DNA of 64,000 bases. Source: Dulcicalothrix desertica PCC 7102. Lineage in GTDB: Bacteria > Cyanobacteriota > Cyanobacteriia > Cyanobacteriales > Nostocaceae. Shown piece after piece: positions 1-64,000 of the stretch. A program made the translations under genes and the position numbers. The stretch's first letter is position 1; every line of letters begins with the position of its first letter. Below the pieces are notes generated by a model that was given only the letters and a program-made list of their open reading frames with translations, was not told the origin of the DNA and searched no databases. Location of the stretch: assembly GCF_003991905.1 (NCBI RefSeq), contig NZ_RSCL01000009.1, forward strand, positions 305,894 to 369,893. The letters run 5' to 3'.

Positions 1-1094
1 TCGAGAACTTCGTTGATAACAGATGTACTAACACGGCGCCGATGTGACTCAACGCTGCTGGTGACTAGTTCTAAGATTTTTTCAACACGCTGTCCGGTTT
101 GAGCGCTGACAAAGATTGTGTCTGCCCACTCGGTAAAATGTAATCGTTCTTCAAGCGCTTTCTGATAGTCGTAAATTGTATGGGAGTCTTTTTCAATTGC
201 GTCCCATTTATTTACAACAATAATACACGCGCGTCCTTCGTCAACGATTCGTCCCGCTAGTTTTTGGTCTTGGTCGGTGACTCCATCCAGTGCGTCTATT
301 ACTAATAACACTACATCCGAACGTCGAATAGCTTTGAATGCACGGTTAATACTAAAGAATTCTGTACCATATTCGATACTTTTCTTTCTGCGAATTCCTG
401 CGGTATCGATAAGACGATATTTGTGCCCGTCACGTTCAATGAATGTATCAATTGCATCGCGGGTTGTACCGGAAATGGGACTAACGATGGCGCGTTCTTC
501 ACCAACGAATGCGTTTAATAGACTTGATTTACCGACATTTGGGCGCCCGACAATCGCAATTTTGATTTCTTCGTTTTCTGGTATATCTTGTACCATCGGT
601 AAATGGTTGATTAACTCGTCGAGTAAATCACCTGTACCACTACCGTGAATAGCAGAAATAGGATATGGTTCACCGAGTCCCAATGACCAAAACTCAGCAG
701 CTTGCATTAAACCTTGTTCGGGAGATTCGCATTTATTGACTGCAAGCAAGACGGGAACTTTTTGAACTCGCAACCAAGAGGCAATTTCTTCATCAGAAGA
801 ATTTGGCCCTGTTTGTCCATCGACTAAAAGAATAGCAGCACTTGCTTCAGAGAGTGCCGTCATCGCTTGCTGGCGAATAAACGGTAAAAATTCGGTATCA
901 TCGTTGAATATCAAACCACCTGTATCAACGACTGTAAACTCTCTATCACGCCAAAACGCTTTTAAGTAGGTTCTGTCACGTGTCACACCTGGTTCATCGT
1001 GAACTATAGCAGTTTGTTCACCAGCGAGACGATTTACAAAAGTTGACTTGCCCACATTGGGGCGCCCGATAATAGCAACAACAGGTAAACTCAT
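1..1094 (-). CDS. der: Ribosome biogenesis GTPase Der (EngA), 3' end outside window
   Basis: Reading leftwards from the ATG at 1094-1092 gives 364 codons without a stop, and the frame runs off the window edge, so about 90 residues of a usual 450-residue Der are missing. Two tandem GTPase domains are visible, each with a P-loop GRPNVGKS (the first at residues 10-17), a DTGG or DTAG switch and an NKC/NKW.D guanine-specificity motif. A KH-like domain would follow. The family binds the large ribosomal subunit and helps its assembly. The gene is divergent from the metallophosphoesterase, with a 111-base gap. Identification is firm because the double EngA domain is unique to Der. Confidence 0.96.
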
Positions 1095-1205
1095 AATAGT
1101 TTAGTTAGCTCCATCTAAAATATTTATATTTGACAGTTAAACGAATTCAAACTTAAAACAGTACAGGGTATATAAAAATAAGTCTAAAAGACTGGAGATT
1201 GAACC

Positions 1206-2078
1206 TTGATATACTATAAGCAACGCCGTTATACACGCCGAAGGGTATTTAGATTTATCAAGTCAGGCTTATTTATACTCGGAATATGTACCTTACTATA
1301 CGCTTACTTCATAGAACCAAACTGGATTGAGATTAAATCGCTACAATTAAGTCTTCCACACCTTCCACAAGAATTTAACGAATATAGAATTGTACAAATT
1401 AGTGATATCCATGTCAATCGATGGATGACTTCAGCACGTTTAAAGCGTATTTTTCGATTAGTCAATCAGCAAAACCCTGATTCAATAGTAATTACAGGTG
1501 ACTTGGTAACACATGAGCAACAACGCTTTATTCCTAAATTACAACAGACACTGGGTCTACTTACCGCAAAAGAGGGTAAATTTGGAGTGTTAGGGAATCA
1601 TGACTATGGCGCCAATCCCGAAGCGATTGCAAAAACAATGGCAGAAACTGGTGTCATCAATCTCAATAATACCTATTATATATTACAACGTGGAACAGCA
1701 AAATTGTATATAGCTGGAGTAGATGATGTTTGGGCAGGAAAAGCTAGGTTAGACTTAGTGCTACAAAACTTACCATTAAATGGCGCCGCAATATTACTAG
1801 CACACGAACCAGACTTTGGCGACACCAGCGCCGCAACCAACAGGTTTGATTTACAATTATCAGGACATTCCCACGCTGGACAAATACGCTTACCCTTTTT
1901 AAAACCACCTGTATTACCTGACTTAGGTAAAAAATATTACGCAGGACTCTATCAAATTGGTGGAATGAAATTATACACAAACCGAGGTGTAGGTATGACA
2001 GGACTTCATGTCAGATTTAATTGTCGTCCAGAAATTACCGTTATTACACTTCATGCTGAAAAAATTGGCAACGGATAA
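1206..2078 (+). CDS. Metallophosphoesterase, membrane-anchored (YaeI-like)
   Basis: The 290-residue protein has a short basic N-terminus, then one hydrophobic segment (about residues 18-36), then a calcineurin-type phosphoesterase domain. The metal-binding signature is complete: D67-I-H, GDLVT, GNHD and GHSH, in the usual order. YaeI-type members are dimetal phosphodiesterases or phosphatases held at the membrane; the substrate here is unknown. The start is probably TTG at 1206, because GGAG lies 8 bases upstream (1194-1197) and no in-frame ATG occurs before the catalytic core. It stands alone on this strand. Confidence 0.9.
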   Translation: MIYYKQRRYTRRRVFRFIKSGLFILGICTLLYAYFIEPNWIEIKSLQLSLPHLPQEFNEYRIVQISDIHVNRWMTSARLKRIFRLVNQQNPDSIVITGDLVTHEQQRFIPKLQQTLGLLTAKEGKFGVLGNHDYGANPEAIAKTMAETGVINLNNTYYILQRGTAKLYIAGVDDVWAGKARLDLVLQNLPLNGAAILLAHEPDFGDTSAATNRFDLQLSGHSHAGQIRLPFLKPPVLPDLGKKYYAGLYQIGGMKLYTNRGVGMTGLHVRFNCRPEITVITLHAEKIGNG

Positions 2079-2209
2079 AAACGGATGTAACGGATGGGCA
2101 ATTTTAAATAATCAATGTCCTTGTTAAATGTATATTTGGCTCCTTTTACAATTACAAGCAAGACAGAATGTGAGAACATAATTTCTGTGCAATTACCAGC
2201 GCTGCCAAA

Positions 2210-2417
2210 ATGCCGACAAATAACTCTGAAATACTTGCCCAAGCTAGAGAAATTCTGAATGCAATCGCTTTTACTCCATTTGAAGAATGTCAATCATTAA
2301 GTAGAGATTTTACCAATCTTTTACTGGAATAATGCTGCGCTACTATTAGAATTAGAAGCTATTATCTTAAGAGCAACCGAACCTCCTTACAACGTGCAAA
2401 TCCCAAGCGAACAATAA
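2210..2417 (+). pseudogene. Frameshifted small gene, unknown function
   Basis: An ATG at 2210 opens a 40-codon reading frame (MPTNNSEILAQAREILNAIA...) that stops at 2330-2332. From about 2318 the next frame continues as protein-like sequence (FYWNNAALLLELEAIILRA...) to a TAA at 2415-2417, four bases before the next gene. A one-base slip around CTTTTACTGG would join the two parts into one protein of about 69 residues. I read this as a small gene broken by a frameshift; a sequencing error or programmed slippage is possible. The family is not recognised. Confidence 0.4.
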
Positions 2418-2421
2418 AGCT

Positions 2422-2628
2422 ATGCAAGCGAAAACGAAAGAGCAACTTGATTCTTCTGATGCAGAAATTATCTTAGGGCGCCTGCCCGAAAGAATTCAAG
2501 CAGCCTTAATTGCCCATGCCACTGAAATTGAGTATCCTATTGAAGCAGTCATTGAAATGGCAATTGCCAGTTTCCTGGACACAGAGGCTTTAGGTTTTGC
2601 TGATTGTAAACCAGGACGTGGGCAATAA
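2422..2628 (+). CDS. Small conserved-looking hypothetical protein
   Basis: A 68-residue acidic protein with an amphipathic helical centre (GRLPERIQAALIAHATEIEY, then a second helix) and the tail FADCKPGRGQ. Composition and length suggest a real small protein, perhaps DNA- or partner-binding like many antitoxin-sized cyanobacterial proteins, but I do not recognise the family. It follows the frameshifted ORF ending at 2417 by four bases, so the two may once have formed an operon. No clear Shine-Dalgarno sequence is seen. The 235 bases to the next gene hold nothing I could name. Confidence 0.55.
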   Translation: MQAKTKEQLDSSDAEIILGRLPERIQAALIAHATEIEYPIEAVIEMAIASFLDTEALGFADCKPGRGQ

Positions 2629-2863
2629 AACGAACTCGCTCAATATTTATAATTACTACATCTATAGGAATCACGCAAAATAGAAGTTCATTTTTTGAAT
2701 TTGGACAAAATTGTGTAAAGTTATTTAACGAAAGTTTGCTAGAGTACACATAAAATTATACAGTTTGAAACTATTTAGGTATTTGGTCGGTATTGGTGTA
2801 TTAGTGGAATATTAGCAAAATATATACAAATCTGTTTTTCACCCACAGGCGCCTACTTAATAT

Positions 2864-5800
2864 ATGTTTACAATAAATCCTTCTACCACTGACACCAAAA
2901 GAAAACGAGTGCAACTCAGAGTTGTATACGAAGAGTTACCACCTGTTGAAAAGCAGATAGTGCAATTGTTCTCAATAATTTATGAGCCTGTGAGTAAAAA
3001 GCAGTTTTCTAGCTGTTTTAGTAAAATAGGCGCCGTAGATAGTAAAACTTTAGATGTATATATAGATGGGTTAGTTAAAGCAGAACTACTTGTCAAAAAT
3101 AATGAGTTGATTCAATGTCATGATTTATTGGTAGAAATTGTTACACGAGATGCAGTGTCTAGTGGAAAATTTGAAGTTTTTGCTGACTCGGTTCAAGTTG
3201 GGATACCAATAAGGAATTATGAAATAAATGGGTCTCGATATTTCTCGAATGATACGCAGTTAATACGCGAGGTTCGTATTGGTATTTACCGTGGTAATTT
3301 AAATTTTGTAGATAAACAGTTTATTGACTACGAACAATGTAGACAGATTAAAAATAAAATATCACGGCAGGAAGTTATTTATAAAATATGTAACAATCCT
3401 TTTGATGCCAAGTGGATTCAAGCTTTACCTCAAGAATTATACGAAAATTGTTTACAAATCATTTTATTAGATTCTGCTCTCAAGTTATTGGCTGCTGACG
3501 AAGCATTTAATTTACTTAAAGAAGAATGTTTTTCTCAAGGTGAGCATTGTTCTGATTATTTACGGATAATTTTGACTGAACAGTTGTTACTGCGTGGTCG
3601 TTTACAAGAAGCACAGCAGTGTTTAGAGTCTATATCTGAATCATATCAAGATATTACTCTTGTTTATCGGGGATGGATGAATTTTTTACGCGATGATGTT
3701 GATGAAGCTATTGTATATTATAATAATGCCCTCAAAGCTTTAAATCCAGGTCGAGGTAAGCGTCAAAGCTATTTTAATAATTTGGCTGGGTTGTTTTTTA
3801 TACTCGCTTTAATTAAAGAAGGTTCAAAAAAGAATTTAGAAAAAGCTTTAGATTATTGTAGCTTGATGTCGCACGGTAATCATTGGCTGCGAATGGTTTA
3901 CTCTCAGTTAAAAATTTTACTTGAAGTTCAGTTAGGTGATATTTCACATAAACATTTTATTCTCACTAACCGCATCATCTTTCCTGGAGAACACAATATT
4001 ATCGAAGCATTATTTTTTATGCTTTGTCATTATTGGACAGATGCCAATAGTGCGAAAAGACATTTACCTGGTTTGGTAGAGCGCTGTTATTCGCAAGCGA
4101 TGACAAACGATTATACTTGGTTGGCGATGGAAAGTGTAGAATTATTATCGCGACTTCGGTCAGATGCTAGTTTGGAAACTCAGGCAGAAAATCTCAACGA
4201 AGAATTAGGGATAACTAGTATTATTAATACTATTGCACCACAATCTTCATGGCAACGCTGTTTGAATGCTCTTGCTAATTTAAAGAAACAGGCGCCTACT
4301 ATTAAAGAGGGTACCACACGGTTAGCTTGGTTTATTACTCATTATGCATACAATTGTACGCTACAACCGCGCGAACAAAAGGTGAATAATAAGGGAGAAT
4401 GGGGTAAAGGGCGCCCGATAGCTTTGAAGCGTTTAAAAAATGAGTTGGATGAATTTGATTATTTAACAACGCAGGATATTAAAGCTTGTGCTTGTATTGA
4501 AGCTGAATATGATGGGCATTATTATGGTAAAACCGAATATTCGTTTCCCGATAGAGCGATAACAGCTTTGGTTGGTCATCCTTTAGTATTTTGGGACGAT
4601 GCAGCTTCTACACGAGTAGAAGTTGTAAAGGGAGAACCAGAGTTAATAGTTAAGAAAGGTCGCAAAGGTAAATTAACTATCGAGTTTTCGCCAAAACTAT
4701 CCCATAGCCAAAATGTTTTAGCTATCAAAGAAACTCCTACGCGCATTAAAGTAATTGAAATTACCAGCGAACACAGACGTATTGCTGAAATAATTGGGAA
4801 TGATAATCGATTAGTAGTACCGATTAGTGCCGAAAAGCAAGTATTAGAGGCAATTAATGGAGTTTCAGAAATTGTAACAGTACATTCAGATATTGGTGGT
4901 GGGGTTGGAGGCGCCGATGAGATACCCGCACAAACAATACCATATATTATATTATTACCGAATAAAGAAGGGTTGAAAGTAAGTTTATTATCTTGTCCGT
5001 TTGGCAGTGGTGGTCCTTATTATCGTCCGGGTACAGGTGGCGAAACGGTTATTGCTGAAATTAAAAATAGGCGCCAACAAACACGACGTAATCTAAAAGA
5101 AGAGAAGTTGCTGACAGATAATGCCATTGCAGCTTGTCCAACTTTAGCAGGTATTGAAACAGAAGATGGGGAATGGCAAATAAATAACCCAGAAGATTGT
5201 TTAGAACTTTTATTAGAACTACAAGCGTTAGGAGATAGTGTTGTAATTGAGTGGCCTGAAGGAGAAAAGCTGCGGGTAAGTCATCGTGCTGACCTGAAAG
5301 ATTTGCAAATGTCGATTCAACGCTCCTCTGATTGGTTCGGCGCCACAGGTGAGTTAAAATTAGATGATAATTTGGTGTTAGATATGCAGCGGTTGTTAGA
5401 ACTGCTCGATAATACACCTGGTAGATTTATTCCTCTTGGTGATGGTCAATTTTTAGCATTAACACAAGCATTCCGTAGGCGCCTAGATGAATTAAAAACA
5501 TTTTCAGAAATATCTAATAAAGGTATAAGGTTTCATCCGTTAGCAACACTGGGGTTAGAAGACTTTGTTGACGAAGTAGGTACACTCAAAGCAGATAAAC
5601 ATTGGAAAGCGCATGTACAGCGTTTAAAAGAAAGTCAAAACTTACAGCCTAAACTACCAAGTACCTTTCAAGCAGAGTTACGCGACTATCAAGTTGAAGG
5701 TTTTAATTGGATGTCACGTTTGGCACATTGGGGAGTAGGGGCCTGTTTAGCAGACCAAATGGGATTAGGAAAAACAATACAAGCATTAGCAGTAATTTTA

Positions 5801-7054
5801 AACCGTGCTAGTGCTGGGGCAACTTTAATTATTGCACCAACATCTGTATGCATGAATTGGATTAGCGAAGCTCAAAAATTTGCGCCAACTTTAAATCTTA
5901 TTCAATTTGGTAATAATAAGCGGCAAAAAGTTTTGGATAATTTAAAGCCTTTTGACATGTTTATTTGTAGCTATGGATTATTACAGCAAGAAGAAGTTTC
6001 GCAAATGCTATCTCAGGTCGAATGGCAAACCATAGTATTAGACGAAGCGCAAGCGATAAAAAACATGTCAACCAAACGCTCGCAAGCAGCAATGAATTTA
6101 AAAGCAGGTTTTAAGCTAATTACAACCGGAACACCAATAGAAAATCATCTTGGTGAACTTTGGAATTTATTTAGATTTATTAATCCTGGTTTACTTGGTT
6201 CATTTGAAAGCTTTAACGAACGCTTTGCCAACCCCATCGAAAAATTCCAAGATAAAGGCGCCCGTACCAAGTTGAAAAAACTCATTCAACCATTTATACT
6301 GCGTCGTACAAAGAACCAAGTATTAGAATCATTACCATCGCGTACCGAAATATTATTACATGTAGAATTAAGTCGCGAAGAAATGGCGTTTTACGAAGCA
6401 TTACGACGTGAAGCAGTAGCAAAACTTACGAACGAAGAGGCGCCTTTCTCAGGTCAAAAACATCTACAAGTATTAGCAGAAATAATGAAACTGCGTCGTT
6501 CTTGTTGTAATGCTCGGTTGGTGGCAAAAGACACTAAATTACCAAGTGCCAAACTACAACTTTTTGGCGAAGTATTAGGAGAATTACTAGAAAACCGTCA
6601 TAAAGTCCTGGTATTTAGTCAATTTGTAGACCACTTACATATTATCCGTGATTATTTAGATACACAAAACATCAGCTATCAATATTTAGACGGCAGCACA
6701 CCTGTAACAAACCGCAAAAAAGCAGTTGATGCATTCCAAGCAGGAGAAGGAGACGTATTTTTAATTAGTTTAAAAGCAGGAGGAACAGGCTTAAATCTTA
6801 CTGCTGCTGACTATGTAATTCATATGGACCCGTGGTGGAACCCAGCAGTCGAAGACCAAGCATCTGACCGCGCGCACCGCATAGGACAACAACGACCAGT
6901 TACTATATATAGACTAGTTGCCAAAGACACCATCGAAGACAAAATCGTTGAATTACACCATCACAAACGTGACCTAGCAGATAGTTTACTCGAAGGCGCC
7001 GACATTAGCGGCAAAATGTCCACAGAAGTATTACTCGAATTAATGGGTGCCTAA
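2864..7054 (+). CDS. SNF2-family DEAD/DEAH-box helicase with long N-terminal regulatory region
   Basis: This 1396-residue protein ends in a complete SNF2 ATPase: Walker A DQMGLGKT with lysine at residue 970, motif II DEAQ at 1060, TTGTPIENHLGELWN (motif III), VFSQFVDHL (motif IV), LKAGGTGLNLTAADYV (V) and DRAHRIGQ (VI). The first 500 or so residues look like a winged-helix start followed by helical TPR-like repeats, unlike the shorter RapA/HepA enzymes. The middle matches the SNF2-associated region often seen before bacterial SNF2 cores. Such enzymes translocate on double-stranded DNA and remodel protein-DNA complexes; the target here is unknown. It is monocistronic. Confidence 0.93.
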   Translation: MFTINPSTTDTKRKRVQLRVVYEELPPVEKQIVQLFSIIYEPVSKKQFSSCFSKIGAVDSKTLDVYIDGLVKAELLVKNNELIQCHDLLVEIVTRDAVSSGKFEVFADSVQVGIPIRNYEINGSRYFSNDTQLIREVRIGIYRGNLNFVDKQFIDYEQCRQIKNKISRQEVIYKICNNPFDAKWIQALPQELYENCLQIILLDSALKLLAADEAFNLLKEECFSQGEHCSDYLRIILTEQLLLRGRLQEAQQCLESISESYQDITLVYRGWMNFLRDDVDEAIVYYNNALKALNPGRGKRQSYFNNLAGLFFILALIKEGSKKNLEKALDYCSLMSHGNHWLRMVYSQLKILLEVQLGDISHKHFILTNRIIFPGEHNIIEALFFMLCHYWTDANSAKRHLPGLVERCYSQAMTNDYTWLAMESVELLSRLRSDASLETQAENLNEELGITSIINTIAPQSSWQRCLNALANLKKQAPTIKEGTTRLAWFITHYAYNCTLQPREQKVNNKGEWGKGRPIALKRLKNELDEFDYLTTQDIKACACIEAEYDGHYYGKTEYSFPDRAITALVGHPLVFWDDAASTRVEVVKGEPELIVKKGRKGKLTIEFSPKLSHSQNVLAIKETPTRIKVIEITSEHRRIAEIIGNDNRLVVPISAEKQVLEAINGVSEIVTVHSDIGGGVGGADEIPAQTIPYIILLPNKEGLKVSLLSCPFGSGGPYYRPGTGGETVIAEIKNRRQQTRRNLKEEKLLTDNAIAACPTLAGIETEDGEWQINNPEDCLELLLELQALGDSVVIEWPEGEKLRVSHRADLKDLQMSIQRSSDWFGATGELKLDDNLVLDMQRLLELLDNTPGRFIPLGDGQFLALTQAFRRRLDELKTFSEISNKGIRFHPLATLGLEDFVDEVGTLKADKHWKAHVQRLKESQNLQPKLPSTFQAELRDYQVEGFNWMSRLAHWGVGACLADQMGLGKTIQALAVILNRASAGATLIIAPTSVCMNWISEAQKFAPTLNLIQFGNNKRQKVLDNLKPFDMFICSYGLLQQEEVSQMLSQVEWQTIVLDEAQAIKNMSTKRSQAAMNLKAGFKLITTGTPIENHLGELWNLFRFINPGLLGSFESFNERFANPIEKFQDKGARTKLKKLIQPFILRRTKNQVLESLPSRTEILLHVELSREEMAFYEALRREAVAKLTNEEAPFSGQKHLQVLAEIMKLRRSCCNARLVAKDTKLPSAKLQLFGEVLGELLENRHKVLVFSQFVDHLHIIRDYLDTQNISYQYLDGSTPVTNRKKAVDAFQAGEGDVFLISLKAGGTGLNLTAADYVIHMDPWWNPAVEDQASDRAHRIGQQRPVTIYRLVAKDTIEDKIVELHHHKRDLADSLLEGADISGKMSTEVLLELMGA

Positions 7055-7061
7055 CATAGTG

Positions 7062-7082
7062 GCACAGGCATCCTGCCTGTGC
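7062..7082. repeat. Inverted repeat GCACAGGC..GCCTGTGC
   Basis: GCACAGGC and GCCTGTGC are separated by five bases and lie just after the helicase stop codon. A related copy is at 8733-8756 and a similar hairpin sits at 41684-41703. It is a short dispersed cyanobacterial-type repeat and could act as a transcript end here. Confidence 0.7.
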
Positions 7083-7106
7083 ATTACCTTCTAAGAAACA
7101 TATTAT

Positions 7107-7288
7107 ATCTTGCACCTGGATTTATACATGTGATTTTATTTACCAATTATAAAATTATGCCCATACCCGCCTAGGGTTAAAACCCGTAGGCGCGAGTAGC
7201 TTAAGTTCATTAAAATGAACTAAATTAATCAGTAATATTAGAAACATGCTTATTTAAAATAAAGAATTTATACGTAGAGGTGCAAGAT
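7107..7288. mobile_element. MITE-like element, copy 1 (182 bp)
   Basis: ATCTTGCACCT at 7107-7117 and AGGTGCAAGAT at 7278-7288 form 11-base terminal inverted repeats. The interior is non-coding and contains an internal inverted repeat (CGCCTAGGGTT..CCCGTAGGCG). Read on the minus strand, much of it aligns with 48548-48731, sharing for example CTCTACGTAT, AAGCATGTT, TAATATTACT, TTTTAATGAACTT and GGCGGGTATG. No transposase and no clear target-site duplication is visible. It fills most of the gap 7055-7397. Confidence 0.65.
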
Positions 7289-7397
7289 GTCAGCCTCCGA
7301 CTGGCGCCACGCTCCAGTAAAATATGAAACATGCACATTTTTTGGAACCCTTGCTATATATGGATTTTGGAATGTGCAAATTAGGAGTTACCCCATA

Positions 7398-7769
7398 TTA
7401 CTTTGGTTGCCATACAATTTCCGAACGTTTCGCCAACAATCCCGCTAATCGTTCCGCTTGGGCTAGGTTATCCTCTCGCAAAGGTAAACCAATAATATTC
7501 GCATGGTTCACAGAATCTTGCTTGATATCCAAACCAATTTCCCGAACGTGCCCAACCTCAAGACTAGCAACTCCATAACACTTACGAAATAATTCAGCGC
7601 ACTGTTCTGGAGAACACGCATTGGCCAAATTGACTGAAAGTCCTGGTTCAGAAGCTCTTAGGAAATATGCATCTGCCTTCACCTTTCCTGTGTCCTCATC
7701 AATCCACTGTTTACGAAGCAACGCTCTATAAACAATTGCATCCTTTGCTAATGGCTCAAACTGACTCAT
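7398..7769 (-). CDS. Unknown protein, second gene of a coupled pair
   Basis: The chosen ATG at 7769 overlaps the stop codon of the upstream gene as ATGA (7766-7769), a typical translational-coupling arrangement, and gives 124 residues. An earlier in-frame start at 7793 would lie well inside the upstream gene. The protein has YRALLRKQWIDEDTGKVKAD near the start, then FLRASEPGLSV and CYGVASLEVG; cysteines occur around residues 50-60. I recall similar proteins of unknown function in many bacteria, but cannot name a characterised family. Size and pairing resemble a toxin-antitoxin or immunity module; that is inference only. Confidence 0.75.
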   Translation of the reverse strand: MSQFEPLAKDAIVYRALLRKQWIDEDTGKVKADAYFLRASEPGLSVNLANACSPEQCAELFRKCYGVASLEVGHVREIGLDIKQDSVNHANIIGLPLREDNLAQAERLAGLLAKRSEIVWQPK

Positions 7770-8158
7770 GCTTGGTTCAGCCACTCCAACCACTGCACTA
7801 ATATTGATACTGTTACGTCCCGCTCAACGGCGTAATTATCTCCCAACTCATGATATAAATAAGTTTGTTGAGAAGCATCCGCAGGGCAAACTAACCGAAC
7901 TTCACCAGAAGGCGCCTGTTTGCTCCATGTTAATCGAATACCACCTTGTTCATCCGTCGAAGCTGAAGCCCTTGGAAAAGAATCTCCCATTGCTTCATAA
8001 GCATCTACGACCAATCGCATTACCGACTTAAAAGCATATTGGCTTGGTTGTAAAATTCCATACTCATCTGTCTCATCCTCTTCTAAAAGAGCAACAAGTC
8101 GCTTTAATGTCACCGTAATATCATTGCTAGAAGGTTTCGCTAAAGCTTGCACGGACAT
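7766..8158 (-). CDS. Unknown protein, first gene of a coupled pair
   Basis: An acidic protein of 130 residues when started at the ATG at 8158; a TTG three codons upstream is the alternative. It has a helical N-terminal half and a beta-rich part with GGIRLTWSKQ, EVRLVCPAD and TYLYHELGDNY. This layout resembles small bacterial proteins in which a helical segment precedes a 'GGIxLxW' strand and which often sit in two-gene cassettes of unknown role. Its stop overlaps the start of the next gene by four bases. No membrane segment or signal peptide is seen. Confidence 0.75.
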   Translation of the reverse strand: MSVQALAKPSSNDITVTLKRLVALLEEDETDEYGILQPSQYAFKSVMRLVVDAYEAMGDSFPRASASTDEQGGIRLTWSKQAPSGEVRLVCPADASQQTYLYHELGDNYAVERDVTVSILVQWLEWLNQA

Positions 8159-8291
8159 AAAATTCAAGTAAATTAGGGATATAAATATAAGCCTAACATA
8201 AGCATTACTTAATAAGCGCGATACTTTTGCTTTTCCTTAGATTTGTATACATTACTTTAGTAATTATATCTATTTTGATAAATCTTCATGC

Positions 8292-8498
8292 TCAAGACGT
8301 TTCTTCAGGTTTATCAGATTGACGAAACGAACGTCCGTATTCCAAAGCTTCAAGAAAAGCTGCTTCGTCCGAAATTGAACCAATTAATTTGTTAAGCCAA
8401 TTATCAGAAGTAGAATCATTATTATTTTTTTGTTTTAAGGCTGCAACCTCTCTTTCTAGAGTGGCTAGACGCTGTTCAATAGCTGCTTCATCTAACAT
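8292..8498 (-). CDS. Small antitoxin-like protein
   Basis: The 68 residues start at the ATG at 8498 with a predicted coiled coil (MLDEAAIEQRLATLEREVAA), then NWLNKLIGSISDEAAFLEAL and a polar tail YGRSFRQSDKPEE. I recall cyanobacterial proteins of this form upstream of PIN-domain (VapC-type) toxins. Here no PIN gene follows; the next gene on the strand, 133 bases on, is the unknown coupled pair. It may be an orphan antitoxin or be linked to that pair. Recognition is from memory and moderate. Confidence 0.6.
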   Translation of the reverse strand: MLDEAAIEQRLATLEREVAALKQKNNNDSTSDNWLNKLIGSISDEAAFLEALEYGRSFRQSDKPEETS

Positions 8499-8732
8499 AA
8501 TTTATTCCAATTAACCTAAATTCATTCGGGAGCATCCAATGAAGGCAGATAGACTTTTTTAGACCAACCATATAGTAAGGTCTCCGGCGCCATATAATTT
8601 GTGTTTCTTCCAAAAGTGGATGCTCCCAATTCATTTAGATTATATACTTCAACTTGGTAAAAGTAGATTACAGCATCTTGCAATACACATAGAGTACACC
8701 CCCACTTGAATAAATGGAAGCTTGTAAACGTA

Positions 8733-8756
8733 GCACAGGCACGCTTCTGCGTGTGC
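8733..8756. repeat. Inverted repeat GCACAGGC..GTGTGC
   Basis: This is an imperfect copy of the GCACAGGC hairpin at 7062-7082, again followed by GCATTACC. It lies in the 321-base gap between the antitoxin-like gene and the sigma factor gene. The rest of that gap contains a weak ORF on the minus strand that I do not accept as a gene. Confidence 0.5.
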
Positions 8757-8819
8757 ATTACCAGAGTAAATTATATTCTTGCTAAAATTGCTTAATCCTG
8801 TAATCTAATTTATATGGAT

Positions 8820-9641
8820 TTACTCGCTCAACTTTCCTAAGTCAATTAATTTATCAATTTCCTCCTGAACCAATGGAGATGGCGGAATTTCTTTGCTAAT
8901 AATTTTGTTACAAATATTCACACATGTATCGCAGATAAATACACCTGGCCCTGCAATAAGAATATTCACTTGTTCTCGGCTTTTGTGACAAAATGAGCAG
9001 CATAATTCTATCTTGGTTTCGACAGCACTACTAGTCATGGTTTTTGTTTCCTTAAGTAAAGTAGGTCGAATTTGTTCTTGAAGAGGAGATAATCGTTCTC
9101 TCAGTTGATGACGAGATTTGTGTAGGCGCCCTTTTACAGCATTAACTGAAATATTTAAGCGATTTGCTACTTCTTGTAAACTAAACTGTTCGTTGTAAAA
9201 CAGTAAAACTACTGAGCGATTCTTGGGAGATAAAGTTTCAACTGCATCTTGTATTACAGTCTGTAATTCTTCCTGTTCTACCACAAGCTGAGGGTCAGGC
9301 GAACTCCCAGCAATTGGTAGCGGTTTATCTATAAAATTCCCTATCATTGTTTCCAGGGAAAAACAAATTAATTTACGGCGCCGTAAATCGTTTCGGCAAA
9401 CATTGAGTACAATGCCGTACAGCCAGCTTTTAAAGCGTGTTGGGTCATTGAGTTTATCTAGCGAGAGATAAGCTTGGAGCATAGCATCTTGTACAAGCTC
9501 TTGCGCCAAATCTCCATTGCCCACCACTCGTGTAGCTAGGCGTTGCGCCATTTGTTGATAACGCGACACAAGCAAACCGAATGCAGCTTTATTTCCCTGT
9601 TGTGATAGAAAAACTAACTCCAGATCACTGTGTTCGGACAT
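8820..9641 (-). CDS. ECF sigma factor fused to a C-terminal ClpX-type C4 zinc finger
   Basis: The start is set at the ATG at 9641 because GAGGGAG precedes it closely; a longer frame to 9728 would add an unlikely hydrophobic stretch. The 273 residues hold sigma region 2 (about 15-95, with the [20 protein letters not shown] core), a linker, and region 4 (about 140-195, [20 protein letters not shown]). Residues 212-250 carry a second domain with CSFC and CDTC cysteine pairs and the [11 protein letters not shown] core, which matches the zinc-binding domain of ClpX. ECF sigma factors redirect RNA polymerase; the finger may sense a signal or bind a protein partner. No anti-sigma gene is adjacent. 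Confidence 0.9.
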
Positions 9642-9831
9642 GACTCCCTCGCTAAACAACTTTATATATATAGTGGCAAGCCAGAGGAAAAAGGTTACCT
9701 TGATAAAAAAATATGGTGATAGGTTCAAGCTAAGATTGATAGGGTAAAAATTGATCTTGAACCTGTAGAGCCTCTGCTAGGCATTTTTTTAGAAATTATT
9801 AAATGAGTAAAAAATTTATATTGGCTAAATT

Positions 9832-10641
9832 ATGGATAAAATTCAAATAACTAGCATTGACCATATTGTAATTCGATGCTCAAATCCTGTCGAACTAATG
9901 GATACAGCCAGCAAACAGCTTGATGTTCCGATTCTCATTCCCGCTCATGATTATGGTGATTTTTGCAGCGGTATTATTCGTTTGGGTAATCTTGACATCG
10001 AGTTTTTGCGAATTGGAAAGGAAAATATAACAAAACCTTACTTTTATGGAATAGCTTTTGCTGTTTCCCAAAATATTTGGAGGACTACAGCAACGTTAAA
10101 AGCGTTACGTATTCCACATACGGTGCCAATTCATACAACAATTATACGCTCAGGTCAGCAATGGGGCTGGAGTACAATTCTTTTAGATGGTTTTTTAGAT
10201 AATCCAATTCCGGCGCCTTATTCTTTAGGTATACTCTCAGGTGACGGGCTAATTGCAAAAGTTTTTGCAGCATTCTCCACAACTTTAATGAAAGTGAGCG
10301 CGATACGACGATTTACGTCAAGCAAAGGGGGAGGTTCAATGTGTTTTATTTGTCATTATGACCAAGATATATCCAGTCTTCGTCTAGCAGCTACCGAAAA
10401 ATTAACTGCAACTGGAGGAGGAAAAAACCAAATTATTGAAGTTGACTCTATTATTATTGAAACTAATTGTACAGCAGCAACCGCATGGGAAAAATTATTA
10501 CCACCAGCACAAGCTTACAGCCCTAGACTAAATATAAAAACAGGTGTTACAAGTAGCATTCAAGAAGTTGTTATTAAAAGTAAACGCTCAGTTCCCTCTA
10601 TGTGTTTTGGGGATGCTGTGTTTTCATTTCAAAGTTATTAG
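9832..10641 (+). CDS. VOC / glyoxalase-like domain protein
   Basis: The 269-residue protein opens with TSIDHIVIRCSNPVELMDTA, the usual first strand and metal-ligand histidine of a vicinal-oxygen-chelate fold, followed by RLGNLDIEFLRIG and a second half with related strands. It resembles the glyoxalase-like single-chain proteins that hold two VOC modules. Substrate and activity cannot be deduced. It is divergent from the sigma factor gene and lies just upstream of the CRISPR leader; it has no Cas features. The ATG at 9832 is the only sensible start. Confidence 0.75.
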   Translation: MDKIQITSIDHIVIRCSNPVELMDTASKQLDVPILIPAHDYGDFCSGIIRLGNLDIEFLRIGKENITKPYFYGIAFAVSQNIWRTTATLKALRIPHTVPIHTTIIRSGQQWGWSTILLDGFLDNPIPAPYSLGILSGDGLIAKVFAAFSTTLMKVSAIRRFTSSKGGGSMCFICHYDQDISSLRLAATEKLTATGGGKNQIIEVDSIIIETNCTAATAWEKLLPPAQAYSPRLNIKTGVTSSIQEVVIKSKRSVPSMCFGDAVFSFQSY

Positions 10642-10769
10642 CAATACATGCACCCGCAATTTATTATAATATGTTAATATATTAAAGCAATTATTGCGAG
10701 TGCCATGACTCGGTTTTCACAACCAAGCCGCACAAGCAATACTATATAGATAGTGATGCAGCTTTTTTT

Positions 10770-11027
10770 GGTCAGGCACCGCGAACCATAGGGTGTTTTT
10801 TTGGCAGAGTCCGAATTTATTGTGTAAACACTTGTCCAGTATAGCTTTGAAGCATTCCACCTATTTACAAGGTTCGCGGTAAGTCTGAAACCCTTACCAT
10901 AAAAACGGTTTTAGCCATTTTGAACGGCGCCTGTCTTGACACATTAACCTCTAAAACGCTATTCTTACTTTAGGTTCGCGGAACAGCACCTTGAAAACTA
11001 AATACAGTAAAGCTTCTACGCCAAGCA
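10770..11027 (+). promoter_or_regulatory. CRISPR leader
   Basis: This AT-rich, non-coding stretch precedes the first CRISPR repeat. The nine-base motif GGTTCGCGG occurs in it three times, as its complement CCGCGAACC near 10789, directly near 10871, and as GGTTCGCGGAAC near 10973, which suggests a leader with protein-binding sites. The region close to repeat 1 reads CACCTTGAAAACTAAATACAG. The orientation fits the array, because the repeats end in ATTGAAAC and the degenerate repeat is at the far end. The rest of the gap 10642-10769 shows nothing recognisable. Confidence 0.65.
10936..10965 (+). promoter_or_regulatory. Candidate pre-crRNA promoter
   Basis: TTGACA at 10936-10941 and TATTCT at 10960-10965 are separated by 18 bases, a fair sigma-70 match. 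Transcription would begin about 55 bases before the first repeat and run into the array. It is a prediction from sequence only. Confidence 0.4.
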
Positions 11028-12230
11028 ATTGCAATATTAAATAATCCCTTTCAGGGATTGAAACTACAACGATGGTGGCGCCACGACTACAACTGCTACT
11101 ATTGCAATATTAAATAATCCCTTTCAGGGATTGAAACACGGTATTTAACAAATACTTCTCTGGCAGAATTCCATTGCAATATTAAATAATCCCTTTCAGG
11201 GATTGAAACCACTCTCCAGCGTGATAACCTATCATTTTTCTAACTTATTGCAATATTAAATAATCCCTTTCAGGGATTGAAACTCCTTCTTTCCCAAGCA
11301 TTGCACAAAGATTCCAGCGAAATTGCAATATTAAATAATCCCTTTCAGGGATTGAAACAATGATATTGTTTTTGATAGCATATTCCCATATTATTGCAAT
11401 ATTAAATAATCCCTTTCAGGGATTGAAACAAAGTAGCCGTAGCTTAGGGGGTCTGTGGCAATGGATTGCAATATTAAATAATCCCTTTCAGGGATTGAAA
11501 CTCTTGTACAAATATAAGCTCTTTTCCTCTAAAAGTATTGCAATATTAAATAATCCCTTTCAGGGATTGAAACCAAAAGCTAAGAAGCGACGCTTTATCC
11601 CAAGCGGGCAATTGCAATATTAAATAATCCCTTTCAGGGATTGAAACCTGAATTTAACACCCTTGCCCAAGATAATGCCCACATATTGCAATATTAAATA
11701 ATCCCTTTCAGGGATTGAAACGTATGCAGCATGGTAGGATTTTAAAACCGCCCCTAGTATTGCAATATTAAATAATCCCTTTCAGGGATTGAAACGATGT
11801 TATTGACGCGCAACCTATGACTGATGCTAATTGCAATATTAAATAATCCCTTTCAGGGATTGAAACGAAGGGGTATAGATAGTAGCTATAACCCTGGTGA
11901 CGAATTGCAATATTAAATAATCCCTTTCAGGGATTGAAACGCACAGGGTAGCTAATAAACATTTCATTCTCGCACTTCATTGCAATATTAAATAATCCCT
12001 TTCAGGGATTGAAACAAAACGTTTTGGGCATTATCTGGAGAAATATTGATTGCAATATTAAATAATCCCTTTCAGGGATTGAAACGTATAAAGATTTCTC
12101 GCTAATGCGGCAAATAACATTGCAATATTAAATAATCCCTTTCAGGGATTGAAACTTTCCACTTTTGCTCTGGTAACACCGATTGCCACAGGCATTACAA
12201 TATTAAATAATCCCTTTCAGGGATTGAAAC
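11028..12230 (+). CRISPR. CRISPR array, 17 repeats of 37 nt and 16 spacers
   Basis: The repeat begins ATTGCAATATTAAATAATCC and ends CTTTCAGGGATTGAAAC. Its internal CCCT..AGGG forms a short hairpin and its ATTGAAAC 3' end is the typical crRNA 5' handle. Repeats start at 11028, 11101, 11173, 11247, 11322, 11393, 11465, 11537, 11611, 11685, 11759, 11830, 11904, 11979, 12049, 12119 and 12194. Spacers are 33-38 nt and all different. The last repeat has A for G in its fifth position (ATTACAAT), marking the distal end. This repeat type is common with cyanobacterial type I-D or III systems, but no cas gene is in the window. Confidence 0.98.
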
Positions 12231-12272
12231 ATCAGGATAAAGATACAGCAGATTGCGTAATTATGAAATACG

Positions 12273-12302
12273 TGTAGAGACGTTACATGTAACGTCTCTA
12301 CA
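12273..12302. repeat. Perfect 30-bp palindrome of the TGTAGAGACG family
   Basis: TGTAGAGACGTTACA is followed at once by its exact reverse complement. It lies between the CRISPR array and the YbjQ gene. Related copies occur at 23961, 32115, 34261 and 45111. It could form a cruciform or a hairpin in RNA. Confidence 0.85.
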
Positions 12303-12412
12303 GGATTTGGGGTATTATGTATGTACTTCTGGAAATTAAAATTTGCTGCGATACAAGGCGCCACTGTTATTTATTATGTAAGATAAAGAAGAAAAGTAAT
12401 ATTAGTATAGTT

Positions 12413-12727
12413 ATGATTGTTACAACAGGGAACGATGTTGCAGGACGCGCAATTAAAAATTACGTTGGTATAGTGCGAGGTATTGTTGTACGCTCACCAA
12501 CGATTGGACAAGGAATAATGGGTGGGTTGAAGCAATTAGTTGGTGGAAACATTGAAGCATATGCAGTAGCTTGTGAACAAGCACGGCAAGAAGCATATGA
12601 CCGTATGATAAAACAAGCACAAAGTTTAGGCGCCGATGCTGTAATTTGTATGCGTTATGATGCCACAGAATTTGCTGAGGGAGTAACTGAAGTACTAGCT
12701 TATGGTACAGCAGTAAAACTTGAATAA
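12413..12727 (+). CDS. YbjQ family (UPF0145) protein
   Basis: The ATG at 12413 gives 104 residues, the usual size of this family; the upstream frame from 12317 is Cys/Lys-rich and not like the family. Hallmarks are MIVTTGNDVAGR at the N-terminus, GIVVRSP, the AR.EAYDRM helix and LGADAVICMRYD. Members are small oligomeric proteins described as having a putative heavy-metal-binding domain; the function is unproven. The AlkB-like gene follows after 13 bases, probably co-transcribed. Confidence 0.9.
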   Translation: MIVTTGNDVAGRAIKNYVGIVRGIVVRSPTIGQGIMGGLKQLVGGNIEAYAVACEQARQEAYDRMIKQAQSLGADAVICMRYDATEFAEGVTEVLAYGTAVKLE

Positions 12728-12740
12728 GATTTACATCAAT

Positions 12741-13340
12741 ATGCTTAATACTCAGATATTTACATTGCATCAACTAGATGAGAGTCATGAGTTTTGGACG
12801 GCATGTTTACCTAATGAAATAAATTTTAACCAGTCACAGTTTGATGAACTTTGGGATATGCATCCAAGTGACTTTAAAGTACTTAAGATACACGGGCGCC
12901 TAGTAAAAACACCACGTTGGCAAGAGGTTTATGGTGTTGATTATCATTATACAGGGGTAGTAAACAAAGCTTTACCCATACCACCGTTACTTAAACCGCT
13001 TCATCTATGGAGTCAACATAATATAGATAGTTGTCTCAATGGCATGGTTATAAATTGGTATGATGGGCAGTTGGGTCACTATATGGGTAAGCATCGTGAT
13101 TCTACTGTAAATATGGTACAAGGCGCCTCTATTGTAATTATTTCGTTTGGAGAGGAGCGTATATTTAGATTAAGACCTTGGAAAGGTAAGGGTTATAAAG
13201 ATTTTACAACGACGCAGGGCAGTGTGTTTGTTATTCCTTATCAAACAAATAAAGCTTGGACGCATGAGGTTATTTCGTCTAAGCGTCATCTAGGTAAAAG
13301 AATATCTATCACGTTTCGAGGGTTTGAAGTTGATATGTAA
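12741..13340 (+). CDS. AlkB-like 2-oxoglutarate/Fe(II) dioxygenase
   Basis: Started at the ATG at 12741 (a TTG seven codons earlier overlaps the preceding gene), the protein has 199 residues. It carries the iron-binding HxD motif H118-R-D120 after NWYDGQLGHYMGKH. The later conserved histidine is in WTHEVI and the 2-oxoglutarate-binding arginines are in KRISITFRGF. AlkB proteins remove alkyl groups from DNA or RNA bases by oxidation, but this distant type could also act on proteins or small molecules. It sits directly behind the YbjQ gene. Confidence 0.85.
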   Translation: MLNTQIFTLHQLDESHEFWTACLPNEINFNQSQFDELWDMHPSDFKVLKIHGRLVKTPRWQEVYGVDYHYTGVVNKALPIPPLLKPLHLWSQHNIDSCLNGMVINWYDGQLGHYMGKHRDSTVNMVQGASIVIISFGEERIFRLRPWKGKGYKDFTTTQGSVFVIPYQTNKAWTHEVISSKRHLGKRISITFRGFEVDM

Positions 13341-13367
13341 GGTGATTTCCATATAAATACTTCTCTT

Positions 13368-13457
13368 GTGGGGTGGGCATCCTGCCCGCCCAGGTTTGGA
13401 ACGGGCAAGGATGCCCATTCCACAAGATGCCCATTCCACAGGATGCCCATTCCACAA
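13368..13457. repeat. Dispersed inverted repeat with a 16-bp triple tandem tail
   Basis: GTGGGGTGGGCATCC..GCCCGCCC is followed by CGGGCAAGGATGCCCATTCC, an inverted-repeat element. Its right end is amplified: GATGCCCATTCCACAA occurs three times in a row from 13410 to 13457, with one A/G difference. Shorter relatives are at 38592-38618 and 48762-48785. Minus-strand ORFs across it are products of the repeat. The remainder of the gap 13341-13635 shows nothing else. Confidence 0.8.
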
Positions 13458-13635
13458 GATGAGCATTTGATTTGGAAGTATATAAGGCACCTATACAATA
13501 TTTTTGCAATTGACTGCATAAGTCTTCTATCGCTAGAAATAGTCTATTTTTACATTCTAAGCATAGGCAAAGGCGCCGGCAGCTATGTGTGTGCATCTTT
13601 ATATATCAATAATTTAGTAAAACCGAGGTGAAACA

Positions 13636-13929
13636 ATGCCAGACGAGAAAGATATAGATACTAATAACCATTCTCCTGTGGAGTTATCTCAAGAAGAACT
13701 TGATGGAATTTCTGGAGGTATTAGTATTTTTGTTTCGGGTTCGACTTTCCAAAGGAGTGATGTGTTCGCACAGTCACGAAGACGTTCGCGTCGTGGAAGT
13801 AGAAGTTCTAGTTTCGGGTCTTCGCAGATATCTTCATCGGCTTTTCAAATTATGGGCATAGGTTTAAATTCCTCAGAGGATATTATGACCTTTTTTAAAG
13901 GGATTTTTGGATTTTTCGGTAGAAGATAA
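13636..13929 (+). CDS. GG-leader peptide precursor (bacteriocin-like)
   Basis: The 97-residue product has a short acidic leader with LSQEELDGISGG, the double-glycine cleavage motif of NHLP/Nif11/CTB-type precursors. It is followed by a core rich in arginine and serine (QSRRRSRRGSRSSSFGSS) and an amphipathic tail ending IFGFFGRR. A strong ribosome site, GAGGTGA, lies 6 bases before the ATG. It is first of three close genes with a cNMP-binding protein and a NHLM-type HlyD exporter subunit, which supports export after leader cleavage. No modification enzyme is nearby. Whether the product is a toxin, signal or matrix peptide is unknown. Confidence 0.8.
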   Translation: MPDEKDIDTNNHSPVELSQEELDGISGGISIFVSGSTFQRSDVFAQSRRRSRRGSRSSSFGSSQISSSAFQIMGIGLNSSEDIMTFFKGIFGFFGRR

Positions 13930-13950
13930 TTACGCGACGAGGAACTTACT

Positions 13951-15042
13951 ATGTCATCTGTTATTCTGAAGGAACTTAGCAATCAAGATATTGATTGGAT
14001 GTTAGCCACTGGGGAAAGAGTCGAAGTTTTACCTGGTACGGTTTTGGTGGAACAGGGTCAGTCTTTAAATGCATTATATATTTTACTCGAAGGCGCCTTA
14101 ACGGTAACGTTAAACCAAGAAAGTGCTGACCCTTTGGGACGTGCGTTTGCGGTGTTAGAAGGTGGAATACCAGGGAGGGAAGTAGCGCATTTGGAGAAGG
14201 GAGAGATAATAGGAGTTCCTCTTTTTGAAAAGAATTTATCTTCTACTACTGTTTGTGCGCGAAAAAAATCTTTGGTTTTGATGATTCCTTTAGCTAACCT
14301 TATTCAGAAGCTACATCAAGATTTAGAGTTTGCTGCACATTTATATCGTGCGTTTGCTGTAATGCTCGCTAATCGTCTTCAACAAATAATGAAAGAATTA
14401 GGACGCAGTACAACTGTTTTAAGTAAACCACAATTACGCGAAGCTTTAATAATATTTGGTGAGTTGCACGATAGTGATATTGACTGGTTAATTGCAGCAG
14501 GTCAAATTCAAGTGTTTCGTACTGGGTCTGTTTTAATTCGTAGCGGTAGACCTACGGAAGCATTATATATTTTACTTGATGGCGCCGTTGCTTTGAATGC
14601 TAGTGATGATGATGGTAATATACTTGTACATGCTTTTTCTAATTTGGAAGATAGTAAAAGTCAACCGTTGGAACGCGAGTTTGGTAGGTTATCGCGGGGT
14701 GACATGGTTGGAGAAACACCATTCATTGAGGTGCAACCCGAAGCAGTAACCGTAAAAGCAGTCAAAGACTCACGTGTATTATCAATACCAAAATGGCGCC
14801 TCGAAGCCAAGTTACTACACGATGTTGGCTTTGCAGTTAGATTTTACCGCGTTTTGGCAATAATTCTAGCAGATAAACAAACATCCCTCGTCCAACGTTT
14901 AGGGTACGGTCGATTAACTTATAGTAGCGATCAATCTTTAGATGATACTTTTGCAAACGAGCTTAATAACTATTCTTTAACACAAATGGGACTCGCTGGC
15001 GCCCGTTTTGATTGGATGCTCAAAAGAATTCGCATTGAATAA
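13951..15042 (+). CDS. Tandem cyclic-nucleotide-binding domain protein of a NHLM-type cassette
   Basis: The 363-residue protein has two related CAP-like sensor domains, about residues 10-135 and 160-300. Each holds a PGT-VLVEQGQ..ALYILLEGAL-type beta roll, and the second reads RTGSVLIRSGRPTEALYILL. There is no helix-turn-helix and no membrane segment. In NHLM-type export systems similar cNMP-binding modules occur in, or next to, the ABC transporter, so a role in regulating peptide export is likely but inferred. GAGGA precedes the ATG and the precursor gene ends 21 bases upstream. Confidence 0.85.
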   Translation: MSSVILKELSNQDIDWMLATGERVEVLPGTVLVEQGQSLNALYILLEGALTVTLNQESADPLGRAFAVLEGGIPGREVAHLEKGEIIGVPLFEKNLSSTTVCARKKSLVLMIPLANLIQKLHQDLEFAAHLYRAFAVMLANRLQQIMKELGRSTTVLSKPQLREALIIFGELHDSDIDWLIAAGQIQVFRTGSVLIRSGRPTEALYILLDGAVALNASDDDGNILVHAFSNLEDSKSQPLEREFGRLSRGDMVGETPFIEVQPEAVTVKAVKDSRVLSIPKWRLEAKLLHDVGFAVRFYRVLAIILADKQTSLVQRLGYGRLTYSSDQSLDDTFANELNNYSLTQMGLAGARFDWMLKRIRIE

Positions 15043-15050
15043 TCAAATAG

Positions 15051-15117
15051 AGAAACCTGGTTTCTTTATTAGAAACTGTAATAAAAATAAATATTTTTCA
15101 TAGAAACCAGGTTTCTT
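15051..15117. repeat. AGAAACCTGGTTTCT dispersed repeat pair
   Basis: Two palindromic units, AGAAACCTGGTTTCTT (15051-15066) and AGAAACCAGGTTTCTT (15102-15117), lie inside the short gap between the cNMP-binding and HlyD genes. The same unit family is found at 27294-27359, 30870-30947 and 50647-50715. It may form an intra-operon hairpin. Confidence 0.8.
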
Positions 15118-15144
15118 TGAGTATTACAAGATTAGGAGAAAAAA

Positions 15145-16596
15145 ATGGTAACGCAACAAAACACCGAAAAAAATCAAAATAATCTATTTCGTAAAGAAGC
15201 ATTAGACAAAGTAGCTTCTCCAGAACAACTAGACCAATTAATTAAAATCACAAGTCCTAAACGTTGGTTTTCTTTATTTGCACTAGGCGCCTTAGTCATT
15301 AGTGGAGGAGCATGGAGCGTACTAGGAGAAATACCAATTGTAGTTACAGGTAAAGGTATAATGGTATATCCTAGCCAAGTAGCAACACTACAAGCATCTA
15401 GCTCAGGACGTATTTCGGAATTAAAACTGCGAGCAGGAAATACAGTAAAAAAAGGTGAAGTTATCGCCACAATTGACCAAACCGAACTACGTAAACAATT
15501 ACAATTAAACAGAGAAAAGCTAACGCAGCTAAGAATTCAAGACCAAACAGCAAACACAGTCCAAGCACAACGTACTACTGTAGAAGAAACCGCAATAGCT
15601 CAACAGCGTCAAACATTATTACAAAGTTTACAAACTGTGGAGTCATTAACCCCAGTATTGCGAGAAAAAGGATTAGATGTTATCAAAAAAGAGCGCTCTA
15701 ATTTACGTTCACGGTTAGCAAACGTGCGTAAACTGCAACCAACATTAAAACAGCGATGGGAAGAACGGCAAAAACTCTTTCAACAAGGAGCAGTACCTAA
15801 AGACACAGCATTAAGCGCAGAACAAGAATATATTAATTCTCAAGCGCAAATAGACGAAGCAGAATCACAATTAAATCAACTTGATGTTAAAGAAGCAGAT
15901 GCTCAACGTCAATATTTGCAAAATTTGAATCAAGTTAACGAAATAAAAACACAACTCAAAGCATTAGATAGTCGTAAAGAAACTCAAAAAGAGCAAGACT
16001 TTACAACTGCAACGAGTCGGAAAAAAGAAATTCAAGAAACCGAACGTTTAATCGCGCAATTAGAATTGCAGCTACAAAAAAACAGTCAAGTCGTTAGTGA
16101 TTATACAGGTACTGTGCTAGAATTAACAGCTAAACCAGGTCAACAATTAGAACCAGGTTTAGGAATAGGAACAGTATCCACACAAGAATCTGGCGCCAAA
16201 TTAGTAAACATCGTATTCTTAAGCGAAAGCGAAAACAAAAAAATTAAGGTTGGTACACCTTTACAAATTATCCCTTCCACAGTCAAACGTGAAGAATTTG
16301 GTGGTATTGAAGCTAAAGTCACAAAAGTATCATCATTTCCAGTAACTCAACAAGGTGTTGCCAACATTATAGGCAACCCAGATATTCTACCAGGTGTATT
16401 AGACAAAAGACCTCAAATCGCAGTTTATACAGAACCCCAAATTGATACAACACCAAGTGGTTATAAATGGTCATCGTCCTCTGGTCCGAAATTTAAAATA
16501 GCACCTGGTACCACAACATCAGTCAGAATAACAGTAGAAAAGAAAAAGCCTATCGAATTTGTGTTACCTATCCTTAAATCCTGGACAGGAAATTAA
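15145..16596 (+). CDS. HlyD-family membrane fusion protein, NHLM bacteriocin secretion type
   Basis: The 483-residue protein has a cytoplasmic N-terminus, one membrane segment (about 42-62), then a biotinyl-lipoyl-like half (ASSSGRISELKLRAGNTVKKGEVIATID), a long coiled coil (about 115-310), the second lipoyl half (YTGTVLELTAKPGQQLEPG) and a beta-barrel tail. This is the layout of periplasmic adaptor proteins in type I export, and the order fits the NHLM secretion-protein family. AGGAGA precedes the ATG. The partner ABC transporters are not in the window, so the cassette is incomplete here or they lie elsewhere. Confidence 0.88.
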   Translation: MVTQQNTEKNQNNLFRKEALDKVASPEQLDQLIKITSPKRWFSLFALGALVISGGAWSVLGEIPIVVTGKGIMVYPSQVATLQASSSGRISELKLRAGNTVKKGEVIATIDQTELRKQLQLNREKLTQLRIQDQTANTVQAQRTTVEETAIAQQRQTLLQSLQTVESLTPVLREKGLDVIKKERSNLRSRLANVRKLQPTLKQRWEERQKLFQQGAVPKDTALSAEQEYINSQAQIDEAESQLNQLDVKEADAQRQYLQNLNQVNEIKTQLKALDSRKETQKEQDFTTATSRKKEIQETERLIAQLELQLQKNSQVVSDYTGTVLELTAKPGQQLEPGLGIGTVSTQESGAKLVNIVFLSESENKKIKVGTPLQIIPSTVKREEFGGIEAKVTKVSSFPVTQQGVANIIGNPDILPGVLDKRPQIAVYTEPQIDTTPSGYKWSSSSGPKFKIAPGTTTSVRITVEKKKPIEFVLPILKSWTGN

Positions 16597-16667
16597 CTTT
16601 ATGCGCGAATGTATAGTTCGCTACTTAGACTTTTAACAGAGGCGCAGATAGTGTGGTAAGTTAATCG

Positions 16668-16748
16668 ATGTGGAGCAGCACCCACCGTGATCAAGGTTAA
16701 GGCTTTACTAAAAGCTTTAATCTTGTTCGTGCTAGGGTTTCTTCACAT
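16668..16748. other. Long imperfect hairpin, possible structured RNA
   Basis: CAAGGTTAAGGCTTT and AAAGCTTTAATCTTG (16692-16725) pair over 15 positions with two G-T pairs and a four-base loop. Outside them ACCC/GGGT and, at the ends, ATGTG/CACAT can also pair, giving an 81-base extended hairpin. No T-run follows, so it is not a classical terminator. It lies 72 bases after the HlyD gene and 122 before the histidine kinase gene. It could be an RNA element, a processed small RNA or a small repeat. Confidence 0.5.
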
Positions 16749-16870
16749 AGGCGCCTGCTAAGTACAACTAAATTGCTATATTTATCTTTCCCAAGGAGGG
16801 AAAAATATTACCAAAATTATTTTATTATAGGTGAGTTTGAACCAGTGTTTGGTGGAGATGGAGATTAGCA

Positions 16871-19048
16871 ATGACCTGTGATGGGGAAAAACAAATAGAT
16901 TTAGAAGATGTTCTCATTACAGAAGAATTAGTTCATCGTTTGCCCAAAACGCCTAATTTACAAGACGAAAACCAAGCCATGCATACCCTGGCTCGGCAAC
17001 TAGCATCTGCACCTCAAACTATGCTCAAAACCCTTGTAACTATGGCAAGGGATTTGTGTAAAGCTGGAACTGCTGGAGTTAGCTTATTAGAAACTATACC
17101 CAGTGGAGAAAAAGTTTTTCGTTGGGTGGCATTGGCTGGAGAGTTGGAGCAGTATGAGATGATGGAAGCTCCAGTCAATTTTAGCCCTTGTGGCGTGTGT
17201 TTAGAACGTGGGGCGCCTCAGCTTTATTCTTACCCCGCACGGTATTTTACTTATTTTCAACAGGCGAAACCTTTAACAGTTGAGAGCTTAGTTATTCCTT
17301 TAGTTGTTGATAAGCAGCCACTAGGCACGATTTGGATTTTATCTCACGATGAGCAACAGCACTTCGATAGTGAAGATGTAAGGATAATGACGAGCCTTGC
17401 GGACTTTACTGCTGCTGCTTTACAAAGTAGTCAAGCTCGCCAAAAAGCTGAATTAGCAAAAGTTGCATTACAACAAAGCGAAGCACAAATGCAAAGTTTA
17501 ATCGCGAATATGCCAGGGATGGTTTATCGTTATATACCTTGCAATGATATATTTAAGCAATTTAGTTTTGTTAGTTCCGGTTGTCGTGATTTGTTTGAAG
17601 TAGAAGCCCAAGTGGCATTACAGGATGCTGGCTCAATTTGGAATTTGATTCATCCTGATGATTTAGCTTCTTTTACTGCATCTGTCGGCGCCGCAATTGA
17701 AAATTTTTTACCTTGGGATTGGCAGGGTAGAATTACCACACCTAGTGGTAAAGTTAAGTGGATTCAAGGTCGGTCGAGTGCGTTGCAAGTAGAAGACCAA
17801 GAAGTTTGGGATGGTTTGCTTATTGATATTACTGAGCGTAAGCTCATTGAAATCGAGCGAGAGCAAATTTTACAACGAGAGCAAGATGCGCGAGAAGCCG
17901 CCGAAACTGCAAATCGAATTAAAGACGAGTTTTTAGCGGTACTCTCTCATGAGTTGCGCTCACCCCTTAATCCAATTTTGGGCTGGTCTAACTTGCTTCG
18001 TAAAGGTAAATTAGATGCCGAAAAAACGGCTTACGGTTTGGAGACAATTGAGCGTAACGCCAAGTTACAGGTGCAACTAATTGAAGATTTGTTAGATGTG
18101 TCTCGCATATTGCGTGGTAAACTTAGCCTTAACATGGCGCCTCAAAACCTAGCTTCAATTATTACAGCCGCAATGGAAACCGTACAGTTAGCGGCAGAAG
18201 CCAAATCAATTCAAGTTGAAAAAATTTTTGATTCAGATGTGCTGCAAGTACTAGGAGATTCTACTCGCTTACAGCAAATTGTCTGGAATTTAATTTCTAA
18301 CGCCGTTAAATTTACTCCTTCTGGGGGATGGGTAAAAATTCAACTTAGGAAAGTAGATAAAGAAGCTCAAATTCAAGTTAGCGATAATGGCAAAGGCATT
18401 TCTTCGGACTTTCTTCCTTACGTATTTGAATATTTCTGTCAAGCTGATAGTACAACAACTCGAACCTTTGGTGGACTAGGGTTAGGGTTGGCAATAGTTC
18501 GTCATTTGGTAGAGCTACATGGGGGAACTGTGAAAGCAGAAAGTCCTGGAGTTGGGCAAGGAGCTATATTCACTATTAAATTACCGCTTTTAAAACCTAG
18601 AAACTCTGGAAATGTGGAACTTGAATCAAGTTTATTATCTGCCATGCACCCATCCCTTCCCCTTGCAGGAGTGCGAATTTTGCTGGTCGATGACGAAACA
18701 GACACACGGGATTTAATTGCTTTTATATTAGAGCAAAGCGGCGCCGTGGTTACATCAGTAGAAAATGCAGTCCAAGCTATAAAAGCTTTTGAGCAAAGTA
18801 AGTTTGATATGCTTCTAAGCGATATTGGAATGCCTCAAATGGACGGTTACGCGCTGATACGACACATTCGGGCAGCAACATATGGGCAAAACACAGAAAT
18901 TATAGCTGTAGCACTAACTGCCTATGCTGGAGAAATGAATCAACAGCAAGCACTCGCAGCAGGATTTCAAAGACATGTTACCAAACCAGTTGACCCAGAG
19001 CATCTGGTAAACGTTATTGTTGATTTAAAAAATAAAAGTAGAAATTAA
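16871..19048 (+). CDS. Hybrid sensor histidine kinase / response regulator
   Basis: The 725 residues read as GAF (about 30-190), PAS/PAC (205-325), a short coiled coil, HisKA with the phosphorylation site H360 in SHELRSPLNPILGW, HATPase (about 455-570 with NLISNAVKFTP, DNGKGI and GGLGLGLAI), and a receiver domain (602-722). The receiver holds the acidic pair at 607-608 and phospho-acceptor D651. There is no membrane segment, so the sensor is cytoplasmic and its ligand is unknown. No output regulator lies beside it. A run ending GGAGATGGAGATTAGCA precedes the ATG. Confidence 0.95.
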   Translation: MTCDGEKQIDLEDVLITEELVHRLPKTPNLQDENQAMHTLARQLASAPQTMLKTLVTMARDLCKAGTAGVSLLETIPSGEKVFRWVALAGELEQYEMMEAPVNFSPCGVCLERGAPQLYSYPARYFTYFQQAKPLTVESLVIPLVVDKQPLGTIWILSHDEQQHFDSEDVRIMTSLADFTAAALQSSQARQKAELAKVALQQSEAQMQSLIANMPGMVYRYIPCNDIFKQFSFVSSGCRDLFEVEAQVALQDAGSIWNLIHPDDLASFTASVGAAIENFLPWDWQGRITTPSGKVKWIQGRSSALQVEDQEVWDGLLIDITERKLIEIEREQILQREQDAREAAETANRIKDEFLAVLSHELRSPLNPILGWSNLLRKGKLDAEKTAYGLETIERNAKLQVQLIEDLLDVSRILRGKLSLNMAPQNLASIITAAMETVQLAAEAKSIQVEKIFDSDVLQVLGDSTRLQQIVWNLISNAVKFTPSGGWVKIQLRKVDKEAQIQVSDNGKGISSDFLPYVFEYFCQADSTTTRTFGGLGLGLAIVRHLVELHGGTVKAESPGVGQGAIFTIKLPLLKPRNSGNVELESSLLSAMHPSLPLAGVRILLVDDETDTRDLIAFILEQSGAVVTSVENAVQAIKAFEQSKFDMLLSDIGMPQMDGYALIRHIRAATYGQNTEIIAVALTAYAGEMNQQQALAAGFQRHVTKPVDPEHLVNVIVDLKNKSRN

Positions 19049-19076
19049 AAGTAAAAATATTTAGGTACCATTTAAC

Positions 19077-19106
19077 GTAGGTTGGGTTCCGTTCCTCCAC
19101 CCAACC
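19077..19106. repeat. GTTGGGTT..CACCCAAC inverted repeat
   Basis: GTAGGTTGGGTT and CCACCCAACC flank a short loop between two convergent genes, where it may end both transcripts. Copies of the same family are at 29131-29166 and 51159-51191. Confidence 0.7.
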
Positions 19107-19159
19107 AAAGTTAATATTACCGTTCATTACCTAATCTAGGGGTATTTACCTACTATCAA

Positions 19160-21277
19160 TTAATTTTCTGATAATAAATTATATGCTTCGTTAATTTGAT
19201 GCATTTTTTCTTGTGCTTGTCGTTGTTGTAATTTATCTGTAAATAAGTCAGGGTGCCATTGTTTTACAAGTTTTCGGTATGCTTGTTTAATATCTGTAAT
19301 TGAGGCGCCTTCCTTTAAACCTAACACACTTAGGCTATGCGTTTGATTGATATTAATTGGAGGGGTGTTTGGTTTTTGATTACCTGGCACACCCATATTA
19401 GCTTTCATTTGTGCAATTTCTTCATCGAGTTCCCAGTTGCGGAATTTTGCCTCAACTTCTGCTACATTTGTTTTTGGTAACGGTTGTTTTGGTAGCGGTT
19501 GTTTTGGTAATGGTGCCTCAGAAACAGATGTTTGATTTTGCTGAGGTATTCCTACAGATTCTTTGGCGCCAACTCCTTGAGAACGATATACTGTTTGAGT
19601 ATTTGTATTTTTATTTACTTCATTAGTTACTTTAACTTTGAATTGATTCGGTGTTGATATTCCTAAATTGTTTTCAAGTGCTTGGTTGAGTTGAAGTAAG
19701 CTATTTTGCCACTGTAACAATTCTTGACGCTTCTGGATAATATCTGGTGTATCGGTAGGTTCGACGAAACGAATAACAAGGTTTGCTTTGCCTTCGTACT
19801 CATTCAATATAGATAAGCTTTCACAACTAAAGGTACCGAGATAATTATCGACTGCATCAAGACATAATGTTGCAACCTGTTGATGGTATGATTGAGTTAA
19901 TGTTTCTTTTCCTTGTTCCTGAATAGTTTTATTGGCTAAATAAGCAATACTACCTAAAACTGCGGCGCCTAATGGCCCACCAAGAACCCAACCGATACCG
20001 CTACCAACTGCCAATGAACCAGGTTCACTCAAATCACTACTATTACTAGTACGGGGTGGTAGAGTTACTCTAGGATGTTTGGGTAACGGTAATACTAAAT
20101 TTTCTTTTGGCTGAGATGAGAAAAACTCGTAAGCTTGGTCTAACCATTTGGTGACTGCTAGCTGTAAATTATTCAAATCTGATTTAAAGGTGTTTTCCCA
20201 AGTGGTAAAATTTTCTTGTGCTAAAGCGACAGCTGCATCACTTTGATATTTTTCCCGCAGCTTATTTAACTCTAAATGCGAACGTAGTTTATTAAGACTT
20301 TGAGAAAAACCTTGTTTTATCAAGCTTTCTGCACGTCTTTTAATTTCATTTGCAGCATTACTTTTATCGGTAATTTTTTTAATCTCATTCTCAAGAGAGG
20401 TTATTTTTGCTTGCAAAGCTTGTTGTAATTGTTGTGTTACTGCTACAACTCGCGGCGCCACAACTTCTTTTCGGTTACGCTTGAGTATAGTAGCCACATT
20501 TTGTAATGCTGTTTCAAATTCTACTAACCCGCTACTACTAGCCAAACTAGTATCACCTTTAATTCTTGCACGCAAAGCGGGTAATGCATCAACTCGATAT
20601 AAATTGCTAAAACCGGGTGGAATATCCGCACGAAAACTTTCGGCAACGAACCGCAAACGGTTTTGCACCTCTTTTTGCTCATCTGGTTCGAGCAAGTTAA
20701 TAAAGTTAGCGACAAAAATAACTGTCTTAATACCCCTATCGAGTAACCAGTCGCGTAAATTCTCACGCTCACCCAAAGTCATCAACTTACGAGCGTCTAA
20801 TAACTGTACAACCAAATCGGCGCCTAAAAGTTGCTCTTTAACCAAATTATCTTGTGCTTCGCGGTCATTAGTACCAGGTAAATCAAGAAATTCAATTCCC
20901 GTTTCCAGAAATGGATGCGGATAAAACACTTCTACCGAGGTAACATCACCTCGCATTCGTCTATCACCATCTAATACAGCAAACTCTTTGAGGATATCTG
21001 TACCGCTACGATATATCTCACTCCCATTACTAAGCAAAATACGAGTTCGTATATTTGTACCATATTTTACTGTAATAGCGGCGCCTGTCGTTGGAATTAA
21101 ATCGATGGGTAAAGTCTTGCTACCCAAAATGGCATTTAATAATGTAGACTTGCCGTGGTTGAAGGGACCAAATACCGCAATGCGAAAGTTCGGATTGGTA
21201 AGATAGTCACAGATAGCAGTTACATCTTGGTTGAGTAACTTCGATACACTCTTAAGGATATTTATTAAATCTTGCAT
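19160..21277 (-). CDS. Dynamin-like GTPase with C-terminal J domain
   Basis: The N-terminal GTPase has a P-loop GPFNHGKST (lysine 43), a DLPGTND switch motif and a hydrophobic patch at about residues 425-450 (GWVLGGPLGAAVLGSIAYLA) where bacterial dynamins insert into membrane. Between them are long coiled coils. The last 58 residues (about 648-705) are a J domain with the HPD motif at 675, preceded by a proline-rich linker with repeated PLPKQ units. Bacterial dynamins remodel membranes and J domains recruit DnaK, so the fusion may couple disassembly to Hsp70; that is inference. It follows the BDLP gene on the same strand, 86 bases away. Confidence 0.9.
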   Translation of the reverse strand: MQDLINILKSVSKLLNQDVTAICDYLTNPNFRIAVFGPFNHGKSTLLNAILGSKTLPIDLIPTTGAAITVKYGTNIRTRILLSNGSEIYRSGTDILKEFAVLDGDRRMRGDVTSVEVFYPHPFLETGIEFLDLPGTNDREAQDNLVKEQLLGADLVVQLLDARKLMTLGERENLRDWLLDRGIKTVIFVANFINLLEPDEQKEVQNRLRFVAESFRADIPPGFSNLYRVDALPALRARIKGDTSLASSSGLVEFETALQNVATILKRNRKEVVAPRVVAVTQQLQQALQAKITSLENEIKKITDKSNAANEIKRRAESLIKQGFSQSLNKLRSHLELNKLREKYQSDAAVALAQENFTTWENTFKSDLNNLQLAVTKWLDQAYEFFSSQPKENLVLPLPKHPRVTLPPRTSNSSDLSEPGSLAVGSGIGWVLGGPLGAAVLGSIAYLANKTIQEQGKETLTQSYHQQVATLCLDAVDNYLGTFSCESLSILNEYEGKANLVIRFVEPTDTPDIIQKRQELLQWQNSLLQLNQALENNLGISTPNQFKVKVTNEVNKNTNTQTVYRSQGVGAKESVGIPQQNQTSVSEAPLPKQPLPKQPLPKTNVAEVEAKFRNWELDEEIAQMKANMGVPGNQKPNTPPININQTHSLSVLGLKEGASITDIKQAYRKLVKQWHPDLFTDKLQQRQAQEKMHQINEAYNLLSEN

Positions 21278-21295
21278 AATTCTTTCTTTTCTTGC

Positions 21296-21360
21296 TTTGC
21301 GTTCTTTGCGAACTTTGCGGTTCGTTTATTAAACCGCAAAGGACGCAAAGTTCGCAAAGG
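21296..21360. repeat. TTTGCG-rich inverted repeat between dynamin genes
   Basis: AACTTTGCGGTT and AACCGCAAAG pair around a short loop, flanked by further TTTGCG/CGCAAA units. A related element is at 36910-36976. It occupies nearly the whole gap between the two dynamin genes, so it may modulate read-through or processing. Confidence 0.7.
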
Positions 21361-21363
21361 TAA

Positions 21364-23412
21364 TTAGCTGTAATATGTGAGAAGATTAGAGAAAGATGAT
21401 TCGATAGAGTTGAGCTGGGTGGATACTTCTTCTTGAAGTTTATTCAACCGTTTAATTTCAGCTTCATTGTTAATCTCGCGCGTTTCCTTCTGTTTGAGTA
21501 AGTTATCGAGTTCAGACTTACGCGATAATATATCCTCGTTTATCCGCTTACTCACTTCACGTTCATAAGCATCGAAACATTCTTTAACAGCATCGTACAC
21601 TGTTTTAGATTGTTCTTGCGCTACTTGGGGTAAATACTTAACGAGTTCTTTCTTCGCAGTTTTGACTAATTCTTTTCGTGCTTGGTCTGCTTGTAACATT
21701 CCTACACCTAAACCAAGTACAGCAAAACCTATGGGTCCAAGGAATATACCAGTAACAGTAGATAACAATCCACCGACACCTAATACCGTAAAGTAATTTA
21801 ATAATATATTCTTCCAATCAAACCCGGCGCCTGCCATTGCAAAACCTGCTAAATTACCCCTAGATAACGATAAAAGTCCCATTGCCCATTTTGCCCAACT
21901 TGGTGCATCTTCTTCACCCGAAACATTAGTATTAAGTTTAACTTTCTCACCAGTGAGTTTCTCGGTAATCTGATTGGTAATTTGATTATATGAGTCACCG
22001 TATTTAGCTGCGCTTCGACCTAGCTGTACAAAAGCACTATTAATATCGCGTTCAGCAGTCAGACTCCACGCAGCAAGTTTATCTGCAATATATTGTTCAA
22101 ACGCTTTTTGAAGTGCAGCGTTAAATGCTTCCCGTTTACCACTGCTAAGAAAGTCGAGTATATTTAATTCTGGTTGATAACGCAGAAAGTCTGTTTCAAA
22201 GGTATTACCCAGGTTTAAAACGTAGCTGCGGAACGAGTCGGAGATGCTATGTGCTTGGGTATCACGGGTTTTGAGAATTTCTTTTTGGAAGTCGTCACGA
22301 ATATTGGTAAGTTTATTAAATTCGGGTTCAACGGAGTTTATTCTGCTGCGAAGTTCTTCAACACCCTGTTCAAGTAAAGGTATTCTTCGTTCGATACTTT
22401 CTTTGGTGTTGTTACTTGCAGTACGTGCGAGTGTACGAACTTGTCGCAGTTCTGAAACAGCACGTTCACGGGTAAGGAAAGTATTTAAGGCGCCCATAAA
22501 TTGCGGAAATCCTGTACCATCTAAATCAGCTTGAGGATTTTTCAACCGTTTACGAAGCGCTTGGATAGAGGAAAGCTCGAATACTCGTTCATCATATATA
22601 TTATGACCATCGACTAAACAGTATTCTGCTAAGTTAGCGTGAAAGACTTTGCGTAATCGTTCTTCAGCTTCACGTAACTCGTCTTCATCGTCGGGGTCAA
22701 TAAGTGCTTCTTTTACCTGGTCCCAAGCATTTATCAGGAAAAATACAGAAAGACCACGATTTTTAATATAATTCTCTAAATATCGTCGTTCACCTAACGT
22801 ACAAGGTTGTGACGCACGTAAAACGAATAAAATAGCGTGACAGTTATTAATGTAGCCCAATGATAACTCATTACGTGCTTCAGTATCATTCAAACCGGGA
22901 CTATCAACAATTTCAATTCCGCGTTCGAGTAAAGGTAAAGGATATTCTACTATGGCATGAGTAACACCAGGAAAAGCTTGTTTATTATCTTGTTCTAACC
23001 TCTTTGCTTCAGCTGGGTCGATGGTATATTTGACCTTGAAGGTATCAAAGTCCATAGTTTGAGGTGGTTTGCCATCGTCAAAATGCACCGTGACTTTTTT
23101 TTCGGCACCGTAGCGAAGTACAGTTAAGATGGCAGTACAAGGATTAACGTCACTCGGTAAAATCCGCTCTCCAATTAAAGCGTTGAGAAAAGTACTCTTA
23201 CCTCGCTTCATGTCACCCAACACCATTAAGCGAAATACTCCTGTACGGAGATTATTACTTGCTACACGTATATCATCAATATCGCGTGTACTATCCCCTA
23301 CAGCTTGATTAATGGTATCAGCCATTTTATCAAGGGATGCAGCCACTTGCGCGCGTACCTGAATTACACGCTCTAAATCATTGAGAAAAGTATCAGTCTC
23401 ATTTCCTGCCAT
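21364..23412 (-). CDS. Bacterial dynamin-like protein, orthologue of Nostoc BDLP1
   Basis: The 682-residue product, started at the ATG at 23412 (a TTG lies two codons earlier), has P-loop GDMKRGKST (lysine 72), LPSDVNPCTA (switch 1), DSPGLNDTEARNELSLGY (switch 2) and NAWDQV (specificity motif). It has long helical neck and trunk segments and a membrane 'paddle' near GIFLGPIGFAVLGLGVGML. I recall nearly the same sequence for Nostoc punctiforme BDLP1, a structurally characterised GTPase that tubulates membranes. It is the first large gene of a likely operon with the J-domain dynamin downstream and the small membrane protein upstream. Confidence 0.96.
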   Translation of the reverse strand: MAGNETDTFLNDLERVIQVRAQVAASLDKMADTINQAVGDSTRDIDDIRVASNNLRTGVFRLMVLGDMKRGKSTFLNALIGERILPSDVNPCTAILTVLRYGAEKKVTVHFDDGKPPQTMDFDTFKVKYTIDPAEAKRLEQDNKQAFPGVTHAIVEYPLPLLERGIEIVDSPGLNDTEARNELSLGYINNCHAILFVLRASQPCTLGERRYLENYIKNRGLSVFFLINAWDQVKEALIDPDDEDELREAEERLRKVFHANLAEYCLVDGHNIYDERVFELSSIQALRKRLKNPQADLDGTGFPQFMGALNTFLTRERAVSELRQVRTLARTASNNTKESIERRIPLLEQGVEELRSRINSVEPEFNKLTNIRDDFQKEILKTRDTQAHSISDSFRSYVLNLGNTFETDFLRYQPELNILDFLSSGKREAFNAALQKAFEQYIADKLAAWSLTAERDINSAFVQLGRSAAKYGDSYNQITNQITEKLTGEKVKLNTNVSGEEDAPSWAKWAMGLLSLSRGNLAGFAMAGAGFDWKNILLNYFTVLGVGGLLSTVTGIFLGPIGFAVLGLGVGMLQADQARKELVKTAKKELVKYLPQVAQEQSKTVYDAVKECFDAYEREVSKRINEDILSRKSELDNLLKQKETREINNEAEIKRLNKLQEEVSTQLNSIESSFSNLLTYYS

Positions 23413-23435
23413 CTTCAAATAATCCTTGCTATATA

Positions 23436-23798
23436 CTATTTCTTTTTATCGAAAAACAATTTATACCCTACAAATAATAGTGTTCCCACAATTAGCAAAT
23501 TAGCAACAACCGCAGCAACTCTAACCAAAGCTATTGCCGCAACCCCAACACCAAATAACTTTAACCCTAGAATTACCTTGGGTTTCCATAATTTTCCCTT
23601 CGCTTGTTCGTTTTGGTTATGCGGAACTCTGGTAGTTTGATAAAATTGAATCTCTTGCTTATTAGACTTTGACTCTAAATCGCGCAAACGTGATTCAGTT
23701 TCACGCTGACGAATTTCCCTGCGGGACACTCCGTGAACGCGTTCGATACGTTCGAGTTCTTTGCTGTGTTCCTCCGGTGTCATTTTAGATACCCCCAT
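23436..23798 (-). CDS. Small coiled-coil membrane protein beside dynamin genes
   Basis: The 120-residue protein has a charged, coiled-coil-like N-terminal half (KELERIERVHGVSRREIRQR...) and one or two hydrophobic segments near the C-terminus (residues about 78-113), ending in the basic tail FFDKKK. The ATG five codons downstream (MTPEEHSK) is a possible alternative start. It lies 23 bases upstream of the BDLP gene on the same strand, so it is probably co-transcribed and may be a membrane partner or anchor. The family is not recognised. Confidence 0.75.
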   Translation of the reverse strand: MGVSKMTPEEHSKELERIERVHGVSRREIRQRETESRLRDLESKSNKQEIQFYQTTRVPHNQNEQAKGKLWKPKVILGLKLFGVGVAAIALVRVAAVVANLLIVGTLLFVGYKLFFDKKK

Positions 23799-23960
23799 TA
23801 AGTACTCAAAGCATTATTTGTAAAATAGCGCACATAGTAGCTAAAAATCATCAGTGCAACCACTACTTAATAAATAAATATTTGGTGACTTTTGATATTT
23901 AAAGGTTAGATACAGAATTAGAATCAACGGTTCCGGATAGATTAAAAATTGACACGTTGT

Positions 23961-24014
23961 TGTAGAGACGTGTAAACCGGAGGTTTTCCCGCAGGTATTA
24001 ATCCGGTCTCTACG
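23961..24014. repeat. TGTAGAGACG-family inverted repeat
   Basis: TGTAGAGACG at 23961 and CGGTCTCTACG at 24004 form the arms; ACCGG..CCGG sequences inside extend the pairing. It is one of five family members in the window and fills part of the 238-base gap upstream of the dynamin operon, which otherwise shows nothing recognisable. Confidence 0.7.
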
Positions 24015-24036
24015 TCAATGGTATATCAATCGTAGG

Positions 24037-24375
24037 TCATTCTGTATATATGGCAATTTCGGCGCCGTTGTCAGAAGTACCGATACAACCGATACCATCA
24101 GTGCGACTAATACCACAACGCATCGAAGAGTTCCAATCGGAAACGATACTGCTTGCTTGTTGCCATGACATTTGATAGACATAAAAGTCTCGTTGTGAAG
24201 CAACATTTGCGAGTTGAGAGGCAGTTAGTTCTAAAATTAAACAATATTGTTGTGAACATAACTTCAAATTACCACTACCATCATTGAAAGCTCCCACAAC
24301 TACATATTCACAAGAGTACGTAGTCCCATTTAAATATTTATCTTGTTTTATAGATGCTCGTGAGTGGCAAGATAT
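24037..24375 (-). pseudogene. C-terminal remnant or small unknown protein
   Basis: The frame is open from 24375 to 24037 and reads like coding sequence (RASIKQDKYLNGTTYSCEYV, then GAFNDGSGNLKLCSQQYC, ending GAEIAIYTE) with several cysteines, as in an exported domain. There is no ATG near the start of the open region; the only candidate is GTG at 24297, giving 86 residues. The similarity-like sequence continues upstream of that GTG as far as a TAA, which suggests a gene that lost its 5' part. The family is not recognised. It lies 15 bases after the deacetylase gene on the same strand. Confidence 0.45.
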
Positions 24376-24390
24376 TTAATTATGTATAAT

Positions 24391-25293
24391 TTAATTTGTT
24401 GCTGCTGTAGGTGTTTGTTGTTTGTTTTGTAATTCTAAAAGTTCTGGAACTGTGACAAATTTATAGCCTTTTTTTCTAAGTTTACTTATAATTTGTGGTA
24501 ATGCTGTTACGGTATGACTACGATTTCCTCCTCCATCGTGCATTAGTACTATACCACCCGGCGCCACTTTCATGACTCGTTGAATTAATGTAGATGCAGA
24601 GGATATACGATAGTCTTCGGAGTCAGCTGACCAAAGAATGATTGAGTGGTTTTGATTTTTCGCATAGTCTACTAAACCGTTGTTTAAAATTCCTCCGGGT
24701 GGACGAAATAATGTTGTTTTGGCGCCTGTAGTTTTGTATATTATGTCTGCTGTACTTTCAATTTCAGATGCTGCTAACTGTGGATTCATATGCATGTACC
24801 AGTGATGCCATGTATGGTTGCCAATAACATGACCGTCTTTCAGTACATTTTTTGCTTGAACAGGATAGGCTTTGACGTTTTGTCCTATCATGAAAAAGGT
24901 GGCTTTGATATGATTTTGACGCAGTATTTTTAATATTTGGTCTGTGGTGTTAGGCCAAGGACCGTCATCAAACGTTAAAGCTACATATTTCTCTGTTTTG
25001 GGAAGTTTGATGTCATGTACTACTGTTCCAGCAAAATTTGATGGTGCGTTAAAAGATATACTATTTACAGGCGCCTCTGTTTGAAAGGGCAATGTTTGAT
25101 TTAATACTTCGGATGAGAAAGTATTGAGTGGCATTTGAATAGGATATTGCGCTTGCCCAAATAGTTCTTGTTGATTTCGTTTACTTAATAGGGTGTAAGT
25201 TAATATACTGCTACCGATAATAAGTGATATTAGTATTAATCGGCGCCAAAAAAAGTTCTTTTTAACTCTGATTTTTTTTATTCGAGTTTTCAT
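24391..25293 (-). CDS. Polysaccharide deacetylase family protein (NodB domain)
   Basis: The 300-residue protein has a basic start, one membrane segment (about 14-34) and a NodB domain with ALTFDDGPWP (metal and catalytic aspartates), HVIGNHTWHH (two metal histidines), FRPPGG and a late LMHDGG. Such enzymes remove acetyl groups from peptidoglycan or other amino-sugar polymers outside the cytoplasmic membrane. Its ATG overlaps the stop of the cbiO gene as ATGA (25290-25293), so it is translationally coupled to the metal transporter. That linkage to a cobalt/nickel transporter is odd but may simply reflect operon growth. Confidence 0.92.
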   Translation of the reverse strand: MKTRIKKIRVKKNFFWRRLILISLIIGSSILTYTLLSKRNQQELFGQAQYPIQMPLNTFSSEVLNQTLPFQTEAPVNSISFNAPSNFAGTVVHDIKLPKTEKYVALTFDDGPWPNTTDQILKILRQNHIKATFFMIGQNVKAYPVQAKNVLKDGHVIGNHTWHHWYMHMNPQLAASEIESTADIIYKTTGAKTTLFRPPGGILNNGLVDYAKNQNHSIILWSADSEDYRISSASTLIQRVMKVAPGGIVLMHDGGGNRSHTVTALPQIISKLRKKGYKFVTVPELLELQNKQQTPTAATN

Positions 25294-26180
25294 ACATTTG
25301 TACCCAAAAAACTTCGCTCAATAGTATCACATTTAAGGTAGTTTTTCTGTGGGTGCCTTAAAGGGTATATTTGGATATTTGATATTTTAATTTTTCTAAG
25401 GTTTTTTCGTTGTTGGGTTTCGAGAATGGATAATATATCATGGATGAGCGGCACTTCTAAATCTAAGCTTTCAATGATGTTACGCTGGTTGAATACTTGT
25501 TTGGGTTCTCCTTCTAATATTAGTAGTCCAGAATCCATGACAAATAACCAGTCTGCCCAACGATATATTAAGTCAAGGTCATGCGATGCCATCAGTACTG
25601 TTGTACCATTTTGATGAATATTTTTTAGAGTTGTGATAAGTTTACGGGAATGTAGTTTGTCTAGGTATGCGGTTGGTTCGTCGAGAAGAAGTAGTTGGGG
25701 TTGTAATACCATTACGTCTGCTATAGAAACTCGTTTTTTTTGACCTAAGCTCATATGATGAACTGGTGTTTGTGCGAGTTCTATGAGGTCAAATTCTTCT
25801 AATGCTTGTTCGACTCGTGTTTTAATTTCTAATTCTGGTAAATTTAAATTACACAAACCATAAGAAATGTCTTCTTCGACGGTTGAGGCAACTAGCTGTT
25901 GTTCGGGGTCTTGGAAGATTAAACCAACTTGTTGACGCAGTTGCATTAAAGATTTACGATTGTACTGTATTGGTTTACCTTGCCAAATCACAGAACCTTG
26001 GTTAGGTTTATATAATCCGTTTGCTAGTAAGAATAAAGTAGTCTTGCCACAACCGTTTTGTCCAATTAACGCGCACTTTTTACCTGTGGGTATTTTTAAT
26101 GTTAATCCGTTTAAGGCGTTTTTATTGGCGCCTGTATATGTATAATATACTTGTTCAAGTTCAAGTAAATATTCATGCAT
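25290..26180 (-). CDS. cbiO: Energy-coupling factor transporter ATPase CbiO
   Basis: The 296-residue ABC ATPase shows Walker A GQNGCGKTT (40-48), Q-loop FQDPEQQLVAST, signature MSLGQKKRVSIAD, Walker B LLLLDEPTAYLD and the H-loop MASHDLDL. It powers the cobalt/nickel ECF transporter with CbiM, CbiN and CbiQ. It follows cbiQ after two bases. The C-terminal 40 residues after SILETQQRK are basic and beyond the usual domain. Confidence 0.93.
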   Translation of the reverse strand: MHEYLLELEQVYYTYTGANKNALNGLTLKIPTGKKCALIGQNGCGKTTLFLLANGLYKPNQGSVIWQGKPIQYNRKSLMQLRQQVGLIFQDPEQQLVASTVEEDISYGLCNLNLPELEIKTRVEQALEEFDLIELAQTPVHHMSLGQKKRVSIADVMVLQPQLLLLDEPTAYLDKLHSRKLITTLKNIHQNGTTVLMASHDLDLIYRWADWLFVMDSGLLILEGEPKQVFNQRNIIESLDLEVPLIHDILSILETQQRKNLRKIKISNIQIYPLRHPQKNYLKCDTIERSFLGTNV

Positions 26181-26182
26181 TG

Positions 26183-26980
26183 TTAAATATCTCTAAGAAA
26201 AATTTCTAATATAATTAATAATGTACAGCCAAAAATAGATTCTATCAAATAACGCTTAGATGATTTATAGCGTTCTGGATACCAAACACGAAATTCTCCA
26301 TTAAAACCACGCGATTCTACACTTAATAACATTTGACGATAATTCTCAATTGTGCGTTGAAATAATTGTCCAATTAATAGCGCTAAACTTTTCATGCCAG
26401 AATTAAAAGTGCGGTACCCAAACCTTGCTTGCTGTGCTGTCCATAGTTCGCTTGCTGTGTTTAGTAAAATAAAAATGAAACGATACATTAATAATAATAG
26501 TTCTGCTAAAAGCTGGGGAAAGCCAAATTTACGTAAAGCTTGCAGCAATTCAACAAAAGGAACCGTTAACATGATAAAGTATAAACACGAAAGTGCAGCC
26601 AATGCCCGCGTTAATATTGTAAGTACTTGAATTATTCCTTGTACGCTTATATATATATAGTATGAGCCAATTGTTAAACCGGCTAATGAATCGAGTTGTA
26701 TGCTGGTTAAATTAGTAGTATTAACTGCATTGATAGCTAAAGCAGGTACACTTGTTAACCAAAATAAGAAAGGAACATAAATTAATCTCAAAAAATTTTT
26801 TATCGGAATACGTGCATATCCGACTATCCAAATACTCATCCAGATAAAAATTAGAATTTGTACAGGGGGATGAGAAACATAAGTAATTACAAAAAGGGTA
26901 GTTGCCAATATTAATTTATGCTTAACTGGCAGCCACCGCAAGTTATTAGTGTATGCGAGTGTGTCTATCTGTATTTTCAT
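26183..26980 (-). CDS. cbiQ: ECF transporter T component CbiQ
   Basis: The 265-residue protein has about five hydrophobic segments and the T-component core, with LLLMYRFIFILLNTASELWTA and a later SVESRGF region corresponding to the two short Ala-Arg-Gly-like coupling motifs. It links the ATPase CbiO to the substrate-binding CbiM. Its start at 26980 lies 35 bases inside the cbiN gene, which implies coupled translation. Confidence 0.92.
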   Translation of the reverse strand: MKIQIDTLAYTNNLRWLPVKHKLILATTLFVITYVSHPPVQILIFIWMSIWIVGYARIPIKNFLRLIYVPFLFWLTSVPALAINAVNTTNLTSIQLDSLAGLTIGSYYIYISVQGIIQVLTILTRALAALSCLYFIMLTVPFVELLQALRKFGFPQLLAELLLLMYRFIFILLNTASELWTAQQARFGYRTFNSGMKSLALLIGQLFQRTIENYRQMLLSVESRGFNGEFRVWYPERYKSSKRYLIESIFGCTLLIILEIFLRDI

Positions 26981-27263
26981 TACGCTGTTTGCTTTCGGTG
27001 CGTCCTTTATATAGACCTATTACATAACCTATTACACCTGCACCACCTGCTGCTTGTACTGAGAATAACAAACTTGCAACTTCTGAGCTAGGTAACTCGA
27101 ATACAGGTTGAAACCAAGGTTTATACTGTGGGTGTAGTTCGGTTATTGCTTCTTTAGCTTTGTCGTCTGAACCTGTATATTCTCCTTTTACGAATAATAA
27201 TGGCGCCACTGCTAGTGTTATTACTCCAAGGAATAGTAACCAGTTGTTAGTTTTGTTTGACAT
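26946..27263 (-). CDS. cbiN: Cobalt/nickel transport accessory protein CbiN
   Basis: The 105-residue protein has two membrane segments (about 8-26 and 66-86) around an extracytoplasmic loop with GEYTGSDDKAKEAI, a hallmark of CbiN, followed by a basic, polar tail. CbiN helps CbiM load the metal ion. The last 35 bases overlap cbiQ. It is separated from cbiM by 52 bases that contain part of a dispersed repeat. Confidence 0.93.
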   Translation of the reverse strand: MSNKTNNWLLFLGVITLAVAPLLFVKGEYTGSDDKAKEAITELHPQYKPWFQPVFELPSSEVASLLFSVQAAGGAGVIGYVIGLYKGRTESKQRNENTDRHTRIH

Positions 27264-27293
27264 GATGAGTCCTTTTATATTGTAATGAACTTG

Positions 27294-27359
27294 AGAAACC
27301 AGGTTTCTTTCTTTTTTATTGAAGATTGTTATGTTCAGTGCTGAAGAAACCTGGTTTCT
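27294..27359. repeat. AGAAACC dispersed repeat inside the cbi operon
   Basis: Units AGAAACCAGGTTTCTT (27294-27309) and AGAAACCTGGTTTCT (27345-27359) flank a 35-base middle. The right unit lies inside the cbiM reading frame and encodes the QKPGFF of its C-terminus; the cbiM stop codon lies in the middle part. It is the same family as the repeats at 15051, 30870 and 50647. Confidence 0.85.
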
Positions 27360-28122
27360 GTATTAAATTCAGCATTTCTAATTCTTGGCGCCCGTAGTTA
27401 GTTAACCAGTTCCAGACTAAGACGGTTAGTAGTCCTTCGCTAATGGCTAGGGGTATTTGTGTGATTGCAAAAATACCAGCGAATTTTAGGAATGAAGCGA
27501 CAAAGCCACCTGTTGCGGCAGGGAATGCTAAGGCTAATTGTATAGATGTGACTATATATGTAATTAAATCGGCTACAGCAGATGCTAAGAATATTGCTAA
27601 TCTTTGTTTACCAGTTGACACAATTAAACGGTATATCCAAAAGGCAACGATTGGCCCAACTATTGCCATTGAAAATGCATTGGCTCCTAATGTCGTTAAA
27701 CCACCGTGTGCTAATAATAATGCTTGAAATATTAATACTAAGGTTCCGAGTACTGACATTGTTAATGGGCCGAATAATATGGCGCCTAGTCCTGTACCTG
27801 TTGGGTGTGAACAGCTACCCGTAACTGAGGGTATTTTTAATGCTGATAGTACAAAGGTAAAGGCGCCTGATAATGCCAAGAGTAATTTTAACTCAGGTTT
27901 TTCGTTGGTGATGCGTGTGATGCTGCGTAAACCTAATACAAAAAACGGTAAGGCAACTATAAACCAAAATATTGCCCACTCTTTAGGTAAAAAACCTTCC
28001 ATGATGTGCATTGCGTGTGCTTTTGCTTCGGAACCAACAACTAAGTAAAAGCTTAAAAATGCCATTAAACTCAAATTGATTAGGCGCCACTTTCGTGGTG
28101 ATATTGAAATATTACTTAACAT
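27316..28122 (-). CDS. cbiM: Cobalt/nickel ECF transporter substrate-binding membrane protein CbiM
   Basis: The 268-residue protein starts with a cleavable signal-like segment (about 15-35) ending [14 protein letters not shown]. The resulting HAMHIMEG N-terminus is the metal-binding hallmark of CbiM/NikM. Six or so membrane segments follow, with [17 protein letters not shown] metal-site sequence in the middle. It heads a likely operon cbiM-cbiN-cbiQ-cbiO-deacetylase. The last 13 residues ([14 protein letters not shown] region) come from a dispersed repeat and are not a family feature. Cobalt and nickel importers cannot be separated by sequence alone. Confidence 0.94.
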
Positions 28123-28201
28123 TCTTTACACCTTTGCTGGTAATCCTAAAAAAGTATACCCAAAAAATATATGATATATCGCCATTTCAAGATATGCCAC
28201 T

Positions 28202-28221
28202 TGAAATGAATTATCATTATC
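28202..28221 (-). promoter_or_regulatory. Possible Fur/Zur-type operator upstream of cbiM
   Basis: On the minus strand the sequence reads GATAATGATAATTCATTTCA. It contains TGATAAT followed by a degraded inverted half (CATTTCA), similar to the Zur consensus TGATAATNATTATCA and to the Fur box. It lies about 80 bases before the cbiM start. No cobalamin riboswitch motifs were found in this gap, so metal control by a Fur-family regulator is the simplest idea. Confidence 0.35.
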
Positions 28222-28383
28222 GACTTTAGTGCCCGAAAAAGCAAATAGTTGTTTAAGCAAATTTTCTAATTATAACGTGCATGGTTACATCTGACCATAT
28301 AAATTATTCGCGCTTAAAAATTTTAAAAATAAGAAACATTTAGGCGCCTATTTTAGTCAAGGACGGGTATTCTATTAACAAAT

Positions 28384-28438
28384 AGCTTGACCATGACATA
28401 GGTTATCGAACAACTTAGGCGGTCAAGCTTGTTTTTTT
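28384..28438 (+). terminator. Intrinsic-terminator hairpin just before a small secreted-protein gene
   Basis: AGCTTGACC (28384-28392) and GGTCAAGCT (28421-28429) form a perfect 9-bp stem with a 28-base loop, followed by seven T (28432-28438). It ends ten bases before the ATG at 28449. A terminator in this place suggests either the end of a small RNA transcribed from the 28250-28380 region or a leader attenuator of the downstream gene. Confidence 0.65.
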
Positions 28439-28448
28439 AAGAAAGGCT

Positions 28449-28832
28449 ATGAACAAGAAATTCATTCTCATTTTGCTTTCAACTTCTACTGTGTTTACCT
28501 CATTAATGTCAACACTATCGTTAATTAATCCTGCACACGCGGTAGAAAAGCGTCTAGAGCAGAAATTAATTCATACACGCGACAATAAAACATGTATCAC
28601 CAATCCTCACGGACATCATAATTTTATTTGTATTCGTGATTCTGAGAGGAGCTTAGGCGCCAAACCTGTAGTATCGCAAACTGTTGTGAATGGGGCAACA
28701 AATACAAATGTTGCAATGTTAGATTTTACAGAAGAAGAGAGCGATGCTGCAATTAAGCTATTTGGCTGTGACTGTCCGTATTGTCTCAATTCTTTGCGTC
28801 AGTTAACAGGTACAGGTAACTTGGTTTATTAA
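28449..28832 (+). CDS. Small secreted protein, unknown function
   Basis: The 127 residues start with a signal peptide (hydrophobic 5-30, cleavage likely after PAHA). The mature part has cysteines in pairs (NKTCIT, NFICIRD, FGCDCPYC), perhaps two disulphides, and an acidic, helical end (LDFTEEESDAAIKLFGCD). AAGAAAGG precedes the ATG, directly behind a terminator-like hairpin. I do not recognise the family; a periplasmic or cell-surface protein is likely. Confidence 0.7.
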   Translation: MNKKFILILLSTSTVFTSLMSTLSLINPAHAVEKRLEQKLIHTRDNKTCITNPHGHHNFICIRDSERSLGAKPVVSQTVVNGATNTNVAMLDFTEEESDAAIKLFGCDCPYCLNSLRQLTGTGNLVY

Positions 28833-29130
28833 TTTTGGTGCATATGTAATTAAGATATTTTAAGTAGTGGTAGACTTACTTTAAATGTGGCGCCAAGTCT
28901 TTCACCAGGACTTGGCTACTGTATTTACCTATCGAATTACTTTGCTTCATTTTTGATTAAGTTGACAATGCCTTGTATTAAATCAACAAAAAGTGTTAAC
29001 CCAATAGCTAACCGCGCAAAGCCAGAAGGCGCCCGTTTATCTAGTCCAGAACCAAAAAATATATTTCTGGCGAGAGCAAAGTTATGCAAGAAGTGGAATT
29101 AGGGACGGAAAATAGTTAGAAGTTGGTTTA

Positions 29131-29166
29131 TGTTGGGTTACGCCTGCGGCTTCACCCAACCTACGA
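29131..29166. repeat. GTTGGGTTACGC..CACCCAACCTACG inverted repeat
   Basis: This member of the GTTGGGT family lies between 28833 and the FKBP gene. The preceding 298 bases (28833-29130) hold a weak 71-codon ORF that I do not accept and nothing else recognisable. Confidence 0.75.
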
Positions 29167-29177
29167 TGTTACGAAAC

Positions 29178-29609
29178 TTAGGCGCCGATACCAACTAGTT
29201 GAATATCAAAGACCAAATCTTCGCCAGCGAGAGGATGATTTGCGTCTAGAGTGATGGTAGAGTCTGATATTTCGGTGATGACGACGGGTATAACTTGACC
29301 TGTGGGTTGCTGGAGTTGTAACTGTTGACCAATTTCTGGCTCTAGTTCGGGTGGCATTTGTTCACGGTCTACCTCAATAACCATGTCATCACGATATGTA
29401 CCATATGCTTGTTCTACGGGGATATGAGTAGTTTTTGAGTCACCAGCGTTCATTCCTACAACTGCATCCTCAAATCCAGGTATTAACTGTCCTGTACCAA
29501 TTGTAAACTCTAACGGGTCGCCCCCTGACGAAGAGTCAAAAACTGTGCCATCAGTCAATTTACCTGTGTAGTGTACTGTTACTGTGTCACCTACTTTTGC
29601 TTGTCCCAT
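29178..29609 (-). CDS. FKBP-type peptidyl-prolyl isomerase, SlyD-like
   Basis: The 143-residue protein has the FKBP core (VGDTVTVHYTGKLTDGTVFDSS, then LEFTIGTGQLIPGFEDAVVGM) interrupted by an insert-in-flap domain (about 70-125, with VDREQMPPELEPEIGQQLQL), then DANHPLAGEDLVFDI. This is the SlyD layout without the metal-binding histidine-rich tail. It speeds proline isomerisation and acts as a chaperone in the cytoplasm. It is monocistronic. Confidence 0.93.
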   Translation of the reverse strand: MGQAKVGDTVTVHYTGKLTDGTVFDSSSGGDPLEFTIGTGQLIPGFEDAVVGMNAGDSKTTHIPVEQAYGTYRDDMVIEVDREQMPPELEPEIGQQLQLQQPTGQVIPVVITEISDSTITLDANHPLAGEDLVFDIQLVGIGA

Positions 29610-30153
29610 TGATGTTTCTCCAAAACTTTTGTAATCATGTCAACCTTGAGGTACAGGCTTGCATACCATCTGACCAACTTTAGGAAGCTATTGACATCCC
29701 TCTTTAGTTGGGTATTGGCTCCTACTCTACTCAAGTGATTTAAAGGTGTAATTTAATAATCAGCGTGAGTAAATTAAATTAACTCTCGAACCACATTACC
29801 CTAGAAATATAGCAGGGTTTGCAGACTCAACAAAAATTTAAGACATTAATTCATCTATAGCTATATGGCAGTACGACCTTTTATGAATATTCCCCAGTTT
29901 GTTGCTAATGCTGCTGCATATATTGGTTCACTGGCGCCTACAGACAGGTGAATTATTTTGGCGCATCATACAGGTTAAAAGCTATGCTCATAATTAAAGT
30001 CAATTTAACTAAGCTTTTTAAAATAACGTATAATTATATACATTTATATTCGAATTAATTACTTACACGTATAAGTGTAACATATAAGGCACAGATAAAG
30101 GCGCCACAATCGCGTAAGTTAGTATGAAACTAGTTTCAAGAGAAGGTAGCAGG

Positions 30154-30239
30154 TTTGGGGGTGAAGTATTTACCAACAATCATAAACGTTGTTTTCCTGC
30201 ATGTTGTGTACTGTTGGTAAATCGGTGCCTACCCCTAAA
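30154..30239. repeat. Imperfect inverted repeat downstream of fur
   Basis: ATTTACCAACA (30168-30178) and TGTTGGTAAAT (30212-30222) pair perfectly, and outer TTTGGGGGT / TACCCCTAAA can extend the stem. It lies just after the Fur stop codon. The rest of the 651-base gap 29610-30260 holds a 28-codon ORF at 29865-29951 too short to trust, a small palindrome GAAACTAGTTTC (30126-30137), and otherwise AT-rich sequence in which I see nothing. Confidence 0.5.
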
Positions 30240-30260
30240 ATTAAGGACGTAGAGTACAAC

Positions 30261-30782
30261 TTATAAAAAAGAGGCGCCTTCTTCAAGTTCAGCGGCTCTT
30301 ATTGCGCGCGAGCATACCCAGTCAGATGAAACAACGGCTGGCCATCCTTTGCGTACTGCTTCGGGACATATCGTGTAAATGGTTAGTTGACAGTCAATTA
30401 GTTCTAAGCCTGATTTTTCAACTTGTTTTGTTGCTTGTTTGAGAATAGAAGTATTTTCAAATTCGATTGTCATATTACACTGGGCACACACCATGTGGTG
30501 ATGATGATTGGGTGATGATGTGTTAAGCTCGTAGTGTTTGTGTACTTCTGCTAACTCTAGTTCCCGCAATATCCCCATCCGCGTCATGAGCTTTAAGGTA
30601 CGGTAAATAGTAGACAAGCTAATTCCTTCTTGACGTTTTTCTAGCAGAGCAAATAGTTCCTCTGCGCTTAGGTGCTTTCCTTGTGGCAGATTTTGAAACA
30701 CCTCTAATATTACTTCCCTCTGAGGTGTCAATCGCCACCCTTTGGAGTTTAGTTCGGCTTTGAGAGAATTTGCTGTATACAT
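30261..30782 (-). CDS. Fur-family transcriptional regulator (FurA-like)
   Basis: The 173-residue protein has the Fur winged-helix domain (SLKAELNSKGWRLTPQREVI, ISLSTIYRTLKLM) and the dimerisation domain with HHHHMVCAQC, close to cyanobacterial FurA. The first CxxC is present, but the second cysteine motif reads CPEAVRKGW instead of CPxC, and the protein has an extra tail with another cysteine (WVCSRAIRAAELEE). FurA represses iron-acquisition genes with Fe(II); this variant may differ in zinc binding or be a FurA paralogue. Zur or PerR are less likely. Confidence 0.88.
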   Translation of the reverse strand: MYTANSLKAELNSKGWRLTPQREVILEVFQNLPQGKHLSAEELFALLEKRQEGISLSTIYRTLKLMTRMGILRELELAEVHKHYELNTSSPNHHHHMVCAQCNMTIEFENTSILKQATKQVEKSGLELIDCQLTIYTICPEAVRKGWPAVVSSDWVCSRAIRAAELEEGASFL

Positions 30783-30869
30783 AAATTACAACTCACTCGC
30801 TATGGTACATCAATTAATCATACGATACATAGGCGCTCCCGTTGCAATAAACATTGGCTTATTGCGAAA

Positions 30870-30947
30870 TAGAAACCTGAAGAAACCCGGTTTTTACGCA
30901 AAATAGTTATTGTTATTACAATATTTCAACAAAAAAACCGGGTTTCT
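30870..30947. repeat. AGAAACCCGGTTT dispersed repeat
   Basis: AGAAACCTGAAGAAACCCGG and AAACCGGGTTTCT form inverted arms in the gap between fur and the serine hydrolase gene. It belongs to the AGAAACC family and generates a spurious minus-strand ORF with a KPGFF peptide. Confidence 0.75.
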
Positions 30948-31069
30948 GTAAAATAGAATTCTTGACAATATAGATATTGTTAAATACGATGGTTTGTCGA
31001 TTGCATTTTTTTATAACACGCTTTTTTAAATTGCGTGTTACATCTCTGTGTTCCTCACAAAATATACAC

Positions 31070-32104
31070 ATGAAATCTAATTTTTTATTACTTACTTGTT
31101 TAAGTGTTATCCTGTTCCCATTGACAGCAAAAGCGGAGCAAACAACAAAGGTTAACGAGCTAGCTACTTCATTCAGTACAAATACAATACCATTACCAGG
31201 ACTTCGATTCATTCCCCCGAAGGAGCGAAATGACTCTGTTCCTATCTCAGTTCCAGAAGTAAATATAAATAGTTCTAAATTTGCTGGTGTTATTAGTTTA
31301 AGACAAGAGATGTCATTGTTAGAAACTCAAATCAAAACATTGATGAATCGCTACAAGTCGCTGACACCAGGACTATTTTTCTTAGATTTACAAACAGGTG
31401 ATTACTTAAATATTAATGGAGAAAGAATATTTCCTGCTGCCAGTACAATAAAATATCCAGTTTTGATTGCATTATTTGAAGAAGTTGATGCGGGTAGAAT
31501 TCGGCTGGATGAAACAATGGTGATGCAACGCAGACACTTAGCGGGTGGTTCGGGGAATATGCGCTTTCGTCGGAGTGGAACTAAATTTAGTTTGTTAGAG
31601 ACGGCAACTCGAATGATGACTATAAGCGATAATACTGCAACTAATATGGTCATCGAACGTTTAGGAGGTATTGCAAAATTAAATCAACGTTTTCGCAAGT
31701 GGGGACTTGAGCAGACTGCAATGCGAAATATGTTAGGAGACTTTGGGGGAACGAATAGAACAAGTGCGAAAGACTTGGTACGTTTATCAGCTTTAGTGAC
31801 AAACAGTAATTTACTTAGTGATGCGAGTCGTACTCAAGTTTTAAATATAATGTATCGATGCCAAAATCGTAGATTATTACCTTCTGGTTTGGGGAAAGGC
31901 GCCAATATTGCTCACAAAACTGGTACTTTAAGATTTGTGCTGGGAGATGCGGGTATTATCCAAACACCTTCAGGTAGAAAATATTTGGCTGGTATTTTAG
32001 TAAGAAGACCTCATCATAGTCCGCAAGCTAGGGATTTTATTCGCCAAGTTTCTCAATTGGTGTATAACTATCTAGACCAACCAACCGTCACACGTTTGCC
32101 GTAA
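31070..32104 (+). CDS. Serine hydrolase, class A beta-lactamase-like fold
   Basis: The ATG at 31070 opens a signal peptide (MKSNFLLLTCLSVILF, cleavage after AKA) and gives 344 residues; the longer frame from 30977 adds an unsuitable N-terminus. The penicillin-recognising triad is complete: S125-xx-K128 (AASTIKYP), S186-D-N and K283-T-G. The sequence is like cyanobacterial 'serine hydrolase' proteins rather than clinical beta-lactamases; the expected omega-loop glutamate is not obvious to me. A penicillin-binding or peptidoglycan-related role in the periplasm is possible, and beta-lactam hydrolysis is not shown. Confidence 0.88.
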   Translation: MKSNFLLLTCLSVILFPLTAKAEQTTKVNELATSFSTNTIPLPGLRFIPPKERNDSVPISVPEVNINSSKFAGVISLRQEMSLLETQIKTLMNRYKSLTPGLFFLDLQTGDYLNINGERIFPAASTIKYPVLIALFEEVDAGRIRLDETMVMQRRHLAGGSGNMRFRRSGTKFSLLETATRMMTISDNTATNMVIERLGGIAKLNQRFRKWGLEQTAMRNMLGDFGGTNRTSAKDLVRLSALVTNSNLLSDASRTQVLNIMYRCQNRRLLPSGLGKGANIAHKTGTLRFVLGDAGIIQTPSGRKYLAGILVRRPHHSPQARDFIRQVSQLVYNYLDQPTVTRLP

Positions 32105-32114
32105 TTATGCTGCA

Positions 32115-32148
32115 AATGTAGAGACCGTATTAATTCAGTCTCTACATT
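32115..32148. repeat. AATGTAGAGAC..GTCTCTACATT inverted repeat
   Basis: An 11-bp perfect inverted repeat with a 12-base loop lies 11 bases after the serine hydrolase stop. It is a TGTAGAGAC-family member and may fold in the transcript end. Confidence 0.8.
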
Positions 32149-32359
32149 GATTAAATTCTATCTTCATAATCTTCGTGCTTATGCGGGGTCAACCGCTACT
32201 TCACAATAACGTTTTTCCGTCAAGTCTCTATACCCCAATAGAAGTACTACTTTAGATAGAGATACATATACACCGAGATATTCCTTTGGAGCGAAGATAT
32301 ACTTGCGAATTATGCGTAGTCTAGTAATTGTCAATTCACGCTATAGCCACTTCACGCAT

Positions 32360-32401
32360 AGTTATGAGTTATGAATGTCATGACTCATAGCTGTTTTTTT
32401 T
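32360..32401 (+). terminator. Strong intrinsic terminator in a long gap
   Basis: AGTTATGAGTTAT and ATGACTCATAGCT form a 13-bp stem (two G-T pairs) with a seven-base loop and are followed by eight T. It lies 256 bases after the nearest upstream gene end, so it may end a small RNA encoded between about 32150 and 32400, or a long 3' UTR. The 617-base gap 32105-32721 has no credible ORF. Confidence 0.7.
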
Positions 32402-32587
32402 GTTTATAACAGTATTTTTAATATTTTTATTTTATTTTAGACTAAGTTTTGTAAAATTTGACTTTTTTTTAGATATTATATTTCGGACGGTAAAAAATTA
32501 GTATATCTCTCTTTAGAGCGAAGCTTTGAAATTCTTTGATAGATAGCATAATAAGTATCAAAAATCGTCAACTAGCTCCTTGATATT

Positions 32588-32650
32588 TATGGGCTATAAG
32601 TAAGGATAATTAATATATCTTATATTGCTTATTTAGACTTGTAGCTCATA
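32588..32650 (+). other. Hairpin in the probable 5' UTR of the DUF2267 gene
   Basis: TATGGGCTATAAGT and ACTTGTAGCTCATA pair over 14 positions (two G-T pairs) around a 35-base loop, 71 bases before the ATG at 32722. There is no T-run. It could be a regulatory leader structure of the downstream gene cluster. Confidence 0.45.
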
Positions 32651-32721
32651 TATTTCTTCTTAAAGCGAGTTGTATATGTAGATTTGTAATGCAATAGAAA
32701 TAAATATCCTCAACCAAGATT

Positions 32722-33120
32722 ATGAAGTACGACGAGTTTATTAAGAAAGTACAAGATGCAGCTAAGTTAAATTCCCGTGAGGAAGCTATAAATGCTACTC
32801 GTGCAACATTGGAAACTATTCGCGAACGTATTGTTGGTGATGAGGCAAAAGATTTAGCTTCACAACTACCTAAAGAATTAGGTGAATTTTTACATGGACG
32901 TGAAGGTCAAAATGGGAATTATTTCAAGTGTGACGAATTTATCAAAATGGTGAGCGACAAAGAAGGTGTTTCTACGGAAGTCGCCACCAGTCACGCTCGT
33001 GCGGTATTTAGTGTTGTAGAAAGTGCAGTATCCGCAGGTGAGTTTGAAGATGTACGTTTAAATTTTTCTGATGATTACAGCGAAATATTACCTGCTGTCA
33101 AAAATGAAGTTAAAGCATAG
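32722..33120 (+). CDS. DUF2267 family protein
   Basis: The 132-residue helical protein starts MKYDEFIKKVQDAAKL with the family's 'ATRATLETIRERI..DEAKDLASQLPKEL' core repeated in weaker form in the second half (CDEFIKMVSDKEG, then ATSHARAVFSVV). DUF2267 proteins are common in stress-linked gene groups, but the function is unknown. It is the first gene of a same-strand group; the PfpI-type gene follows 35 bases later, so they are probably co-transcribed. Confidence 0.9.
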   Translation: MKYDEFIKKVQDAAKLNSREEAINATRATLETIRERIVGDEAKDLASQLPKELGEFLHGREGQNGNYFKCDEFIKMVSDKEGVSTEVATSHARAVFSVVESAVSAGEFEDVRLNFSDDYSEILPAVKNEVKA

Positions 33121-33155
33121 TTGATATTGTAGAGCAACAATTGGAGATAAATAAT

Positions 33156-34247
33156 ATGTCAAGTAATGGTCATCATAAGAAGAAAGTAGCTATTCTCATT
33201 GAAGCAGATGTAGAAGATGCAGAGTTTGAGGTACCTTATAATGCTTTAAAGCAAGCAGGAATGGATGTAGTTGTCCTTGGTTCTCGGATGAGCGAGACTT
33301 ATAAAGGTAAGCGTGGCAAAGTCTCTGTGAAACCAGATGCTACGACAAGTGAAGCTATTGCTGCTGAATTTGATGCCGTTGTTATACCTGGTGGTATGGC
33401 GCCTGATAAAATGCGCTGTAACCGTAATACAGTAAGATTTGTGCAGGAAGCGATGGCACAAAACAAGATAGTCGCTGCTGTTTGTCACGGGCCTCAGTTA
33501 TTGATAGAAGGTGACTTGCTCAAGGGTAAGAAAGCCACTGGATATATGGCTATCCGGAAGGATATGATTAACGCAGGCGCTAATTATATTGATGAAGCAT
33601 TAGTAGTTGATGGTAATTTAATTACATCACGTCAACCTGGAGATTTGGCTGTATTTAGCACAGCAATTTTGAGTCGGTTAGGTTACGGTGGCAAGGATGT
33701 AGCGTTACCAGACGAACGAAATAAAGACGCAGAATGGTGGAAATTAGCTGATGCTTGGGGTGGTTCAACCAAGGGTGAAATAGTTAAAGCACTCAATACA
33801 GCTTTAGCTGGTGAGAAATATTCCCTCGAAGCACTCGAACAATATTCGCAAAAAGAATCTGATTCTAAAATTAAATCACTCTTTGGAGAGATGATTCAAA
33901 ACAAAGGGCGCCATATTCAATATTTAGAAGCGCGATTAAATCAACTTGGCGAAAAACCTTCGTTGACTGCGAATATAGCTAACCAGTATGCGAAAGTGAA
34001 AACTGCGCTAACAGGTAGTGATGATATATTCCAGCTACGTTCAGCATTAGGTGACGTGCAAACTGGTATTGGCGACCTTAGCAATTTAATGCCTTCTACT
34101 ACTGACCCAATATCAACTGCTATTTTTGCAGAAATTGTCAAAGACTTAATGATGTCCGAGCAGCGTTTAGTTGAATTGTATCGTACCAAAGTTGGCGCCG
34201 ATATGAAACCAGCTAACCCAACAACTGGCGCCGCTGTCACTATGTAA
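33156..34247 (+). CDS. PfpI/DJ-1-type domain fused to a ferritin-like domain
   Basis: The ATG at 33156 is preceded by GGAG at 33143-33146; the longer frame begins with a TTG that contains this ribosome site. Residues 5-185 are a DJ-1/PfpI domain with the nucleophile cysteine 110 in AVCHGPQ and the acidic partner in the ILIEADVEDAEFE start. Residues 200-355 are a four-helix bundle like the ferritin-like DUF892 group (ALAGEKYSLEALEQYSQKES, SEQRLVELYRTK). PfpI-type domains act as deglycases, proteases or chaperones. The tandem may handle damaged or carbonylated molecules; this is inference. It sits in the stress-like cluster. Confidence 0.85.
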   Translation: MSSNGHHKKKVAILIEADVEDAEFEVPYNALKQAGMDVVVLGSRMSETYKGKRGKVSVKPDATTSEAIAAEFDAVVIPGGMAPDKMRCNRNTVRFVQEAMAQNKIVAAVCHGPQLLIEGDLLKGKKATGYMAIRKDMINAGANYIDEALVVDGNLITSRQPGDLAVFSTAILSRLGYGGKDVALPDERNKDAEWWKLADAWGGSTKGEIVKALNTALAGEKYSLEALEQYSQKESDSKIKSLFGEMIQNKGRHIQYLEARLNQLGEKPSLTANIANQYAKVKTALTGSDDIFQLRSALGDVQTGIGDLSNLMPSTTDPISTAIFAEIVKDLMMSEQRLVELYRTKVGADMKPANPTTGAAVTM

Positions 34248-34260
34248 ACCTTTTCATCTA

Positions 34261-34290
34261 TGTAAAGACGCGATAAATCGCGTCTCCACA
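34261..34290. repeat. TGTAAAGACGCGAT..CGCGTCTCCACA inverted repeat
   Basis: An imperfect TGTAGAGACG-family hairpin with GACGCGAT/ATCGCGTC arms lies between the PfpI-fusion and SRPBCC genes. As it is inside a likely operon, it may affect RNA processing. Confidence 0.75.
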
Positions 34291-34323
34291 GAGAAATATT
34301 AATAGTATGTATGGAGTAGAAAA

Positions 34324-35016
34324 GTGGCATCAACATCAGAAAATATAAGTAGTAATCAAAACGAAGCAGGCGATACTGAACGCTGGGCTTCGTTAATTGG
34401 TGGCGGTACTATGGTACTAATGGGCTTGAAGCAGCGTTCACTACGGGGAGTATTGACTGCTATAGCTGGAGGTGGACTACTTTACCAAGGTGTAAAGAAA
34501 AAAAGTACTATTCAACAAGCACAAGAAGCTATAGGAATAGGACAAGTTATTAAAGTTGAAAAAACGGTAACTATCAACAAACCTGCTGATGAGTTATACC
34601 GTTTTTGGCGTAACTTGGAGAACTTGCCTAATTTTATGAAGCATCTCAAAGAAGTTAAAGTGCTTGATAACAAACGTTCACACTGGGTTGCAACGGCGCC
34701 ATTAGGTACAAGTATTGAATGGGATGCTGAAATTCTCGAAGACCGTGAGAATGAGTTTATTTCTTGGGCTTCTGTAGAAGATGCAGATGTGGATAACTCT
34801 GGTTTTGTTAGGTTTACAAAAGCACCTGGAGACAGAGGTACCGAAGTGAAAGTTGTAATGGAATATACTCCACCAGGAGGCGCTTTAACAGCAGCTTTTG
34901 CAAAACTCTTCGGGGAAGAGCCAGAACAGCAAATAGGTGATGAGCTACGTCGCTTCAAGATGTTAATGGAAGCTGGCGAAATAGCCACAACCGAAGGACA
35001 ACCACGCGGAAAGTAA
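34324..35016 (+). CDS. SRPBCC family protein with N-terminal glycine-rich membrane region
   Basis: The 230-residue product starts at GTG 34324. Residues about 20-65 are hydrophobic and glycine-rich (LIGGGTMVLMGLKQRSLRGV), resembling the small DUF2892-type membrane hairpin. Residues 75-220 form a START/polyketide-cyclase-like domain (KTVTINKPADELYRFWRNLENLPNFMKHL), a hydrophobic-ligand pocket. Such proteins with this fusion are found in many stress-type bacterial clusters, but ligand and role are unknown. The alcohol dehydrogenase follows after nine bases. Confidence 0.88.
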   Translation: MASTSENISSNQNEAGDTERWASLIGGGTMVLMGLKQRSLRGVLTAIAGGGLLYQGVKKKSTIQQAQEAIGIGQVIKVEKTVTINKPADELYRFWRNLENLPNFMKHLKEVKVLDNKRSHWVATAPLGTSIEWDAEILEDRENEFISWASVEDADVDNSGFVRFTKAPGDRGTEVKVVMEYTPPGGALTAAFAKLFGEEPEQQIGDELRRFKMLMEAGEIATTEGQPRGK

Positions 35017-35025
35017 GGTAAAATT

Positions 35026-36195
35026 ATGAAAGCTGTTTGTTGGCACGGAGCAAATGACGTGCGGGTTGAAACTGTAGATGATCCAAAGATTATTAACCCG
35101 CGCGATGCTATTTTGAAAATTACATCCACTGCCATATGTGGTTCGGACTTACATATATATGGTGGTTATATTCCTACTGTTCAGCCTGGTGATATCATCG
35201 GTCATGAATTTATGGGAGAAGTAGTTGATGTTGGTAGTAATATCAGTAATCTTAAAGTCGGTGATAGAGTAGTAGTACCTTCGATGATTGGTTGCGGTCA
35301 CTGTCACTACTGTTCGCATGATATGTGGTCGCTATGTGATAATTCTAACCATAAAGGTTGGATGGAAGAGAAACTATTTGGTAATATCACTTCAGCTATT
35401 TATGGATATTCTCATACTTTTGGTGGATATGCAGGCGCCCAAGCTGAGTATGTAAGAGTTCCATTTGCGGATGTTGGCACTCTTAAAGTTCCTAAAGATA
35501 TACCAGATGAGAAATTATTATTTATCTCGGATGCTATCCCAACCGGATATATGGGCGCCGAGTTATGTAATATTCAACCTGGTGATACTGTAGCCGTATG
35601 GGGATGTGGTTCAGTCGGTCAATTTGCAATGATCAGTGCTTATATGATGGGTGCTGAGAAAGTTATTGGTATTGACCGCTTTCCAGAACGGTTAGAGTTA
35701 GCCAAGAAATATGCCAAAGCTGAAGTAATTAACTATGAAGAAATAGACGCAGGTGAAGCATTAAAGGAAATGACGGGTGGTCGTGGTCCTGATGCTTGTA
35801 TTGATGCTGTAGGTTTGGAAGCACATGGTGTAGGATTTGAGGACTTTTACGACCAAACAAAGCAAAAATTGCGTTTAGAAACTGACCGTCCCCATGTTTT
35901 ACGACAAATGATGTTAGCTTGTCGTAAAGGTGGCACCCTCTCCATTATGGGTGTATATGGAGGCTTCATTGATAAAATCCCTCTCGGCGCCGCTTTTAAT
36001 AAAGGTTTAACCTTCCGCATGGGACAAATGCACGGTCAAAAATACATGCATAAGCTTCTCGAAATGATATTAGAAGGTAAATTTGACCCTTCACAAGTAG
36101 TCACACATCAACTTCCACTTGAACAGGCGCCGCACGGTTACGAAATATTTCAGCAAAAGAAAGATAACTGTATTAAAGTAGTCTTAAAGCCGTAA
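35026..36195 (+). CDS. Zinc-dependent alcohol dehydrogenase, first paralogue
   Basis: The 389-residue medium-chain dehydrogenase has catalytic-zinc ligands in [10 protein letters not shown] and GHEFMGE, a structural-zinc loop with CGHCHYC...SLC, and the Rossmann motif WGCGSVGQFA. It is of the glutathione-independent formaldehyde-dehydrogenase-like type that removes aldehydes or alcohols with NAD(P). A very similar gene lies at 37005-38174, clearly a tandem duplicate. The substrate is not deducible. The gene is nine bases behind the SRPBCC gene. Confidence 0.92.
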   Translation: MKAVCWHGANDVRVETVDDPKIINPRDAILKITSTAICGSDLHIYGGYIPTVQPGDIIGHEFMGEVVDVGSNISNLKVGDRVVVPSMIGCGHCHYCSHDMWSLCDNSNHKGWMEEKLFGNITSAIYGYSHTFGGYAGAQAEYVRVPFADVGTLKVPKDIPDEKLLFISDAIPTGYMGAELCNIQPGDTVAVWGCGSVGQFAMISAYMMGAEKVIGIDRFPERLELAKKYAKAEVINYEEIDAGEALKEMTGGRGPDACIDAVGLEAHGVGFEDFYDQTKQKLRLETDRPHVLRQMMLACRKGGTLSIMGVYGGFIDKIPLGAAFNKGLTFRMGQMHGQKYMHKLLEMILEGKFDPSQVVTHQLPLEQAPHGYEIFQQKKDNCIKVVLKP

Positions 36196-36270
36196 AAAAC
36201 AATTTTTTTGGCGAATTTTGCGTCGATTGAGTTCAAAATTTCTACATCTATCCAATGGAGTAACTTTTCA

Positions 36271-36903
36271 ATGAATATATTACGTAGAGCATTGACTTTA
36301 TTAATAGCAGCATTTGCATTCATCACAATTCAATTTGGTAACACCAACATCCAACCAGCATTTGCTGATAACACAGTAGTATCACCCGAAGGCGTATACT
36401 ACAAAGGTACGCCAGATGATAGTATTCACAAAAACCTCAAACAAAATAGCTACGATAGCGATACCAACAGAAACAAACAAAATAACGGTATCAAAGGTGA
36501 GAACTACAAGAATAATGCTGACGAGACCGAGTTCTATAGAACCAAAGTTGACGACGGCACTGTTGGACAACAAGCTAGAAATAAATCTCAAAGCAGCGAT
36601 GGAACAGTAGTATCGCCTGAAGGCGTATACTATAAAGGTGTGCCAGATGATGATGTTCACAAAAGCATAAGAGAAAATAGCTACGAAAGCGCTACCAAAA
36701 ACTACAATACCAGCAGCGGCAACATCATAGAAGAAATTAAAGAAAAAATCGAAGAAACCGCTGAAACAGTAACAGAAAAACTCAATTTGAACGAAGAAAC
36801 ACCCCGTGCGACTAAAGAGTTCTTACGCACTACTGAAAAACAAGTAGAAAAAGCAGTTGAACCTGTAACAGGAACTCGTAGCGGTTATTATCAAATACCA
36901 TAA
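36271..36903 (+). CDS. Secreted protein with two VVSPEGVYYKG repeats
   Basis: Starting at ATG 36271 (GGAG ten bases before), the 210-residue protein has a signal peptide (MNILRRALTLLIAAFAF, cleavage after AFA). Two copies of TVVSPEGVYYKGxPDD occur (about 35-50 and 112-128), each followed by a polar HKxxxxNSY stretch. The C-terminal 60 residues are charged and helical (EEIKEKIEETAETVTEKL). It is hydrophilic and of LEA-like composition; a periplasmic or extracellular stress protein is likely. It lies between the two dehydrogenase paralogues. I do not recognise the family. Confidence 0.75.
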   Translation: MNILRRALTLLIAAFAFITIQFGNTNIQPAFADNTVVSPEGVYYKGTPDDSIHKNLKQNSYDSDTNRNKQNNGIKGENYKNNADETEFYRTKVDDGTVGQQARNKSQSSDGTVVSPEGVYYKGVPDDDVHKSIRENSYESATKNYNTSSGNIIEEIKEKIEETAETVTEKLNLNEETPRATKEFLRTTEKQVEKAVEPVTGTRSGYYQIP

Positions 36904-36909
36904 CTCTTA

Positions 36910-36976
36910 CTTTGTGACCTTTGTGTTTTTGTGGTTTATTTTTAACGAACCGCAAAGACGCAAAGAGCGAAAAGAG
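36910..36976. repeat. CTTTGTG/CGCAAAG-rich repeat
   Basis: CTTTGTGACCTTTGTG on the left and ACCGCAAAGACGCAAAG on the right are inverted. It belongs to the same family as 21296-21360 and lies between the secreted-protein gene and the second dehydrogenase. Confidence 0.6.
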
Positions 36977-37004
36977 AAGAGAGAAATAAATAAGGAATAT
37001 AATT

Positions 37005-38174
37005 ATGAAAGCAGTATGCTGGCATGGCGCCAATAAAGTCCAAGTAGATACAGTGCCAGACCCAAAAATATTAAATCCGCGCGATGCGATAATTAAAATC
37101 ACTTCAACAGCTATCTGCGGTTCAGACTTACATTTATATAATGGCTATATTCCGACAATGCAGAGTGGGGATATATTAGGTCATGAATTTATGGGAGAAG
37201 TGGTAGAAGTAGGAACATCTGTCAAAAATGTCAAAGTTGGTGACAGAGTTGTTGTTCCTTTTACTATCGCTTGTGGTAACTGTTTCTTTTGTCAAAAAGA
37301 CTTGTGGTCATTATGCGATAACTCTAACCCCAATGGTTGGTTAGCAGAAAAGGTTATGGGTCATTCACCTTCGGGATTATTCGGATACTCGCACATCTTC
37401 GGAGGATACGCTGGTGGACAAGCAGAATATGCACGTGTTCCATTTGCGGATACAGGTTTACTCAAAATACCTGATGGAATGACTGATGAGCAAGTTTTAT
37501 TTTTAACAGATATTTTTCCAACTGGATATATGGCAGCAGAGAACTGTCATATCAAACCAGGTGATATCGTCGCTATATGGGGATGTGGACCAGTTGGACA
37601 GTTTGCCATAAAAAGCGCGTTTATGTTAGGTGCCGAAAGAGTCATAGCTATTGACCGTATTCCTGAACGTTTACAAATGGCGAAAGACATGTGTAAAGCA
37701 GAGGTTCTTAACTACGAAGAACTAGATGTAGGTGAAGCGCTCAAAGAAATGACAGGAGGTCGTGGCCCAGATGCAGTTATTGACGCAGTAGGACTTGAGG
37801 CGCATGGTACTGATTTTATGGCATTGCACGACCAAGTTTTGCAAGCCGTCAAAATAGAACCCGACCGTCCTACAGCATTACGTCAAGTTATTGTTTCTTG
37901 TGCCAAAGGTGGTCACGTATCTATAGCAGGCGCCTACGGTGGATTTGTTGATAAACTGCCAATGGGCGCCGCAATGAACAAAGCTCTAACCTTTAAAATG
38001 GGACAAACACACGTTCATAAATATTTAAAACCTTTACTCGAACGTATTCAAAACGGTGATATTGACCCAACCTTTGTAATTACACACACTCTGCCATTAG
38101 ATCAGGCCCCGCATGGTTACGACATATTCAAGCACAAAAAAGACAACTGCATCAAAATTGTCTTAAAACCTTAG
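37005..38174 (+). CDS. Zinc-dependent alcohol dehydrogenase, second paralogue
   Basis: This 389-residue protein has the same length as the one at 35026 and is similar throughout ([14 protein letters not shown] start, [43 protein letters not shown]). Zinc sites and cofactor site are intact, so both copies should be functional. Differences in the substrate-side loops suggest different or broadened substrate ranges. A ribosome site AAGGA is 12 bases before the ATG. The cupin gene follows 56 bases later. Confidence 0.92.
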
Positions 38175-38230
38175 CAAATGTAGAAATAATAGTCGGCGCC
38201 GCAGCACCACCATAAAAGGAGAAAATAATC

Positions 38231-38572
38231 ATGGCTGACACAAGCGTTAAAAAAGTAGATTCTGCTTACTCACCCACAGGTCAACTCGGACAAAAATATT
38301 TAGCATCAGGAAAAACCCTTTCGATGCGACTTTGGCAAGACGAACAACCAGGTGAAGCTAAAGAACCAACAGCACGCGAGTACGAAACAGTAGGTTACGT
38401 CATTAAAGGTACAGCAGAGTTACACCTCGAAGGTCAAGTAGTAAAACTTGAACCAGGTAACTCATGGGTAGTTCCCAAAGGAGCATCCCACACCTACAAA
38501 ATCTTAGAATCATTTACCGCAGTCGAAGCAACAAGTCCACCAGCACAAGTGCATGGACGTGACGAAAATTAA
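38231..38572 (+). CDS. Single-domain cupin
   Basis: The 113-residue protein has the two cupin motifs in order (YVIKGTAELHLEGQ and PGNSWVVPKGASHTY). Several usual metal ligands are not obvious; motif 1 has no HxH pair and motif 2 keeps one histidine. It may be a small-molecule binder or a regulatory, non-metal cupin. AAAAGGAG precedes the ATG. It ends the 32.7-38.6 kb gene group. Confidence 0.85.
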   Translation: MADTSVKKVDSAYSPTGQLGQKYLASGKTLSMRLWQDEQPGEAKEPTAREYETVGYVIKGTAELHLEGQVVKLEPGNSWVVPKGASHTYKILESFTAVEATSPPAQVHGRDEN

Positions 38573-38591
38573 CAACATCTTCAAATAATTC

Positions 38592-38618
38592 TTGTGGGGT
38601 GGGCATCCTTGCCCGCCC
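38592..38618. repeat. GTGGGGTGGGCATCC repeat, short copy
   Basis: This repeats the left arm of the element at 13368-13457 (GTGGGGTGGGCATCCT, then GCCCGCCC). It lies shortly after the cupin stop codon and may end the transcript. Confidence 0.65.
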
Positions 38619-38630
38619 TTTTAAATTTGA

Positions 38631-38766
38631 TTAACACTCTAAACGTGGATTAAGTGAGCGTCTTAACATTTCTTCCATTCGCTCCATCGCGTAATCAATT
38701 GTTTGTATTAGATACGCGATACTTGCTTCTAACTAGGCGCCTTGCTGGGCAATCGCTAAAAGTAAT
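38631..38766 (-). pseudogene. Fragment of a small unknown gene
   Basis: On the minus strand the end of an ORF reads LEASIAYLIQTIDYAMERM, then EEMLRRSLNPRLEC and stop. Upstream it is cut by TAG at 38733-38735, beyond which the same frame reads LLAIAQQGA before another stop. There is no start codon before the first methionine. The protein-like pattern and the in-frame stop suggest a degraded gene. The remaining gap to 38889 shows nothing more. Confidence 0.35.
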
Positions 38767-38889
38767 TATATTTTATAGTAGAGAATGATACTGCTATTGG
38801 TATAAATTACAAATATCTGTATACCTTTAGTCGTAGATTGACTATATTTAGTATAAAAGAAAACAATTGTATATTATGCCGTTAGCACG

Positions 38890-40014
38890 ATGACCTGGCA
38901 TGGAAATAGTTGGATATTGTTTGATGATGCGGCGCAGGTAATAATAATGGTAGTGAATCAACTTTTGTTAAAGCAGCATATTGAACGCATTGCAATAGTG
39001 CGCGCGCTGCCTGGTTTGGAAAATTTGATGTGCATTATTCCAGCTTTGCGAGCATTACGCGCAGCATTCCCTCATGCTCATATAACTTTAATAGGATTAT
39101 TCTCTCCAGAGATTATAAAACAGCGATGGCGCCACTTAATTGACGATTTTATTGAATTTCCAGGATATCCAGGTATTCCAGAATCACCATCAGTTCACAA
39201 AATTCCAGAATTTTTAGCCAAAGTTCAGGCTCTACAGTTTGACTTAGCGTTACAAATGCACGATAACGGTACTATTATAAATAGCTTTACTTCATTACTC
39301 GGTGCCCGTATTAACGCCGGATTTTATATGAGCGGTTATTATTGTCCAGACCCCACCCACTTTATACATTATCCTGATAACCAACCGGAAATATGGCGCC
39401 ATCTAAAATTAATGAAATTTTTAGGTATCCCAGTTAAAGACGACGAATTAGAATTTCCACTTTTACAAACAGATTTTATTGAGTTGAGCAAAATTGAAGT
39501 TACAAATTACCTACCACCAGATAAATATGTCTGCATTGATTTAGATAATTTTCAACGACATTTGTCAGCTGAAAACTTAGCCAAAATTGCCGAAGCAATT
39601 ACAGAACGCAGTTATCAAGTAGTATTAACAGGTTCAGCAGAACAAACTAATTTAGCGGCCACAGTCGCTTCTCTTTCCTCAATTTCATCAGTCAATTTAG
39701 TGGGAAAAATCAGCATTGGAGCATTATCAGCGCTCTTAGTTAATACTTCACTTTTAATTTGCAATAATATTTTTGTATCATATTTAGCTGCTGCATTACA
39801 CACTAAAAGTATCGTAATACTTGATGGTGAAGTCGAACGGTGGGCGCCACAAGACCGTCAACTTCATCGTATATTGAGTTCAGATTACAAAATTATAACC
39901 GAATGGATTGGTTTTAACAGTGAGGGTAATCTTCGTCAGATGTCTGCTAAATTAGCGGTGACTCCAGCAATGGTCATGACGCAAGTTGACGCACTACTGT
40001 CATCAAAATTCTAG
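38890..40014 (+). CDS. Glycosyltransferase family 9 protein (heptosyltransferase-like)
   Basis: The 374-residue protein has the GT9 start IAIVRALPGLENLMCIIPALRALRAAFP and the C-terminal Rossmann half with SAEQTNLAATVASL and LVGKISIGALSALL. Family members add heptose or other sugars to lipopolysaccharide core or to glycolipids. The usual LL-T/S-D-T-G stretch reads LLICNNIFVSYLAAAL, so the active-site region is atypical. The start at 38890 or the ATG at 38947 (MVVNQLLL) are both possible. It stands alone. Confidence 0.8.
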   Translation: MTWHGNSWILFDDAAQVIIMVVNQLLLKQHIERIAIVRALPGLENLMCIIPALRALRAAFPHAHITLIGLFSPEIIKQRWRHLIDDFIEFPGYPGIPESPSVHKIPEFLAKVQALQFDLALQMHDNGTIINSFTSLLGARINAGFYMSGYYCPDPTHFIHYPDNQPEIWRHLKLMKFLGIPVKDDELEFPLLQTDFIELSKIEVTNYLPPDKYVCIDLDNFQRHLSAENLAKIAEAITERSYQVVLTGSAEQTNLAATVASLSSISSVNLVGKISIGALSALLVNTSLLICNNIFVSYLAAALHTKSIVILDGEVERWAPQDRQLHRILSSDYKIITEWIGFNSEGNLRQMSAKLAVTPAMVMTQVDALLSSKF

Positions 40015-40241
40015 CTATTTTGCTTTAACACCCAATCTAAATAAGCCAAAATATCATGGTCTTCACGCTGTTGAAGCATTTTTTGCACTCGCTCTTGTAA
40101 CTGGGCATCTTTTGCTTTTGAAGACTGGTCATTGTTTTGTGAGCTATCTTTGAGCAAATTATACAATCTTTCAAGATATGGCTTAGGTATGGTTACGGTA
40201 ATCTCGTTTGTGTTGAAAAAGTCTAAGTCAGCTGTGTTCAT
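40011..40241 (-). CDS. Small hypothetical protein
   Basis: The ATG at 40241 with GAGGGA upstream gives 76 residues; an earlier in-frame codon at 40253 is less likely. It starts with TADLDFFNTNEITVTIPKPY, a strand-helix like small DNA-binding antitoxins, followed by a polar coiled coil and a last helix (ILAYLDWVLKQ). It converges on the GT9 gene with a four-base overlap. No partner toxin is nearby and the family is not recognised. The 382 bases to the next gene (40254-40635) contain no ORF or recognisable element. Confidence 0.6.
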   Translation of the reverse strand: MNTADLDFFNTNEITVTIPKPYLERLYNLLKDSSQNNDQSSKAKDAQLQERVQKMLQQREDHDILAYLDWVLKQNS

Positions 40242-40635
40242 TATTTCCCTCATATTTTCACGTTTTGTTTTTTATCTTACAAAGCTTTGTTATTGAGCAA
40301 TTTCTAACTTACATCTATAAATATTGCCTTGATTGTGATTACTTAATAAACCGAGAAAATGCGGACTTCCACATTACACTCTGATACAGCGGTATGCATT
40401 ACCACTCTGGAAAGCGCTTTTTTGCGTCATTACAATATATACAGTAATTTATAAAAACTGTTTTTTTTATTGAGTCTTGTCATAAAAATCAAGATTTTTC
40501 CTATAAACCCGGTTTATTTATAATTTATTTCTTTTGACTGCGATGAGAAGTGTCTGTAGAAGGATGCTTACCTCAGTAGTGTGGAGTATTAATAGAATTC
40601 AGTGGAGTTGACGCTAGGCAGTAAAGGAGAGTCAC

Positions 40636-41640
40636 TTGATATTTAATAAGGTTGTTAGTCTGTTTAAGGAGACGTTTGAAGAGTGGTCAAAGGATAAGGC
40701 TTCACGGTTAGCAGCCGCATTATCTTATTACACGATATTTTCCATCGCTCCTTTGTTAATCATTATCATTGCTGTTGTCGGCGCCGTATTTGGTGAAGAG
40801 GCAGCAAGAGGTGCTATCGAAGTACAACTTCGAGGTTTAGTAGGTCAAGAAAGTGCTGCTCTTATTCAAGGCGCCATTCAAAGCGCAAGTCAACCTCAAC
40901 AAGGAACGATTGCATCAGCAATTAGTGTTCTAGTACTATTATTTGGTGCTACTGGTCTATTTACAGAATTACAAGATTCACTCAATACAATTTGGGAAGT
41001 ACAGCCCAAACCTGGACGTGCAGTAAAAAACATGATTCGCCAAAGGTTTTTATCGTTTACGATGATTTTGGGAATCGGGTTTTTATTGCTAGTATCACTT
41101 GTGATGAGTACTGCTTTATCTGCTACAGTCGGTTATTTTCAAAATCTATTACCAGGTATTGATGGTATTTGGCAGTTAGTCACATTTTTTGTATCTTTTG
41201 TTGTTACGACTATATTATTCGGATTAATCTTTAAAGTTCTTCCAGATGTTAAAATTGCTTGGAGTGATGTTTTAATCGGCGCCTCGATAACATCGTTATT
41301 ATTCTCAATTGGTAGATATTTACTAGGTTTTTACTTAGCAAGAGCCACATTTAACTCTACTTATGGCGCCGCTGGTTCGATAGTAGTAATCTTGTTCTGG
41401 GTTAACTACGCTGCTCAAATTTTATTTTTCGGCGCCGAATTTACACAGGTATATGCACGTAGATACGGAACACAAATAGTTCCCGATAAAAACGCAGTAC
41501 CAATAACAGAAGAAGCGCGTTTACAACAGGGAATGAAACCGAATAATTCTAAGCGTACATCTCGTAAGAATAATAATTGGTTAAATCGTTTGTGGCGCCA
41601 GTTGAAACCGTCTAAGAATAAGCGCAAAAAAAATTATTAA
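40636..41640 (+). CDS. YihY/BrkB family inner-membrane protein
   Basis: The 334-residue protein begins with ETFEEWSKDKASRLAAALSYYTIFSIAPLL, the YihY hallmark, and has about six membrane segments, ending in a basic cytoplasmic tail (SKRTSRKNNNW...KRKKNY). Members form integral membrane proteins of uncertain role, earlier annotated wrongly as RNase BN. The start is TTG at 40636 with GGAG ten bases before; no ATG is near. It converges with the FG-GAP gene. Confidence 0.92.
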   Translation: MIFNKVVSLFKETFEEWSKDKASRLAAALSYYTIFSIAPLLIIIIAVVGAVFGEEAARGAIEVQLRGLVGQESAALIQGAIQSASQPQQGTIASAISVLVLLFGATGLFTELQDSLNTIWEVQPKPGRAVKNMIRQRFLSFTMILGIGFLLLVSLVMSTALSATVGYFQNLLPGIDGIWQLVTFFVSFVVTTILFGLIFKVLPDVKIAWSDVLIGASITSLLFSIGRYLLGFYLARATFNSTYGAAGSIVVILFWVNYAAQILFFGAEFTQVYARRYGTQIVPDKNAVPITEEARLQQGMKPNNSKRTSRKNNNWLNRLWRQLKPSKNKRKKNY

Positions 41641-41642
41641 TT

Positions 41643-41703
41643 GGCGCCCCGTCTGACCTAAAACACAGGCGGGGTAAATAATACACAGGCTTTCCGGCCT
41701 GTG
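41643..41703. terminator. Bidirectional terminator-like hairpins between convergent genes
   Basis: Two hairpins fill the 66-base space: GGCGCCCCG with CGGGG, and CACAGGC-TTTCC-GGCCTGTG (41684-41703). The second resembles the dispersed GCACAGGC repeats at 7062 and 8733. No T-run follows, so the function is inferred from position. Confidence 0.5.
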
Positions 41704-41706
41704 CTA

Positions 41707-42930
41707 CTAGTTAATATTGGTTTTCCATTCGGCGCCAGCATTAATTACGGTACTTTCCGAAGCAGTAGTACCATTCATGAACCATAATTTATTGTCACCG
41801 CTTGTGGTGTCACGCCAGAAAATATCAGTCTTACCATCATCATCGAAATCACCGATAGTATATTTCAACGATGGGTCAGTTTTAGCCAAAAATGCTGAAG
41901 TAGAAACCGATGAGCCATCCATCAGCCAAGCTGTATTTTCTCCAGTTGTTTGATTACGCCAAAAAATATCGGTTTTACCATCTCCATTAAAATCACCGAT
42001 ATCAGCTTTCCAATCCGAATTTACTTTCTCAAGGTCACTGCTGAAAAGTAGAGTTCCATTCATTAACCACATTGATGTATCACCTGTGGCTTTATTGTGC
42101 CATAGAACATCATTTCGGCTGTCTCCGTTAAAATCTCCTATCTTATAATCCCAATTTGCATCCATTTTTTGCAAGAATGAACCAGAGAAATTGGTGCCAT
42201 TCATCAGCCAAATTGCGGTTTCAGTGGTTTTTTTATTACGCCAAAACAAATCTGTGTTACCGTCACCATTGAAATCAACTATCGTTGGTTCCCAACCTAA
42301 ATCCTCTGTTCGAGTCAGATAAGCTGCGGTTTTGACGTTATTATTATCCATCAACCAAGTTGCATTTTCACCAGTTGCGGTATTATGCCAAAATGCATCA
42401 CTTTTACCATCACCATCAAAATCAGCAATATCTAGTTTCCAATTAGAGTCTATGGTTTGTAGTTGAGTGGAGCTAGCAACATTACCACCATCCATTATCC
42501 ACAAGCTATTTTCACCTGTTTTTCTATTGCGCCAAAAAATATCACTTTTGGCATCGCGGTTAAAATCACCTAGTTTGTACTCCCAGTCTGAACTCATACT
42601 TGGCACAAACTTACCTTCAGATATATTTTTGCCATCCATTATCCAAATAGCTGTTTCACCCGTCTTATCATTACGCCACAATAAATCTTTTCTGCCATCC
42701 CCATTAAAATCGGCGTATGTAGCAGGATTACTAAAAATGGAATTAGGATTTGGATTAGACCTGGGTATATTATATTGTTGGTTCGATATTTCTCCTGAAG
42801 ATGAATTAGAAGACTTACTAAAATCAAAACTAAAACCTGGGTTGTCTATCAGGTCATTCTTTGGTATAAAAGCGCTAACTGAATCTATATTCCCAAAAGG
42901 GGTATTTGCTGATAATTTAGAAGAGTCCAT
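41707..42930 (-). CDS. FG-GAP/VCBS-type repeat protein
   Basis: After an 85-residue Ser/Asn-rich head, seven repeats of about 45 residues follow, each with a D.NGDGKTDIFWRN Ca-binding-like loop, then TGE..AWLMDG (for example GDFNGDGKTDIFWRN). These form a beta-propeller of the integrin-alpha type. Such cyanobacterial proteins are mostly extracellular, though no classical signal peptide is seen here; a C-terminal secretion signal or non-classical export is possible. It is downstream of the GG-leader peptide on the same strand with a 184-base gap. Confidence 0.88.
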   Translation of the reverse strand: MDSSKLSANTPFGNIDSVSAFIPKNDLIDNPGFSFDFSKSSNSSSGEISNQQYNIPRSNPNPNSIFSNPATYADFNGDGRKDLLWRNDKTGETAIWIMDGKNISEGKFVPSMSSDWEYKLGDFNRDAKSDIFWRNRKTGENSLWIMDGGNVASSTQLQTIDSNWKLDIADFDGDGKSDAFWHNTATGENATWLMDNNNVKTAAYLTRTEDLGWEPTIVDFNGDGNTDLFWRNKKTTETAIWLMNGTNFSGSFLQKMDANWDYKIGDFNGDSRNDVLWHNKATGDTSMWLMNGTLLFSSDLEKVNSDWKADIGDFNGDGKTDIFWRNQTTGENTAWLMDGSSVSTSAFLAKTDPSLKYTIGDFDDDGKTDIFWRDTTSGDNKLWFMNGTTASESTVINAGAEWKTNIN

Positions 42931-43114
42931 GATACGATTATTGAGTAATTTTCAATAATTCTTAATGTTTTTTACTCAATAATCTGTAAAATAGTAACAT
43001 ACTTTCTTTTTGAGAAAGTAGCGTAAATATCAAAAAAAATTATCACGCATAAATATTATAATCATTTTTTCGGGTGCGTGACGCTTGAAGTTACACACCA
43101 ACATCTCAGAAGAC

Positions 43115-43351
43115 CTAGCTAATAACAATATTTTGCCCAGCACTAGATGCTACTTCACTAAAATTGAATAGTGAACCAGTATAGCTTCCATTAGGGCCTG
43201 CATAGGTTTGTTGAGCAACATTCAAAGTTTTTTGATAAAAACTATTGTTGGCACTTGACGCAAACCCACCAATATCACCTAGTATTAAAGATAAACCACC
43301 TGCGACATTATCAAGTTCATCCAGTGATAATTCAATTGCTTCATTAGACAT
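43115..43351 (-). CDS. GG-leader peptide precursor, CTB-type
   Basis: The 78-residue precursor has a leader MSNEAIELSLDELDNVAGG, a classic double-glycine cleavage motif, and a core of about 59 residues rich in Ser, Asn, Gly and aromatic residues (LSLILGDIGGFASSANNSFY). It has the form of the cyanobacterial 'CTB' bacteriocin-like family. No exporter gene is within reach; the NHLM-type HlyD gene at 15145 is a candidate in trans. Its role is unknown. Confidence 0.82.
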   Translation of the reverse strand: MSNEAIELSLDELDNVAGGLSLILGDIGGFASSANNSFYQKTLNVAQQTYAGPNGSYTGSLFNFSEVASSAGQNIVIS

Positions 43352-43617
43352 ATTTTTAATCTCCGTTATATTTATTTGAATGCGTTTGTTGGCTTTCTTG
43401 TATATATACTATAAATTTCGCTTTCGCTTGGGTATCGGGAAAAAGTTGGGATAAATGGCGCCTCGTCTCCATCGAAAATAGTCATACTTTAGTTTGATAA
43501 GATTTAGAAAACGATGCGTTGCGATGAATAATAGTGAAATATTTTGCTTTAAAGTACATATTGCATATATTTTAGAAGATGGATAAGATTAATTTTTATT
43601 AACCGGGGGGGTAAAAA

Positions 43618-45099
43618 ATGTACATTGTACAAATAGCCTCAGAGTGTGCGCCTGTAATAAAAGCAGGTGGCTTGGGCGATGTCGTGTACGGACTAAGTAG
43701 GGAGTTAGAGAACAAGGGGCATTGTGTCGAATTGATTCTTCCCATGTACGATTGTATGCGCTATGACCATATATGGGGATTACATGATGCGTACCGCGAC
43801 CTCTGGGTACCCTGGTATGGTGGACGAATTCATTGCTCTGTATATTGCGGTTGGGTACACGGTCGAGTTTGCTTCTTTATTGAACCGCATTCAGAAGACA
43901 ACTTTTTCCATCGTGGGTGTTACTACGGGTGCAATGACGACAATATGCGGTTTGCATTCTTTAGTAAAGCAGCTTTGCAGTTCTTGCAACAAAGTAATAA
44001 ATGCCCAGATATTATTCATTGTCATGACTGGCAAACTGGTTTAATACCTGTCATGTTATACGAGATATATAAGTATAACGGTATGGAATTCCAGCGCGTT
44101 TGCTATACTATCCACAATTTCAAACACCAAGGTACATGTGGAAACGAGGTTTTAGAAGCAACTGGTTTGAACCGTCCTGAATATTATTATCAGTACGATA
44201 AGCTACAGGATAACTTTAATCCGTTTGCACTGAATATGATGAAGGCGGGTATTGTATACTCAAATGCTGTTACAACAGTATCACCGCATCATGCTTGGGA
44301 AGCCGAACATACTGATATTAGCTGCGGCTTAGGACACACTTTATACTTACATCGCGATAAGTTCCAAGGAGTTCTCAACGGTATTGACTTTGAATTTTGG
44401 AATCCTAAAGTTGATAAATACATTCCTTTCAATTACGCTTGTGAAGATTTTGAACAGAAGCAATATAATAAAAAGGCTTTACGCGAACGGTTAAAGTTAA
44501 GCGATAGTGATAAACCCCTAATTGCTTATATTGGGCGCCTTGATGCTCAAAAGGGTGTACACTTAGTTCACCATGCAATTTATCATGCCCTCGAACGCGG
44601 CGCCCAATTTGTTTTACTTGGTGCTGCCACTGAACCCAGTATCAACAGTTGGTTTGTTCACGAACAATCTTTTTTAGCAGAGAACCCAGATGTACATATT
44701 GAATTAGGATTCAACGAGGAATTATCGCACCTAATATATGCAGGCGCCGATATGATAGTTGTGCCTAGTAACTATGAGCCATGTGGACTCACGCAAATCA
44801 TTGGTCTAAAATATGGCACAGTGCCAATAGTGCGAGGTGTTGGTGGGTTAGTAAACACAGTATTTGACTGGGACTATGACCAAATGCACTCCAAAGAAAC
44901 ACGTAACGGGTTTGTATTCTTTGACCTAGATAATTACGCTTTAGAATCAGCAATGGGACGAGCGATAGATTTATATAACATCAATCCCGACCTATTCTGT
45001 CAGTTAGCTATTCAAGGAATGGAATACGATTATTCATGGAATCATCCCGGTGATAAGTATATAGAAATATACGATAGTATTCGCCACCAATGGGAATAA
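43618..45099 (+). CDS. glgA: Glycogen synthase
   Basis: The 493-residue GT5 enzyme begins MYIVQIASECAPVIKAGGLG, with KAGGLGD as the ADP-glucose site, and has HCHDWQTGL, IGRLDAQKGVHLV and the EPCGLTQ motif typical of ADP-glucose:glycogen glucosyltransferase. It extends alpha-1,4-glucan from ADP-glucose for carbon storage. Length and sequence match the cyanobacterial-type enzyme. GGGGGGG lies seven bases before the ATG. It stands alone. Confidence 0.97.
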   Translation: MYIVQIASECAPVIKAGGLGDVVYGLSRELENKGHCVELILPMYDCMRYDHIWGLHDAYRDLWVPWYGGRIHCSVYCGWVHGRVCFFIEPHSEDNFFHRGCYYGCNDDNMRFAFFSKAALQFLQQSNKCPDIIHCHDWQTGLIPVMLYEIYKYNGMEFQRVCYTIHNFKHQGTCGNEVLEATGLNRPEYYYQYDKLQDNFNPFALNMMKAGIVYSNAVTTVSPHHAWEAEHTDISCGLGHTLYLHRDKFQGVLNGIDFEFWNPKVDKYIPFNYACEDFEQKQYNKKALRERLKLSDSDKPLIAYIGRLDAQKGVHLVHHAIYHALERGAQFVLLGAATEPSINSWFVHEQSFLAENPDVHIELGFNEELSHLIYAGADMIVVPSNYEPCGLTQIIGLKYGTVPIVRGVGGLVNTVFDWDYDQMHSKETRNGFVFFDLDNYALESAMGRAIDLYNINPDLFCQLAIQGMEYDYSWNHPGDKYIEIYDSIRHQWE

Positions 45100-45110
45100 A
45101 TTTCGCATTT

Positions 45111-45157
45111 TGTAGAGACGCGATATATCACGTCTCTACGATATATCGCGTCTCTAT
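45111..45157. repeat. Composite TGTAGAGACGCGAT repeat
   Basis: TGTAGAGACGCGATATATCACGTCTCTACG is followed directly by ATATATCGCGTCTCTATG, so one arm has two possible partners. It lies between two convergent genes, glgA and the adhesin, and probably acts as a shared terminator. Confidence 0.8.
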
Positions 45158-45159
45158 GT

Positions 45160-48051
45160 TTACTGTTGACATAAATCTCTAGATGCAGTATTAGTAGTTT
45201 GGATACTTGGTGTAGAGGCTACTAACATAACTTCTCCAAGTTTATTTTTAACCCAGCTAGTTGCTTCGATAATTTTAGTTGTCGTTTTCGGTTTTAGGTT
45301 TTGATAATTAATTACTTTTTCAGGTTTGGTTTTAGGAAAATTTTGCGCCACCCAATCAACAGTTTCAGTTAAGTTAGTGCGAATTGTATCAGATGGGTTA
45401 GCTGGTAAACCGGAACGTCCAGTTATTGTAAAATAATTACCCTGAAATGCTGGACAAACTTGAGCTATTAAATTGGAGCGGTCGGAAAAATTATTTGGGA
45501 GTTCTACTAATCCAGAAGTAGGATTAACATCAGGTGTGTTAATTTGTACATTGCCGTTAATTCCTCGTTGAGAACTAGCGGTAATAGAGCTATTAGGAGA
45601 AAGAAGTAAACCAGAAGCTGATATTTGAATGTTTCCACCGCGTCCTTGGAATGCATTAGCATTAATATTGCTGCTTTCTAAAGCTGTTAATACGTTGGCA
45701 TTGATTCTAATATTTCCTCCGTCTCCACCACCACTAGATAAAGTACCTGCTCGTGTTGAAATTGTACTTTGATTACGGAATATAGATGTTTCTGCAATTT
45801 GTAAATTAATGTTGCCACCTTGACCAAAAAGACTGGAAGATGCAATATCGGCAGCATTAATAAATAAATCAGAAACTGTAATTTGAATGTCACCTGTGGA
45901 ACCTTGTCCAAAGGCACTAGTATTAACTATGGCGCCATCGGTAATTGTAAAACGGCGTGTGGTAACGTTAATGTTACCGCCTTTTCCGGTAGATTTTTCA
46001 TCGGTGTTAGCGTACAAACCACTACCAGCACCTTCGTTGCGTACTATTGGTCTACCTATACGTGCTAATCTTTGAGAAAAATTTGGGTCGTTGCCAGAAA
46101 AATTAATACTTTCAGTTGCGTTTACAGTAATGTTACCTGCATTTCCACTACTGCGACTAGTACTAAGTATTTCTCCGCCTCCTTGTGCTTCTAAAAGATT
46201 AGCTTTAATATTGATATTGCCACCGTCACCTTTACCGCGTGTAGTAGTACCAATAACAGCTCCATTATTAACATTTAAGGTATTTGCTGTAATATTTATC
46301 TCTTTGCCATCACCGCTAGATTTTTCTTCTACAGTACTAAATGCATTACTCGAACGACCATTGGCGCCAACTCCATCAAAAATTACATTATATGAGGCAT
46401 TAATGGTTATACTACCAGCATCCCCTTGTCCAAAAGTCGCAACAAATAATGAAGCACTATCGGTTACAGACAAAGAATTGGTGTTAATAACAATTTCTCC
46501 AGCGTTCCCCTTAGCGTTTTCAAAAACAGCACTACCTATACCACTAGATTCACCATTACTTGCCAAGCCATCTAAAAATACTTTTTCAGCATTAATTTCA
46601 ATGCTACCTGCGTTTCCTTCTCCAAAAGTATGAGCGACTACATTGGCGCCATCTGATAAAGTTACTATTGGAGCATTTAAAACTATTTGACCACCATTTC
46701 CCACAGCTTCGGGGAAAACCTGACTACCAATACCCGAAGTAAATCCGTTACTACCTAAACCACTAATATTGATGTTGTTGCTAGCATTGACTTCAATATT
46801 ACCAGCATTCCCCTCTCCAAGAGTATGAGCAACAATTGTGGCACCTTTCGTTAAAGATAAATTTGCAGTATTCACAGTAATTTGACCCCCATTGCCTTTG
46901 GCGCCGAATAGACTTGCACCTATGACTATAGAGGAACCATTGGTTGCGACTCCCGATAGCGAAATAGTATCTGTAGCGTTAATAGTTATGTTTCCCGCAT
47001 TACCTTCACCCAAATTATTTGCAGTAATTTCGGCACCATTATCAAGAAAAAGCGATTGTGCCGTCAAGTTAATATTACCAGCATCTCCAATACCATCAAC
47101 TCTATTCGTAATCACCCCTGCATCAACCGTGATGTTTCCTTGCGAGTTAAGAGCAATATCTCCTGGTTGATTATCTAATTGCAATCCAGAATTAATACCA
47201 GCTTGAATACGACTAGATAAAATATCAATATTATTGCCTGTAATTGTAATATTACCTCTACCATTAAAATTACTAGCAACAGTAGCATTATTAATTACAC
47301 GAATATCTAGGAAACCACTTACTTTTTCATAATCTAGTTTCCAACCAAAATTTGTAGGTATAAGATTAACGGTATTATTTGCACTAATGGCGCCTAATTC
47401 TATATTACCTCCAGGCGCCGTTAAATTGCCACCATCAATTGCAACTTGTCCACCAACTAAAGCTAAAGTTGCTCCTGATGGTACAGACAAACCGATAATC
47501 TCACCGTTTTGGTTAGTGGCACGAGAAAAGTTAGTAATATGTCCCGGATTGGCGCCAAACTGTAAACCAATGGGAGTACTTACTGTTAATAAAGGTGTTG
47601 ATTCGGAATTAGTAGCTTTAAACTCAAAACCATCATTAAATTTCATACTATTGGCAGATGTGCCAATAAACGAACCACCAATATCTAACTTTGCATTTTG
47701 CCCAAATATAAATCCATTAGGATTTAATAAGAATAAATTAGCACTACCATTCGCGCGAATCAATCCATCTATATTAGAAATAGATGTACCCGTTACTCGA
47801 CTGATAATATTTTGAATATTTAAGGAATTATTAAAATAAGCTGTATTTCCAGAGAATATAGAAAATTCATCAAAACTATGAAATAAATTTGTACCTTTAA
47901 TAGTACCTTCTTCAATCAGGCTAGTATTTCCCTGTTGTATTACTTTAGAATTCGCTGGTAGCGTACCATCTGGAATAATTTCTGCTGTTGCTGGCTTGGC
48001 AAGTAACAAAAAGAACATCAGTAAAGATGATTTTATCAATGATGCACGCAT
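45160..48051 (-). CDS. Filamentous-haemagglutinin-type two-partner-secretion adhesin
   Basis: With the ATG at 48051 the product has 963 residues: signal peptide (MRASLIKSSLLMFFLLLAKP, cleavage near TAE), the TPS secretion domain (about 25-280, with the marks NPNGFIFG and LDIGGSFIG), and a long beta-helix of NAGNI-, GNGGQI- and GDGGNI-type repeats. It ends with a Thr/Lys-rich tail with NPSDTIRTNLTETV. Such TpsA proteins are exported by a TpsB pore; none is adjacent. It is probably a cell-surface adhesin. An alternative start at 48117 adds 22 residues. Confidence 0.9.
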   Translation of the reverse strand: MRASLIKSSLLMFFLLLAKPATAEIIPDGTLPANSKVIQQGNTSLIEEGTIKGTNLFHSFDEFSIFSGNTAYFNNSLNIQNIISRVTGTSISNIDGLIRANGSANLFLLNPNGFIFGQNAKLDIGGSFIGTSANSMKFNDGFEFKATNSESTPLLTVSTPIGLQFGANPGHITNFSRATNQNGEIIGLSVPSGATLALVGGQVAIDGGNLTAPGGNIELGAISANNTVNLIPTNFGWKLDYEKVSGFLDIRVINNATVASNFNGRGNITITGNNIDILSSRIQAGINSGLQLDNQPGDIALNSQGNITVDAGVITNRVDGIGDAGNINLTAQSLFLDNGAEITANNLGEGNAGNITINATDTISLSGVATNGSSIVIGASLFGAKGNGGQITVNTANLSLTKGATIVAHTLGEGNAGNIEVNASNNINISGLGSNGFTSGIGSQVFPEAVGNGGQIVLNAPIVTLSDGANVVAHTFGEGNAGSIEINAEKVFLDGLASNGESSGIGSAVFENAKGNAGEIVINTNSLSVTDSASLFVATFGQGDAGSITINASYNVIFDGVGANGRSSNAFSTVEEKSSGDGKEINITANTLNVNNGAVIGTTTRGKGDGGNINIKANLLEAQGGGEILSTSRSSGNAGNITVNATESINFSGNDPNFSQRLARIGRPIVRNEGAGSGLYANTDEKSTGKGGNINVTTRRFTITDGAIVNTSAFGQGSTGDIQITVSDLFINAADIASSSLFGQGGNINLQIAETSIFRNQSTISTRAGTLSSGGGDGGNIRINANVLTALESSNINANAFQGRGGNIQISASGLLLSPNSSITASSQRGINGNVQINTPDVNPTSGLVELPNNFSDRSNLIAQVCPAFQGNYFTITGRSGLPANPSDTIRTNLTETVDWVAQNFPKTKPEKVINYQNLKPKTTTKIIEATSWVKNKLGEVMLVASTPSIQTTNTASRDLCQQ

Positions 48052-48261
48052 TTTTGGCCAAGAGTTTTTGATAAGTGTCTGTTGCCAATTTAGCACTAAC
48101 ACATAAAGTAATATCAAGTACCAGTTAAATAGCTGTCATATCATATAAATAGTACATATAGAGTTCATAATATTTTACTACCATAACGTGCGGTGGTAAC
48201 TTACCGCATCTACCGTTAAACTGAGGATAATTACCTCATGCCAAACTGGAGGTGCTGCAAT

Positions 48262-48522
48262 ATGGTACTTGAAATTTATCGTCCTGATGGATTAAAGTTT
48301 GTGACACCCGTAGAGTTAGACCAGCAGCGTCAGCAAGCAGAACAACGCGCTTTGCTTGAACAACAACAACGACAACTCGAACAACAGCGGCGCCAGCAAG
48401 CGGAGCAACTTGCTGAAACAGAAAGACTTAATAAGGAAGCAGCGCAAAGCGAACTTGCTCAGGAACGTCAGCGTTATCAAGAATTATTAAAGCAGCTACA
48501 AGATAGAGGTATTGATTTGTAA
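48262..48522 (+). CDS. Uma2-endonuclease tail-like coiled-coil fragment
   Basis: The ATG at 48262 has GGAGG just before it, giving 86 residues (94 from 48238). It reads LEIYRPDGLKFVTPVELDQQ and then a Gln/Arg/Glu coiled coil ending LKQLQDRGIDL. This is the C-terminal tail of many cyanobacterial Uma2-family endonucleases, without the PD-(D/E)XK nuclease domain. It is therefore either a remnant or an isolated coiled-coil protein. The sequence upstream shows no nuclease part. Confidence 0.6.
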   Translation: MVLEIYRPDGLKFVTPVELDQQRQQAEQRALLEQQQRQLEQQRRQQAEQLAETERLNKEAAQSELAQERQRYQELLKQLQDRGIDL

Positions 48523-48547
48523 ATTTACATCTTGCACCTTACCTGAC

Positions 48548-48731
48548 ATCTTGCACCTCTACGTATTAATTCTTGAGTTCAAACAAGCATGTTCTTAATA
48601 TTACTTTTATCCGCAGTCCATTTTAATGAACTTTTGCCCCAACGCCTAGCGACTTTTAGTACGCACGGCGGGTATGAGCGTAGTTATAGATTCGGCAATT
48701 AATATTACACGCAAAAATGTAGATGCAAGAT
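48548..48731. mobile_element. MITE-like element, copy 2 (184 bp)
   Basis: ATCTTGCACCT (48548-48558) and AGATGCAAGAT (48721-48731) are terminal inverted repeats with one mismatch. The interior aligns, in the opposite orientation, with copy 1 at 7107-7288, with CTCTACGTAT, AAGCATGTT and GGCGGGTATG shared. A second, partial end (CATCTTGCACCTTACC) precedes it at 48528, perhaps an older or nested end. No transposase is present. Confidence 0.65.
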
Positions 48732-48761
48732 ATAAGTTACGAAATAAGGCGCCTTTTAATG

Positions 48762-48862
48762 GAACGGGCAGGGATGCCCATTCCACAAGATTTGCACAAG
48801 ATTTGCACAAGATTTGCACAAGATTTGCACAAGATTTGCACAAGATTTGCACAAGGTTTACA
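48762..48862. repeat. 11-bp tandem repeat array behind a GGATGCCCATTCC unit
   Basis: GAACGGGCAGGGATGCCC ATTCC is a copy of the 13368 family arm. From 48786 the unit CAAGATTTGCA is repeated six times exactly and a seventh time with changes (CAAGGTTTACA). The array ends 15 bases before the SDR stop codon. Copy number may vary between strains. ORFs over it are artefacts. Confidence 0.85.
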
Positions 48863-48876
48863 GAAGATAAGGAATG

Positions 48877-49881
48877 TTAAGCTTGATCTTTAGGAAGCAA
48901 GCCGAAAATGGTGGCAGCTCCTACAGCAGCAGCAAAACCCCATTTCAAGGTTGGATTTTTATCAAGGTTGTCTAGAAAAGTTGGTATTGTTAACTTGCCA
49001 AAATCACCCTCTATTTTGTCATACCCTTCAATCGGTTCATATAAGTTATCGGGTGCAGCTTCAGATTTTGGTTCTGTTGTACGTTGTCCAACAAAACCTA
49101 TTGTTGCTAATATTATATCTATTAATCCTGGTGAGAGTCTTTGAAGTACATCTAATACTCTACCAACATCTCCAGCAATAAAATCGCGCGTTGGATGTTC
49201 TGCTGCGTAAATAATTGCTTCAGCAACAACGCTTGGTTGATAATAAGGTGGTATTCCTGTTGGTTTGACACCCAGCTTGGTACGAATTTTATTGTAATAA
49301 GGTGTGTTTATAACTGATGGAAGTATGGATGTGACGCTAACGGGTACCTTATCGTGCATTAACTCAACCCGCACAGCTTCTAAAAATCCTTCTAAACCAT
49401 GCTTTGCTGTTGAATATGCACTTTGTAATGGCAGACTTCTTCTACCTTCCATTGAGGAAACACAAATAATTGCTCCTCCTTGTTGCTTAAGGTAAGGTAA
49501 AGCTGCTGTTACACCGTTGACTTGACCCATTAATGTTACATCAATTACACGCTGGAATTCTTCAACTGTAACATCTTCAAAGCGACCCATTACACCTGTA
49601 GCTGCTGCGTTCACCCATGTATCTAGGCGCCCATATCGTGCTACTGTTTTCTCAATAAATGCTTTAACTTGTTCAATATTGCTGACATCAGCAACAACGT
49701 AATCTACTTCACCACCGAATAAATGAATTTCCGATACTAACGATTTTAATCCCGCTTCCGAACGAGCGGATACCATAACTTTGGCGCCTTTTTGCGCGAA
49801 CATAAACGCTGTTAACCGACCGATGCCACTAGAGGCACCCATTATAGCAACTACTTGCTGATTAATTGGTTTAAGAAGCAT
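48877..49881 (-). CDS. Short-chain dehydrogenase/reductase with C-terminal hydrophobic tail
   Basis: The 334-residue protein has GASSGIG (cofactor site, residues 16-22), the SSMEGRRSLP catalytic-serine region and YSTAKHG (catalytic tyrosine and lysine). After the SDR domain (to about 250) it has an extra region ending in a glycine/alanine-rich hydrophobic stretch (WGFAAAVGAATIFGLLP) that may reach the membrane. The substrate is unknown. The gene stands alone. Confidence 0.9.
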   Translation of the reverse strand: MLLKPINQQVVAIMGASSGIGRLTAFMFAQKGAKVMVSARSEAGLKSLVSEIHLFGGEVDYVVADVSNIEQVKAFIEKTVARYGRLDTWVNAAATGVMGRFEDVTVEEFQRVIDVTLMGQVNGVTAALPYLKQQGGAIICVSSMEGRRSLPLQSAYSTAKHGLEGFLEAVRVELMHDKVPVSVTSILPSVINTPYYNKIRTKLGVKPTGIPPYYQPSVVAEAIIYAAEHPTRDFIAGDVGRVLDVLQRLSPGLIDIILATIGFVGQRTTEPKSEAAPDNLYEPIEGYDKIEGDFGKLTIPTFLDNLDKNPTLKWGFAAAVGAATIFGLLPKDQA

Positions 49882-50034
49882 AACTCAGTTTATAATAATT
49901 TTTCCCTACCCTTATGTGATAATTTTTATTACAGATTATTACATCATTCGACAGATTGAGGGTCAACTCTATCTAAAGATATTAAGAAGGGAATAGAATA
50001 CTTGGTTTTTACAGCAATATACTCAAAAATCCAG

Positions 50035-50529
50035 TTAATATTTGAACAAATTAACGATTTTTTCAACGATAATAAATTTTGTACCACGTTTGATTATCGT
50101 TGGAATGGATGAGAAATGGATGTCCCAAATATTTAAAGGTATCCAACGGTTAGGTTTTAAATTATTTTCAGGATTATTTGAATTTAATTGTTGTTGATGA
50201 TAATTTTTGTTAACCTCGACGGCAACAGTTTTAAAGTTGTGCATTTCAATTTCGAGTTGAGCTGCTAAATAGTTAATTCTTTCGGCTATTTGCTCTAACT
50301 CTTGTACACCAAATTCGATTTTTGATTCAAGAGTTTGCTGTTGATTTTGCTGTTTAGCTTGTGCTAGTTGATTGCTCATAATTTCTAAGTCGGCTATATC
50401 CGCTTCTAATTTGGCAATAGTATCCTGTGGTGGTGTCACTTCAATTTCGGTATATTTACTAGGGTAAAAACCAAAGTCGCTATATACATACCCGTGAGGG
50501 CGAACCTTGATATTGAAGTCTAACACCAT
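50035..50529 (-). CDS. Hypothetical protein with central coiled coil
   Basis: Taking the ATG at 50529 gives 164 residues; the frame can be extended 11 codons upstream. It begins FNIKVRPHGYVYSDFGFYPS, has a coiled coil (about 40-110, Gln/Glu-rich) and a basic C-terminus with IWDIHFSSIPTIIKRG. There is no membrane segment. I do not recognise the family and its neighbours give no hint. Confidence 0.55.
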   Translation of the reverse strand: MVLDFNIKVRPHGYVYSDFGFYPSKYTEIEVTPPQDTIAKLEADIADLEIMSNQLAQAKQQNQQQTLESKIEFGVQELEQIAERINYLAAQLEIEMHNFKTVAVEVNKNYHQQQLNSNNPENNLKPNRWIPLNIWDIHFSSIPTIIKRGTKFIIVEKIVNLFKY

Positions 50530-50646
50530 CGTTTTAAAATCTAGAATGCAGGATACTACCAACTATGGACAATATCCTAGCTATAAAGTTCCACATCAGG
50601 AAGTATTTTGCACAAATATAAATCTAAATACAGTTTATGATATTTT

Positions 50647-50715
50647 AGAAACCGGGCTTCTATGCATTCATTGTCGCAGACAAATCGCCGTTATTATTAC
50701 AGAAACCCGGTTTCT
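50647..50715. repeat. AGAAACCGGG dispersed repeat
   Basis: AGAAACCGGGCTTCT and AGAAACCCGGTTTCT flank 39 bases with GACAAATCGCC. It is the fourth member of the AGAAACC family and lies between the hypothetical gene and arfB. Confidence 0.75.
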
Positions 50716-50724
50716 AGGATTTTA

Positions 50725-51144
50725 TTAATAGTCGTCTGTGACGTTTCCTCGATTTGACTTGGTTTGGGCACGTTTCTTTTTACTATCAAGGCGCCGTAAC
50801 TGTGAAGAACGAGTTGGTACAGATTCTTTTCGTTTTAATTTGATAACCGTAACACTTTTTATAAGTTCTTGAAGTCTTTTTAAAGCTTCTTCACGATTTT
50901 GAAGTTGGGTGCGGTGTTCTTGAGATTTGATAACTATAACACCATCTTGGGTAATACGTTTGTCTTTGAGGTTTAATAAGCGCTCTTTGTAAAACTCAGG
51001 TAAGCAAGATGCTTTAATGTCAAAGCGCAAATGGACGGCAGTTGCAACTTTGTTTACGTTTTGACCTCCGGCGCCTCCTGAGCGTACTGCGCTAATTTCG
51101 ATTTCATTTTCTGGTATAATTACCTTACTGGAGATTTCTAACAT
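50725..51144 (-). CDS. arfB: Ribosome-rescue peptidyl-tRNA hydrolase ArfB
   Basis: The 139-residue protein has the release-factor GGQ loop (VRSGGAGGQNVNKVATAVHL) and a long basic C-terminal tail (QLRRLDSKKKRAQTKSNRGN). This is the ArfB/YaeJ/ICT1 form, without a codon-recognition domain. It frees peptides from stalled ribosomes lacking a stop codon. A GTTGGGT repeat lies upstream, between this gene and glcD. Confidence 0.94.
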   Translation of the reverse strand: MLEISSKVIIPENEIEISAVRSGGAGGQNVNKVATAVHLRFDIKASCLPEFYKERLLNLKDKRITQDGVIVIKSQEHRTQLQNREEALKRLQELIKSVTVIKLKRKESVPTRSSQLRRLDSKKKRAQTKSNRGNVTDDY

Positions 51145-51158
51145 AAATATTATATTTG

Positions 51159-51191
51159 TGTTGGGTTACGCAAAGCCTCCACCCAACCTAC
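51159..51191. repeat. GTTGGGTTACGC inverted repeat
   Basis: The third GTTGGGT-family member: TGTTGGGTTACGC and CCACCCAACCTACA flank a short loop between the end of glcD and the start of arfB. Confidence 0.7.
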
Positions 51192-51194
51192 AGG

Positions 51195-52682
51195 TTAATA
51201 CCTTTCAACTCCAGAGGTTTCAAATTTTTTGGCGCCATCTCCCATTACTCTTGCTGCTTCTCCACAGGTGCGGGGGGTGGGGAAGATTTTGGTGGGGTTG
51301 GCTAAACCTTTGGGGTTAAATACTTGTCGGACAAACTGCATTGTTTCTAGGTCGCAGTCTGAAAACATTTCGGGCATGTAGCAGCGTTTTTCGGCGCCGA
51401 TTCCATGTTCTCCAGATATGCTACCACCAACACGGACACATAATTTTAGGATTTCACCGCCGACTTCTTCAACTTTTTCTAATTCACCAGGTATGGAATT
51501 GTTGTAAAGTATGAGTGGGTGTAAGTTTCCGTCTCCGGCATGAAAGACGTTGGCTATTCGATATCCTGATTTTTGGCTTAATTCTTCAATCTCTTTTAAT
51601 ACGTATGGTAGTTGTGTACGTGGAATGACTCCATCTTGTACATAATAATCTGGACTGACGTGTCCTGCTGCTGCAAATGCTGCTTTTCTGCCCTTCCATA
51701 ATTTTAAACGAGTTTCGGGGTCACTTGCTGAGGTAACATTACGGGCGCCGTTACTGCGACAAATTTCTGCGACTAATTTTTTACTGTGAGCAACTTCAAC
51801 TTCTAAACCGTCTATTTCAATAAGTAATATAGCTGTGGCATCTCGTGGATAGCAGTTTGTTTTAACGACATCTTCAACTGCATTGATGCTGAGATTATCC
51901 ATTATTTCCATACCACCAGGAATAATGCCTGCACTAATAATATCGGCAACACTGGCGCCAGCAGCTTCAACATTAGTAAAATCAGCAAGCAGTACGCATA
52001 TAGACTCAGCAGCTTTGAGAATACGTAATGTAACTTCCGTAGCAATACCTAAAGTGCCTTCAGAACCAACGAATATACCAGTTAAATCATAACCAGGCAT
52101 TTCTGGAAGCATTCCACCCAAATCAACAATATCACCAGTCGCAGTAACTATTTTGAGTCCCAACACATGATTCGTTGTCACACCGTACTTGAGACAGTGT
52201 ACCCCACCTGAATTTTCAGCGACATTCCCACCTATTGAACAAATAATTTGACTCGAAGGGTCAGGAGCGTAGTAAAAACCAGCACCACTCACAGTCTGTG
52301 TAACCCAACTGTTTATAACTCCCGGTTGCACTACTACACGTTGATTATCTAAATCTACATTCAATATTTGCCGCATCATTGAGGTGACAATTAGTACACA
52401 CTCTTCGACGGGTAAGGCGCCTCCCGATAATCCAGTACCCGAACCGCGCGCAATAAAAGGTATATTATACTTATTACAAATTTTAACAGCCGCTGCAACT
52501 TGCTCAGTAGTTCGAGGTAACACCACCAAAGCAGGACGCTCACGATAACTAGCTAAACCATCACACTCATAAGTAATAAGCTCTTCACGACGCTGCACAA
52601 CATTTTTGTATCCTAGTACAGCTTCAAGTTCCTTAATTATTGGCTTCCAATTGCGCTGCTGCGGTTTTTCTTGAATAAGCAT
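51195..52682 (-). CDS. glcD: FAD-linked glycolate/lactate oxidase subunit GlcD
   Basis: The 495-residue FAD_binding_4 protein has PRTTEQVAAAVKICNKY, RGSGTGLSGGALP (pyrophosphate loop), EVTLRILK and the C-terminal HAGDGNLHPL and SGEHGIG motifs typical of GlcD/D-lactate dehydrogenases. In cyanobacteria the protein oxidises glycolate (photorespiration) or D-lactate. The glcE and glcF partners are not adjacent. The amine oxidase gene is 52 bases upstream on the same strand. Confidence 0.93.
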   Translation of the reverse strand: MLIQEKPQQRNWKPIIKELEAVLGYKNVVQRREELITYECDGLASYRERPALVVLPRTTEQVAAAVKICNKYNIPFIARGSGTGLSGGALPVEECVLIVTSMMRQILNVDLDNQRVVVQPGVINSWVTQTVSGAGFYYAPDPSSQIICSIGGNVAENSGGVHCLKYGVTTNHVLGLKIVTATGDIVDLGGMLPEMPGYDLTGIFVGSEGTLGIATEVTLRILKAAESICVLLADFTNVEAAGASVADIISAGIIPGGMEIMDNLSINAVEDVVKTNCYPRDATAILLIEIDGLEVEVAHSKKLVAEICRSNGARNVTSASDPETRLKLWKGRKAAFAAAGHVSPDYYVQDGVIPRTQLPYVLKEIEELSQKSGYRIANVFHAGDGNLHPLILYNNSIPGELEKVEEVGGEILKLCVRVGGSISGEHGIGAEKRCYMPEMFSDCDLETMQFVRQVFNPKGLANPTKIFPTPRTCGEAARVMGDGAKKFETSGVERY

Positions 52683-52734
52683 AGATTTTTATTTATGATT
52701 GTAAGGTGCTGAAGTTGGTTTATATATATCTATA

Positions 52735-54336
52735 TTAATCCAAGTGCTTGAATCCTAAAGAGAGTAGAATATTTCGAGCGGCAATTTCACCAGTTCTGCA
52801 ACCACCTTCCATATATCCCTGAAATTTTTGGGAACAGTGTTCACCTGCAAAAAATATATTACCTACGCTTTGCTGTTCGATACCAGATATACCTGTCCAC
52901 TGTCCAACTAAGTAGCAAGCATAAGAACCTTGTGTATATTCTTCTCCTGTCCAATATGCACGTAATGCATTACCTTGACGATAGTAGCTAATATCTGGGA
53001 AAATTTGTTGTAGTTGTGATAAGAACTTTTGTACTTGAGTTTCTGCGGCGCCATTACCTATAGCTAATCCTAGTTTACCACCTGTAAAGTTGGTTATAAT
53101 TCCAGGTACGCTGCGATGATTACGAGTGGCTTCCCAAGTATAGCCGAAGTCTAAGTCTGTAGAGACAAATGCAGTTGATTTATAACGAGTACGCCATATA
53201 CGTTCTTTATAAGCAGTAACTAGTTTACTATTGCTTCCATAACCAAGTTCGGCAATTGCTTTTTGTTTGAGTGGTGGCAAATCTATATTTAATGCTACCG
53301 CACCCAGTGTTGTATAAGGCAATGCTAACAAAACTCGTTCATAAATCTTTTCAAAAGTGCGATTTCCTGCACGTATACTAACTCGGTAACGTCCATCTGG
53401 TTGCATTGTAATAGCTTCTAATTCTGTTCCTGTTTCTATAGAATTTGTTAAAGCTTTTGCCAATAATGTTGGTATTTGGTCATTTCCACCCTTAATTTGG
53501 TAACGTTCATCGCTATCTCCACTAATATTCAAACCCTCACCGTTAGTACCAATAAAAAGCAGCATGTTCAAACAAGATTGTTCTGAAGCTTCACGACCGT
53601 ATAAACCAGTGTAAGCATTTTGTAGCAACTGATTTAAAATTGGGTTAATTTGCGCTTGCTCTAGATATTCACTAATCGAGGTATTATCTAACTTTACGGC
53701 AATTGGGTTACGAGTGCGGTAATTTATCGTGTTTGCAGAATCTAAAGAAACATTGCCAAGAACAGCTAAATCTTGCTTAACTTTTTTTACTAACGGAATA
53801 CTCCATTCAGCAACTTCTGTATCTTTGATTTTACGTCCTTGATAATATCGTATTGACGGCGCCAATTTTTGGTCGGCAGTATATAAATCAACGGTTTCCA
53901 AATTTAATTCGCTTGCTAATCTCCGTAAACTAGTATGAGTTGTATCAATAAACTCTCCACCGATATCAGCATAAATTCCAGTACCACCCACGTTACGAGC
54001 AGTATATATTCTGCCACCAACACGGTTTCTTGCTTCAATAATATCTACAGGGACTCCAGCTTGTTTTAAGCGATAACCAGCAGTTAATCCGGCAATTCCT
54101 GCACCTACTATCAAAACTTTAGACATTGCTGCATTAGCGATTTGATTATTTCCATCATGCCATGTTGCGGCAGCGACTGCACTTACAATTCCCAATCCAG
54201 AATAGATAAAACGGCGCCGAGTTGTTTTATGCTTAAACATATCAACTAACTCTGTAACCGGAATTCCTGTTTCGATGGATGTTTGAGCGATTCTGTAACT
54301 TCGCTGCAACATCGACATTAGTGTAGATTTTCCCAT
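52735..54336 (-). CDS. Flavin monoamine oxidase family protein, Tat-exported
   Basis: The 533-residue protein has a twin-arginine signal (KTTRRRFIYSGLGIVSAVAA) 30-odd residues from the start, then VLIVGAGIAGLTAGYRL (FAD-binding), GGRIYTARNVGG, and the flavin-end motif NIFFAGEHCS. It should oxidise amines outside the cytoplasmic membrane after Tat export. The extra 35 residues ahead of the Tat motif make the start uncertain (MSMLQRSYRI at 54318 is an option). Substrate unknown. Confidence 0.9.
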   Translation of the reverse strand: MGKSTLMSMLQRSYRIAQTSIETGIPVTELVDMFKHKTTRRRFIYSGLGIVSAVAAATWHDGNNQIANAAMSKVLIVGAGIAGLTAGYRLKQAGVPVDIIEARNRVGGRIYTARNVGGTGIYADIGGEFIDTTHTSLRRLASELNLETVDLYTADQKLAPSIRYYQGRKIKDTEVAEWSIPLVKKVKQDLAVLGNVSLDSANTINYRTRNPIAVKLDNTSISEYLEQAQINPILNQLLQNAYTGLYGREASEQSCLNMLLFIGTNGEGLNISGDSDERYQIKGGNDQIPTLLAKALTNSIETGTELEAITMQPDGRYRVSIRAGNRTFEKIYERVLLALPYTTLGAVALNIDLPPLKQKAIAELGYGSNSKLVTAYKERIWRTRYKSTAFVSTDLDFGYTWEATRNHRSVPGIITNFTGGKLGLAIGNGAAETQVQKFLSQLQQIFPDISYYRQGNALRAYWTGEEYTQGSYACYLVGQWTGISGIEQQSVGNIFFAGEHCSQKFQGYMEGGCRTGEIAARNILLSLGFKHLD

Positions 54337-54439
54337 ATCTTTTACTGTAGTGGCGCCAATCGTATACAGATTTTATTAAAACATTAAAAAGGTCAGAGTT
54401 ATTATTTATGACCCAGAACTAAAGTATAGTTTTACTGTT

Positions 54440-54673
54440 TTACTGATTATTTAACCACACTTCTAAATCCGATATGTTTGCAAAATCTACAAATGCTTCT
54501 GCTAAATTTTCTAGCTGTTCGGTGGACAAAACTCGTACTTTTTCAATTAATAATGTATCTACATTTTTAAAACGTCGATTTAACAGACGACGAATTACCT
54601 CAAATGCTTCTTCCTGTCTACCTTCCTGTCTACCTTGTTGTAATATATCTTGGTAAATAACCGATTCTTTCAC
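54440..54673 (-). pseudogene. Tandem partial copy of an Rpn-like nuclease 3' end
   Basis: The 77-codon frame from GTG 54673 repeats the last 77 residues of the next gene (MKESVIYQDILQQGRQEGRQ..), with several substitutions. The downstream flanks also match (GACCTTTTTAATGT then AATAAAATCTGT). GGGAG precedes the GTG, so a short coiled-coil peptide could still be made. It lacks the nuclease domain and is a duplication remnant. Confidence 0.75.
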
Positions 54674-54770
54674 TACTATCTCCCATGTAACAGTGCTAAG
54701 TGTAAACAGATTTTATTGAGACATTAAAAAGGTCGGTAATAATAGCTCCGACCTAATACTAACTATAATT

Positions 54771-55598
54771 TTACTGCTGATTTAACCACGTTTCTAAATC
54801 CGAGACCTTTTGAAAATTTAAAAATGCTACTGCTAGCTTTTCTAGCTGCTCGGTAGGGAAAGCTCTTATCTTTTCAATTAATAATGCATCTACCTTTTGA
54901 AAACGTTGGTTTAACAGAAGACGAATTAATTCAAATGCTTCTTGCTGTTTACCTTGTTGTCTACCTTGCTGTAATATATCTTGGTAAATAACCGATTCTT
55001 TCATGATGTCCTCGCTTAATAAATTACGAATCAAATTTTTGTCGAACCTCAAACCAGCTAATATTTCTGTATATCCTGCTGTGTCTTGCCTTTCACCTTT
55101 ATTTGAAATTGTAGCAATCTTCTGGGCAACCTGCGATAATAACGCTTCTGGTGTGCTTGTCTGTGCTAATGGCGCCAGTGGCAGTAAAGCAGTATTATTG
55201 AGAAATAGTCTGGGGTCTTGCTCCCACATACGGATGACTTGATATTTGTGGACTGTGGTTTCGTCTCGATATTCATCAGTTTTGGCTATTTCGTCGTCGG
55301 TTTCTTGCAAAAAAATTACTACCTGTGTTACCGGAAGATTATATTGCCGTTTAATTCTGACTGAGTAATCTAATTCTCGGAAAGGTATTGGAGGGTCAGA
55401 TATTGTTAAAGTTTGAAATTCAATATGAAGAATCCGGTTTCCTGCTTGTAAGAATATCACAGAATCTGCGCGTATTGGTTCAATACTTAATTCAGTTTTT
55501 AAGACTGTGACTTTTTTTGCTCTGGTTGGAAGCAACCAACGCACAAATTCCAATGGATATTTTTCAGCTAGTAGTTTACAAACGTTATCGTAGCTCAC
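54771..55598 (-). CDS. Rpn-family recombination-promoting nuclease / DUF4351-like protein
   Basis: The 275-residue protein has an N-terminal PD-(D/E)XK-like domain (FLQAGNRILHIEFQT, with the E-x-Q active-site pattern, and LDYSVRIKRQYNLPVTQVVIFL), then a helical middle and a C-terminal repeat-rich domain (QQGRQQGKQQEAFELIRLLLN). Such proteins are frequent, fast-evolving and multicopy in cyanobacteria; Rpn members promote recombination. A 3'-end duplicate lies directly downstream. Confidence 0.88.
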   Translation of the reverse strand: MSYDNVCKLLAEKYPLEFVRWLLPTRAKKVTVLKTELSIEPIRADSVIFLQAGNRILHIEFQTLTISDPPIPFRELDYSVRIKRQYNLPVTQVVIFLQETDDEIAKTDEYRDETTVHKYQVIRMWEQDPRLFLNNTALLPLAPLAQTSTPEALLSQVAQKIATISNKGERQDTAGYTEILAGLRFDKNLIRNLLSEDIMKESVIYQDILQQGRQQGKQQEAFELIRLLLNQRFQKVDALLIEKIRAFPTEQLEKLAVAFLNFQKVSDLETWLNQQ

Positions 55599-55843
55599 TT
55601 GTGTAACCCTGTATGTGTAGTAAACTAATACTACGATGAAATAATTATCTTTAAAATACTAAATGTATAATTATTTACCGAAAAATTAAACTTTTTTGTT
55701 GATAATATAATCTTTATTATTTTATTATCAATCAAATTTAAAGATTTGGTTAACTAATAATATTTTTTGGTTAAAGCATATTGTGTAAATTTACTGAATT
55801 AGCTAAGTTAATTGCATCTTCAATATTATTTATATTAAATTGA

Positions 55844-56698
55844 ATGAAATTCACTTCATTGTTTGCAGTCGCAGGAATATCTGCTTTTATGATACAAGCG
55901 CAAGTAGCTGTAGCGCAGACCGAAAGTCAGGTAGATGAAATAACACAAAAGTTTACAGTTTTAATCGATAGTGTAGATAGTTCTTCCGGGTCTGGAGTTA
56001 TTGTTAAAAAGCAAGGTAATCTTTATTCTGTACTGACAAACTGGCATGTTGTTGATGAGACTATTTCTAATTATAAAATTATTACTTCAGATGGTGAAAG
56101 TTACGCGATAAATGAAGGTTCTGTAAGTCAATTACCAGGAGTTGATGCTGCAATAGTTCAATTTACTAGTAATATTAATTACCCGGTTGCCAAATTAGGC
56201 AGTTCGCAGTCTTTACAGCGTAATCAAAAAGTTTATTCTGCGGGTTTTCCTGGACGTTCCTTTGCTATTAAACGTCCCATTTATCATTTTGTACCTGGTA
56301 AAGTAATTTTTAATGCTCCGTATTTAAAGCCAATTTCTGTAAAAGGTTATGGTTTAGTTTATGATAACGCTGTGTTGCCAGGGATGAGCGGTGGTCCAAT
56401 CTTAAATGAAAAGGGTGAGTTGGTTGGTATCAATGGTAAGGTGGAAATATTTAGCTATGATACTCCAAAGTTAAATCCAGAGTTTTATCGTATTCGCACT
56501 GGTAGAAGTCTTGGTATTCCTATTCAAACTTATATTCTTTGGGCTAATAACTCTAAACCTAATCATACTGTTACTCAGGCGCCGTTTGTTTTGACTTCAC
56601 CGTTTCAAACAAACATCAGCGATAAATTTATACCCGTTGAAAATTATTACTTAAATGAGAATGCAAAATTTAATACTAATAATTTTAAATTAAAGTAA
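55844..56698 (+). CDS. Secreted trypsin-like serine protease
   Basis: The 284-residue protein has a signal peptide (MKFTSLFAVAGISAFMIQAQ, cleavage after AVA). The chymotrypsin-like triad is H68 (TNWHVV), D101 (GVDAA) and S185 in LPGMSGGPI. No PDZ domain follows, so it is shorter than HtrA/Deg proteases. The C-terminal 40 residues are Asn/Thr-rich. It is monocistronic; the 245 bases upstream are AT-rich and contain no recognisable element. Confidence 0.9.
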   Translation: MKFTSLFAVAGISAFMIQAQVAVAQTESQVDEITQKFTVLIDSVDSSSGSGVIVKKQGNLYSVLTNWHVVDETISNYKIITSDGESYAINEGSVSQLPGVDAAIVQFTSNINYPVAKLGSSQSLQRNQKVYSAGFPGRSFAIKRPIYHFVPGKVIFNAPYLKPISVKGYGLVYDNAVLPGMSGGPILNEKGELVGINGKVEIFSYDTPKLNPEFYRIRTGRSLGIPIQTYILWANNSKPNHTVTQAPFVLTSPFQTNISDKFIPVENYYLNENAKFNTNNFKLK

Positions 56699-56764
56699 TG
56701 CAAGAAATGGCTAATTGTAAACGACAATTAGCCAGGAGCAACCAGGAACGTTTAAATAAGGTAA

Positions 56765-57190
56765 TTAACAGCAGTCATCATCGACTCGTTCACACTGGTA
56801 ATTACCTCTAATTTCATGGTTAAAATATTTACCTATCGAATCAGTTTCTTGCAATTCATTCCAAATTTCTGACTCGACTCCTGTATATTGGTAAACTGCA
56901 CCATTATTAAATTCGACTTGCAATATATGGTTTTCTGCATCGTAACCCAGAGCATTTGCCATCGATGAGTCTACAGGCAGCATCTCTACCCTTTCTGACG
57001 CCGAAGGTAAAGCATTACTAGAAATAGATGCAACTATATTATTAAGTCGCTGTAACCCATCATACGCCGCAACAGGCGCCTCTATTTCTATCAACTCAAG
57101 TTCATCAGTAGTTTGTAGCAACAACTGTAAGTGTCCTTTATCATGACCAACAGCTACAACACTGCCTAAGTTTAATCTCGATAGCTTCAT
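56765..57190 (-). CDS. KTSC-domain protein
   Basis: Starting at ATG 57190 (GGAG close upstream; a GTG three codons earlier is less likely) it has 141 residues. The C-terminal half is a KTSC domain (VDSSMANALGYDAENHILQVEF, VYQYTGV, SIGKYFN). The N-terminal half (KLSRLNLGSVVAVGHDKGHL) seems an extra domain. KTSC domains are linked to nucleic-acid processing, but the exact job is unknown. Confidence 0.85.
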   Translation of the reverse strand: MKLSRLNLGSVVAVGHDKGHLQLLLQTTDELELIEIEAPVAAYDGLQRLNNIVASISSNALPSASERVEMLPVDSSMANALGYDAENHILQVEFNNGAVYQYTGVESEIWNELQETDSIGKYFNHEIRGNYQCERVDDDCC

Positions 57191-57414
57191 CAACTCCACT
57201 CCTGTTTATTTAAATTATTTGGCTTGAATCGTTTATAATGCTCTTATCACAAAATTTTTACTTAATACATAAATACTATAAAATCGAGATTGAGTCAAGG
57301 GTTTGGGGAAAAATAATTAGAACTGATGGAACTGTAAAGTTTTTAAGTTTAGTTTCGAACTTTGTGTTTTCCCAGAGATTTGGTACAATTCATGCAGCTA
57401 AGAAATGATAAACA

Positions 57415-58620
57415 ATGCTGCAAATTCGCGGGTTGGTAAAAGCTGCTCAGAAAGCGCAGGAACAATTAAAGATAGGAGTTAGGGATGCGGATGTCCCAAC
57501 GTTCGCGCATTTTGTCCTCACTTCGGTTGAGACAGTGGAACGTTTATGTGCTGATGCGAGAGTAACACCGCATCAGTTGCCAGCACGTTCGCGTCAAGCG
57601 TATTATTTTCTTAAGAATATTGATTTGCAGAACTTACCATCTACAGGTACCCATCTGCGTTCGATGGTGCAAACGATAGGAATTAAGAACATTAAAACGC
57701 AACAGCGAGCAATTTCGTGGAAAATGTCGCAATTAGCTCAAAATTCACATATTGACTGTGAGCAAATACACGAAGTTGCCTCTTGTATACATCAAGTTGT
57801 GCAAGCAATAGAAAAGATATGTTTTACTCAGCAAGTTACACCTGCTAACCTTACGAGTTCATCGCGACAAATTTATGCTTGGTTAAAGTACTTGGCGCCA
57901 CATGAAAATGTAAAGTTACATATAGAAGCAACTCAGCGTGTTTACACAATAGCAAAAAAATTATGCAGCAAATATGGACATGAATCAGTGAATTTTGTAG
58001 TAGAAATCACAAATTTGGCTGGACTCTATCGAAGTCGTTGGGTTGGGAACGATATAAATTTGATAATGAGCGAGGGATTTATAAATGCAGGAGAAGAAGT
58101 ATTAACAGCATTAGTTCAAACATCATTAAAAGGAAAAAGTTCTTCAAATACGCGAATCATTCGAGAATATGCGAGTTTAGACGAATTTAGCGACATTTTA
58201 TTAGAATTAGACTTAATTGTGGAGACAGTTACTGAAGACGGGAAAGGTTCGCATTACAACTTAGAAACATTATTTGACAAAATCAACCGTGAGTACTTCA
58301 GCAACGCATTAACCAAACCGCGTTTAATTTGGAGTCAAATGCAAACCTACCGTAAATTTGGACATTACGAACCAGCACGTGACAGAATAGTCATCAGCCT
58401 AACACTCGACGAACCAATAATCCCTCAATACGTAGTAGAATTTGTCATTTACCATGAAATGCTACATAAATATTACGGTGAAAAATGGGTAAACGGTAGA
58501 CGCATGGTACACACAACCGAATTTAGAGCATCAGAAGCACAATTTAAATATTACAACGAAGCCGAAGCCTGGTTAAGCAAATTGGCACGTCGGGTGTGTC
58601 ACAGCAATAATAACTACTAA
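57415..58620 (+). CDS. SprT-like zinc metalloprotein
   Basis: The 401-residue protein ends with a SprT-like domain containing H347-E-x-x-H351 (YHEMLHK) followed by FRASEAQFKYYNEAEAW. The first 280 residues are helical and without a known family to me. SprT-type proteins are metalloproteases or chaperone-like zinc proteins; the Spartan relatives cut DNA-protein crosslinks. The ATG start has no obvious ribosome site. It ends four bases into the convergent acyltransferase gene. Confidence 0.85.
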   Translation: MLQIRGLVKAAQKAQEQLKIGVRDADVPTFAHFVLTSVETVERLCADARVTPHQLPARSRQAYYFLKNIDLQNLPSTGTHLRSMVQTIGIKNIKTQQRAISWKMSQLAQNSHIDCEQIHEVASCIHQVVQAIEKICFTQQVTPANLTSSSRQIYAWLKYLAPHENVKLHIEATQRVYTIAKKLCSKYGHESVNFVVEITNLAGLYRSRWVGNDINLIMSEGFINAGEEVLTALVQTSLKGKSSSNTRIIREYASLDEFSDILLELDLIVETVTEDGKGSHYNLETLFDKINREYFSNALTKPRLIWSQMQTYRKFGHYEPARDRIVISLTLDEPIIPQYVVEFVIYHEMLHKYYGEKWVNGRRMVHTTEFRASEAQFKYYNEAEAWLSKLARRVCHSNNNY

Positions 58621-59834
58621 ACTTTGAATTTAGAACCAGGCGCCTCTACTATATAATAGGTCAGCGTCGCCAACACAGACGAAAGAAATATCGTGCCAAC
58701 CAGCGTTGAATAAAACTGTTCAATTGGAAGCTTAGACGCAAAATTGGCACCAACCCGATTTATAATCGGCATATGCCATACATATATACCATACGATAAC
58801 ACCCCAAGTATTTCTAACGCACGTACTGGGTTTTTGAGAATTGCTGTAAACGTTAATTTACCATTCTGAGTATATAAGTTATATACTTTCTTCTCAAATG
58901 CGTATATAAAAATACAAGTAATTAATGCAGTTAAAGGTTGGAGTATAAAGATTGTAGTGGATGTGCGAAAACCTTTGGCGCCTCTATCAGGTAGTCCCCA
59001 TAGTTCTTGGGCATAGAAATGATGTGCTGTATACAAGTAAAGTATAATTAGCAAACAGGAAGCAAGAATTTTCAAGTTTGGTTTTACTGACTGTGTTTTT
59101 GAGTATTGAATCAAGGGATTTATTAAAAAACCACACAGGAATACATCTAAATTTATCAGTAATGGTGTATACCAGTAGGTAAATGCGTACTGTAGTTGAT
59201 TGGTAATTTGTGAGTAAAGACTTAAGTATATTCCTAGTTTGATAAGTGCGACTGTAAGAATAATTACTGTTATAGCGATAAAAGCATGTTTTTGATTAGA
59301 TACGAATTTTAAGAATAACGCATATGCAAAAGGAACAATCAAATAAAACTGTATCTCAGTTGATATTGACCATAATGCATCATTAAATGGGACACTTCGC
59401 ACGTACATGTGAGGTTGATATGTAAAGGTTAGCAACCTGATGAAATGTCCCCAGTTGTCGGTTTGAAGTATAGAAGGATAGACAAAGAGGGCGCAGATGA
59501 ACACGGTGAAGTAATATAATGGACATATCCGAATGATGCGGTTTTTCCAAAATTTGATAATTCCTTCTATATCTAAAGTATAACGGTGAGTATAAAAAGC
59601 TTTTCCCATTAGATATCCTGAAAGACAAAAGAATATCCATACAGCTACTAAACCATTACTAAACATCAACCACGATATGTCATAATTTTGATATATTATA
59701 GAGTTGCGAGGAGGAGAGCAGTGAATTATCACCACCATCAAACAGGCAAATCCTCGTAGTATGAGTAAAGCATCTGGCTTATTAGATGTTTCGTTGATTG
59801 GTTGATTAGTAAAAGATATATTTTCGACTTTCAC
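58617..59834 (-). CDS. Acyltransferase 3 family membrane protein
   Basis: The 405-residue protein has about ten membrane segments and the family start LLILRGFACLMVVIIHCSPP with its histidine, then a RICPLYYFTVFIC-type motif and GIYVWHMPI near the end. Members transfer acetyl or succinyl groups to exopolysaccharide, O-antigen or lipids at the inner membrane. The substrate is unknown. No polysaccharide genes adjoin it. Confidence 0.9.
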   Translation of the reverse strand: MKVENISFTNQPINETSNKPDALLILRGFACLMVVIIHCSPPRNSIIYQNYDISWLMFSNGLVAVWIFFCLSGYLMGKAFYTHRYTLDIEGIIKFWKNRIIRICPLYYFTVFICALFVYPSILQTDNWGHFIRLLTFTYQPHMYVRSVPFNDALWSISTEIQFYLIVPFAYALFLKFVSNQKHAFIAITVIILTVALIKLGIYLSLYSQITNQLQYAFTYWYTPLLINLDVFLCGFLINPLIQYSKTQSVKPNLKILASCLLIILYLYTAHHFYAQELWGLPDRGAKGFRTSTTIFILQPLTALITCIFIYAFEKKVYNLYTQNGKLTFTAILKNPVRALEILGVLSYGIYVWHMPIINRVGANFASKLPIEQFYSTLVGTIFLSSVLATLTYYIVEAPGSKFKV

Positions 59835-59922
59835 GCACGGACGCTCGTTGTTTTTGCTTGCAATGAGATTATCATAGCAGTAGGATTAACAAACCAATGG
59901 GGAATTGAAAAGTTAGACAGTT

Positions 59923-61242
59923 ATGTATAATGAGTATCAGCAGCGTCGCGAGCAATTAATGGCTAAGATTGGTGATGGAACTGCGATTTTTTGCAGTGCG
60001 CCGAACGCGGTAATGCATAATGATGTTGAATATAATTATCGTCAAGATAGTGATTTCTTCTATTTGACGGGTTTTAATGAACCGCAAGCTGTTGCTGTGT
60101 TAGCACCACATCACAATGAACATAAGTTTGTGTTGTTCGTTCGACCCAAAGATAGAGATGCAGAAATTTGGAGTGGTTATCGTTGTGGTGTTGATGCTGC
60201 CAAACAAATTTATGGCGCCGACGAAGTATACTCAATTGCAGAGCTTGACGAGAAATTACCGTCTTATTTAGAAAAAGCGAGTCGCATATACTATAACCTT
60301 GGACGTGAGCGCGCCTTTAATGATAAAGTAATCATGCATTGGCAACGTTTGATGCGAACTTATCCCAAACGCGGAACAGGGCCAATCGCAATAGAAGACA
60401 CTGCTCCTGTTTTACATAGTTTACGTTTAGTTAAGAGCGAATCAGAGTTAGAATTGATGCGAAAAGCTGCCAATATTGCAGTTGAAGCGCATATTGCTGC
60501 GATGAAGTTTGTAGAACCTGGACGTTATGAATATGAAGTGCAGGCAGAAATTGAGCATATTTTTCGTTTAAGAGGAGGAATGGGACCAGCTTATCCTTCT
60601 ATAGTCGCAAGTGGCGCCAACGCATGTGTATTGCACTATATCGAAAACCATAGTCAAATGCAAGAAGGGCAGTTACTATTAATCGATGCAGGATGCGCTT
60701 ACGGTTATTATAATTCTGATATTACCCGCACTTTTCCAGTTGGGAATAAATTCACAAGAGAGCAGAAAATATTATATGAGATAGTACTCGAAGCACAGAA
60801 AAAAGCCATAGCTCAAGTGCAACCAGGCAACCCTTATAATCTTATTCACGATACTGCCGTTCGTACTATTACCGAAGGACTCGTAGAAATAGGTTTACTC
60901 AAAGGAGAAATTGATACTCTGATTCAAGAAGAGAAATATAAACCTTTCTATATGCACCGCACCGGACATTGGTTAGGTTTAGATGTGCATGATGTGGGTG
61001 TATATCAGCATGGAGAAGATAAACCCCAAATATTACAACCCGGTCAAATCACAACAGTCGAACCAGGTATATATATAGTACCAGGTACACAACCTGCCGA
61101 AGGTCAACCCGAAATAGATCCTCGTTGGGTAGGTATTGGAATACGTATTGAAGACGATGTATTGGTTACACCTACGGGGAATGATGTACTGACAGCAGGA
61201 GTTCCGAAGGAAATTAACGACCTGGAGAATAAGAGGGTTTAA
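59923..61242 (+). CDS. pepP: Xaa-Pro aminopeptidase (aminopeptidase P)
   Basis: The 439-residue protein has an aminopeptidase-P N-terminal domain (YNYRQDSDFFYLTGFNEPQA) and a creatinase-fold C-terminal domain with metal ligands in LIDAGCAYGYYNSDITRTFP, HRTGHWLGLDVHDVG, TVEPGIYI and IRIEDDV. It removes the first residue from peptides with proline second. A stretch of repeats follows the stop codon. Confidence 0.95.
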   Translation: MYNEYQQRREQLMAKIGDGTAIFCSAPNAVMHNDVEYNYRQDSDFFYLTGFNEPQAVAVLAPHHNEHKFVLFVRPKDRDAEIWSGYRCGVDAAKQIYGADEVYSIAELDEKLPSYLEKASRIYYNLGRERAFNDKVIMHWQRLMRTYPKRGTGPIAIEDTAPVLHSLRLVKSESELELMRKAANIAVEAHIAAMKFVEPGRYEYEVQAEIEHIFRLRGGMGPAYPSIVASGANACVLHYIENHSQMQEGQLLLIDAGCAYGYYNSDITRTFPVGNKFTREQKILYEIVLEAQKKAIAQVQPGNPYNLIHDTAVRTITEGLVEIGLLKGEIDTLIQEEKYKPFYMHRTGHWLGLDVHDVGVYQHGEDKPQILQPGQITTVEPGIYIVPGTQPAEGQPEIDPRWVGIGIRIEDDVLVTPTGNDVLTAGVPKEINDLENKRV

Positions 61243-61281
61243 ATTTTTGTGCGCCATTGGCGCACATTTGTAAGGTGGCCT

Positions 61282-61316
61282 TCTGCCGTCTGCCATCTGC
61301 CATCTGCCATCTGCCT
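61282..61316. repeat. Heptamer tandem repeat TCTGCCA (STRR type)
   Basis: Five copies of TCTGCCA or its variants (TCTGCCG first, TCTGCCT last) stand in a row. Outside them TAAGGTGG (61271) and CCACCTTA (near 61363) make an inverted pair. Such short tandemly repeated repetitive sequences are typical of filamentous cyanobacteria. Confidence 0.85.
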
Positions 61317-61378
61317 TGCTGCACTAGTTCGTTAGTTCGCGTTGAAAGGGCTGGCAATGCCCACCTTACTATTAGTAT

Positions 61379-62374
61379 CTACTTGGTTTGAAAGATATTT
61401 TGCACCATCTTTTTATTTAAGCTAGCGGCAATTTTATCTAATTCTTCAACTTCTGCGTCCGAAAGTAACCAAGCAATGGCGCCTATATTTTGTTGTGCTT
61501 GGTGTGGAGATTTGGCGCCTGGTATTGGTATAGTACCCTTAGCGATGCACCAATTGATAGCAATTTGAGCTAAAGTTTTATTTCTGGTTTGGGAAATTTC
61601 CTGCATACACTCTAATAACGGTTTCATCCCCGGTAAGATTTGTCTGCAAGCTAAACCACGAATACCTTTGGGATATGAACTTTCAGAATATTTGCCAGTA
61701 AGTAATCCTAATGCTAATGGACTATAAGCAATTATTTTTATACCAAGCTCATCACAAACTTCTTTCAACCCTAACTCAGTCACCGGATAAGTTGATAATA
61801 AAGAGTACTGAACTTGGAGCGTAGTAATTGGGACTCCTCGCTCAGTGCATAATAATTTATGCGCCCATTTTAAACGCTTTGTTCCATAATTAGATAATCC
61901 TACACCTCTAACTAGTCCTTGCTCGTACAAATCTGCTAACCCGTTGAGAAGTGCAGGTTCTTGCCAAGGTGCATAATTTGCAGTTGACCAATGCATTTGC
62001 ACTAAATCAATATTTCTACCAAGACGTTTTGCACTCATCTTTCCAGCAGTTACCATTGACTGACGGGTCAACCTCCAAGGATAAGCAGCAAGTTTGGTTG
62101 CGATACAAATATTTTCTTTGTTGGCGCCGTTAGAGTTTGTAGAATAAGCTTGAGAGAACTGTCCTAAAAGTTGTTCGCTGCGACCATTGAGTTTACCGGT
62201 TCCGTAAGAATCACCCGTATCGAACAAAGTGACACCGTTGGAGACACACAAGTTAAAGACGGCTTGTAAATCATTGTCCATAGAAGTATCATATCCCCAG
62301 AGCAAACGGTTTCCCCATGCCCAAGTTCCGCACCCCATTATTGGCAAAGTAATTTGGCGTCGTAACATTGCCAA
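61379..62374 (-). CDS. Aldo/keto reductase
   Basis: The 331-residue protein has the TIM-barrel features GVTLFDTGDSYGTG, the active-site aspartate and tyrosine there, the AATKLAA(ATKLAAYPWRL) lysine, LVQMHWS (catalytic histidine region) and IPIPGAKSPHQAQQN. It reduces aldehydes or ketones with NADPH, substrate unknown. It lies 34 bases downstream of the tsaB gene on the same strand and may be in its operon. Confidence 0.9.
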   Translation of the reverse strand: MAMLRRQITLPIMGCGTWAWGNRLLWGYDTSMDNDLQAVFNLCVSNGVTLFDTGDSYGTGKLNGRSEQLLGQFSQAYSTNSNGANKENICIATKLAAYPWRLTRQSMVTAGKMSAKRLGRNIDLVQMHWSTANYAPWQEPALLNGLADLYEQGLVRGVGLSNYGTKRLKWAHKLLCTERGVPITTLQVQYSLLSTYPVTELGLKEVCDELGIKIIAYSPLALGLLTGKYSESSYPKGIRGLACRQILPGMKPLLECMQEISQTRNKTLAQIAINWCIAKGTIPIPGAKSPHQAQQNIGAIAWLLSDAEVEELDKIAASLNKKMVQNIFQTK

Positions 62375-62408
62375 AACCAGTAATTATAGAACAAGTAACA
62401 TTTTACCT

Positions 62409-63038
62409 TTAAATATCCACGGGATGTTGTCCATAAAAAGGTAAAGCTTCTGACCAAATAGGGCGCCGACCTTGTTGCCAGTCATAATAAGCAAGTTGTA
62501 AAATACTCGTTACGGTTGCTGCTAACCCGAATTTTGCTTCTACTAAGTCATAAGAATCAAAGCTGGCTAATTTAGACTGCCAAGCTAATGGTGTAAATAC
62601 CGTATCGTTCAGCAACGTATTTATTCCTGCTCCATCGGATACTTTCTTATATACTGCTCCAAATAGCTGTCCTCGCTGTGCGGGCATTTGTACTGCAATA
62701 ATATCTGTATCTAATTTCTCGTTTTCCTTCATCTTCGCAACTGCTGCCAAAGTAGAAATAGCAAACACGGGTATATTCAACTGTTGTCCTAAAGTACGTG
62801 CAGCAACCATACCGATGCGTGTTCCTGTAAAACCACCAGGACCCTTAGCAACAGCGATAAATGCAATATCCTTCCAAGTTTGTGGTTTGATAAACTCCAT
62901 TAAATAAGCGTGTAAATGACTTGATAACTCACGTTCTAAGTTCCAAACTTGATAACGTGTATCAATAGAATTACTTATCGCTAAACCTAATTCGGGTGTA
63001 GTAGTATGTAGTGCTATGCCGTATTTGTTTGCTTCCAT
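62409..63038 (-). CDS. tsaB: tRNA threonylcarbamoyladenosine protein TsaB
   Basis: From the ATG at 63038 the protein has 209 residues; an 11-codon extension to 63071 is less likely. It has the TsaB start YGIALHTTTPELGLAISN and the signature FIAVAKGPGGFTGTRIG. TsaB is the non-catalytic partner of TsaD and TsaE in t6A37 synthesis on tRNAs. The second half reads AVQMPAQRGQLFGAVYK. The gap upstream (63072-63251) contains no further feature. Confidence 0.94.
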   Translation of the reverse strand: MEANKYGIALHTTTPELGLAISNSIDTRYQVWNLERELSSHLHAYLMEFIKPQTWKDIAFIAVAKGPGGFTGTRIGMVAARTLGQQLNIPVFAISTLAAVAKMKENEKLDTDIIAVQMPAQRGQLFGAVYKKVSDGAGINTLLNDTVFTPLAWQSKLASFDSYDLVEAKFGLAATVTSILQLAYYDWQQGRRPIWSEALPFYGQHPVDI

Positions 63039-63251
63039 CGAGTTACACGCCAAGTTTTCCATATCGAGCAAGCATCTTACTTGCCTAGAATCTCATCATA
63101 GCAATAATTAACACCTTCAGATAGCTCAGTTTAACGAGTAATATATCCTTATTGACTGCAAAATTATTAATTAAGTAGGTAAATTCACCCTTACAGTCAA
63201 CTATAATTTATTAATCGTATACAAAATTAAGTAAACTTTTCCTATCTAGTA

Positions 63252-63914
63252 TTGCTTAACAAAGACAAATTAGTCGCGCACGAAAAGTTAACTTCGGGTA
63301 GTAATGCATCTTTTAATACCATGAAAAACACTAATAATGCCTTGGACAAATTGCAATTTGGCGCCAAAAAAGCTTTACCAACATCTCAAGACCTTACAGA
63401 CGTTGAATTTTATTGGAAAAATAGTTTATCAACAAAGCTTGACAATTATTCAACTTCTATCGGATATGTAGCTAAAAAGACTTTGACTAATCGAGTATTT
63501 GAATCAGGTGGCAAATATTCAACAGGGAAATCAAACAACACAAATAACAGAGAAAACTTCAAGATAGATGAAACGTCATTTTCTCTAGAAAATCACCAGC
63601 AATTAGAATTACCATATATAACTGTCCGTCAATAAGTTATATCCACTCCCAGTGGTTGTCTTTATCGTTATTTAAAGAATATTAAGCTCAAATCTGGTGT
63701 TATCGCATCTTATCCTCGTATCAAAGGCGCCCGTAACCCTGATAATATAAATCATTGGTATTGGGGTTACAGCTACAAGGTTCTAATACAGCAAAGTTGG
63801 AAATCTAAGTCTTTGAGCGTTTCTAGAGATAAAATAGATACAGTCAAGCAAATGATAGAAACAAATGTAGCTATTGAAGTAATTAGAGATTTTATTAAAT
63901 TTAAAATTGAATAA
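63252..63914 (+). pseudogene. Gene interrupted by one in-frame stop, unknown domain at C-terminus
   Basis: A frame runs from TTG 63252 to TAA at 63633-63635 (127 residues), and the same frame continues as plainly coding sequence to a TAA at 63912-63914 (92 more residues). The second part reads GVIASYPRIKGARNPDN, HWYWGYSYKV and ends IRDFIKFKIE, which resembles a C-terminal domain found in many cyanobacterial proteins, some near DNA methylases, from memory. The first part is polar and Asn/Thr/Ser-rich. A nonsense mutation or a recoded stop are both possible. The upstream boundary is uncertain. The final 86 bases of the window hold nothing recognisable. Confidence 0.6.
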
Positions 63915-64000
63915 TGTAAAATTTTGTAGAGAAAAGTTCGGTTTGGAAGAAAGCCTGTTCATTACCTAGAAAATTTCTAGAGAAAATCTCCCACAGATGT

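Follow-up and report, generated by a model that had tools for sequence, protein, structure and literature searches.

The window, the whole 64,000-nucleotide stretch of Dulcicalothrix desertica PCC 7102 analysed here, has a GC content of 0.380 and contains 134 copies of the palindrome GGCGCC, exactly the number counted by eye in a sequence-only reading that expected about three; a zero-order model gives 3.02. Copies occur once per 478 bases, with 5–11 in every 4-kb block, and GGCGCC showed the highest over-representation of the 64 palindromic hexamers. The features are:

1..64000, no strand assigned: 134 GGCGCC sites (alternate highly iterated palindrome, HIP), with first bases at 35, 542, 1061, 1608, 1782, 2477, 2848, 3029, 4291, 4410, 4910, 5070, 5339, 5478, 6257, 6439, 6995, 7303, 7911, 8586, 9125, 9377, 10212, 10926, 11077, 12357, 12629, 12895, 13122, 13572, 14092, 14581, 14795, 14998, 15286, 16192, 16750, 17212, 17687, 18136, 18740, 19304, 19565, 19964, 20454, 20819, 21080, 21826, 22489, 24061, 24560, 24721, 25070, 25242, 26127, 27202, 27387, 27781, 27862, 28083, 28343, 28656, 28889, 29028, 29181, 29933, 30100, 30273, 31898, 33398, 33907, 34194, 34227, 34695, 35434, 35554, 35986, 36126, 37026, 37929, 37965, 38195, 38736, 39128, 39395, 39843, 40780, 40870, 41278, 41365, 41431, 41594, 41643, 41731, 43457, 44534, 44599, 44743, 45931, 46363, 46645, 46900, 47389, 47414, 47551, 48389, 48748, 49626, 49783, 50790, 51070, 51231, 51393, 51744, 51954, 52416, 53047, 53858, 54213, 54352, 55171, 56578, 57075, 57894, 58639, 58977, 60214, 60613, 61478, 61514, 62123, 62462, 63360, 63726
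1..64000, no strand assigned: word counts; GATC nearly absent (9 seen, 149 expected) and HIP1 (GCGATCGC) absent (0 copies)
34879..34884, no strand assigned: a site in the off state, shown as an example; it reads GGCGCT in this genome, GGTGCC in four relatives and GGCGCC in NIES-4105
41278..41283, no strand assigned: a site that varies, shown as an example; it reads GGCGCC in this genome and FI2-JRJ7 (G064), GGTGCC in PCC 7103, PCC 7716 and HK-06, and GGCGCT in NIES-4105

As the earlier reading had it, the sites lie in genes and gaps alike: their density was 2.11 per kb inside mechanically called ORFs and 1.36 per kb outside, with observed/expected ratios of 62 and 45, respectively. The maximal-order Markov expectation for the window was high (87) because GGCGCC itself raises its sub-words. 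A second-order model run over 224 kb of this genome after masking of the sites predicted 7.5 copies, against 439 observed. The whole genome (11.42 Mb) carries 19,393 copies (one per 589 bp); GGCGCC is thus a GC-rich palindrome far over-represented genome-wide, at about one per kb or denser, as befits an alternate HIP. The reversed word CCGCGG, of the same composition, occurred once genome-wide, but this control is itself avoided here: the genome has an Eco29kI-type restriction gene identified by Pfam, and a second gene looks alike (Eco29kI cuts at CCGCGG). A preference for Gly-Ala pairs or GC-rich codons could make GGCGCC common, and 210 of the 439 sites do read Gly-Ala in frame; the counts nevertheless refute this idea and leave it practically no weight. 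The enrichment extends to all three frames and to non-coding DNA, and codon usage predicts GGCGCC in 2.4% of Gly-Ala pairs while 64% was observed (196 of 306 here, 0 of 682 in relatives). The mirrored control, Ala-Gly written as GCCGGC, occurred once in 294 pairs.

The rest of the genome was also poor in HIP1, with 58 copies in 11.4 Mb (62 for a control word) compared with thousands in most relatives; GCGATCGC is not over-represented in this genome. GATC shows a depletion of about ten-fold. All seven genomes examined from the Calothrix genus to which PCC 7103 belongs contained 7,475–20,380 copies of GGCGCC (1,150–1,711 per Mb), the density being lower in C42, the deepest branch and most distant member. 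Among 210 other genomes of the family the best count was 1,053, with 1,270 for its control word, and none came near the genus level. HIP1 numbered 31–163 in the seven genus genomes and 30–8,803 in 201 others, four of these having fewer than 1,000. GGCGCC is therefore an alternate HIP common to this genus, accompanied by low HIP1 in all seven genomes. The suggestion that a different palindrome had taken the place of HIP1 is borne out as a replacement in abundance, and its genus-wide extent is new with respect to the earlier report on PCC 7103. A site-by-site replacement was rejected as a general rule: 18, 30 and 22 GGCGCC sites could be aligned to three genomes that bear HIP1 and lie outside the genus, and none overlapped HIP1, although with only 9–15 kb alignable at 70–72% identity, and 0.1–0.3 overlaps expected by chance, this excludes only a general positional match. 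Further alternate HIPs were likewise rejected for other low-HIP1 genomes, no palindromic hexamer being enriched more than 3.1-fold in the stretches counted (100 kb of G194, 100 kb of G184, 27 kb of G191 and 48 kb of G182).

An m5C methyltransferase of one type (L004) is encoded in all seven genus genomes (81–100% identity), next to the same RuBisCO-like gene in six of them. In many relatives the partner of this family is the HindVP restriction nuclease (PF09519), which was found in none of the seven. Methyltransferase loci of this type numbered 80, of which 40 were examined for neighbours of the enzyme. At 23 loci with a HindVP-like neighbour (four scanned with Pfam, the rest assigned by BLAST clustering), GRCGYC ranked first for avoidance among 96 one-R/Y palindromes, with three copies seen and 107.5 expected; at nine loci with the methyltransferase but without HindVP it ranked only 23 of 96. 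Locus L121, where no HindVP-like neighbour was found, was omitted from both sets. By relationship and by avoidance in relatives, the proposal that the genus enzyme belongs to a GRCGYC (HindV-type) system and can act on GGCGCC is supported, as is its link to GGCGCC abundance. Over 224 kb of this genome the other three GRCGYC members were under-represented and GGCGCC alone was enriched. The genome has one methyltransferase of the family, so a second copy is not required. Nor does the methyltransferase without a nuclease match suffice, since 16 family genomes outside the genus with this arrangement (three with a broken or partial methyltransferase) had just 0.3–43 GGCGCC per Mb; G191 has the methyltransferase, a nuclease gene with a stop and low HIP1, yet a single GGCGCC. 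A second, universal m5C methyltransferase (L009 type) was rejected as the cause, being present in 168 of 217 family genomes. Methyltransferases for m4C/m6A (PF01555) are also listed.

The way in which sites are lost may point to a methylated base. C>T changes at the inner cytosine, GG(C)GCC, reached 5.2% per tip, compared with 1.3–1.7% for other cytosines in general and 0.4% and 1.1% for the remaining two of the word. Such a hotspot is as expected of GG(5mC)GCC, and methylation at this position is predicted. On short tip branches 80 of 593 sites (about 13%) were lost, while 139 tip contexts one step away from GGCGCC produced no gain; with only 0.56 expected, creation is read from the standing pattern and not from observed events. 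The deamination products GGTGCC and GGCACC were in excess (63 versus 35.4 expected). The probability of a site being on where another genome was deaminated was 0.76, versus 0.84; as the five close genomes are related almost as a star, this difference is hardly informative on restoration. A loss ratio of 1.03 was set aside as circular, since the expected losses used rates that included the sites themselves. A 5mC-like hotspot also raises the idea that deaminated 5mC is corrected by Vsr-type very-short-patch repair, which would protect the word and make it commoner, CCWGG in Escherichia coli being the model case. This is very improbable: Vsr endonuclease (PF03852) matched in 5 of 14 control genomes but in none of the seven genus genomes, and the deamination products are not depleted.

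The sites are nonetheless conserved beyond what the protein sequence requires. At in-frame Gly-Ala sites, matched synonymous codons were kept in 131 of 146 cases at GGCGCC versus 103 of 216 (odds ratio 12). Conservation in NIES-4105 (86–87% identity) was 0.78 for GGCGCC, 0.39–0.42 for GC-rich control hexamers and 0.46 for all hexamers. Saturation was measured as well: 61% of the codon contexts able to hold GGCGCC silently do so in this genome and 43–58% in five other genus genomes, against 1 of 1,211 in relatives. These data bear on whether the sites are a decaying relic of a single ancestral amplification, to which the absence of tip gains beside 80 losses, and the lower density of C42, would be congenial. 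We consider this improbable, because from 6% to 13% divergence conservation barely falls (0.76–0.88 in four close genomes, then the value for NIES-4105) while GC-rich controls in the same DNA drop from 0.71–0.72 to 0.39, and because saturation is alike in this genome (0.61) and NIES-4105 (0.57).

Whether a context is filled depends on its surroundings. In this genome filling was 0.46 with another site closer than 100 bp and 0.77 when the nearest lay beyond 400 bp, a difference reached in 0 of 400 shuffles. Filling fell close to another site in five of the six genus genomes so tested (HK-06 was left out); the exception was C42, with no distance effect (102 of 400 shuffles), as a relic would allow, and uneven spacing (CV 1.08). 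In the four genomes ranked for spacing, all against hexamers of similar abundance, GGCGCC came first for evenness in two (among 178 and 270 hexamers) and third in the other two (among 256 and 259). Loss showed no clear trend with distance to the next site; it is therefore more probably creation that depends on distance. Even spacing, lower filling beside another site, strong synonymous conservation and positions kept over 13% divergence would all suit selection on GGCGCC as a useful signal (nucleoid organisation, or a repair or recombination reference) needed every few hundred bases; conservation alone would equally follow from it. Xu, Lawrence and Durand reportedly held in 2018 that HIP1 is maintained by selection. 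Against this stand the loss of some 13% of sites per short tip branch, the presumably heavy load of selecting 19,393 sites separately, an enrichment outside genes nearly that inside, and the lack, in small numbers, of the freer loss of crowded sites that selection for spacing predicts. Selection is a possible explanation to which we give less than even odds, but a live rival to repair bias.

The reading we favour, with a probability of roughly 0.55, is a methylation-linked, density-dependent re-creation of GGCGCC sites after the loss of HIP1. HIP1 would have been lost in this lineage, probably under GATC restriction, and the nuclease of a HindV-type GRCGYC system would have disappeared, the m5C methyltransferase staying behind as an orphan that methylates the inner cytosine in vivo to give GG(5mC)GCC. 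Sites would then be lost mainly by deamination of that base and re-created by a process that acts on DNA, not protein, prefers changes yielding GGCGCC and is strongest where no other site is nearby. The likeliest such process may be mismatch repair that is directed by methylation and biased toward G-5mC, a proposal of Elhai 2015 (PMC4390886). We know of no G-5mC-dependent repair enzyme. A broader version is tentative and on balance unlikely: 5mC-directed repair or conversion without MutH would write GG(5mC)GCC until almost no place is more than a few hundred bases from a site, the motif simply being the G-5mC palindrome that the orphan methyltransferase at hand supplies. If true, a single strand-discrimination system general to cyanobacteria would have left both HIP1 and its substitutes as footprints, and a former restriction methyltransferase could take over its role. 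The purpose and persistence of HIP1 have been a question for decades, and this genus offers a natural replacement experiment, with one motif gone, another installed and an identifiable orphan enzyme. Saturation, distance dependence and the loss spectrum are quantities that both selection and repair models must fit, and these models thereby become testable on a culturable strain.

Elhai 2015 (PMC4390886) described GGCGCC in Calothrix PCC 7103 and D253, where it serves as alternate HIP. PCC 7103 (G060) resembles our genome in motif, genus, depletion of HIP1 and GATC, a GRCGYC-type methyltransferase and under-represented GACGTC. According to that paper, no GRCGYC enzyme has a known methylated base; it also argues that alternate HIPs are sporadic and do not persist in clades. 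The further genome and the seven genus genomes contradict that argument, showing a trait common to a clade; our genome has one methyltransferase of the family, not two. To that account the present analysis adds the loss of the nuclease, a substitution footprint resembling deamination, conservation at synonymous positions, saturation and the effect of distance. The selection argument for HIP1 is reported in PMC6604393. Like HIP1, GGCGCC is a GC-rich palindrome found roughly once per kb in genes and gaps and tied to solitary methyltransferases; unlike HIP1, it has a different sequence without a GATC core, is denser, does not share positions with it and avoids close neighbours. No such avoidance was seen for HIP1 pooled over relatives (39 gaps below 100 bp, 35.3 expected). 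Compared with HindV-type (GRCGYC) type II systems, the genus keeps a methyltransferase of the family but lacks the nuclease in all seven genomes, and of the GRCGYC words one is in excess rather than avoided.

The exact count of GGCGCC in the window was 134, against a zero-order expectation of 3.0, as the sequence-only reading had estimated (about 134 copies, with about three expected). The usual cyanobacterial iterated palindrome HIP1 (GCGATCGC), claimed in that reading to be missing, was indeed found 0 times. The excess persisted against a Markov background: 224 kb of the Dulcicalothrix desertica PCC 7102 genome, window included, contained 439 copies versus the 7.5 predicted by a second-order model with the GGCGCC sites masked. 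Over all 109 contigs (11.42 Mb) of the genome there were 19,393 copies, one per 589 bases. Among the palindromes strongly avoided in this genome were CTGCAG, TTCGAA, GTGCAC, CTCGAG, CGATCG, CCGCGG and GGCC. One GGCGCC, at window position 11077, lies within the first spacer of a CRISPR array, the repeats of which lack the palindrome:

Window 11028-12230: CRISPR array with 17 Rfam CRISPR-DR5 repeats

GGCGCC was counted in 217 Nostocaceae genomes. All seven genomes of the genus Calothrix contained 7,475-20,380 copies (1,150-1,711/Mb) and just 31-163 copies of HIP1, which upholds the earlier suggestion that a different palindrome has taken the place of HIP1. Besides PCC 7102, the genus set comprises Calothrix sp. 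PCC 7103, PCC 7716, HK-06 NIES-2101 and NIES-4105 and the metagenome-assembled C42_A2020_038 (C42) and FI2-JRJ7; these were recognised from their contigs, FI2-JRJ7 from its position within one. The maximum among the 210 genomes outside the genus was 1,053, in a genome with 1,270 copies of the control word. HIP1 counts, covering 208 of the 217 genomes, ranged from 30 to 8,803 in 201 non-genus genomes, and were below 1,000 in four (G182, G194, G191 and G184). A plasmid locus of Calothrix sp. NIES-4105 was equally dense in GGCGCC (29 in 20.9 kb); the 73 non-genus loci from a scan of contigs with the candidate methyltransferase (MTase) as query had 0-2 each. In G194 (10.7 Mb; loci L209-L213), with 535 HIP1 copies genome-wide, GATC was nearly absent (5 in 100 kb), no alternate palindrome was detected, and the frequent hexamers belonged to a short non-palindromic repeat around CCTCGCGGAG.

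Aligned DNA of PCC 7102 and PCC 7103 was 93-94% identical. In four genomes at 93-95% identity, 0.77-0.81 of the GGCGCC sites were conserved, versus 0.60-0.72 for GC-rich or CpG controls and 0.72-0.75 for all hexamers. The corresponding values for NIES-4105 (86-87% identity) were 0.78, 0.39-0.42 and 0.46; in the most distant member, the metagenome-assembled C42, 23 of 36 sites were conserved (controls, 0.30-0.44). In-frame Gly-Ala sites were then compared within the same ORFs, considering unchanged amino acids only. GGC/GCC codons were conserved in 131/146 cases inside GGCGCC versus 103/216 elsewhere in NIES-4105, in 35/44 versus 35/81 in C42, and at 0.90-0.92 versus 0.76-0.77 in the four close genomes. 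Since these matched synonymous codons were better conserved inside the sites, protein constraint does not account for the conservation.

Contexts that can silently hold GGCGCC were largely filled in PCC 7102 (Gly-Ala 196/306, x-Arg-x 84/147, x-Ala-Pro 74/124), versus 0/682, 0/243 and 1/286 in pooled HIP1-bearing relatives; codon usage predicts 2.4% for Gly-Ala. Overall filling was 0.61 in PCC 7102 and 0.43-0.58 in five other genus genomes. In PCC 7102 it rose with distance to the next site (0.46 below 100 bp, 0.63 at 100-400 bp, 0.77 beyond). Of 400 shuffles, 0 (PCC 7102), 5 (PCC 7103), 0 (PCC 7716), 0 (NIES-4105), 3 (FI2-JRJ7) and 102 (C42, hence no effect) were as extreme as observed, these genomes having many sites in common and not being independent. 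Among hexamers of like abundance, GGCGCC ranked first of 178 (PCC 7102), first of 270 (FI2-JRJ7), third of 256 (PCC 7716) and third of 259 (NIES-4105) in evenness of spacing; the coefficient of variation of the spacing was 1.08 in C42, against 0.74-0.90 in the six other genomes.

Losses on terminal branches (tips) were followed by aligning the four close genomes and NIES-4105 to the 224 kb. GGCGCC was lost in 80 of 593 site-by-genome cases (81/593 under a slightly different screen). Ordered by increasing distance to the next site, losses were 14/103, 25/197, 25/137, 13/147 and 4/9; these small numbers show no clear trend, and the distance dependence therefore sits more probably in the creation of sites than in their loss. 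We favour biased, methylation-linked creation of GGCGCC (probability about 0.55), mainly because non-genic sites are nearly as enriched as genic ones, filling varies with site density while loss does not visibly do so, and loss along short branches is high. The same three observations speak against selection for function as what keeps the sites, an explanation we consider possible but less probable.

Among the 93 positions that had changed in the lost sites, the central CpG contributed 65, as C>T or G>A. Per tip, C>T affected 5.2% of GG[C]GCC, versus 1.6-1.7% of other CpG, 1.3% of other C, and 0.4% and 1.1% of the remaining two C of the site. Such a footprint is what 5mC at this inner position would be expected to leave.

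The PCC 7102 genome gave 13 m5C-MTase matches (11 genes). Two types, named after loci L004 and L009, were universal in the genus. The L009 type is present in 168/217 family genomes; it therefore cannot alone account for a trait confined to the genus, and was ruled out as sole cause. The L004 type (313 aa) was found in 7/7 genus genomes at 81-100% identity, adjoining the same RuBisCO-like gene in six; HK-06 has fragments of that copy at contig ends and an 83% copy at another place. Relatives occur in 55 non-genus genomes. Further MTase loci were:

L084:1893-2768 (PCC 7716): gene for a 292-aa protein, beside a second MTase copy in pieces
L111:8781-9659 (HK-06): similar gene, beside a second MTase copy in pieces
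L010 and L012/L013 (PCC 7102): two Eco29kI-type MTase copies, with a gene of 211-215 aa after each

The 292-aa protein of PCC 7716 matched Pfam DpdA (deoxypurine-in-DNA; E 3.4e-14), an unusual pairing with an MTase. The first 211-215 aa gene matched Pfam RE_Eco29kI, and on visual inspection the second resembles it; one Eco29kI-type copy directly follows an N6/N4 MTase gene. Elsewhere in PCC 7102, MTases adjoin restriction genes that matched the Pfam families TdeIII, Bpu10I, BsuBI/PstI and Eco29kI.

Outside the genus, a whole or partial HindVP-type nuclease gene adjoined the MTase in 23 of 33 loci examined (four of these neighbours were checked by Pfam). HindVP matches, broken ones included, occurred in 43/210 non-genus family genomes and 0/7 genus genomes. 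HindV cuts GRCGYC. In the 23 loci with both genes, which total 413 kb and include a few from outside the cyanobacteria, GRCGYC was the most avoided of 96 palindromes with one R/Y (3 versus 107.5 expected), independent support for this specificity; in nine loci without the nuclease it ranked only 23 (22 versus 46.1). Among unambiguous palindromes in the 23 loci, GGCGCC was third most avoided (1 versus 37.1), behind GCATGC and GTGCAC. Across the family, median GGCGCC/Mb was 0.69 in the 24 genomes having both the MTase and an intact nuclease, 0.96 in the 15 whose nuclease is broken or partial, 8.5 in the 16 that have the MTase but gave no nuclease match (in three of them the MTase itself is broken or partial) and 5.0 in the 155 lacking the MTase; because of kinship among the genomes, the P values are only indicative. 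Nuclease loss thus relieves avoidance, yet by itself makes no HIP. HIP1 was retained (1,751-8,091) in all 14 HIP1-counted genomes of the 16. Four genomes provide a natural control for the switch from HIP1 to GGCGCC:

L123, L118, L130 and L119 (G076-G079, genus g26): same-family MTase without a HindVP match

These handles were matched by coordinates to Hassallia, Tolypothrix, Plectonema and Spirirestis loci. They retain HIP1 at 6,611-7,706, with just 144-277 GGCGCC per genome.

Within the literature searched, GGCGCC in connection with cyanobacterial HIP1 or with Calothrix turned up in Elhai (2015, Life 5:921, PMC4390886) only, and a wider listing gave no further cyanobacterial paper containing GGCGCC. 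In that article, GGCGCC is the alternate HIP (the palindrome abundant in place of HIP1) of PCC 7103 and likewise of D253 fragments, GATC and CGATCG are depleted, two GRCGYC MTases are predicted, and alternate HIPs are argued to be sporadic, without persistence in clades. The present results confirm and extend this known core, an alternate HIP together with a GRCGYC MTase. The model proposed there is mismatch repair directed by G-5mC, and the position it requires is the inner C of GGCGCC, the C>T hotspot found here.
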